The notes under the pieces are model-generated. The model made no database searches. It was given only the letters and a program-made list of their open reading frames with translations, and was not told the origin of the DNA. The position numbers and the translations under genes are program-made. A stretch of 21,361 bases of DNA from a virus: positions 1 through 21,361 of the IMG/VR virus record IMGVR_UViG_3300013285_000094; one strand, written 5' to 3'. Every line of letters begins with the position of its first letter. Positions within the stretch are counted from its first letter, which is position 1. Shown here piece after piece: positions 1 to 21,361 of this stretch.

Positions 1-1860
1 ACCAGTAACAAAAGCTCCTTGTTGATTGGTTATTAAAGTAATAGTTCCAGTAGATGCTGGTGTTGCAGAAGTTGCTGAAGTTACGTTGCTATACCCAGAA
101 CCAATAAGTCCTTGGAATCCTTGTACGCCCTGTGAACCAGTTCCTGTAAGACCTTGTGCACCTGTTGTACCTTGTGATCCTATTGTGCCTTGTGTACCTG
201 TTGTGCCTTGTGCACCTGTTGTTCCTTGTGAACCTATTGTACCTTGTGATCCTATTGTGCCTTGTGCACCTGTTGTACCTTGTGATCCTATTGTGCCTTG
301 TGCACCTGTTGTACCTTGTGATCCTATTGCGCCTTGCGTACCTGTTGTACCTTGTGATCCTATTGCGCCTTGCGTACCTGTTGTGCCTTGTGCACCTGTT
401 ATACCTTGTGAACCAGTTATACCTTGTGATCCTATTGCGCCTTGCGTACCTGTTGTACCTTGTAATCCTATTGCGCCTTGCGTACCTGTTGTACCTTGTG
501 ATCCTATTGCGCCTTGCGTACCTGTTGTACCTTGTAATCCTATTGCGCCTTGCGTACCTGTTGTGCCTTGTGCACCTGTTATACCTTGTGAACCAGTTAT
601 ACCTTGTAAGCCTGTTGCGCCTTGCGTACCTGTTGTACCTTGTGCACCTTGTAGTTGTGCGTAACCAAAGCCTTGCACACCTTGAATTCCTTGATTACCT
701 TGTACTCCTTGAATACCTTGATTACCTTGAAATCCTTGTAATCCTTGCGGACCAATTCCTGAAGTTTCAACAAAATTAATGTTATCAGTTCCAATAACAA
801 TATAGCCATCAACTCCACTACCAACATTATTTTGAATCCAACTTGTGTTAGAATTAACACCGCCATATATAACAAATAAATAATCACCATATTCAACTTC
901 GCCAGGTTGAGATTGATCGTAATCTGAAGAACGTGTAAGAATATATGGGTGAGTTGTATCTCCTTGAAATGTAATTGTGTAAATACCATTTTGCCTAGCA
1001 TCTGTTTGATTTTTAACAAGAAAACGATTTCCTGTAGTAAATGAAACACCATCAATAATTCCACGACCATTGGATGGTGCAGTAATTTTTGCACCTACAC
1101 CAGTGCCGCCATCTGGTCCTATAGTACCTGGTGTATAAGTTCCTGTTAAATTTATAAGAGATGCTGACGAAACAGATGCATGTGCATTATTATTTGATGT
1201 GGGTCCTGTTGCACCTTGAATGCCTTGCAATTGTGCGTATCCAAACCCCTGAATACCTTGATTACCCTGTACGCCTTGAACACCCTGTGTTCCTTGAATT
1301 CCATTTGTACCTTGCACACCTTGAGTACCTTGAGTACCTTGCAAACCTTGTAAACCTTGAATGCCTTGCACACCTTGTGTGCCTTGTAAACCTTGAATGC
1401 CTTGCACACCCTGTGTGCCTTGTAAACCTTGAATGCCTTGCACACCCTGTGTGCCTTGTAAACCTTGAATGCCTTGTACACCCTGTGTGCCTTGAGTACC
1501 TTGCAAACCCCGTGTGCCTTGTAAACCTTGAATGCCTTGTACACCTTGTGTGCCTTGAGTACCTTGCAAACCTTGCACACCCTGTGTGCCTTGTAAACCT
1601 TGAATGCCTTGCACACCCTGTGTGCCTTGAGTACCTTGCAAACCTTGCACACCCTGTGTGCCTTGAGTACCTTGCAAACCTTGCACACCCTGTGTGCCTT
1701 GTAAACCTTGAATGCCTTGCACACCCTGTGTGCCTTGTAAACCTTGAATACCTCTTGGACCTTGATATCCAGAAGACGCCAAAGAAACAGAATTAACTGT
1801 TTCTTGAATTGTTATTTGATTATTTATTTGCTGAACGTATATATTATTTGTATCTGTCAT
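1..1860 (-). CDS. Collagen-like phage tail fibre protein (partial, C-terminus off window)
   Basis: The first 620 residues are visible and the gene runs off the left edge without a stop. Residues 1-30 are a short non-repetitive N-terminus. Residues 31 to about 220 are Gly-X-Y repeats, mostly [12 protein letters not shown]. Residues about 221-367 form a globular insert containing [17 protein letters not shown], a motif typical of phage tail and fibre proteins. Residues about 368-584 are a second Gly-X-Y block rich in GTT/GAQ/GSQ, followed by a Ser/Thr-rich linker. Both collagen blocks contain [10 protein letters not shown], so part of the module is duplicated. Proline is rare and Gln/Thr fill the Y position, as expected for collagen that cannot be hydroxylated. 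The ATG overlaps the upstream stop (TAATG), so the gene is probably co-translated with the baseplate-type gene. The likely role is a trimeric receptor-binding fibre or spacer. Its adhesin end is not in view. Confidence 0.88.
109..759 (-). repeat. Tandem 36-nt repeats, second collagen block
   Basis: This is an imperfect tandem array whose main unit is 36 nt (12 residues, four Gly-X-Y triplets of the type [12 protein letters not shown]). Units differ by single substitutions such as GTG/GCG and GAT/AAT. Repeats of this kind change length by slippage or recombination, so the copy number may vary between isolates or be mis-assembled. Confidence 0.85.
1262..1770 (-). repeat. Tandem 36-nt repeats, first collagen block
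   Basis: This is an imperfect tandem array encoding Gly-X-Gln triplets ([12 protein letters not shown] and permutations). The sequence is distinct from the second block although the period is the same 36 nt, so the two arrays probably expanded independently. Confidence 0.85.
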
Positions 1861-2204
1861 TATAGTATTACGCTGGCACGAACTTGGAACCAGCCCTGTG
1901 CTAGAGTAGTACGACGGTTTGAAGCATCAATAGAAACTATTTGATATTTAGATTTTGGTAAATTAAAATTAGATGTTTGAGTTGGGGTAAGTTCAATATA
2001 AATTTGACCTGTATTAGTTACTGTAATTCCATTGCCTAAAGAGGCGGTGGCACAAAGAGTCTTCCCGCCTTCTTTATCTCTTACTTCCATAGTAAAATTA
2101 TATCCAGTAAAATTGATTAAATTGCCTGCTGGATCTTTTACGGTAACATAAGTGGACCAAGTATCTCCTTGGATTATATCAAAATTGGTTTCTTGAATTG
2201 ACAC
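1860..2204 (-). CDS. Baseplate/tail protein, BppU N-terminal-like
   Basis: This 114-residue protein has a pattern typical of small phage baseplate or fibre-attachment domains: [17 protein letters not shown], then [14 protein letters not shown], then alternating beta strands ending in a basic GWFQVRA segment. Known relatives of this pattern are BppU-type N-terminal domains that dock receptor-binding proteins on the baseplate. That assignment is by pattern only. The start is a GTG preceded by a GGGGTG stretch. The stop overlaps the ATG of the collagen-like fibre by one base (TAATG), which supports a shared transcript and a joint role in the adsorption apparatus. Confidence 0.65.
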
Positions 2205-2240
2205 TTAGCACCCCACAAAAATATAAATATTTATATAGAG

Positions 2241-2249
2241 ATTATAGCA
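2241..2249 (-). promoter_or_regulatory. Extended -10 promoter for the tail gene pair
   Basis: On the minus strand this reads TGCTATAAT, a perfect TGn-extended -10, about 40 bases upstream of the GTG start at 2204. There is no clear -35 and no ATGTCAG heptamer. The same AATGCTATA(A/C)T context recurs upstream of the glycosyltransferase gene. The site abuts and slightly enters the non-coding end of nrdJ. Confidence 0.55.
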
Positions 2250-2250
2250 T

Positions 2251-4182
2251 TTAGGCGTTAATATCCACAATCTCGCACTCCCCGCTTACGCAAGCAAGAG
2301 CTTGTGATCCAGTAGTGGAATCTTCTAATTCATACATAGACAATGCAGACCAATTAATAGTTTTTGGCATTTTGAAAACAAGTTCTTCATATTGTTCTTT
2401 AGTAATTTCTTGATATGGAGCCTGCACATACGTATGCTCAGAATATGGCAAAAATGAAATGCCCGAAACTTCATCAAAATGCTTATATACCCATGCCCCG
2501 ACTTCCATCCACTCATCTTCTTTTACAGAAACTGTAATTGAAGGTTTATGTTCGCACCAATGACGTTGATATGTTAACCAAATTTCAAGTTGTTGAATTG
2601 CTGTTAATTTATCTCTTGTTATTGCATGTGATGGAGCTTTTACAGGAAATGAAAATACAGAAGTATCATTTGGCTTCATTACATCATCTTCTGCAGGAAT
2701 ACCTGAATCTTTTAAAAATTGTGTAATGGGATCTTTTTTGTCTCCCCGAACAGTTCTAACATAATAATCAGAATGCCAAGGATGCATTCCTGAAGATACC
2801 CCGACCAATTGAGAAACTGTACCTGATGGCTTAACACAAGTTACTGCTGCTGAGGCGGGAATCCCAATTTTTTCTGCCTCTACAATATTTGTAGTAACTG
2901 CATACTCACGAAGATCATCTAAAACCTCTGCAAGAATTTTTAAATTTTCTTGTCCAGAAAAAAACTTATGGCCAAATTGTCCAGTAAGTGAAACTCCTAA
3001 AAGTCTTTCTTCTTCTGTATTATCTTTCCATATTTTGCGAATATACTTAAAATCTGTAAGTGTTGATTGCCATGTTCCAAGAATTGTAGCAAGACGAACT
3101 TTATTCTTAACATCTTCAACTGTATCTTTTTCACGAAGTACAACTTCTGAAAGGTTACATAATTGATAAGGACGTAAAATAATTTCAGAACAAGGATTTG
3201 TTCCATAATGAATATCTGCACTACGACGTCCATATTTTGCAGCTTGTGCTTGTGCAGCAGCTACATTATAAATTCCTCTTTCGCCAGACTTTGAATCATA
3301 AACAGATTTCCATTCTGCAATAAATTGTTGCATTTCTGGCTTGCGAGAATATGCAACTGAATTATTTGAAAGTGCACGTTGTCCACTCTTTTCCCACCAA
3401 TTACCAGCTTTTGCTTGAGCCATTTCAATATCATTAATATTAGAAAGTGAAATCATTGCAGAGCGACGTACTCCTCCAACAACTACAACTTCACCAATCT
3501 TGCACATAATGTCATGAGCTTCAATTGGTTTAAGATTGCGACCTAATGCACCTTTAAATATTTGAACTGTAAAATCAAAAAGATTAACTAATGGTTGAGG
3601 TCCTGATGATCTTCCACCCATTGTTTTAAGACGTGCACCTGCTGGACGAACTTTGCTAATATCAATTTGAGGAATTTGTCCTGCCCACAATAATGAAAGA
3701 AATTCACGATAAGCTTTTGCCCAACCTTCTTTAGAATCTCCTACATGAACTACAGTACTTGATTTTTCAAGAGTTTCTGGAATGGCGGGTAGTTTATTAA
3801 TATATTTATATTCAACAGAAAATCCAACGCCAGTACCACACATAAGAATATACATTGCTTCATCAAATGAACGAGCATTGTCTACTGGAAGAAATGCACA
3901 ATTATATCCAGAAACATTTTCACGTTCTAATGCAGCACCTGCTGTCATAACAGAACGCATAGATGGCATTACGTTGCGATTAAATACTGCGTCACGAAGT
4001 TCTGTAATAAGCCTATCATCTGGAACGTATCCATGCTTTTCACGTAATTGAATAACCATAAACTTAAAGTAACGGTTTACAGTTTCTCCCCATGTTTCTC
4101 TGCGATTTTCATCTTCTAGCCAACGGGCGTAGCGAGAGAGCGCAATAAAATTTTCATATGGGTTTTCAATTGTGTTAGACAT
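2251..4182 (-). CDS. nrdJ: Class II (adenosylcobalamin-dependent) ribonucleoside-triphosphate reductase
   Basis: This enzyme reduces ribonucleotides to deoxyribonucleotides for phage DNA synthesis, using coenzyme B12 to generate the active-site thiyl radical. The 643 residues carry the complete catalytic set: Cys95 in SGYNCAFLPVDN, the loop N329-P-C331-S-E333, Cys342 eleven residues later, and a C-terminal redox pair C631-VSGE-C636. This spacing matches the monomeric Lactobacillus leichmannii enzyme (C119, C408/E410, C419, C731/C736), which is about 95 residues longer. ARSFDEAMYILMCGTGVGFS is also typical. The ATG start has AGGAG five bases upstream. No small subunit or activase gene is needed or seen. 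The gene stands between tail and glycosyltransferase genes on the minus strand, with its own extended -10. Confidence 0.93.
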   Translation of the reverse strand: MSNTIENPYENFIALSRYARWLEDENRRETWGETVNRYFKFMVIQLREKHGYVPDDRLITELRDAVFNRNVMPSMRSVMTAGAALERENVSGYNCAFLPVDNARSFDEAMYILMCGTGVGFSVEYKYINKLPAIPETLEKSSTVVHVGDSKEGWAKAYREFLSLLWAGQIPQIDISKVRPAGARLKTMGGRSSGPQPLVNLFDFTVQIFKGALGRNLKPIEAHDIMCKIGEVVVVGGVRRSAMISLSNINDIEMAQAKAGNWWEKSGQRALSNNSVAYSRKPEMQQFIAEWKSVYDSKSGERGIYNVAAAQAQAAKYGRRSADIHYGTNPCSEIILRPYQLCNLSEVVLREKDTVEDVKNKVRLATILGTWQSTLTDFKYIRKIWKDNTEEERLLGVSLTGQFGHKFFSGQENLKILAEVLDDLREYAVTTNIVEAEKIGIPASAAVTCVKPSGTVSQLVGVSSGMHPWHSDYYVRTVRGDKKDPITQFLKDSGIPAEDDVMKPNDTSVFSFPVKAPSHAITRDKLTAIQQLEIWLTYQRHWCEHKPSITVSVKEDEWMEVGAWVYKHFDEVSGISFLPYSEHTYVQAPYQEITKEQYEELVFKMPKTINWSALSMYELEDSTTGSQALACVSGECEIVDINA

Positions 4183-4215
4183 TTTACTCCTAGATAGATT
4201 TGAATTAAGAACTTA

Positions 4216-4224
4216 AGTGTACCA
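4216..4224 (-). promoter_or_regulatory. Probable extended -10 promoter of nrdJ
   Basis: On the minus strand this reads TGGTACACT, a TGn-extended -10 about 34 bases upstream of the nrdJ ATG. The surrounding TAGCCA...ACTTA context resembles that of the glycosyltransferase promoter at 5271-5279. No heptamer and no good -35 are seen. Confidence 0.45.
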
Positions 4225-4249
4225 TACTGGCTATTTTAAAATCAAGATT

Positions 4250-5248
4250 TTATAAATTTTGATAAATTTCTTTTAATCTTTGAACGGCGGGATTAGTAAC
4301 TTTATTCCAGTTATAATCTTTGTGAATTAAGAATGCATTTTTGTAAGCTAAATCACTATACTTAGAATAATTCTCAGTTAAATCTTTCATATAAAACATC
4401 AGTTGATCAAAGTCTGCCTTATACATATTTCCAGGATGCAGTGTTGGCCAAGGGGATGGAATTAATTCTGAATTTAATGGACATGTAATATATCTACTAT
4501 ATGGAGCCCATGCTTCTGTGCAAATTGTTGGAATACCTTTAGCCATTGCTTGAAAAGGATTTAATCCAAATCCCTCCCCCCATGAAGGATATACAAAAAC
4601 ATCACACAAATCATATAGACCATTCATTTGCTCTACTGTAAGCATTCCTTCAATAGTTTTAATATTTTTATAAAATGCTCCAGGAGATCCTTGAATTTTT
4701 CCAGTAACTGGATCAAAAACTCTAGTTGTGTTCATTCTTGTACATTTTAAAATTAATTCGTAATTTGGATCATTACCAAAAGTTCTAATAAAAGCATCTA
4801 CAACTCTTTGAGCATCTTTTCTGTAATAGGGTTCGCCAATATGTAAAAATCTAAATGGGCGGGAAGAATTAATATTTCTTTTTAAAGGTATCCAATCATC
4901 TTCAATACCATGCTCATATACAAATACGGGTTTTGAAGTAAAGTTTTTTAAAACTTCAGCACACCATGGAGAAGTTGTCCATAATTCATCTATGCCATTA
5001 AGAAGATTTGGTTTCCAAGCATCTGGAATTTCTGTAGATTCCCAAGGACTATATCCAATTTTATATTGAGCCTTGCCAAATCTATACATTTGAGGTTGAA
5101 TAAATGAAATTCCAATTTTAGCTTTGGGGGACCCAATAAGACATTCTACACCTTGTTTTTTAAAAGCTTGAAAAATTTGCCAGGAAGCTTCTCCATAACC
5201 AACTTGTCTATCCATATATTCTGGAGCACCAGTAAATGAAACTTTCAA
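4250..5248 (-). CDS. GT4-family glycosyltransferase
   Basis: This 332-residue GT-B glycosyltransferase resembles group 1/GT4 enzymes, which transfer a sugar from an NDP-sugar to an acceptor. Visible marks are the N-terminal GAPEYMDRQVGYGEAS segment, FLHIGEPYYRKD at about 134-145 (start of the donor-binding domain), and DVFVYPSWGEGFGLNPFQAMAKG at about 216-238. In the usual E-x7-E motif, E225 is kept but the second Glu is Gln233, which is unusual and may affect donor choice or activity. The start is TTG, supported by GGAAGG seven bases upstream. An ATG would lie inside conserved sequence. Phage enzymes of this kind modify phage DNA, virion proteins or host surface glycans. The acceptor cannot be told from sequence. 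Confidence 0.85.
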   Translation of the reverse strand: MKVSFTGAPEYMDRQVGYGEASWQIFQAFKKQGVECLIGSPKAKIGISFIQPQMYRFGKAQYKIGYSPWESTEIPDAWKPNLLNGIDELWTTSPWCAEVLKNFTSKPVFVYEHGIEDDWIPLKRNINSSRPFRFLHIGEPYYRKDAQRVVDAFIRTFGNDPNYELILKCTRMNTTRVFDPVTGKIQGSPGAFYKNIKTIEGMLTVEQMNGLYDLCDVFVYPSWGEGFGLNPFQAMAKGIPTICTEAWAPYSRYITCPLNSELIPSPWPTLHPGNMYKADFDQLMFYMKDLTENYSKYSDLAYKNAFLIHKDYNWNKVTNPAVQRLKEIYQNL

Positions 5249-5270
5249 TTAAAACCTTCCGACAAAACTA

Positions 5271-5279
5271 AGTATAGCA
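5271..5279 (-). promoter_or_regulatory. Extended -10 promoter of the GT4 gene
   Basis: On the minus strand this reads TGCTATACT, about 23 bases upstream of the TTG start at 5248. It is a strong extended -10 without a recognisable -35 or ATGTCAG heptamer. Confidence 0.5.
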
Positions 5280-5525
5280 TTTTGGCTATATAATTATATT
5301 TTATATATATTAAATTTATTTTAAATGATTATTTCCTGCAATTAAAGATTTTAGGCAAAGCCCCTCTTACTCCCCATTTTAAAAAATCTAAAAAAGGAGA
5401 TAAGAAGAACTTTACCGAAGCTAAATCAGGAATTATTTCCTTTATTATGAGTTCCAGTAAAAAGCCCCCACAAACCTATCCTGATTGTATCACAACGATT
5501 TATTGTTGTCTATTAAGCGAAAGGA

Positions 5526-5554
5526 TTGACATGAATTTTGATCAATGGTACTAT
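5526..5554 (+). promoter_or_regulatory. Sigma70-type promoter of the lysis-like operon
   Basis: TTGACA at 5526-5531 and TACTAT at 5549-5554 are separated by exactly 17 bp. Transcription should begin near 5561, giving a leader of about 25 nt with AGGAGG. The ATGTCAG heptamer is absent, unlike the accessory cassettes downstream. Confidence 0.7.
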
Positions 5555-5585
5555 TAAACCCTACTCTTTACCCCAGGAGGTACAT

Positions 5586-6257
5586 ATGAATAATATGAAC
5601 AAAGCAAGGATAAGAACAGTATGGACTATGATTAGTGTGAGCATTCTCACATTAATGTTTGGATTAGATTCCGAAGCAGCCCATGCGCTAACAGCACCAA
5701 CTATATCGTACAGCAGCGATGTATTGTATATTAATAAATATATGAACTTGGTTACTATCAAGAACGCTATAAATATTGATATCAGTAAAAAGAAGAATAT
5801 GTTTTATCATGTACGTGATTTAACAACTCGTTCAACTTTTACAATGCCCTCATATAGCATAAAGCTAAATCTAAAACAAAGAGTAGACAACAGGGTAATA
5901 ATTTCAAGATTGGCAAATGCTATCTTGGAACAAGAAACAGGTGGCGTGGGTTCTTATACACGCAAATCTTATTCCAGCAGTGCATGTGGAGCTTTTCAAT
6001 ACATGTCTGTAACGTGGAACAATTATATGGGATATAAAAGTGCATGTCAAGCACCAGAATGGGTACAGGATTTAAGAATGACTAGTGAACTAAAATCATC
6101 TTATTCTAAATATGGATCTTGGACTAAAGCGGTAGCAGCACATTTATCACCAGCAAGGGCAGGGAATCCAAAAACTTGGCATAAGCCACTTCCAGGAAAC
6201 CCTACAGTGTTCCAATACGTCTCATCTGTATTTCAGAAGGCGAACATAGCACTCTGA
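5586..6257 (+). CDS. Exported lytic transglycosylase/lysozyme-like enzyme
   Basis: This 223-residue protein probably cleaves peptidoglycan glycan strands. Residues 1 to about 34 look like a signal peptide: basic NKARIR, hydrophobic VWTMISVSILTLMFG, then EAAHA as cleavage region. Residues about 100-220 resemble SLT/Rpf-type lysozyme folds: AILEQETGG with E117 (or E115) as candidate catalytic acid, then CGAFQYMSVTWNNY. Two Cys (134 and 154) could form a disulfide outside the cell. The ATG at 5586 is chosen because AGGAGG lies five bases upstream. An in-frame TTG further upstream overlaps the promoter. It could be the phage endolysin, with export by the Sec pathway, or a cell-wall enzyme used during infection. 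The stop overlaps the next ATG by one base. Confidence 0.75.
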   Translation: MNNMNKARIRTVWTMISVSILTLMFGLDSEAAHALTAPTISYSSDVLYINKYMNLVTIKNAINIDISKKKNMFYHVRDLTTRSTFTMPSYSIKLNLKQRVDNRVIISRLANAILEQETGGVGSYTRKSYSSSACGAFQYMSVTWNNYMGYKSACQAPEWVQDLRMTSELKSSYSKYGSWTKAVAAHLSPARAGNPKTWHKPLPGNPTVFQYVSSVFQKANIAL

Positions 6258-6487
6258 TGAAAATTCAAGTTTTTTCAGAGTATTATAATTTAGCACAGGC
6301 GGGTAGGGTAAAACCTCTCGCCTGTCCTAATCATGAAAGTGATTATGATATAGGCGAAGTAATATATTGGCTTAATCACAAAGAAGAAAATGATAAAATA
6401 GTGTTATACTGTACAGCATGTGGGTATAAACAATTTGTTGGCCTACAACTTTATGAAAATGTTTTAAGGGAGATAACAAATGCCTAA
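6257..6487 (+). CDS. Small protein with zinc-ribbon-like cysteines
   Basis: This 76-residue protein is of unknown function. Two pairs of possible metal ligands are visible: CPNH in the first third and CTAC near residue 54, followed by GYKQFVG. This looks like a small zinc ribbon. It has no membrane segment, so it is not an obvious holin despite its place after the exported transglycosylase. Its ATG overlaps the preceding TGA by one base and its end overlaps the next gene, indicating a tightly coupled operon. Confidence 0.7.
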   Translation: MKIQVFSEYYNLAQAGRVKPLACPNHESDYDIGEVIYWLNHKEENDKIVLYCTACGYKQFVGLQLYENVLREITNA

Positions 6488-6953
6488 TATTGGTGATTAT
6501 TTTGTAGTTCATACAACTGGCTGGGCTGCAAGATTAATTCAATTTGGTACCCGCTCAAAATGGAATCATGCTGGAATCTATATTGGCAATGATCAAGTAA
6601 TTGAGGCTCGTCCGACAGGAGTATCAATTCGTTCAATTCATGAATATGATCATTTTCCTATTATGTGGAGCAATGAGCCGTTGACAGAAACAGAACGTAA
6701 CAATCTTGTAGAATTTGTAAAAAATTTTGAAAATGATGGGTATGGAATAGGTTCAATTATTGCATTAGGATTTAAATGTCTTGGACTTTCTATATTTCCT
6801 GCAAACTGGTTGGCAATTCATGAAAAAAAAGTTATTTGTTCACAATTAGTAGCTTGGTCATATTCTCATGTTAAGATTAAACTTGTAAAGAAACCACACG
6901 CTCTTGTGACTCCCGCTGATCTAGCAAAACGACTATTAAATGATAGCCACTGA
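6480..6953 (+). CDS. YiiX/YebB-like NlpC/P60-superfamily protein
   Basis: This 157-residue protein has the signature of the circularly permuted papain-like NlpC/P60 group. It begins with GDYFVVHTTGWAARLIQ, then WNHAGIYIG with candidate catalytic His30, Glu42 in VIEARPTGV, and Cys120 in VICSQLVAWSY. Members cleave amide or peptide bonds, in several cases in the cell wall, but YiiX-like members may act on lipids or other amides. No signal peptide is seen, so it would act in the cytoplasm or be released at lysis. The start lies within the end of the previous gene, and GGGAGA a few bases upstream serves as ribosome binding site. Confidence 0.75.
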   Translation: MPNIGDYFVVHTTGWAARLIQFGTRSKWNHAGIYIGNDQVIEARPTGVSIRSIHEYDHFPIMWSNEPLTETERNNLVEFVKNFENDGYGIGSIIALGFKCLGLSIFPANWLAIHEKKVICSQLVAWSYSHVKIKLVKKPHALVTPADLAKRLLNDSH

Positions 6954-7812
6954 GTGCTATAAGGAAAAAGGTTATTTTCCAATATCTTTTAGTTATCCTA
7001 AAAACCCATATTTATATTTAAAAAACAAACTAGTTGCAGATATAGTCCCTGGAAATAAAAATACATACAAATTTGATAATGAAAGCAATTATCTCAAAGA
7101 ATACGAAAAATCTTATTACGGAATTACAAACAAAAAAGCGGGGTGGGATTGTTTTCGCCATTTAGAAATAATGGTATCTGGAGCAATGCCACTTATGAGT
7201 GATTCATCTCTCATACCAAAATACACAATGACTCATCACCTTAAAGATTTATATGTAGATATATATGACCGTTTTCAGAGGACGAATGAGGCGCCGTCAG
7301 TAGAAGAAAGACAATTAATCTCTGCTAATTTTATTAATAATCTTACATGTAGAGCAATGACAAAATATATTCTTAATATGGCGGGCATTGAGCCGAAAAG
7401 GGTTTTATTCATAGATAAATCACTTCCTCAAAAAGAAGACTATCTTAGCATGTTAACTTTAATTGGACTTAAACAAATATTTGGAAAAAACTGCGTAGAG
7501 TCCTTTATAACGCCCTACCTATATGACAGCTACACCTTAGACCCAAAAGGGCTTTACGGGCTAGGATTTGGCTATTCTCGGATACTCCCAGCAAAAGACA
7601 TAAGCGGGTTGAAAACGCTGGAAGATATAAAAGATTTTGATTTAGTTGTTATAGGAGATTTAAGAAAAAACAGGGATTTAATAGATACTGTAGAAAAATC
7701 AGGGGTTCCATTTGTATCTATATATACAGAAGATTTTGCTCCACATGAATTAGGACATGAACAATTAATTCATAATACATCTGGCATAACATTTGTTAGA
7801 GAGATACATTAA
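6940..7812 (+). CDS. Glycosyltransferase/exostosin-like protein
   Basis: This 290-residue protein overlaps the previous gene by 14 bases. The segment KKAGWDCFRHLEIMVSGAMP followed by LMSDSSLIPKYTM (about residues 65-97) resembles the donor-binding signature of exostosin-like and related viral glycosyltransferases (GWDCxRHxEIxxxGxxP). The second half begins a new alpha/beta unit at PKRVLFIDKSLPQKEDY. I call it glycosyltransferase-like on that motif alone. The acceptor is unknown. With the GT4 gene at 4250-5248 it would be the second sugar-transfer enzyme of the window. No clear Shine-Dalgarno precedes the ATG, so translation probably depends on coupling. Confidence 0.5.
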   Translation: MIATECYKEKGYFPISFSYPKNPYLYLKNKLVADIVPGNKNTYKFDNESNYLKEYEKSYYGITNKKAGWDCFRHLEIMVSGAMPLMSDSSLIPKYTMTHHLKDLYVDIYDRFQRTNEAPSVEERQLISANFINNLTCRAMTKYILNMAGIEPKRVLFIDKSLPQKEDYLSMLTLIGLKQIFGKNCVESFITPYLYDSYTLDPKGLYGLGFGYSRILPAKDISGLKTLEDIKDFDLVVIGDLRKNRDLIDTVEKSGVPFVSIYTEDFAPHELGHEQLIHNTSGITFVREIH

Positions 7813-8084
7813 TGGCAAAAGTATGGATTGAGCGGGCGTACATTGAGCCGTTCGGAGAAGAAGAACAAGACAATTTCACAATATTGATCCATATTAAAGA
7901 AACTGATAGTGATGGGAAAATTGATCACATATATGCTGGAAAAGTAGATATAGACAAACCCATAAAATGGCTGTATACTGATAACGCCGAAAATGGAGAT
8001 TTAGTTATTAACAATTCGGCGGGAATGGAAGCCAATAAATGGGACCATATAACCAAAGAGATACTAGGAGAAGTAAATGGATGA
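7812..8084 (+). CDS. Hypothetical protein, 90 aa
   Basis: I do not recognise this protein. It is acidic, with a predicted beta-rich pattern (FTILIHIKETDSDGKIDHIYAGKVDID). Its ATG overlaps the upstream TAA (TAATG). Its place in the operon between the glycosyltransferase-like gene and two unknowns gives no clear role. Confidence 0.75.
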   Translation: MAKVWIERAYIEPFGEEEQDNFTILIHIKETDSDGKIDHIYAGKVDIDKPIKWLYTDNAENGDLVINNSAGMEANKWDHITKEILGEVNG

Positions 8085-8304
8085 TATAAAGCCTATAGTG
8101 GAGAATATAAGAGAATTGCTAGGGGCAATATTTATACAGGAACAACGTAATTATGATATGTTGTCCATTATTGCTGATAAGCTAGGTGCTGATAGCGTAG
8201 GATTAACTAAATTGCACGAATCTGGACAGATTCTAGCTCCCGCCCCGTCCTTTATATTTGAAGAAGAAGACAATCCACAAGTGGATACACTTTTTGATGA
8301 ATAA
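8077..8304 (+). CDS. Hypothetical acidic protein, 75 aa
   Basis: This is an unrecognised helical protein (IKPIVENIRELLGAIFIQEQRNYDMLSIIADKLG) with an acidic tail FEEEDNPQVDTLFDE. The ATG has AGGAG seven bases upstream, inside the end of the previous gene. It overlaps the next gene by 8 bases (ATGAATAA). The helical body could be an oligomerisation or adaptor segment. Confidence 0.7.
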   Translation: MDDIKPIVENIRELLGAIFIQEQRNYDMLSIIADKLGADSVGLTKLHESGQILAPAPSFIFEEEDNPQVDTLFDE

Positions 8305-9085
8305 AATTAGTGATTTATGTCACAACATCTTTTATAAGATAGATGAAGATAGTGACCTATGTCACATTTATACTGATAATCACTATTTTATGATTCCTAT
8401 ATCTGGACTAGACAATCTGCGATATGGTCTAGAAGCTCATTATAAGCAAACAGAACTATTATTTGGTTTTTCAGATGAAGAATTGACCATCTTGCAGAAA
8501 AAACGTCCTAGAAGGTCTTTTATAGAGGAAATTGATTATCAGATAGATAGAAAATTGTATAATGGTAAGGTTATTCAGGCATCAGATTTGATTTCCCGCC
8601 TTCCTTTTTCGTCACAATCTAGAAATCGCAATGGAAAACAGAATATTGCAGATAAAAGATGGAGAGATGCTTTAAAATCTGAAAATCCAGACGTTTTACG
8701 TCTTGTAGAATGGTATGAAGAAGAAGAATCTTATATACGTACTAAATTTCCTAATGTAAATTGGATGAAAGGTACGTTTGCTATTTCTCCTTGTCACATT
8801 TATCCCGCCAAAAAAGATAGAGGAGAAGATTCATGGACTCCAGATAAGATTTTAAGAGATATAAGTCTTGTAAATAAAGTATTTGATAAAATTTCATCAT
8901 CTGATCTACAAGGAAAACATGCAACTAATGCTACAGAGGCTCATATCGCTATAGATTATTTAGATCAATTTGAATGGGATACTCTTTCCGTTTCCCGCCA
9001 AGCTTTATATGTACTTTTATTTCGCAGAATTGTTCAAAACTTTTATGATGAATATAAAATTACTGATATTGATCTAGATATTTAA
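8297..9085 (+). CDS. Hypothetical protein, 262 aa
   Basis: I do not recognise a family. The ATG at 8297 overlaps the previous stop and gives MNKISDLCHN. An in-frame TTG 39 bases upstream would extend it without support. The protein is mixed charge, with a basic patch QKKRPRRSF near residue 74, and has no membrane segment. The N-terminus repeats SDLCH twice, 14 residues apart. Both copies are encoded by GTGA-N6-TCAC palindromes resembling the intergenic operators. It is the last gene of the operon. An AT-rich gap and a heptamer promoter follow. Confidence 0.75.
   Translation: MNKISDLCHNIFYKIDEDSDLCHIYTDNHYFMIPISGLDNLRYGLEAHYKQTELLFGFSDEELTILQKKRPRRSFIEEIDYQIDRKLYNGKVIQASDLISRLPFSSQSRNRNGKQNIADKRWRDALKSENPDVLRLVEWYEEEESYIRTKFPNVNWMKGTFAISPCHIYPAKKDRGEDSWTPDKILRDISLVNKVFDKISSSDLQGKHATNATEAHIAIDYLDQFEWDTLSVSRQALYVLLFRRIVQNFYDEYKITDIDLDI
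8310..8323. promoter_or_regulatory. Operator-like palindrome inside coding sequence, copy 1
   Basis: GTGATTTATGTCAC has GTGA-N6-TCAC symmetry and encodes SDLCH at the start of the gene at 8297. Its centre is 42 bp from that of the next copy, about four helical turns. Confidence 0.35.
8352..8365. promoter_or_regulatory. Operator-like palindrome inside coding sequence, copy 2
   Basis: GTGACCTATGTCAC has the same GTGA-N6-TCAC form and again encodes SDLCH. It could bind the same factor as the intergenic palindromes, or be a coding repeat only. Confidence 0.35.
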
Positions 9086-9191
9086 ATTCCCGTTTTTTAA
9101 AAAATCACTTTTACTCAAAATGTTAATGGATTTTTTTGATGTATGATACACGTTTTGAAAAGAAAAATAAAAATCCGATAGTGCGCCCGAA

Positions 9192-9266
9192 ATGTCCGAT
9201 TTAATAACATAATAGTCAATCTGTTCACTTGTTGTTCATCTTCAAATGTCCGACATGTCCGATTTG
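9192..9266 (+). repeat. ATGTCCGA(T/C) repeats upstream of the first accessory promoter
   Basis: Three copies occur: ATGTCCGATTT at 9192, ATGTCCGAC at 9246 and ATGTCCGATTTG at 9255. They lie just upstream of the promoter at 9271-9299. Further copies are at 10030 and 20971, and inverted copies at 15261 and 18512, always outside genes. Confidence 0.6.
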
Positions 9267-9270
9267 CGAG

Positions 9271-9299
9271 TTGAAAATGTCAGTGGTATCTGATAGGAT
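9271..9299 (+). promoter_or_regulatory. Heptamer promoter P1
   Basis: TTGAAA (9271-9276), spacer of 17 beginning ATGTCAG, then TGA-TAGGAT (-10 at 9294-9299). It drives the four-gene cassette 9355-9927. The upstream gap 9086-9270 is AT-rich and holds only the ATGTCCGAT repeats. Confidence 0.75.
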
Positions 9300-9354
9300 A
9301 CTAGTATCAAGTTAATCAAAGGTTGATTATCTTAAAAAAGAAAGGTGGTTCAAA

Positions 9355-9498
9355 ATGAACTACATTGAAATACATGACCCTATGGTCTTCTCTTCTAATC
9401 CTACTACCTGCCGTAAATGCGGTATGTATGTTCAGTACACTAAAAGTGCTGGAAAGTATGCCTCAGTAAATGGCGTACTATGTGGAGGTAATAAGTAA
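9355..9498 (+). CDS. Small cysteine protein, 47 aa
   Basis: This unrecognised protein has CRKCGMYVQY and a later LCGG, a partial zinc-ribbon pattern. The start has a strong AAAGGTGG eight bases upstream and follows promoter P1. The stop overlaps the next ATG (TAATG), the first of three consecutive one-base overlaps in this cassette. Confidence 0.72.
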   Translation: MNYIEIHDPMVFSSNPTTCRKCGMYVQYTKSAGKYASVNGVLCGGNK

Positions 9499-9674
9499 TG
9501 AATAACTATTATCTAAACTATACTCTCATAGAGAGTGATGGGTCAATGCGTACCTCATCTAATGTACTATTCTTATCCGAAACTAAGGTTAATGATTACC
9601 TTGACCAATTAGCACAAGACAATGTGCTAGTGTATGTAAATGTTACTACTACACCAAGAGAGGTGTTGCTATAA
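9498..9674 (+). CDS. Hypothetical protein, 58 aa
   Basis: I do not recognise this protein. It looks like a small alpha/beta domain (YYLNYTLIESDGSMRTS..., LFLSETKVNDYLDQLAQDN, VLVYVNVTTTP). Both ends overlap neighbours by one base (TAATG). The terminal CTATAATG also forms a possible extended -10. Confidence 0.7.
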   Translation: MNNYYLNYTLIESDGSMRTSSNVLFLSETKVNDYLDQLAQDNVLVYVNVTTTPREVLL

Positions 9675-9826
9675 TGTCATACTCTTATTCTTTTGATCGT
9701 ACCTATGATAAATGGGCTACACTAGCAGACCATTTTGATGTAATGCTAGATGAATTAAACGATACTGATGATGTATCTAATATATTTGTACCCGTAAATG
9801 ATTTTGATGAAATGGAGATACTATAA
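9674..9826 (+). CDS. Hypothetical acidic protein, 50 aa
   Basis: This is an unrecognised, strongly acidic protein (LADHFDVMLDELNDTDDVSN) with no Cys and no membrane segment. It is coupled to both neighbours by TAATG overlaps and has no independent ribosome binding site. Confidence 0.65.
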   Translation: MSYSYSFDRTYDKWATLADHFDVMLDELNDTDDVSNIFVPVNDFDEMEIL

Positions 9827-9927
9827 TGGATAAAGATATATTTGGTTTTGCCAATGCTATACAATTGGATCATCTTAATGATGAGCAGTTAAAGATTGTT
9901 GAAGATATATTTAAAGATTTTAAATAA
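9826..9927 (+). CDS. 33-aa microprotein, paralogue A
   Basis: The sequence begins MDKDIFGFANAIQLDHLND. A paralogue at 12499-12600 is identical at 29 of 33 residues. Nine codons differ only synonymously and four change residues, which indicates selection on the peptide. In both places it is the last gene of its cassette and is started by TAATG overlap. Probably one or two helices; function unknown. Confidence 0.75.
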   Translation: MDKDIFGFANAIQLDHLNDEQLKIVEDIFKDFK

Positions 9928-9935
9928 TAAATAAC

Positions 9936-9967
9936 GGCGTGTTAGCTTGACAACCCGCCCCTTTTTT
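9936..9967 (+). terminator. Rho-independent terminator of cassette 1
   Basis: The stem GGCG-t-GTT / AAC-c-CGCC (9936-9943 / 9952-9959) has one mismatch and an 8-nt loop, followed by CC and six T (9962-9967). Confidence 0.6.
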
Positions 9968-9994
9968 GGGCGCGCCCCCGAGGTCGGGCGTGTC
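9968..9994 (+). ncRNA. GC hairpin element copy 1 (long-loop form)
   Basis: This starts GGGCGCGCC and ends TCGGGCGTGTC. As RNA, GCGCGCCC pairs with GGGCGTGT (two G-U pairs) around the loop CCGAGGTC. It follows the T-run of the terminator, so it is not that terminator's own stem. No TGTGA-N6-TCAC palindrome follows this copy. A DnaA-box-like sequence follows instead. Confidence 0.7.
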
Positions 9995-10003
9995 TGTGGA
10001 TTA
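9995..10003 (-). promoter_or_regulatory. DnaA-box-like sequence
   Basis: TGTGGATTA is the complement of TAATCCACA, one mismatch from the consensus TTATCCACA. It directly abuts GC hairpin copy 1, exactly as another copy abuts hairpin copy 5. Confidence 0.35.
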
Positions 10004-10029
10004 TTGTTTACCTATTGTTCACTTAAGGC

Positions 10030-10041
10030 ATGTCCGATTTG
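10030..10041 (+). repeat. ATGTCCGATTTG repeat
   Basis: This 12-bp copy lies about 20 bp upstream of the heptamer promoter at 10062. It belongs to the intergenic ATGTCCGAT family. Confidence 0.55.
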
Positions 10042-10061
10042 TACATAAATGTCGCACCCAA

Positions 10062-10084
10062 ATGTCAGACCCCCCTGCTATAAT
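10062..10084 (+). promoter_or_regulatory. Heptamer promoter P2
   Basis: ATGTCAG (10062-10068), 10 bp, then TGC-TATAAT (10079-10084). No coding gene lies between it and the next promoter, so it may drive a short RNA. Confidence 0.7.
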
Positions 10085-10090
10085 AGCAAC

Positions 10091-10150
10091 ATAACAAACT
10101 AAATAAAGAAAAAAGTTTTGCGACACACGGCGTGTCGCCTTGATTTTGTC
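10091..10150 (+). ncRNA. Candidate small RNA, about 60 nt
   Basis: This stretch runs from the predicted start point of P2 to a perfect 7-bp hairpin GCGACAC-acggc-GTGTCGC (10120-10138) followed by a T-rich tail. It has an A-rich single-stranded 5' part and no start codon with a usable frame. The tail doubles as the -35 (TTGATT) of the next promoter. Confidence 0.45.
10120..10150 (+). terminator. Hairpin terminator overlapping promoter P3
   Basis: A 7-bp perfect stem with a 5-nt loop is followed by CTTGATTTTG. The T-rich tail is interrupted, so termination may be partial. Confidence 0.5.
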
Positions 10151-10168
10151 AGACCTATCTGCTAGAAT
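10140..10168 (+). promoter_or_regulatory. Heptamer promoter P3
   Basis: TTGATT (10140-10145), 17-bp spacer starting TTGTCAG, then TGC-TAGAAT (10163-10168). This is the only heptamer with T in the first position. It drives 10202-10592. Confidence 0.72.
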
Positions 10169-10201
10169 ACTCGTATTAGAAAATAAAGAAAGGAAGTTAA
10201 A

Positions 10202-10351
10202 ATGACTTCACTAAAAATAAAGGCAATTCGCCTAAACGAAGGTGGCTTTCCTGACCGCCTTGAAACTACTCTGCTTGGTTCAGAGTTAGAAATAAATAAC
10301 CGCCTTGATACCATGGTATCAAATGGCTGGGCTATCTTGGAGACAAGATAG
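10202..10351 (+). CDS. Hypothetical protein, 49 aa
   Basis: I do not recognise this protein. It has a basic start (TSLKIKAIRLNEGG) and a small alpha/beta pattern ending SNGWAILETR. AAAGGAAG precedes the ATG by six bases. It is first in the P3 cassette. Confidence 0.7.
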   Translation: MTSLKIKAIRLNEGGFPDRLETTLLGSELEINNRLDTMVSNGWAILETR

Positions 10352-10353
10352 TC

Positions 10354-10476
10354 ATGGGTTACATTGAAATTTTTAGAATTACAGACGAAGGTGCTGGCTG
10401 GGTAGATTTATCCAAAGCCACACCAGAGGAAAAGCTTGACCTAGAAATAGGTTTATTTCAAGAAGGTGCTTTGTGA
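10354..10476 (+). CDS. 40-aa microprotein, WVDLS family copy A
   Basis: The sequence begins MGYIEIFRITDEGAGWVDLS and ends LFQEGAL. A paralogue at 13103-13225 shares 27 of 40 residues, including WVDLS.ATP.EKL and LFQEGAL, so both are real genes. In both cassettes a short Met-Ser-Val-containing peptide follows. Function is unknown. The TTG-TGA end overlaps a GTG start. Confidence 0.75.
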   Translation: MGYIEIFRITDEGAGWVDLSKATPEEKLDLEIGLFQEGAL

Positions 10477-10592
10477 TTATTCTCACATACATAGTTAGGA
10501 CAATTCTTATCCTAATGTCAGTGCCTTGCGTTATACTAATGACTCTAATGATACAAAACTTAGCAAATAAGGAAAACTGGCATGAGAACTAA
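10473..10592 (+). CDS. Small membrane peptide, 39 aa
   Basis: A GTG start overlaps the previous stop (GTGA). Residues about 2-28 are hydrophobic (IILTYIVRTILILMSV..., VILMTLMI), forming one membrane segment, and the tail is polar. An embedded heptamer promoter (10515-10537) constrains the codons for MSVPCVI. No family is recognised. A role in the membrane is inferred from hydrophobicity only. Confidence 0.55.
   Translation: MIILTYIVRTILILMSVPCVILMTLMIQNLANKENWHEN
10515..10537 (+). promoter_or_regulatory. Heptamer promoter P4 inside a coding gene
   Basis: ATGTCAG (10515-10521), 10 bp, then CGT-TATACT (10532-10537). Read in frame the heptamer encodes Met-Ser-Val. It would drive the signal-peptide gene at 10582. 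The -35 region (ATCCTA) is weak. Confidence 0.6.
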
Positions 10593-10725
10593 AATAATTA
10601 TACTAGCGTTTATGCTTTCACTAATTCCCGCCACTTCTAATGCAAGCAGAGGAACTTTCAAGCCACCTCATGCTTCAATTATTTGGCACAAACAAAATAT
10701 GCTTAAAAATAAGCATACTTTCTAA
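10582..10725 (+). CDS. Small secreted protein, 47 aa
   Basis: Residues 1-21 are a near-ideal Sec signal peptide: MRTK, then IIILAFMLSLIP, then ATSNA as cleavage site. The mature part is about 26 residues, basic and without Cys (SRGTFKPPHASIIWHKQNML and onward). AAGGAAAA lies upstream, inside the end of the previous gene. It is not a recognised family. An exported peptide from an infected cell could act on the envelope, on superinfecting phage or on neighbours. These roles are inference. Confidence 0.65.
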   Translation: MRTKIIILAFMLSLIPATSNASRGTFKPPHASIIWHKQNMLKNKHTF

Positions 10726-10733
10726 AAAAATAG

Positions 10734-10756
10734 ATGTCAGTGGTCTAGTGTAGACT
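10734..10756 (+). promoter_or_regulatory. Heptamer promoter P5
   Basis: ATGTCAG (10734-10740), 10 bp, then TAGACT (10751-10756). It lies nine bases after the stop of the secreted-peptide gene and drives 10790 and 11044. Confidence 0.65.
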
Positions 10757-10789
10757 ACTACTAACAACAACAAGGAAAGAAGGACAAAA

Positions 10790-10957
10790 ATGACAGTAGG
10801 AACTAAGACTTACCAAATTGGTGACTTATTCACAACGCAACGCAGTAATGTAACAGGAACAATCACGGAGATTATTCCCGTTACAGAAAATCGCACACGT
10901 GTAAAGTTGTCACTAGAAAATGGCGAGTATCGCTGGACAACAGTAACAATCAAGTAA
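10790..10957 (+). CDS. YQ(I/V)GDLFTT small protein, copy 1 (55 aa)
   Basis: This small beta-rich protein has TYQIGDLFTTQRSNVTGTI in the first half and RTRVKLSLENGEYRW in the second, suggesting a compact SH3-like or KOW-like barrel. The next gene is a diverged tandem paralogue, which supports coding. GAAAGAAGG precedes the ATG by seven bases. The specific function is unknown. Confidence 0.75.
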   Translation: MTVGTKTYQIGDLFTTQRSNVTGTITEIIPVTENRTRVKLSLENGEYRWTTVTIK

Positions 10958-11043
10958 TTTTCGGAAATACCGAAACGACCTGAGCCAAGTCGCAAAACTG
11001 GCTCACCAACCCAACAAGAAAAAAAGAAAAGGAAAACTAACAA

Positions 11044-11214
11044 ATGACACTATCAGGATACACATACCAAGTAGGCGATTTATTTACAACCTCAAAAACA
11101 GGTGTAACAGGTCGTATAAATGGTTTCTCTCCAATATCAAATAAAGTAACACGTGTAGGATTAACTCTAGCAAATGGATCAAGACGTTTCGCTATGGTAA
11201 AAACTTCAAAGTAA
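11044..11214 (+). CDS. YQ(I/V)GDLFTT small protein, copy 2 (56 aa)
   Basis: This is a tandem paralogue of the gene at 10790, sharing YQ-GDLFTT, VTG-I and TRV-L-L-NG-R. AAAGGAAAA lies upstream. The 86-base gap between the two holds two small inverted repeats (TTTCGG/CCGAAA and GAGCCA/TGGCTC). No promoter is seen in that gap, so both are probably on the P5 transcript. Confidence 0.75.
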   Translation: MTLSGYTYQVGDLFTTSKTGVTGRINGFSPISNKVTRVGLTLANGSRRFAMVKTSK

Positions 11215-11216
11215 TC

Positions 11217-11225
11217 TGCTATAAT
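11217..11225 (+). promoter_or_regulatory. Extended -10 promoter P6
   Basis: TGCTATAAT starts three bases after the stop of the previous gene. It has no -35 match and no heptamer. The start point would fall at about 11231-11232, the first base of the folded leader. Confidence 0.5.
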
Positions 11226-11230
11226 AATTT

Positions 11231-11284
11231 GGCGGGTCGTGAGTGATAACAGGTAAATATCTAAGTAGCCTTAGATTACCCGCC
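11231..11284 (+). ncRNA. Structured 5' leader, 54 nt
   Basis: The outer stem GGCGGGT / ACCCGCC (11231-11237 / 11278-11284) encloses a perfect hairpin ATCTAAG-tagc-CTTAGAT (11259-11276) and an unpaired purine-rich stretch of about 21 nt. It begins at the predicted transcript start and ends 28 bases before the start codon. It could be a stabilising 5' cap structure or a small regulatory leader. It matches no riboswitch I know. Confidence 0.5.
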
Positions 11285-11312
11285 TTAACTAATGAAAAGG
11301 ATAGAAAATAAA

Positions 11313-11492
11313 ATGATGACAAGAAAAGACTATGTAGCAACCGCAGAAATTCTAAACTCTTATGGCTCAGACATGAAGTTAGAAGTGTTTGAAGATTTAG
11401 TAAATGACTTTACTGAAATGTTTGCGGAAGATAACGAACGTTTTGACTCAGATAGATTTTGGGAAGAGTGTTTCAAAAATCTTAACGTATAA
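11313..11492 (+). CDS. MTRKDYV-family small protein, copy A (59 aa)
   Basis: The start MMTRKDYVATAEIL and the later DLVNDFTEMFAEDNERFDSD match a small helical family I remember as common on actinobacterial phages and plasmids (M-RKDY...ADNPxFDxxRF). The paralogue at 12305 has the same architecture and fixes the start at the double ATG. An in-frame ATG at 11292 is less likely. AAAGGA lies 11 bases upstream. The biochemical function of the family is unknown to me. It is alone in its cassette. Confidence 0.8.
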   Translation: MMTRKDYVATAEILNSYGSDMKLEVFEDLVNDFTEMFAEDNERFDSDRFWEECFKNLNV

Positions 11493-11501
11493 ATAAATAA
11501 A

Positions 11502-11537
11502 AATCCCGCAGCTTATGTTGCGGGATTAGTTTAATTT
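11502..11537 (+). terminator. Terminator of the 11313 cassette
   Basis: A perfect 9-bp stem AATCCCGCA / TGCGGGATT (11502-11510 / 11519-11527) with an 8-nt loop is followed by a T-rich tail. Confidence 0.7.
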
Positions 11538-11550
11538 TCAACTAATTTTT

Positions 11551-11573
11551 GGGCGCGCCGCGTCGGGCGTGTC
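11551..11573 (+). ncRNA. GC hairpin element copy 2 (short-loop form)
   Basis: GGGCGCGCC...GGGCGTGTC has the loop GCGTCG replacing the longer loop of copy 1, while the stem GCGCGCC / GGCGTGT is kept. It follows a T-run directly. Confidence 0.7.
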
Positions 11574-11614
11574 GCCATTTATGTGAGATTACTCACAAAG
11601 CCCACGCTCCATAT
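11552..11614 (+). repeat. 63-bp perfect repeat, copy 1
   Basis: This is identical over 63 bp to 12639-12701 and includes the GC hairpin, the TGTGA-N6-TCACA palindrome and a GCCCACGCTCC tail. Such identity between flanks that otherwise differ suggests recent duplication or recombination of the whole regulatory block. Confidence 0.9.
11582..11597. promoter_or_regulatory. CRP/GlxR-like operator
   Basis: TGTGAGATTACTCACA is a perfect TGTGA-N6-TCACA palindrome, the consensus of CRP-family sites including actinobacterial GlxR. It lies about 40 bp upstream of the -35 at 11638. Confidence 0.6.
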
Positions 11615-11637
11615 AATGAGACTACTCACCAGTATAC

Positions 11638-11666
11638 TTGATAGTAGCGACTTTATGTGTTATACT
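11638..11666 (+). promoter_or_regulatory. Promoter P7
   Basis: TTGATA (11638-11643), 17 bp, TGT-TATACT (11661-11666). The heptamer is absent although the -35, spacing and extended -10 are like the others. It drives 11701-12600. Confidence 0.72.
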
Positions 11667-11700
11667 TCCAGTATTAGAAAATAAAGAAAGGTGGTCTCAA

Positions 11701-11895
11701 ATGACTACACTAAATAAAATAAATATAGGTAAGGCTCTCCAAATTTCGGGAGCATTAGAAAATCGTATCATACACGATGTAAATAATGGTGGGGCAAAAT
11801 CCACTTATGGTTTAGATTTTGGTCAGCGTAAAATGCTTATCAAATTTATATTCTCCGCTAATTTCCCTAAGTGTGAATGTGTATGGTGTATCTAA
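11701..11895 (+). CDS. Hypothetical protein with CxCxxC tail, 64 aa
   Basis: I do not recognise this protein. It has a helical N-terminal part (KINIGKALQISGALENRII), a central FGQRKMLIKFIFSANF and a C-terminal CECVWCI, a possible metal or redox site. The ATG at 11701 has AAAGGTGG eight bases upstream. An in-frame TTG at 11638 coincides with the -35 and is rejected. Confidence 0.72.
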   Translation: MTTLNKINIGKALQISGALENRIIHDVNNGGAKSTYGLDFGQRKMLIKFIFSANFPKCECVWCI

Positions 11896-12089
11896 TGTCT
11901 ATAACACTAATAAATAAACTTTTTGTAGGTTGTCTCTTTATTTGGAAAAATGAAAATTATCTAATAAATGAAATTACTAATGTAAGTGATAAACACGATA
12001 TCGTAAATGCCCGTATCGTAAATGCTAAGGGTGTTACCCTTGCCCTAACCTGTACACAAAACGAATTCAAAGAAAGCGTGGTTAAATAA
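11895..12089 (+). CDS. Hypothetical protein, 64 aa
   Basis: This is an unrecognised small beta-rich protein (LFIWKNENYLINEITNVSD, then HDIVNARIVNAKGVTLALT). The ATG at 11895 overlaps the previous TAA (TAATG). An in-frame ATG at 11877 lies inside the previous gene. Confidence 0.7.
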   Translation: MSITLINKLFVGCLFIWKNENYLINEITNVSDKHDIVNARIVNAKGVTLALTCTQNEFKESVVK

Positions 12090-12305
12090 ATGAATAAAAA
12101 TACAATTAAATTTGGCGGGCTAGGTCAAGAAATTTCTTGTTATTGCCCTGTGTGTTCTCGTAAAATGACCCATTGGGCAGTTGCTACATTGGGAACAGGT
12201 AGCACAATGAAATATGAATGGAAATGTGAGCCTTGCGAATTATCTCTAAAGTCTGACCAAAATGGTTATGCTCACCTACTAACAGAAATGGAATACTATA
12301 AATAA
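12090..12305 (+). CDS. Zinc-ribbon microprotein, 71 aa
   Basis: Two Cys pairs, CPVC (with a preceding CYC) and CEPC, are separated by about 30 residues and flanked by aromatic residues (MKYEWKCEPC), the classic form of a small zinc ribbon. Such proteins bind nucleic acid or act as protein adaptors. The role here is unknown. It follows the upstream stop directly and ends in a TAATG overlap. Confidence 0.75.
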   Translation: MNKNTIKFGGLGQEISCYCPVCSRKMTHWAVATLGTGSTMKYEWKCEPCELSLKSDQNGYAHLLTEMEYYK

Positions 12306-12499
12306 TGATGACTAGAAAAGACTATGTAAAAGTGGCAAATATTTTGAATGATATTGCTAAACCTAATATGGATATGATACCGTTTGAGGATTTGGTAACT
12401 GAGTTTGCAGATATGTTTTTTGCAGACAATCCAAATTTCTCTCCCGCCAAATTTGAAATGGCTTGCTATGGCAACGATGAAATGGCGGATGTAAAATAA
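12305..12499 (+). CDS. MTRKDYV-family small protein, copy B (64 aa)
   Basis: This is a paralogue of 11313: MMTRKDYVKVANIL, then FEDLVTEFADMFFADNPNFSPAKFEMAC. The DNP-F----F---C ending is the more typical form of the family. It is coupled by TAATG to genes on both sides, and the downstream partner is a paralogue of the 33-residue gene of cassette 1. The arrangement suggests mixing of gene modules between cassettes. Confidence 0.8.
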   Translation: MMTRKDYVKVANILNDIAKPNMDMIPFEDLVTEFADMFFADNPNFSPAKFEMACYGNDEMADVK

Positions 12500-12600
12500 T
12501 GGAAAAAGATATTTTTGGATTTGCTGATGCAATTCAAATTGATCATCTTAACGATGAACAATTAAAAATTGTTGAAAATATATTTAAAGATTTTAAATAA
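12499..12600 (+). CDS. 33-aa microprotein, paralogue B
   Basis: This peptide differs from that at 9826-9927 at only four residues, while nine other codons differ silently. It begins MEKDIFGFADAIQIDHLND. TAATG overlap supplies the start. It is again last in its cassette and directly followed by a terminator and a GC hairpin. Confidence 0.75.
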   Translation: MEKDIFGFADAIQIDHLNDEQLKIVENIFKDFK

Positions 12601-12610
12601 ATAAAAAAAA

Positions 12611-12638
12611 TTTGCAGTGTAACAGCTGCAAAATTTTT
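12611..12638 (+). terminator. Terminator of the 11701-12600 cassette
   Basis: The stem TTTGCAG / CTGCAAA (12611-12617 / 12626-12632) with an 8-nt loop is followed by ATTTTT. Confidence 0.7.
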
Positions 12639-12660
12639 GGCGCGCCGCGTCGGGCGTGTC
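12639..12660 (+). ncRNA. GC hairpin element copy 3 (short-loop form)
   Basis: This has the same short-loop sequence as copy 2 with one fewer leading G. It follows the terminator T-run without a gap. Confidence 0.7.
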
Positions 12661-12668
12661 GCCATTTA

Positions 12669-12684
12669 TGTGAGATTACTCACA
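12669..12684. promoter_or_regulatory. CRP/GlxR-like operator
   Basis: TGTGAGATTACTCACA is identical to the site at 11582. It lies about 40 bp upstream of the -35 at 12725. Confidence 0.6.
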
Positions 12685-12724
12685 AAGCCCACGCTCCATA
12701 TGTTGAGACAAATGCCCTTAAAAG

Positions 12725-12753
12725 TTGAAAATGTCAGTGCAATCTGTTATACT
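12725..12753 (+). promoter_or_regulatory. Heptamer promoter P8
   Basis: TTGAAA (12725-12730), ATGTCAG at the start of the 17-bp spacer, then TGT-TATACT (12748-12753). This is one of the best matches to the full consensus. Confidence 0.78.
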
Positions 12754-12783
12754 TACGGCATACCGAAAGAAAGAAGGTCTTAA

Positions 12784-12891
12784 ATGAACCTAGATGAATT
12801 CAAGGCACACGTTCTTGAAACCCGCCGTCAGTCTGCCATGTCAGTGGCTACTGCTATAATTAACTCAACAAAGAAAGAAGGTAGCAAATAA
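12784..12891 (+). CDS. 35-aa peptide carrying an internal promoter and RBS
   Basis: The sequence starts MNLDEFKAHVLETRRQ, continues SAMSVATAII and ends NSTKKEGSK. Its codons for MSVATAII are also the heptamer and TATAAT of promoter P9, and those for KKEG are the AAGAAAGAAGG ribosome binding site of the next gene. It may therefore be a real small basic peptide or a leader that survives because the regulatory sequence happens to be open in this frame. AGAAGG precedes its own ATG. Confidence 0.55.
   Translation: MNLDEFKAHVLETRRQSAMSVATAIINSTKKEGSK
12838..12860 (+). promoter_or_regulatory. Heptamer promoter P9 inside a coding gene
   Basis: ATGTCAG (12838-12844), 10 bp, TGC-TATAAT (12855-12860). 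It drives 12891 onward independently of P8. Confidence 0.68.
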
Positions 12892-13103
12892 TGCTAATCT
12901 CAGAAGCCTTAGAAGGCAAATTCCACCGCTCATATAATAACCGTCGTGAAGGTATAATCCAATTCGCAGAATTGCGAAAAGATATTTATCGCTTAAATGA
13001 AGGCGTTTATGCTTTCGCTTGTAAAGTTCGCCCACACTGGAACGGAACTGGTTTTCCAAAACCTGATTTTTATACAACCGTTTATGTAAAAGCAGATGAA
13101 TAA
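12891..13103 (+). CDS. Hypothetical protein, 70 aa
   Basis: I do not recognise this protein. Mixed alpha/beta, basic in the first half (GKFHRSYNNRREGIIQF), then YAFACKVRPHWNGTG and FYTTVYVKADE. Its start overlaps the previous stop by one base (TAATG) and AAGAAGG lies within the previous gene. The next gene again starts at TAATG. Confidence 0.72.
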   Translation: MLISEALEGKFHRSYNNRREGIIQFAELRKDIYRLNEGVYAFACKVRPHWNGTGFPKPDFYTTVYVKADE

Positions 13104-13225
13104 TGGGATTTATTGAATTCGCTCGTATAGATGAAAACGGTGTAGAGTGGGTAGATTTATCTAATGCCACTCCCGCCGAAAAATTAAATATTGAAATTGC
13201 TCTCTTTCAAGAGGGGGCACTTTAA
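13103..13225 (+). CDS. 40-aa microprotein, WVDLS family copy B
   Basis: This is a paralogue of 10354-10476 (27 of 40 residues identical), starting MGFIEFARIDENGVEWVDLS and ending LFQEGAL. The conserved C-terminus suggests a binding surface there. Overlaps of one base (TAATG) occur at both ends. Confidence 0.75.
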   Translation: MGFIEFARIDENGVEWVDLSNATPAEKLNIEIALFQEGAL

Positions 13226-13332
13226 TGGAGATTTTTATTTGTAATAATTGCTCAACGCTGGCAACAATGTCAGTGCTGGGTGATACAATACAACTAAATA
13301 AATGTAAATGTATGTCAAGAAAGGACAACTAA
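13225..13332 (+). CDS. 35-aa cysteine peptide with internal promoter
   Basis: Cysteines occur as CNNC near the start and CKC near the end, a minimal possible zinc knuckle. Codons for TMSVLGDTI form promoter P10. Coding is supported by TAATG overlaps on both sides and by its position after the WVDLS gene, where the other cassette also has a short peptide containing Met-Ser-Val. Confidence 0.55.
   Translation: MEIFICNNCSTLATMSVLGDTIQLNKCKCMSRKDN
13267..13289 (+). promoter_or_regulatory. Heptamer promoter P10 inside a coding gene
   Basis: ATGTCAG (13267-13273), 10 bp, TGA-TACAAT (13284-13289). It is in frame as Met-Ser-Val and drives 13332 onward. Confidence 0.65.
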
Positions 13333-13523
13333 TGTCAATGATAAAAAATGCTATTGAAAAAATAGTAAATTGCTCAGACTGCTATGGTCAAGGTTTTACT
13401 GGCTGGGTTTCACCAGACGGAGATTTTGACTATGATTTCTGCGACTGTAATCCAAATTCTATTTCTGCTGATGAAATAGAAGCACACAAAAATCAACTAT
13501 TCGCAGGAAGCGAGGCTAACTAA
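13332..13523 (+). CDS. DnaJ-type zinc-finger-like protein, 63 aa
   Basis: CSDCYGQGFTGW matches the CxxCxGxG repeat of DnaJ cysteine-rich domains, and a second cluster FCDCNP supplies two more ligands. A single half-finger of this kind is common in small phage proteins and may bind zinc for protein interaction. The ATG at 13332 has AAAGGA seven bases upstream and overlaps the previous stop. An in-frame ATG at 13308 is inside the previous gene. Confidence 0.75.
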   Translation: MSMIKNAIEKIVNCSDCYGQGFTGWVSPDGDFDYDFCDCNPNSISADEIEAHKNQLFAGSEAN

Positions 13524-13726
13524 TGTATAAAATAACTTGCGCCTATGATGGCAAAACACCGCATTGGTCTATGGTTTTAGATAATGCGCTAGACGCAGTA
13601 AATTCTTATCGTAGTTTCGTTGATTGGGGTTTTGCAGATAAATATGCAACTGTAAATTTATTAGAGCCAAGTGGAAAATTGCATACAAAAATTTTGTATC
13701 GTGGTGGTAAAATTGGCGGTAAATAA
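13523..13726 (+). CDS. Hypothetical protein, 67 aa
   Basis: This is an unrecognised small alpha/beta protein (MYKITCAYDGKTPHWSMVLD, then a helix DNALDAVNSYRSFVDWGF, then ATVNLLEPSGKLHTKILYRGG). It starts by TAATG overlap. The order strand-helix-strand resembles small RNA- or protein-binding folds, but no motif decides it. Confidence 0.72.
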   Translation: MYKITCAYDGKTPHWSMVLDNALDAVNSYRSFVDWGFADKYATVNLLEPSGKLHTKILYRGGKIGGK

Positions 13727-13730
13727 AATT

Positions 13731-13832
13731 ATGGAAAAAGTAAAAAGAATTCAAGAGTTGCGGAGATCAAATGCTGCAACTCCAATTCCTTCAAAGAAAA
13801 AATATTCTCGCAAAATAAAATTTAAAAAATAA
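13731..13832 (+). CDS. Basic 33-aa peptide
   Basis: The sequence starts MEKVKRIQELRRSNAATPIP and is followed by SKKKYSRKIKFKK. It is very basic, so it may bind nucleic acid or the ribosome. It lies four bases after the previous stop and has only a weak purine stretch as ribosome binding site. It is the last gene before a hairpin and GC element copy 4. Confidence 0.5.
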   Translation: MEKVKRIQELRRSNAATPIPSKKKYSRKIKFKK

Positions 13833-13852
13833 TTATGCAAGAAGCTGCATAA
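13833..13852 (+). terminator. AT-rich hairpin before GC element copy 4
   Basis: TTATGCA-agaagc-TGCATAA is a 7-bp perfect stem without a T-run. It may be a weak terminator or a 3' end stabiliser. Confidence 0.4.
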
Positions 13853-13858
13853 GTATGC

Positions 13859-13885
13859 GGGCGCGCCCCCGAGGTCGGGCGTGTC
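13859..13885 (+). ncRNA. GC hairpin element copy 4 (long-loop form)
   Basis: The 27-nt long-loop form is preceded by TATGC, as in copy 6. The flanks CGCCAC (13886) and GTGGCG (13917) form a further inverted repeat around the operator that follows. Confidence 0.7.
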
Positions 13886-13892
13886 GCCACGG

Positions 13893-13908
13893 TGTGATAT
13901 TTATCACT
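13893..13908. promoter_or_regulatory. CRP/GlxR-like operator
   Basis: TGTGATATTTATCACT matches TGTGA-N6-TCAC. Its centre is about 31 bp upstream of the -35 at 13929. Confidence 0.55.
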
Positions 13909-13928
13909 TACGGGATGTGGCGTTTTAC

Positions 13929-13957
13929 TTGATAATGTCAGTGCAATGTGTTATTAT
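13929..13957 (+). promoter_or_regulatory. Heptamer promoter P11
   Basis: TTGATA (13929-13934), ATGTCAG spacer start, then TGT-TATTAT (13952-13957). It drives 13984-14279. Confidence 0.75.
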
Positions 13958-13983
13958 TCTGATACTTAAAGAAAGGTAAACTT

Positions 13984-14184
13984 ATGTTAAATCAACAAGA
14001 AGTTTTTGAAGTAGCCTGCCTATACTATGAAGTATGTGGGGCTAAAGAGACATTCTATTCTATAGAAGAATATGAAATATACGGCGATGATTATGTCTGC
14101 CCTGAATGTTATGATCAAGAAGATATGGGGCTAATGGGTTTTGATTCATTCCCGCTCTCCCTTGAATATGACGAGGGGGAGTAA
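13984..14184 (+). CDS. Acidic CPEC protein, 66 aa
   Basis: This strongly acidic protein has VACLYYEVCG and VCPECYDQED, a possible zinc site made of CxxC and two spaced Cys. It is not a recognised family. AAAGAAAGG precedes the ATG by eight bases. It ends in a TAATG overlap with the membrane peptide that follows. Confidence 0.72.
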   Translation: MLNQQEVFEVACLYYEVCGAKETFYSIEEYEIYGDDYVCPECYDQEDMGLMGFDSFPLSLEYDEGE

Positions 14185-14279
14185 TGAATTTTATCTCTAA
14201 TCTATTCCCCACACCTTTATCATTATATATTTATGTAATGATAGTTACCACTGCCGTCTGCTGGATTGCCAGCAGATGA
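14184..14279 (+). CDS. Small membrane peptide, 31 aa
   Basis: Residues about 10-28 (TPLSLYIYVMIVTTAVCWIA) form one hydrophobic segment and the end is SR. It is coupled by TAATG to the upstream acidic protein. Its last codons form an 8-bp hairpin. It could anchor its partner to the membrane. That is inference. Confidence 0.5.
   Translation: MNFISNLFPTPLSLYIYVMIVTTAVCWIASR
14257..14276 (+). terminator. Hairpin at the end of the 14184 gene
   Basis: TCTGCTGG-attg-CCAGCAGA is an 8-bp perfect stem with a tetraloop but no T-run. The next promoter's heptamer starts three bases later, so it may insulate or attenuate. Confidence 0.45.
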
Positions 14280-14301
14280 TGTCAGTGCCCCCTGCTATAA
14301 T
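14279..14301 (+). promoter_or_regulatory. Heptamer promoter P12
   Basis: ATGTCAG (14279-14285), 10 bp, TGC-TATAAT (14296-14301). The -35 region overlaps the preceding hairpin. It drives 14332-15153. Confidence 0.72.
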
Positions 14302-14331
14302 AAATATCCCAACAACGAAAGGTAATAACTA

Positions 14332-14601
14332 ATGTCAACTAAACTCAAGTCTCATAACTTGGATACAAATGGGTGGAATGAATTTCCATTCTCTGTTAAA
14401 GGTGTAAACTTTATTTCTAAAGTCTCTAATGACTCTCCCCTACTTCCCCGCATTATAAACTTACCTGAAGGTATTTTTGAAAAAATGAATCAGTCAGCCG
14501 TATCAGACTTAATTGAAGATACAAGTTCATTAGAGTCTATCGCAATGCGATTAATTGTATTAAATGAAAGCGCTAGTCACGCAGTATTGGAGTTAATGTA
14601 A
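14332..14601 (+). CDS. Hypothetical protein, 89 aa
   Basis: I do not recognise this protein. The first half is beta-like (WNEFPFSVKGVNFISKVS). The second half is helical (NLPEGIFEKMNQSAVSDLIE, then SLESIAMRLIVLNESASHAV). GAAAGG lies ten bases upstream of the ATG. The next gene starts directly at the stop. Confidence 0.75.
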   Translation: MSTKLKSHNLDTNGWNEFPFSVKGVNFISKVSNDSPLLPRIINLPEGIFEKMNQSAVSDLIEDTSSLESIAMRLIVLNESASHAVLELM

Positions 14602-14913
14602 ATGGGATACAATTCCGCTGTAGACTTATCTGAATCTCCATTAGCAATTAGAACACAATTGAAGTATCACTTAACGGGTAATCATTATCCACCCGTCCCT
14701 GCTTCTATGGTTGACTCATGCTTAGATGCTATTGACGCTTATCATGATGAAGACTATGACCGTTTAATTAAACTTCCCGAGGGTGTATCGTGGCGTGGAG
14801 AAGATAGTGCTCCAGCGTCCGCTATCGCAGAAGCACACCACTTGGATCCATGGCTACCGCATGCACACTACTGCGATTGTGAAGAATGCATCGGAGTTCA
14901 AGATGATGAATAG
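14602..14913 (+). CDS. Hypothetical protein with CDCEEC tail, 103 aa
   Basis: This is an unrecognised protein of mixed structure: SESPLAIRTQLKYHLTGNHY, a helical SMVDSCLDAIDAYHDEDYD, then LPEGVSWRG and HAHYCDCEEC. The terminal HxHxCxCxxC could bind a metal. The start follows the previous stop immediately with GGAG inside the previous gene. Confidence 0.75.
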   Translation: MGYNSAVDLSESPLAIRTQLKYHLTGNHYPPVPASMVDSCLDAIDAYHDEDYDRLIKLPEGVSWRGEDSAPASAIAEAHHLDPWLPHAHYCDCEECIGVQDDE

Positions 14914-15049
14914 ATCTGTTGAAGAAATACTAATGCAATGGTATCCTGACGGGGACTTTACTGAAGAGGACCTATGGGATGCAATTGCAGAAGCTAATGA
15001 TGTTGATGTAAATGAAATTATGGACCAAGATATTTTAGAGTTTATTTAA
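14903..15049 (+). CDS. Acidic helical protein, 48 aa
   Basis: MMNRSVEEILMQWYPDGDFT is followed by EEDLWDAIAEANDVD. It is acidic and helical. GGAG precedes the ATG at 14903 by six bases. An in-frame upstream extension would lie wholly inside the previous gene and is rejected. Function unknown. Confidence 0.68.
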   Translation: MMNRSVEEILMQWYPDGDFTEEDLWDAIAEANDVDVNEIMDQDILEFI

Positions 15050-15066
15050 ATTTATCGGGGGATAAA

Positions 15067-15153
15067 ATGATAGTGCAGTTACTAGATCATATAATTACTA
15101 GTGTATTTTATATAATCAGTTTCTGCACTATTAAATTTTTAATTGGTAAATAA
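15067..15153 (+). CDS. Possible small membrane peptide, 28 aa
   Basis: The sequence starts MIVQLLDHIITSVFYIISF and continues CTIKFLIGK. It is almost wholly hydrophobic with a basic end, so it could be a membrane microprotein. GGGGGA lies five bases upstream. Coding is uncertain because of its size. Confidence 0.42.
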   Translation: MIVQLLDHIITSVFYIISFCTIKFLIGK

Positions 15154-15184
15154 TTTTTTGTTGTTTAAAATCCCCGCTTTTTTT

Positions 15185-15211
15185 GGGCGCGCCCCCGAGG
15201 TCGGGCGTGTC
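15185..15211 (+). ncRNA. GC hairpin element copy 5 (long-loop form)
   Basis: This follows CCCCGC and a run of T (15172-15184), the remnant of a terminator whose 5' arm is not clear. The 27 nt equal copies 1, 4 and 6. Confidence 0.7.
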
Positions 15212-15231
15212 TGTGGATTACGTGTGGATAA
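15212..15231 (-). promoter_or_regulatory. Pair of DnaA-box-like sequences
   Basis: TGTGGATTA (15212-15220) and TGTGGATAA (15223-15231) lie 11 bp apart. The second is the exact complement of the DnaA consensus TTATCCACA. The first repeats the sequence next to hairpin copy 1. Confidence 0.45.
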
Positions 15232-15239
15232 CTTTACGA

Positions 15240-15255
15240 TGTGAGATTTATCACA
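15240..15255. promoter_or_regulatory. CRP/GlxR-like operator
   Basis: TGTGAGATTTATCACA is a perfect TGTGA-N6-TCACA site preceded by ACGA, as at 16527 and 18551. Confidence 0.6.
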
Positions 15256-15260
15256 TGGAA

Positions 15261-15272
15261 CAAATCGGGCAT
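15261..15272 (-). repeat. Inverted ATGTCCGATTTG-type repeat
   Basis: CAAATCGGGCAT is one base from the complement of the repeat. It sits between the operator and promoter P13. Confidence 0.45.
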
Positions 15273-15314
15273 TACGGACAAATCTTTCTTTGTTTTATTA
15301 TTTAAGATGGACAG

Positions 15315-15337
15315 ATGTCAGCCCTGTATGTTAAAAT
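15315..15337 (+). promoter_or_regulatory. Heptamer promoter P13
   Basis: ATGTCAG (15315-15321), 10 bp, TGT-TAAAAT (15332-15337), with TGGACA just upstream as -35. It drives the DUF932 gene. Confidence 0.7.
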
Positions 15338-15364
15338 AAGACTAACTAACGAAAGGAAATAAAA

Positions 15365-16402
15365 ATGACAAACGTCATGTCACAGGTTCACCGCTCAGAA
15401 GTTGAGTCTGGTGAAGTTTCACTTGCTGTCAGCACACGCACAACACCTGCGTGGCACAGTTTTGCAAATAAAATCTTCACAAAAGATGAAGAAGTCACAA
15501 CACAAAAAATGCTAGATGGTGCTAAACTATCAAATTGGAACGTTGCTCTTGAGCCTGTTTCAAATCTATTAGCAGATAATTACAATCAAGTAGGCGAGAA
15601 CTTTCTCGTTGTTCGTGACAATCCTTACACATTAGGGCAAAAAGATGTTTTGTCTGTTGTAGGTTCACGCTATAAGACAGTACAAAATGAAGAACTATTT
15701 TCTTTTGCTGATAACCTTCATGATGGCAATTCTGATGTTTATTGGGAGTCTGCTGGTTCTCTTAAAAGTGGTCGTGTGGTGTTTGGAACAATGTCTGTTC
15801 CCCGCACTATTGTTCTTGACCCAAAAGGCGTTGCTGATGAAACAAAACTTTATCTAATCGTGTGGACTTCACATGATGGTTCTGTTGCTGTTCAATCTGC
15901 TATCACTCCCGTTCGTGTTATGTGTCAAAATACACTTAATTTCGCAATGAAGCAAGCAAAGCAATCTTTCAAAATCCGTCACACACAAACTGTTGATGGA
16001 AAAATTGTTGCTGCTCGTGAGGCTCTAGGTTTAACTTTTGCCTATGCTGATGAGTTTGAAAAGCAGGCACAGGAACTTTTCAAAATTGAAGTTTCAAATG
16101 CTAAGTTTTCTGAAATCATTAACAAGATGTACCCTAAGCCTGAGTCTGATAAAAAAGGTTCAATTAAAAAGTGGGAGAACAAAGTTGTTCTTCTTGATGA
16201 GTTGTATCATAACTCACCTACCAACACAAACATTAAAGGCACAGCATGGGGCGTTGTAAATGCTCTGACTGAACGCCTAGATTATTACCGCACTGCTCGC
16301 AAGGCAGGCGATAGTTTGATGGCAGGAGCAAGTGGTTTTGACCCAGTTGTTACCGCAGAAAAAAATAAAATTGTTAAGCAAGTATTGGCTCTTGCTAAAT
16401 AA
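15365..16402 (+). CDS. DUF932 (TIGR03299-type) phage/plasmid-like protein
   Basis: This 345-residue protein shows the DUF932 pattern: early PAWHSFANKI, then FLVVRDNPY, VVGSRYKTVQNEELFSFAD, SAGSLKSGRVVFGTMSVP, LYLIVWTSHDGSVAVQSAITPVRVMCQNTL across residues about 160-192, and helical IRHTQTV...AREALGLTF. Proteins of this family are frequent on phages and plasmids of many bacteria, especially actinobacteria. Their biochemical role is not settled. AAAGGAAAT lies upstream of the ATG. It is the only large gene in the accessory region, and stands alone between its own promoter and a perfect terminator, so its expression is controlled separately. Confidence 0.88.
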   Translation: MTNVMSQVHRSEVESGEVSLAVSTRTTPAWHSFANKIFTKDEEVTTQKMLDGAKLSNWNVALEPVSNLLADNYNQVGENFLVVRDNPYTLGQKDVLSVVGSRYKTVQNEELFSFADNLHDGNSDVYWESAGSLKSGRVVFGTMSVPRTIVLDPKGVADETKLYLIVWTSHDGSVAVQSAITPVRVMCQNTLNFAMKQAKQSFKIRHTQTVDGKIVAAREALGLTFAYADEFEKQAQELFKIEVSNAKFSEIINKMYPKPESDKKGSIKKWENKVVLLDELYHNSPTNTNIKGTAWGVVNALTERLDYYRTARKAGDSLMAGASGFDPVVTAEKNKIVKQVLALAK

Positions 16403-16414
16403 TTAAAATAAACT

Positions 16415-16447
16415 TAGCGGGGGCAAAAGCCCCCGCTATTTTTTTTG
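16415..16447 (+). terminator. Strong rho-independent terminator
   Basis: A 10-bp perfect stem TAGCGGGGGC / GCCCCCGCTA with an AAAA loop is followed by eight T. Confidence 0.92.
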
Positions 16448-16464
16448 TTTAAATTTTAATTAAT

Positions 16465-16488
16465 ATTTATACAGCTAAATGTATAAAT
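16465..16488 (+). other. AT-rich hairpin before GC element copy 6
   Basis: ATTTATAC-agctaaat-GTATAAAT is an 8-bp perfect stem just after the strong terminator. It corresponds in position to the hairpin at 13833 before copy 4. Confidence 0.45.
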
Positions 16489-16492
16489 ATGC

Positions 16493-16519
16493 GGGCGCGC
16501 CCCCGAGGTCGGGCGTGTC
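16493..16519 (+). ncRNA. GC hairpin element copy 6 (long-loop form)
   Basis: The 27-nt long-loop form is identical to copies 1, 4 and 5. The strong terminator upstream shows that this element is not needed as the primary terminator. Confidence 0.7.
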
Positions 16520-16526
16520 GTTACGA

Positions 16527-16542
16527 TGTGATTAAAATCACC
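16527..16542. promoter_or_regulatory. CRP/GlxR-like operator
   Basis: TGTGATTAAAATCACC matches TGTGA-N6-TCAC, preceded by TTACGA. It lies upstream of the tRNA promoter. Confidence 0.5.
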
Positions 16543-16563
16543 TTAAGTTTTGCGGCGTGTCAT

Positions 16564-16592
16564 TTGATTTGATAGATTTAATTTAGTATAAT
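16564..16592 (+). promoter_or_regulatory. tRNA promoter
   Basis: TTGATT (16564-16569), 17 bp, TATAAT (16587-16592). Transcription would start near 16599, just before the mature tRNA 5' end. The heptamer is absent. Confidence 0.75.
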
Positions 16593-16601
16593 TGCTAACT
16601 T

Positions 16602-16675
16602 GACCTCATAGAGCAATTGGTTAGCTCGTCGCCCTGTCACGGCGGAGGTTGCGGGTTCAAGTCCCGTTGGGGTCG
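16602..16675 (+). tRNA. tRNA-Asp (GTC)
   Basis: A full cloverleaf can be drawn: acceptor GACCTCA / TGGGGTC (one G-U), D arm GAGC-aattggtta-GCTC, anticodon arm TCGCC-CTGTCAC-GGCGG with anticodon GTC, variable AGGTT, T arm GCGGG-TTCAAGT-CCCGT, discriminator G. CCA is not encoded and must be added by the host. Phage tRNAs are thought to support translation when codon use differs from the host or when host tRNA is degraded. It has its own promoter and is followed at once by promoter P14. Confidence 0.95.
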
Positions 16676-16681
16676 CTGGTA

Positions 16682-16704
16682 ATGTCAGAGGTATCTGATA
16701 GAAT
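16682..16704 (+). promoter_or_regulatory. Heptamer promoter P14
   Basis: ATGTCAG (16682-16688), 10 bp, TGA-TAGAAT (16699-16704), only six bases after the tRNA. The -35 region overlaps the tRNA 3' end. Confidence 0.72.
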
Positions 16705-16726
16705 ACCATCAAAGAAAGGAAATGAA

Positions 16727-16906
16727 ATGACAACCTGGAACAAATGGGATTACTTGTGTACCAATTGTGATGCCAACATTGAAATGACTATTAAATCTAA
16801 TGGAAATCTTCATAAAGATAATTGTCCAAAATGTGATTTTGCAATGACATTAATGTCAGTTGTAGATGCTACAATACCTGATGACAAAAAAGAAGGCGGT
16901 ATCTAA
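16727..16906 (+). CDS. Zinc-ribbon protein, 59 aa
   Basis: YLCTNCDANIEM and DNCPKCDFAM place two CxxC pairs about 20 residues apart, a textbook small zinc ribbon. The ATG at 16727 has AAAGGAAAT upstream. A longer in-frame start inside the tRNA is rejected. Its final third (LMSVVDATIP) doubles as promoter P15, and the end AAGAAGGCGG gives the next ribosome binding site. One-base overlap with the next gene. Confidence 0.78.
   Translation: MTTWNKWDYLCTNCDANIEMTIKSNGNLHKDNCPKCDFAMTLMSVVDATIPDDKKEGGI
16853..16875 (+). promoter_or_regulatory. Heptamer promoter P15 inside a coding gene
   Basis: ATGTCAG (16853-16859), 10 bp, TGC-TACAAT (16870-16875), in frame as Met-Ser-Val. It drives 16906. Confidence 0.6.
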
Positions 16907-17133
16907 TGGCAGTAATAACGCTACAAGTTCCTAACCAATCTCAAATGGGGTATGGATTAGGTAAAGCAATTCAGTATGGCGTTGAGTATGAAGTTAAAGA
17001 TAACTTACAAGTTGAATTAACATCTGCTGACGAAATAAGATTGGCAAAGATGATGGTCGCATTTCAAGGTAAGTTAGTTAGTTCTAACATACAAAAAAAT
17101 GTGCGTGTTGATTTGCCAAAACACGAAGCCTAG
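16906..17133 (+). CDS. Hypothetical protein, 75 aa
   Basis: I do not recognise this protein. It starts with a beta strand (MAVITLQVPN), continues KAIQYGVEYEVKDNLQVELT, then a helix ADEIRLAKMMVAFQGK and a last strand KNVRVDLP. A small alpha/beta fold is likely. The start overlaps the previous TAA, with AAGAAGG six bases upstream. Confidence 0.73.
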   Translation: MAVITLQVPNQSQMGYGLGKAIQYGVEYEVKDNLQVELTSADEIRLAKMMVAFQGKLVSSNIQKNVRVDLPKHEA

Positions 17134-17142
17134 TGTTATACT
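17113..17142 (+). promoter_or_regulatory. Promoter P16
   Basis: TTGCCA (17113-17118), 18 bp, TGT-TATACT (17137-17142). No heptamer. The -35 lies in the end of the previous gene. It drives 17187. Confidence 0.6.
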
Positions 17143-17186
17143 AGGACACCCCCAAATAACCCAACAACAGAAAAGGAAAAGAAACA

Positions 17187-17606
17187 ATGGCAAGTAGAGC
17201 AATCTCCGTAAAAGTACCAACAGTTAAGGTAATCAAGGCTTTGGAAACAAAGTTGGAAAAAGTAAAAGCAGATTGGTTAAGCCAAGAAGCAAATGAAACA
17301 AGGTATCAAAAGTCTTTAGAAGCACATAAAAAAGTAATGATTGACTTTGCTATCGCAAACATCAAATCAGCAAACAACTTCCGCACAAGTCACAGGGCTT
17401 GGGATAATAGAATTAACATTGACTTTGACGTTTATACAAATGGTGTTGATTTTCCAAAAGAGCCAACACGGGATTTTGTACAAATGTATCAACACAACTA
17501 TGACAGCACTTTAGAGGAAATTAACAATGCCCTCAACATCTTAAAGATGACAGATGAGGAAACAGTTAATGCTTCCACTATGAAGTCAATCGCACAGTAT
17601 CTATAA
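17187..17606 (+). CDS. Hypothetical helical protein, 139 aa
   Basis: This is an unrecognised protein. Residues about 8-60 are a long charged helical stretch (KVIKALETKLEKVKADWLSQ, ETRYQKSLEAHKKVMID) that could be a coiled coil. Residues about 62-100 are mixed (NNFRTSHRAWDNRINIDFDV) and the rest helical (YDSTLEEINNALNIL). AAAAGGAAA lies upstream of the ATG. It is alone in its unit, between P16 and the hairpin at 17618. Confidence 0.8.
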   Translation: MASRAISVKVPTVKVIKALETKLEKVKADWLSQEANETRYQKSLEAHKKVMIDFAIANIKSANNFRTSHRAWDNRINIDFDVYTNGVDFPKEPTRDFVQMYQHNYDSTLEEINNALNILKMTDEETVNASTMKSIAQYL

Positions 17607-17617
17607 ATAAATAATCT

Positions 17618-17653
17618 TGGGCGGGGCTCTAACTCCTTTCTTTACCCCGCCCA
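17618..17653 (+). terminator. GC-rich hairpin after the 17187 gene
   Basis: TGGGCGGGG / CCCCGCCCA is a 9-bp perfect stem with an 18-nt loop, but no T-run follows. It is likely a transcript end or insulator. Confidence 0.55.
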
Positions 17654-17662
17654 CCTTCCCAC

Positions 17663-17691
17663 TTGACGAAAAATAAATAAAGCGATAGGAT
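17663..17691 (+). promoter_or_regulatory. Promoter P17, leaderless type
   Basis: TTGACG (17663-17668), 17 bp, TAGGAT (17686-17691). The ATG at 17698 starts seven bases after the -10, which is where transcription should begin. Confidence 0.65.
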
Positions 17692-17697
17692 AGCCAA

Positions 17698-17766
17698 ATG
17701 AACGCAATAATAGTGGTTTTTGTATTACTATCACTCGTAGCAGTACTATTAGGAGGTATGTTGTAA
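17698..17766 (+). CDS. Leaderless 22-aa membrane peptide
   Basis: The sequence is MNAIIVVFVLLSLVAVLLGG followed by ML. It is a single hydrophobic helix. There is no room for a Shine-Dalgarno between the predicted start point and the ATG, so it is probably translated from a leaderless mRNA. Its codons for LGGM contain AGGAGG, the ribosome binding site of the next gene, and the ends overlap as TAATG. It may be a leader peptide or a membrane microprotein. Confidence 0.52.
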   Translation: MNAIIVVFVLLSLVAVLLGGML

Positions 17767-18161
17767 TGGGAGCACGAATTAACTTTGTATTCAAAACAAA
17801 CTTAGATGAACCTTATTTAGTTCTTTATTCACACTGGGGCGAAACCGAGTGGCGTAAAGATTTAGCACAGGCTTTAGAGTTCGCTAAACCCCGCTGGACA
17901 GATGACTCTTATTGCCTTCGCATAATCATTGACCAATTAACTAAAGATGGTCGGGACTTAGAAACAGGCTTTGGATTATTTTTAGCCAAGCAAGATGAAT
18001 TAACATTTCTTGACTATCCCGTAATCATTGACACACAAGCACAATGGGTTGAAGATGAAGGTCATAAACACTCATGGAGTTCATTTATTGAATACCAACA
18101 AGAAATGTTAGAGTATCACAATCCAATCCCAGCAGAGGTAAATGACTATGTTGGGAACTGA
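17766..18161 (+). CDS. Conserved actinophage-type protein, 131 aa
   Basis: The start MGARINFVFKTN and the segment LVLYSHWGETEWRKDLAQAL resemble a protein family I remember from Streptomyces and mycobacterial phages and prophages, with unknown function. It continues RWTDDSYCLRIIIDQL, ETGFGLFL and YPVIIDTQAQWVEDEGHKHS. It is an alpha/beta protein without a recognisable active site. AGGAGG lies ten bases upstream inside the 22-residue gene. It overlaps the next gene by 14 bases. Confidence 0.78.
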   Translation: MGARINFVFKTNLDEPYLVLYSHWGETEWRKDLAQALEFAKPRWTDDSYCLRIIIDQLTKDGRDLETGFGLFLAKQDELTFLDYPVIIDTQAQWVEDEGHKHSWSSFIEYQQEMLEYHNPIPAEVNDYVGN

Positions 18162-18258
18162 AAAGTGGACATTGCTTTGCTATGATTGTTCCGCAGAATA
18201 TAAAGCAGACATAGCATCAGAACGCTGGACATGTAAGGAGTGTGGCGGTGACAACTAA
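18148..18258 (+). CDS. Zinc-ribbon microprotein, 36 aa
   Basis: LLCYDCSAEYKAD and WTCKECGGDN give two CxxC pairs 18 residues apart in a 36-residue peptide, a minimal zinc ribbon. AGAGG precedes the ATG by nine bases inside the previous gene. It overlaps the next gene by 11 bases. Confidence 0.7.
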   Translation: MLGTEKWTLLCYDCSAEYKADIASERWTCKECGGDN

Positions 18259-18397
18259 ATACAAACCTTATACAATTGACGAGCTTGTCACAATGATCTA
18301 TGAAGATAACCTGGAACATTTTGATACCGCAGAACATGATTGTGATTGTTATTTGCACATCACACTTAAAACTATTGTAGATTATTGGGAACAATAA
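18248..18397 (+). CDS. Acidic hypothetical protein, 49 aa
   Basis: A GTG start has AGGAG eight bases upstream. The sequence is MTTKYKPYTIDELVTMIYED, then an acidic stretch with CDCYLHITL and a final IVDYWEQ. It is unrecognised and likely helical. The HDCDC segment might bind metal. It is the last gene before the folded region at 18400. Confidence 0.62.
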   Translation: MTTKYKPYTIDELVTMIYEDNLEHFDTAEHDCDCYLHITLKTIVDYWEQ

Positions 18398-18399
18398 AT

Positions 18400-18478
18400 A
18401 ATTGGTCAAATGCGGGTAAGAATGTGTGGGGCATCAGTAGCATAACTGATTAGGTTTGATCCTTACACATCACCAATT
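18400..18478 (+). ncRNA. Folded tRNA-like element
   Basis: The outer stem AATTGGT / ACCAATT (18400-18406 / 18472-18478) encloses ATGTGT / ACACAT (18422-18427 / 18465-18470), which encloses a perfect hairpin ATCAGT-agcata-ACTGAT (18433-18450) and a small arm AGG-TTTGAT-CCT (18452-18463) resembling a T arm. The inner part ends ACACATC-ACCA like a tRNA 3' end, but there is no D arm and no normal anticodon loop. It could be a decayed tRNA, a tRNA mimic or a 3' end structure. Confidence 0.45.
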
Positions 18479-18511
18479 GACAAAACGTGGCGGGTAGGCG
18501 CGGAAAAGGTA

Positions 18512-18523
18512 CAAATCGGACAT
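18512..18523 (-). repeat. Inverted ATGTCCGATTTG repeat
   Basis: CAAATCGGACAT is the exact complement of the 12-bp repeat at 9255, 10030 and 20971. It lies upstream of the promoter at 18587. Confidence 0.55.
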
Positions 18524-18550
18524 TAAGAACATTATAAAAATTCTCCACGA

Positions 18551-18566
18551 TGTGGGCAAAATCACA
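18551..18566. promoter_or_regulatory. CRP/GlxR-like operator (one mismatch)
   Basis: TGTGGGCAAAATCACA is preceded by ACGA. It sits about 20 bp upstream of the -35, suited to activation or repression of P18. Confidence 0.5.
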
Positions 18567-18586
18567 TTTACGATGTCATTTTTTTA

Positions 18587-18615
18587 TTGACAGGCATATG
18601 AAAAAATGATAGAAT
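18587..18615 (+). promoter_or_regulatory. Promoter P18, leaderless type
   Basis: TTGACA (18587-18592), 17 bp, TGA-TAGAAT (18610-18615). The ATG at 18622 begins seven bases after the -10. No heptamer. Confidence 0.78.
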
Positions 18616-18621
18616 CAACCC

Positions 18622-18840
18622 ATGGAAACATTAAGAATATATGAAATAGATTACTCAGTCTCACCTGGTGGAATAAATTCATTTGAAGTCTATAATGATT
18701 TAGATAATGATTATGAATCTCCATATCCACTATATGAGACACCAAATTTAATAGATGCTTGTAATTGGGCATATAATCAAGGATGTAATTTTACTGTATA
18801 TACTCTAGCACAAAATGAATTGAAGTATTCTAATGCTTGA
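18622..18840 (+). CDS. Hypothetical acidic protein, 72 aa (leaderless)
   Basis: This is an unrecognised alpha/beta protein: METLRIYEIDYSVSPGGINS, an acidic YNDLDNDYESPYP, then NLIDACNWAYNQGCNFTVYT. The ATG coincides with the predicted start point and no Shine-Dalgarno exists upstream, so translation should be leaderless. It overlaps the next gene by 8 bases. Confidence 0.75.
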   Translation: METLRIYEIDYSVSPGGINSFEVYNDLDNDYESPYPLYETPNLIDACNWAYNQGCNFTVYTLAQNELKYSNA

Positions 18841-19060
18841 TATTATGGAAGGATTATATGGGGATGCTTTCTCTTCAGTCCCCGCCGTTTACGAAGATAG
18901 AACTTTTACCCGTGAACAAATCCAAGATGCTAAACTAATTGGATATACAGAAGATGATCATGTCATTTTACAGCTATTAGACAAATCCATTACGATTGTC
19001 TATTCTATAGATATAGACTGGTTGCTTTACGATGAAGCCACAGACAAGATATCTGCTTGA
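18833..19060 (+). CDS. Hypothetical protein, 75 aa
   Basis: I do not recognise this protein. It is acidic, with a beta-rich second half (KLIGYTEDDHVILQLLDKSI, TIVYSIDIDWLLYDEA). The ATG lies inside the previous gene. An alternative ATG (MEGLYGD) 12 bases downstream is also possible. The TGA stop is part of the -35 of the next promoter. Confidence 0.7.
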   Translation: MLDIMEGLYGDAFSSVPAVYEDRTFTREQIQDAKLIGYTEDDHVILQLLDKSITIVYSIDIDWLLYDEATDKISA

Positions 19061-19086
19061 CCAATGTCAGTGCCAACTGATACAAT
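19057..19086 (+). promoter_or_regulatory. Heptamer promoter P19
   Basis: TTGACC (19057-19062), 18 bp, with ATGTCAG at 19064-19070, then TGA-TACAAT (19081-19086). It drives the last cassette, 19114-20842. Confidence 0.75.
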
Positions 19087-19113
19087 AAGACCCTACCCAA
19101 TGAAAGGACAGAA

Positions 19114-19278
19114 ATGACAAAATACAGCCAATCTATTGACTATGCTTGTATCTACTATACAGAAGTAGAAGCAGATAGCCTAAAGCAAGCACAAGAACTC
19201 TTTGAAGCAAGACCTTATACTGAGTGGGAAATCACTTGGGATAATCCTAGCCCCAATGCTATTGAAATTGTAGAATAA
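19114..19278 (+). CDS. Hypothetical protein, 54 aa
   Basis: This is an unrecognised protein starting MTKYSQSIDYACIYYTEVEA, with a helix DSLKQAQELFEARPY and a strand EWEITWDNP. The strand-helix-strand pattern fits a small two-layer fold. GAAAGGAC lies upstream of the ATG. It is first in the P19 cassette. Confidence 0.72.
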   Translation: MTKYSQSIDYACIYYTEVEADSLKQAQELFEARPYTEWEITWDNPSPNAIEIVE

Positions 19279-19306
19279 CTAACCCAACTAGAGAAAGAAG
19301 AATAAT

Positions 19307-19999
19307 ATGCCAAACTGGGTATATAATGGATTAACTATAGAAGGTAATCCTGATTCTGTAAATAAACTTGTCATTCAACTTAATGAACCATTCAAAATGG
19401 TGCATGATTCATGGAACATGGAAACGCACCAACAAGAAAAAAAGTTAACACTTTATGCAAATCCTGTATTTGCATTCTGGAATATAATTAAACCAACAGA
19501 TATTGAAGCATATCAAAAGCAACCTGAGTATAAGCCAAATGCTTCTATTGCAGACATGATGTCTCATGAAGGTAATGATTGGTATACTTGGAATAACCGT
19601 AATTGGGGTGTTAAATGGGATGTTGCTGTATCTAATGATAATGAGTATACAGATACATCTATGGAAGGTCCCGTCCAAAATGGTGAGAACCTTGTAGTCC
19701 ATTACAACTTTAATACCGCATGGGGCATACCACATTCAGCATTAACTAATCTATCATCTCAGTATCCTGACCTTCTATTTACTTTGTCATATGAAGAAGA
19801 AAATGGCTGGGGCGGAGAAATGGAAATCCTCAGAAGTGAAATAATTAGTGATAACCAATATGAAACTAAATGCAATGAATGTGATACTACAGATTGCATG
19901 GAGTATTGCGAAGATTGCGAAAATAATGTATGTTCATTCTGTGGTTATGGAACTTCAGAGGAAGGGTGCGTTGAGCATAAGGTGGAAGCAAATGCCTAA
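19307..19999 (+). CDS. Api92/YubB-like protein (DUF1281-type) with Cys-rich tail
   Basis: The first 170 or so residues match the YubB/Api92-like ferredoxin-fold family: MPNWVYNGLTIEGNP, YTWNNRNWGVKWD, VVHYNFNTAWGIPHSAL, LSSQYPDLLFTLSYEEENG. Such proteins occur on plasmids and phages. I know of no established function. Residues about 188-222 add a Cys-rich tail (CNECDTTDC, CEDCENNVCSFC) that could bind two zinc ions. GAAAGAAG lies upstream of the ATG. It overlaps the next gene by 8 bases. Confidence 0.8.
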   Translation: MPNWVYNGLTIEGNPDSVNKLVIQLNEPFKMVHDSWNMETHQQEKKLTLYANPVFAFWNIIKPTDIEAYQKQPEYKPNASIADMMSHEGNDWYTWNNRNWGVKWDVAVSNDNEYTDTSMEGPVQNGENLVVHYNFNTAWGIPHSALTNLSSQYPDLLFTLSYEEENGWGGEMEILRSEIISDNQYETKCNECDTTDCMEYCEDCENNVCSFCGYGTSEEGCVEHKVEANA

Positions 20000-20234
20000 G
20001 ACATTACTACCAGAACACTTAGCAAAAGCCTTAGAGGCAGGCGTTGACCCAATTGATGTGCTACAAGGGCATATCAAGAATCTTATGGTTGAACTGCAAG
20101 ATGTGGCGGGGGATAATGCAGAAGGCTATAATGAATGCTTGACGGACTTATATACAATGTGTTATGATGTCATATTCTATAAGCAAGATCTTGACTATAA
20201 AACCCAACAAGAGACAGGAAGAGATAATGTATAG
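19992..20234 (+). CDS. Hypothetical helical protein, 80 aa
   Basis: I do not recognise this protein. It is helical throughout (LPEHLAKALEAGVDPIDVLQ, GHIKNLMVELQDVAGDNAEG). AAGGTGG lies six bases upstream of the ATG at 19992. An in-frame extension to 19848 would lie within the previous gene and is rejected. Confidence 0.72.
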   Translation: MPKTLLPEHLAKALEAGVDPIDVLQGHIKNLMVELQDVAGDNAEGYNECLTDLYTMCYDVIFYKQDLDYKTQQETGRDNV

Positions 20235-20556
20235 TTCAGCAATGTATGTTCAAACTAACACATATCTAGATAATCTAAAAAGAGATTATCAATTTGGTGG
20301 TATTGCATTCTTATATATGTGGGATATCCTACGTGATACATTTAATGAAGTAGAGAATGGTAGTTCATTTGCAGATTATCAAGTCAGTACCGCCCCTAAC
20401 TGTGACAGGACCTGGACCCTTGAGGATGTCTGGAATGCATATGAAAAGGATCCATGGGGTGGATTTGACGTGGACCAAAGCAATGTGCTAGACTGGCTGC
20501 TCGCTTCAGACTTGATTAAAGACTATGAGGAAGAGGGGGCGGTAATAAATGGCTAA
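20227..20556 (+). CDS. Hypothetical protein, 109 aa
   Basis: This is an unrecognised protein rich in aromatic and acidic residues: YVQTNTYLDNLKRDYQFGGI, FLYMWDILRDTFNEVENGSS, then WTLEDVWNAYEKDPWGGFDV and a helical, acidic end. AGGAAGAG precedes the ATG at 20227. Overlaps of 8 bases occur with both neighbours. Confidence 0.74.
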   Translation: MYSSAMYVQTNTYLDNLKRDYQFGGIAFLYMWDILRDTFNEVENGSSFADYQVSTAPNCDRTWTLEDVWNAYEKDPWGGFDVDQSNVLDWLLASDLIKDYEEEGAVING

Positions 20557-20842
20557 AACAAATAACGATAAAGCCCATGAAGCATTAGTAAAACATATGT
20601 CTTCATTTGAAATAAGTCCTGCCGCAATGGCATATAAAATGTTAAATGAATCTAAATTTGTAAATGAATCTATGATTCAATATATGATTAACTTCATTAT
20701 CATTCATGGAACTAGAAAAGAAGACCATGTTCCACCATATCTAAAAGATACATGGTTGGTATGTAATGAAATGTATCAGATGTTAGATAAAATGGGTATG
20801 ACAAATGCTGGAAGTCGTTCTAGTTTAAATTATACAGCATAA
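20549..20842 (+). CDS. Hypothetical helical protein, 97 aa
   Basis: I do not recognise this protein. It is helical, with KAHEALVKHMSSFEISPAAM, MIQYMINFIIIHGTRKEDH and WLVCNEMYQMLDKMG. GAGGGGG lies upstream inside the previous gene. It is the last gene of the plus-strand block. A stem-loop starts within ten bases of its stop. Confidence 0.74.
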   Translation: MAKTNNDKAHEALVKHMSSFEISPAAMAYKMLNESKFVNESMIQYMINFIIIHGTRKEDHVPPYLKDTWLVCNEMYQMLDKMGMTNAGSRSSLNYTA

Positions 20843-20848
20843 TATAAT

Positions 20849-20889
20849 TCTTATATCCTAGGGAGTTGGGCCCTATGATGGATATAAGA
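20849..20889 (+). ncRNA. Two-level stem-loop in the 3' untranslated region
   Basis: The 10-bp stem TCTTATATCC / GGATATAAGA (20849-20858 / 20880-20889) continues, past a 4-nt 3' bulge, into TAGGG / CCCTA (20859-20863 / 20871-20875) with the loop AGTTGGG. No T-run follows. It lies between the last gene and the terminator at 20929. Confidence 0.6.
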
Positions 20890-20928
20890 TAAATGGGCGT
20901 TCAGGCAATTCCCGCCAAGTCCTATGAG

Positions 20929-20963
20929 AGACCACCAGTGGAGAGCTGGTGGTCTTTCTTTTT
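20929..20963 (+). terminator. Strong rho-independent terminator ending the plus-strand block
   Basis: The 10-bp perfect stem AGACCACCAG / CTGGTGGTCT (20929-20938 / 20946-20955) with a 7-nt loop is followed by TTCTTTTT. Confidence 0.9.
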
Positions 20964-20970
20964 ATATCAA

Positions 20971-20982
20971 ATGTCCGATTTG
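20971..20982 (+). repeat. ATGTCCGATTTG repeat
   Basis: This exact 12-bp copy follows the terminator directly, in the same orientation as those at 9255 and 10030. Confidence 0.55.
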
Positions 20983-21157
20983 TCCTATTTTGAGCGGAGC
21001 GGATGTTTAATTAATTTGACATTACGAAGGAGGCGGGAATTTCGCTGGACTTTTCCCAATAATAAATTATCCCCTATATAAACATTACGAAGAGAGCTAA
21101 AAATCTCTGGACATTACGAACATATCAAAAATATCGCTGGATGTCAAATATATTGTG

Positions 21158-21173
21158 TGTGATATTGATCATA
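21158..21173. promoter_or_regulatory. Degenerate CRP/GlxR-like operator
   Basis: TGTGATATTGATCATA has one intact half site and one degenerate half. Its centre is 47 bp from that of the perfect site at 21205. Confidence 0.35.
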
Positions 21174-21204
21174 TAAATGTATAATTATTTAAACTATAAT
21201 AAAA

Positions 21205-21220
21205 TGTGATCAAATTCACA
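21205..21220. promoter_or_regulatory. CRP/GlxR-like operator
   Basis: TGTGATCAAATTCACA is a perfect TGTGA-N6-TCACA palindrome in the AT-rich right end, away from any recognised promoter. Confidence 0.5.
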
Positions 21221-21240
21221 CAAAATAATATAAAATTGGA

Positions 21241-21277
21241 TCAAAATTGTACAAAATGCATCAAAATTGTCCAAAAT
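21241..21277 (+). repeat. 20-bp tandem direct repeat, iteron-like
   Basis: TCAAAATTGT-n-CAAAAT occurs at 21241 and 21261, exactly 20 bp apart, with further partial copies (AAAATTG at 21232, an inverted CAATTTT near 21283). The spacing of about two helical turns resembles iterons of replication or partition sites. Confidence 0.55.
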
Positions 21278-21361
21278 ATGTGCAATTTTATCTATGTTTA
21301 TATGGGTATATCTATAATTTATGCACAAATTTGACATTACGATGGCCATTATATTATAATC

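Follow-up and report, generated by a model that had tools for sequence, protein, structure and literature searches.

Actinobacteria activate DNA-damage genes from RecA-independent promoters (RecA-NDp; for example, recA P1 of Mycobacterium) that share the consensus tTGTCRgtg-8 nt-TannnT (PMC5656591). This element is read at -26 by the host activator PafBC, which displaces sigma domain 4 from the -35 region in a process termed 'sigma adaptation' that replaces -35 recognition (PMC11804915; PMC10693628). A promoter class with the form TGTC-12 nt-TANNNT, which is HrdB-independent and enriched in DNA replication and repair genes, has been described in Streptomyces lividans (PMC6742748), although only the TGTC core is reported for these chromosomal promoters. 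Among phages, the middle promoters of T4 work in a comparable way, in that a sigma-appropriating element near -30, the MotA box, replaces the -35 and acts with an extended -10, but its sequence and position differ. Here we describe a family of viruses of aquatic Actinobacteria that place an element matching the RecA-NDp consensus in core and spacing in about 8–18 promoters of one module of small genes. The promoter type is therefore known, whereas its use as a phage takeover array appears to be new; full-text searches returned no report of such promoters in phages, as far as titles and abstracts of open-licence papers showed.

The stretch of DNA that we analysed (the window) comprises 21,361 nucleotides of the IMG/VR virus record IMGVR_UViG_3300013285_000094 (positions 1 to 21,361). 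A preliminary description had reported that 14 promoters in it share an (A/T)TGTCAG heptamer fixed 10 bp upstream of a TAnnnT -10, and this observation is correct in every site: all 14 are present on the + strand, whereas dinucleotide shuffles of the window give 0.10 ± 0.30 sites (maximum 1). They are located at 9277..9299 (ATGTCAG-N10-TAGGAT, with a -35 TTGAAA at 9271), 10062..10084 (ATGTCAG-N10-TATAAT), 10146..10168 (TTGTCAG-N10-TAGAAT, -35 TTGATT at 10140), 10515..10537 (ATGTCAG-N10-TATACT), 10734..10756 (ATGTCAG-N10-TAGACT), 12731..12753 (ATGTCAG-N10-TATACT, -35 TTGAAA at 12725), 12838..12860 (ATGTCAG-N10-TATAAT), 13267..13289 (ATGTCAG-N10-TACAAT), 13935..13957 (ATGTCAG-N10-TATTAT, -35 TTGATA at 13929), 14279..14301 (ATGTCAG-N10-TATAAT), 15315..15337 (ATGTCAG-N10-TAAAAT), 16682..16704 (ATGTCAG-N10-TAGAAT), 16853..16875 (ATGTCAG-N10-TACAAT) and 19064..19086 (ATGTCAG-N10-TACAAT). 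Thirteen of the fourteen start with A, as had been noted, 12 carry the TGn extension, and 13 are followed within about 45–80 bp by a Shine-Dalgarno-like run and a start codon. NTGTCAG occurs 15 times in the window and only CTGTCAG at 15426, which we attribute to chance, lacks the -10. The promoter at 15315 precedes a conserved module gene (15365..16402, + strand; phrog_1221/DUF932-type) that is 49–85% identical in all nine large relatives and is present in the terminal repeats of Stanwilliamsviridae.

Some details required correction. The preliminary description placed the heptamer in the first seven bases of a 17-bp spacer wherever a -35 is visible, but this applies to a minority, because TTG at a 17- or 18-bp spacing is found in only 5 of 14 promoters. 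Across 443 sites the element extends beyond the heptamer to aaWTGTCRGt(G/C)(G/C), with no general -35 information and no -10-like signal upstream that would indicate a divergent promoter, and its sixth base is A or G. The refined form is WTGTCRGTg-N8-TAnnnT. The window module also contains two heptamer-less promoters with a -35, both on the + strand: TTGATA-N17-TATACT with TGn at 11638..11666, and TTGATT-N17-TATAAT at 16564..16592, in front of tRNA-Asp (gtc; 16602..16676, + strand).

Across 2.9 million viral contigs, a strict 18-base pattern occurs in 111 stretches with a 10-bp gap, in 1 with 11 bp and in 0 with 9 bp; a further count gave 1,274 sites at N10 against 15 and 12 at the neighbouring spacings. 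The window is a fragment of a family of actinophages of ~110–116 kb that is distantly related to the Streptomyces Stanwilliamsviridae. Each near-complete genome has one module of 9–14 kb with about 8–18 such promoters and almost none elsewhere: in nine genomes, 98 sites lie inside the modules and 5 outside, and of the extended -10 promoters elsewhere 3 have the element and 180 lack it. The terminal repeats of the Stanwilliamsviridae LilMartin, EGole and Wofford are of the same module type (a DUF932 gene and many small monocistronic genes), and some of their promoters carry the TGTC core in register, although many keep a TTG -35, only a minority carry TGTC and very few carry the full heptamer. 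In the cultured Streptomyces phages LilMartin and EGole, TGTC-N12-TA occurs 9 and 8 times, respectively, against 0 and 3 at N11. The element is also found in an unrelated actinophage contig of 54% GC (G038), in which GTC is in register in 14 of 20 G.TATAAT promoters and which shares no terminase, polymerase or HTH core genes with the family; this points to a host-encoded reader.

We then compared the phage promoters with the RecA-NDp type. The TGTCR core is present in 14 of 14 window sites, and the purine is reproduced independently among strict extended -10 sites, of which 422 of 442 have TGTCAG (395) or TGTCGG (27), with every other pair occurring at most 5 times. The gap of 8 nt to TAnnnT is likewise found in 14 of 14. 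The TGTC core and its register are also identical to those of the S. lividans promoter class. At the weakly conserved flanks the picture is mixed and does not settle membership either way: GTG is found in 9 of 14 window sites, and TGG or TGC follows the heptamer in most relatives, but the first base is T in only 1 of 14 and A in 13. The heptamer is centred at -26 if the -10 hexamer spans -12 to -7. Consistent with the lack of a required -35, the element and the -35 trade off, because among promoters anchored by a CRP site TTG is present at -35 in 18 of 28 without the heptamer and in 66 of 285 with it (p=1.4e-5). The element is thus not superimposed on ordinary -35/-10 promoters but replaces the -35 in most of them. 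The phage promoters differ from the host ones in being clustered within a module of small phage genes rather than repair genes, in usually having a TGn extended -10 and, in one sub-group, in carrying a class I CRP/GlxR site.

About a third of the promoters carry this additional site, a TGTGA-N6-TCACA palindrome of the CRP/GlxR type, which was found 284 times in 970 upstream regions, whereas gaps other than N6 gave 0 or 1. The centres pile up at about -63.5, -73.5 and -83.5, with a further peak at -68.5, so the sites lie upstream of the promoter on the same helix face, at class I positions. Four of the 14 window promoters have such a site, with centres given relative to the inferred start: 10472..10487 (TGTGATTATTCTCACA, -64.5) before the 10515 promoter, 12669..12684 (TGTGAGATTACTCACA, -83.5) before that at 12731, 13893..13908 (TGTGATATTTATCACT, -63.5) before that at 13935 and 15240..15255 (TGTGAGATTTATCACA, -96.5) before that at 15315. 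The heptamer-less promoters are also preceded by such sites, at 11582..11597 (TGTGAGATTACTCACA, centre about -83.5 from the inferred start) and, with one imperfect arm, at 16527..16542 (TGTGATTAAAATCACC) before the tRNA promoter; all six sites are on the + strand.

Taken together, these data lead us to propose, with high confidence, that the heptamer is the -26 element of a PafBC-type DNA-damage promoter, which the phage has placed in front of most genes and small operons of a module of small, probably early host-takeover genes. In the mechanism that we infer, the constitutively present PafB–PafC heterodimer of the host, activated by single-stranded DNA (ssDNA), inserts between promoter DNA and sigma-A domain 4; PafB reads WTGTCRG at -29 to -23, PafC holds sigma-A domain 4 and sigma-A still reads the extended -10, so that no -35 hexamer would be needed. 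In one large sub-group, a host CRP/GlxR-type regulator bound at class I positions probably adds activation. What the sequences themselves establish is the element, its exact register, its restriction to the module, the absence of a conserved -35 and the trade-off with it, the match to the published host consensus and the absence of a WYL protein from the phages tested; PafBC binding, dependence on damage or ssDNA, early timing and a role in takeover are inferred from these, as transcript starts were not mapped, PafBC dependence was not assayed, and the host was not identified or examined for pafBC. Some evidence does not fit easily. The strict phage pattern gave 5 hits in 257 Gb of genomes, about the number expected by chance and none of them actinobacterial, but it also demands TGG, TGn and a perfect TATAAT, which host promoters probably seldom combine, and the scan was too strict to count as evidence that host PafBC promoters are absent. 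A study of S. venezuelae reported that the PafBC motif of M. smegmatis did not seem to be conserved there (PMC9380542), and PafBC is thought to need ssDNA, which must somehow be present at the right time after infection.

The preliminary description reasoned that something must read a conserved spacer element and offered a phage-made factor, an altered sigma factor or a host regulator; this interpretation is partly supported, in that the evidence favours the host regulator and not the other two. A phage-encoded DNA-binding factor acting as MotA does in T4 is unlikely, although candidates exist: a WhiB-like protein is in every near-complete family genome, a 160-aa HTH_17 protein and a ~48-aa sigma-4-like HTH protein are core in all nine genomes and in LilMartin, and the motif cluster is otherwise almost confined to one phage family. 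However, G038 uses the element but has neither HTH protein, WhiB proteins act at sigma domain 4 near the -35 and not at -26, the consensus matches that of host PafBC, and in cultured relatives the element sits in the terminal repeats, where early genes would be read before any phage factor is made. No WYL domain was found in any of 21 phage records, and profile searches of 16 records gave no Sigma70_r4 match above cut-off, the sub-threshold matches being mostly to the ~48-aa HTH protein. No search for MotA or AsiA was run; the sequence differs from the MotA box. A WhiA-dependent promoter is not supported, because the heptamer gives GACAT or GACAA on the other strand rather than GACAC and no HTH_WhiA match above cut-off was found in the phages; the protein behind a weak hit at 17187–17606 of the window was modelled as a long helix plus a beta hairpin and is not an HTH.

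A different host reader is also unlikely but has some support, as ClgR has been reported to recognize the P1 motif and to affect the same DNA-damage genes (cited in PMC5656591), and SiwR, another WYL activator, also works at -26 (PMC10693628). Against this, later work maps PafBC itself to the motif and shows the -26 contact by cryo-EM, and the promoter of SiwR has a different conserved triplet, GGA. That the heptamer is the operator of a phage repressor that shuts off the module later in infection seems very unlikely: it lies between the -35 and -10 positions, where operators are common, and is restricted to one module, but repression does not need a distance to the -10 that is exact to the base over more than a thousand sites, and compensation for a missing -35 indicates a positive role. 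Least likely is an intrinsic preference of RNA polymerase without a dedicated reader. Although the element sits within a core promoter, polymerase makes no known specific contacts in the spacer upstream of -15 (PMC2613000), and 180 other extended -10 promoters of the same phages lack the element.

A more speculative possibility, which we consider somewhat less likely than not, is that the phages use the ssDNA-sensing activator of the host as an infection switch. In this view, ssDNA arising from phage entry, replication or the breakdown of host DNA would activate PafBC, which would fire all takeover promoters together in a feed-forward loop, and in one sub-group a cAMP/CRP-type signal would be added, so that takeover would depend on both DNA stress and nutrient state. 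If the PafBC reading is true, a widespread kind of freshwater actinophage, and cultured Streptomyces phages, run takeover genes on the RecA-independent DNA-damage response of the host. This would explain why these promoters lack a -35, would give a computable signature for finding early genes, with likely anti-defence and host-takeover functions, in uncultured actinophages, and would link phage take-off to DNA stress and to antibiotics that break DNA.

We first asked whether the fourteen proposed promoters are present in the window and found that each of them exists as it had been described: [A/T]TGTCAG followed by exactly 10 bp and TAnnnT, all on the + strand. Shuffles of the window gave a mean of 0.10 matches and a maximum of 1. 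The observation made in the preliminary description therefore holds. An equal frequency of the heptamer inside unrelated coding sequence without a -10 had been named beforehand as grounds for rejecting it, but of the 15 NTGTCAG in the window only one lacks the -10. Twelve of the sites have a TGn extension and five have a TTG at a -35 position. Thirteen are followed within about 45-80 bp by a Shine-Dalgarno-like run and a start codon, so by every sequence criterion they look like promoters of individual small genes or short operons.

The window is a 21,361-bp IMG/VR fragment whose NrdJ and DUF932-type proteins are closest, among named phages, to those of Streptomyces phages of Stanwilliamsviridae, at about 66% and 53% identity, respectively. 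The first of these, a B12-dependent class II ribonucleotide reductase (2251-4182, - strand), is 66% identical to that of Streptomyces phage Mildred21, whereas three of nine relatives carry a second, distant type (about 29% identical). On the same strand, positions 1-1860 encode a very long collagen-like GXQGXQG repeat protein, probably a tail fibre. Small module genes and their upstream regions are duplicated inside the window (10790-10957 and 11044-11214; 11292-11492 and 12305-12499; repeats D4, D6 and D7). Next, we looked for the element in related phages, as had been proposed in advance as a check. A scan of viral contigs with a 14-base version found at least 120 stretches, and near-complete relatives of 108-116 kb have one block with 9-18 sites. 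Nine such contigs of 86-116 kb were read; they share terminase, polymerase and capsid-region genes, and the window shares many genes with the relative G011 and with others. All contigs of at least 85 kb with four or more sites that were tested hold the family terminase. Eleven of twelve further contigs with sites but no terminase hold the DUF932 gene of the module at 51-79% identity, and 153 of 156 loci with three or more sites hold at least three family ORFs.

The weight matrix of 443 distinct sites reads aaWTGTCRGt(G/C)(G/C)...TGnTAtAAT, with no information at the -35 position. The distance from the heptamer to the -10 is exact, with 1274 sites at N10 against 15 and 12 at N9 and N11 in the fetched loci. 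In a control not biased by retrieval, the strict 18-base pattern found 111 stretches with N10, 1 with N11 and 0 with N9 in the whole viral collection. When a strict extended -10 was used as the anchor, the two bases after TGTC were AG in 395 sites, GG in 27 and any other pair in at most 5. In nine genomes, TGTCNG-N10-TA..[AC]T occurs 98 times inside the modules (105 kb together) and 5 times outside. Other intergenic extended -10 promoters of the same genomes lack the heptamer (3 with, 180 without; module, 22 with and 10 without). The element thus marks one gene class and is not a general need of the polymerase, which, according to a review, makes no known specific contacts in the spacer upstream of -15 (PMC2613000).

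The element acts like a -35 substitute. TTG at a 17-bp spacing occurs in 109 of 970 heptamer promoters, more often in sub-types with a weaker flank. Because many of these promoters have a TGTGA-N6-TCACA site upstream, that site provides an independent anchor: among promoters found through it, TTG is at the -35 in 18 of 28 without the heptamer and in 66 of 285 with it (p = 1.4e-5, not corrected for relatedness; promoters from related phages are not independent). In the window itself, the two heptamer-less module promoters, at 11638 and 16564, have TTGATA and TTGATT.

The upstream palindromes form a second layer. The 150 bp upstream of 970 heptamer promoters contain 284 TGTGA-N6-TCACA sites, whereas every other gap from N2 to N11 gives 0 or 1. 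Their centres pile up about 63.5, 73.5 and 83.5 bp before the start, which is inferred from the -10, with a smaller peak at -68.5. TGTGA-N6-TCACA is the CRP consensus, shared by the Corynebacterium CRP-type regulator GlxR (PMC5449483), and ten-base periodicity upstream of the promoter is class I geometry. In the nine genomes these sites lie almost only in the modules (41 inside, 1 outside). They are absent from the lineages of relatives G001 and G012 and from the Streptomyces phage LilMartin, so this layer is probably younger than the heptamer. In the window, the promoters at 10515, 12731, 13935 and 15315 have such a site. A GC-rich repeat of unknown function (GGGCGCGCC[CCCGAGGT]CGGGCGTGTC; window positions 9968, 11551, 12639, 13859, 15185 and 16493) recurs in front of several module promoters, usually just upstream of the CRP-type site, and CGACACGC and GCGTGTCG also pile up at fixed distances (-25, -16, -57) from the heptamer in relatives. 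Upstream of the heptamer promoters in relatives (970 regions), DnaA-box-like TTATCCACA (226), GAGCGTCTC at -42/-41 and TGTCCG/CGGACA at -31/-27 are enriched at preferred positions, suggesting further host or phage regulators.

The preliminary description had inferred that something must read this element, whether a phage-made factor, an altered sigma factor or a host regulator; this interpretation is supported in part, with the evidence pointing to the host. Among phage candidates, WhiB is in every near-complete family genome and two small HTH proteins are core. However, contig G038, an unrelated 54% GC actinophage with no terminase, polymerase or HTH homologue of the family, has GTC in exactly this register in 14 of its 20 G.TATAAT promoters. 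These promoters, at 16-34 kb, mostly carry [AT][TC]GTC[AG] in the heptamer register plus a T[GT][TG]AC[AT] -35 at an 18-bp spacing. G038 shares the second type of ribonucleotide reductase, carried by three of the nine relatives, and a conserved 185-amino-acid protein (G003:41716-42273 in the relative G003, with homologues in other relatives). By eye this protein looks like a proteasome-type (Ntn) hydrolase, although no family search was run on it; it is of interest because pafBC sits in the host proteasome locus. The Streptomyces relatives have TGTC-N12-TA[GT]A[AC]T mostly in their terminal repeats: LilMartin 9, EGole 8 and Wofford 5, against 0, 3 and 0 at N11. TGTC peaks at the same register in 38 early-region promoters of four such phages, 21 of which have a TTG -35. 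Rhodococcus, Gordonia, Mycobacterium, Arthrobacter and Microbacterium phages in the same search do not show it. Together, these results point to a reader supplied by the host.

A host reader of such an element is known. In S. lividans, a promoter class with TGTC 12 nt before TANNNT, independent of the housekeeping sigma factor HrdB, precedes DNA replication and repair genes (PMC6742748). The mycobacterial RecA-independent DNA-damage promoter has the consensus tTGTCRgtg - 8 nt - TannnT (PMC5656591) and is not restricted to mycobacteria (PMC8223512). It is activated by the WYL heterodimer PafBC, whose PafB HTH reads a -26 element while PafC binds sigma-A domain 4, removing the need for a -35 ('sigma adaptation'), and PafBC is switched on by ssDNA (PMC11804915, PMC10693628). 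The phage element matches this consensus in its core letters and, to the base, in its spacing, and no phage record tested encodes a WYL protein. Some points weigh against this assignment. The first base is mostly A, a S. venezuelae study (PMC9380542) did not find the M. smegmatis motif conserved, and ClgR has been reported at the same motif (cited in PMC5656591). The strict pattern was also not found in actinobacterial genomes, although it further demands a TGG flank, TGn and a perfect TATAAT, and those genomes were not scanned with the looser consensus. Outside Actinobacteria, a Leptospiraceae MAG (L181, 2178-2455) has two near-identical copies, 255 bp apart, of a sequence with the strict heptamer/extended -10 pattern.

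The promoter type is already known; an array of it driving a phage module, combined with class I CRP sites, was not found in the papers searched, which were open-licence papers only. What our analysis demonstrates directly is the element, its register, its restriction to one module, its trade-off with the -35, its match to the published host consensus and the CRP-type layer. We infer, in phages whose host was not identified, that PafBC binds the promoters, that their activity depends on ssDNA or damage, that the module is expressed early, given the terminal-repeat position in LilMartin, where the DUF932 gene is duplicated at both ends, and that it has a role in takeover.
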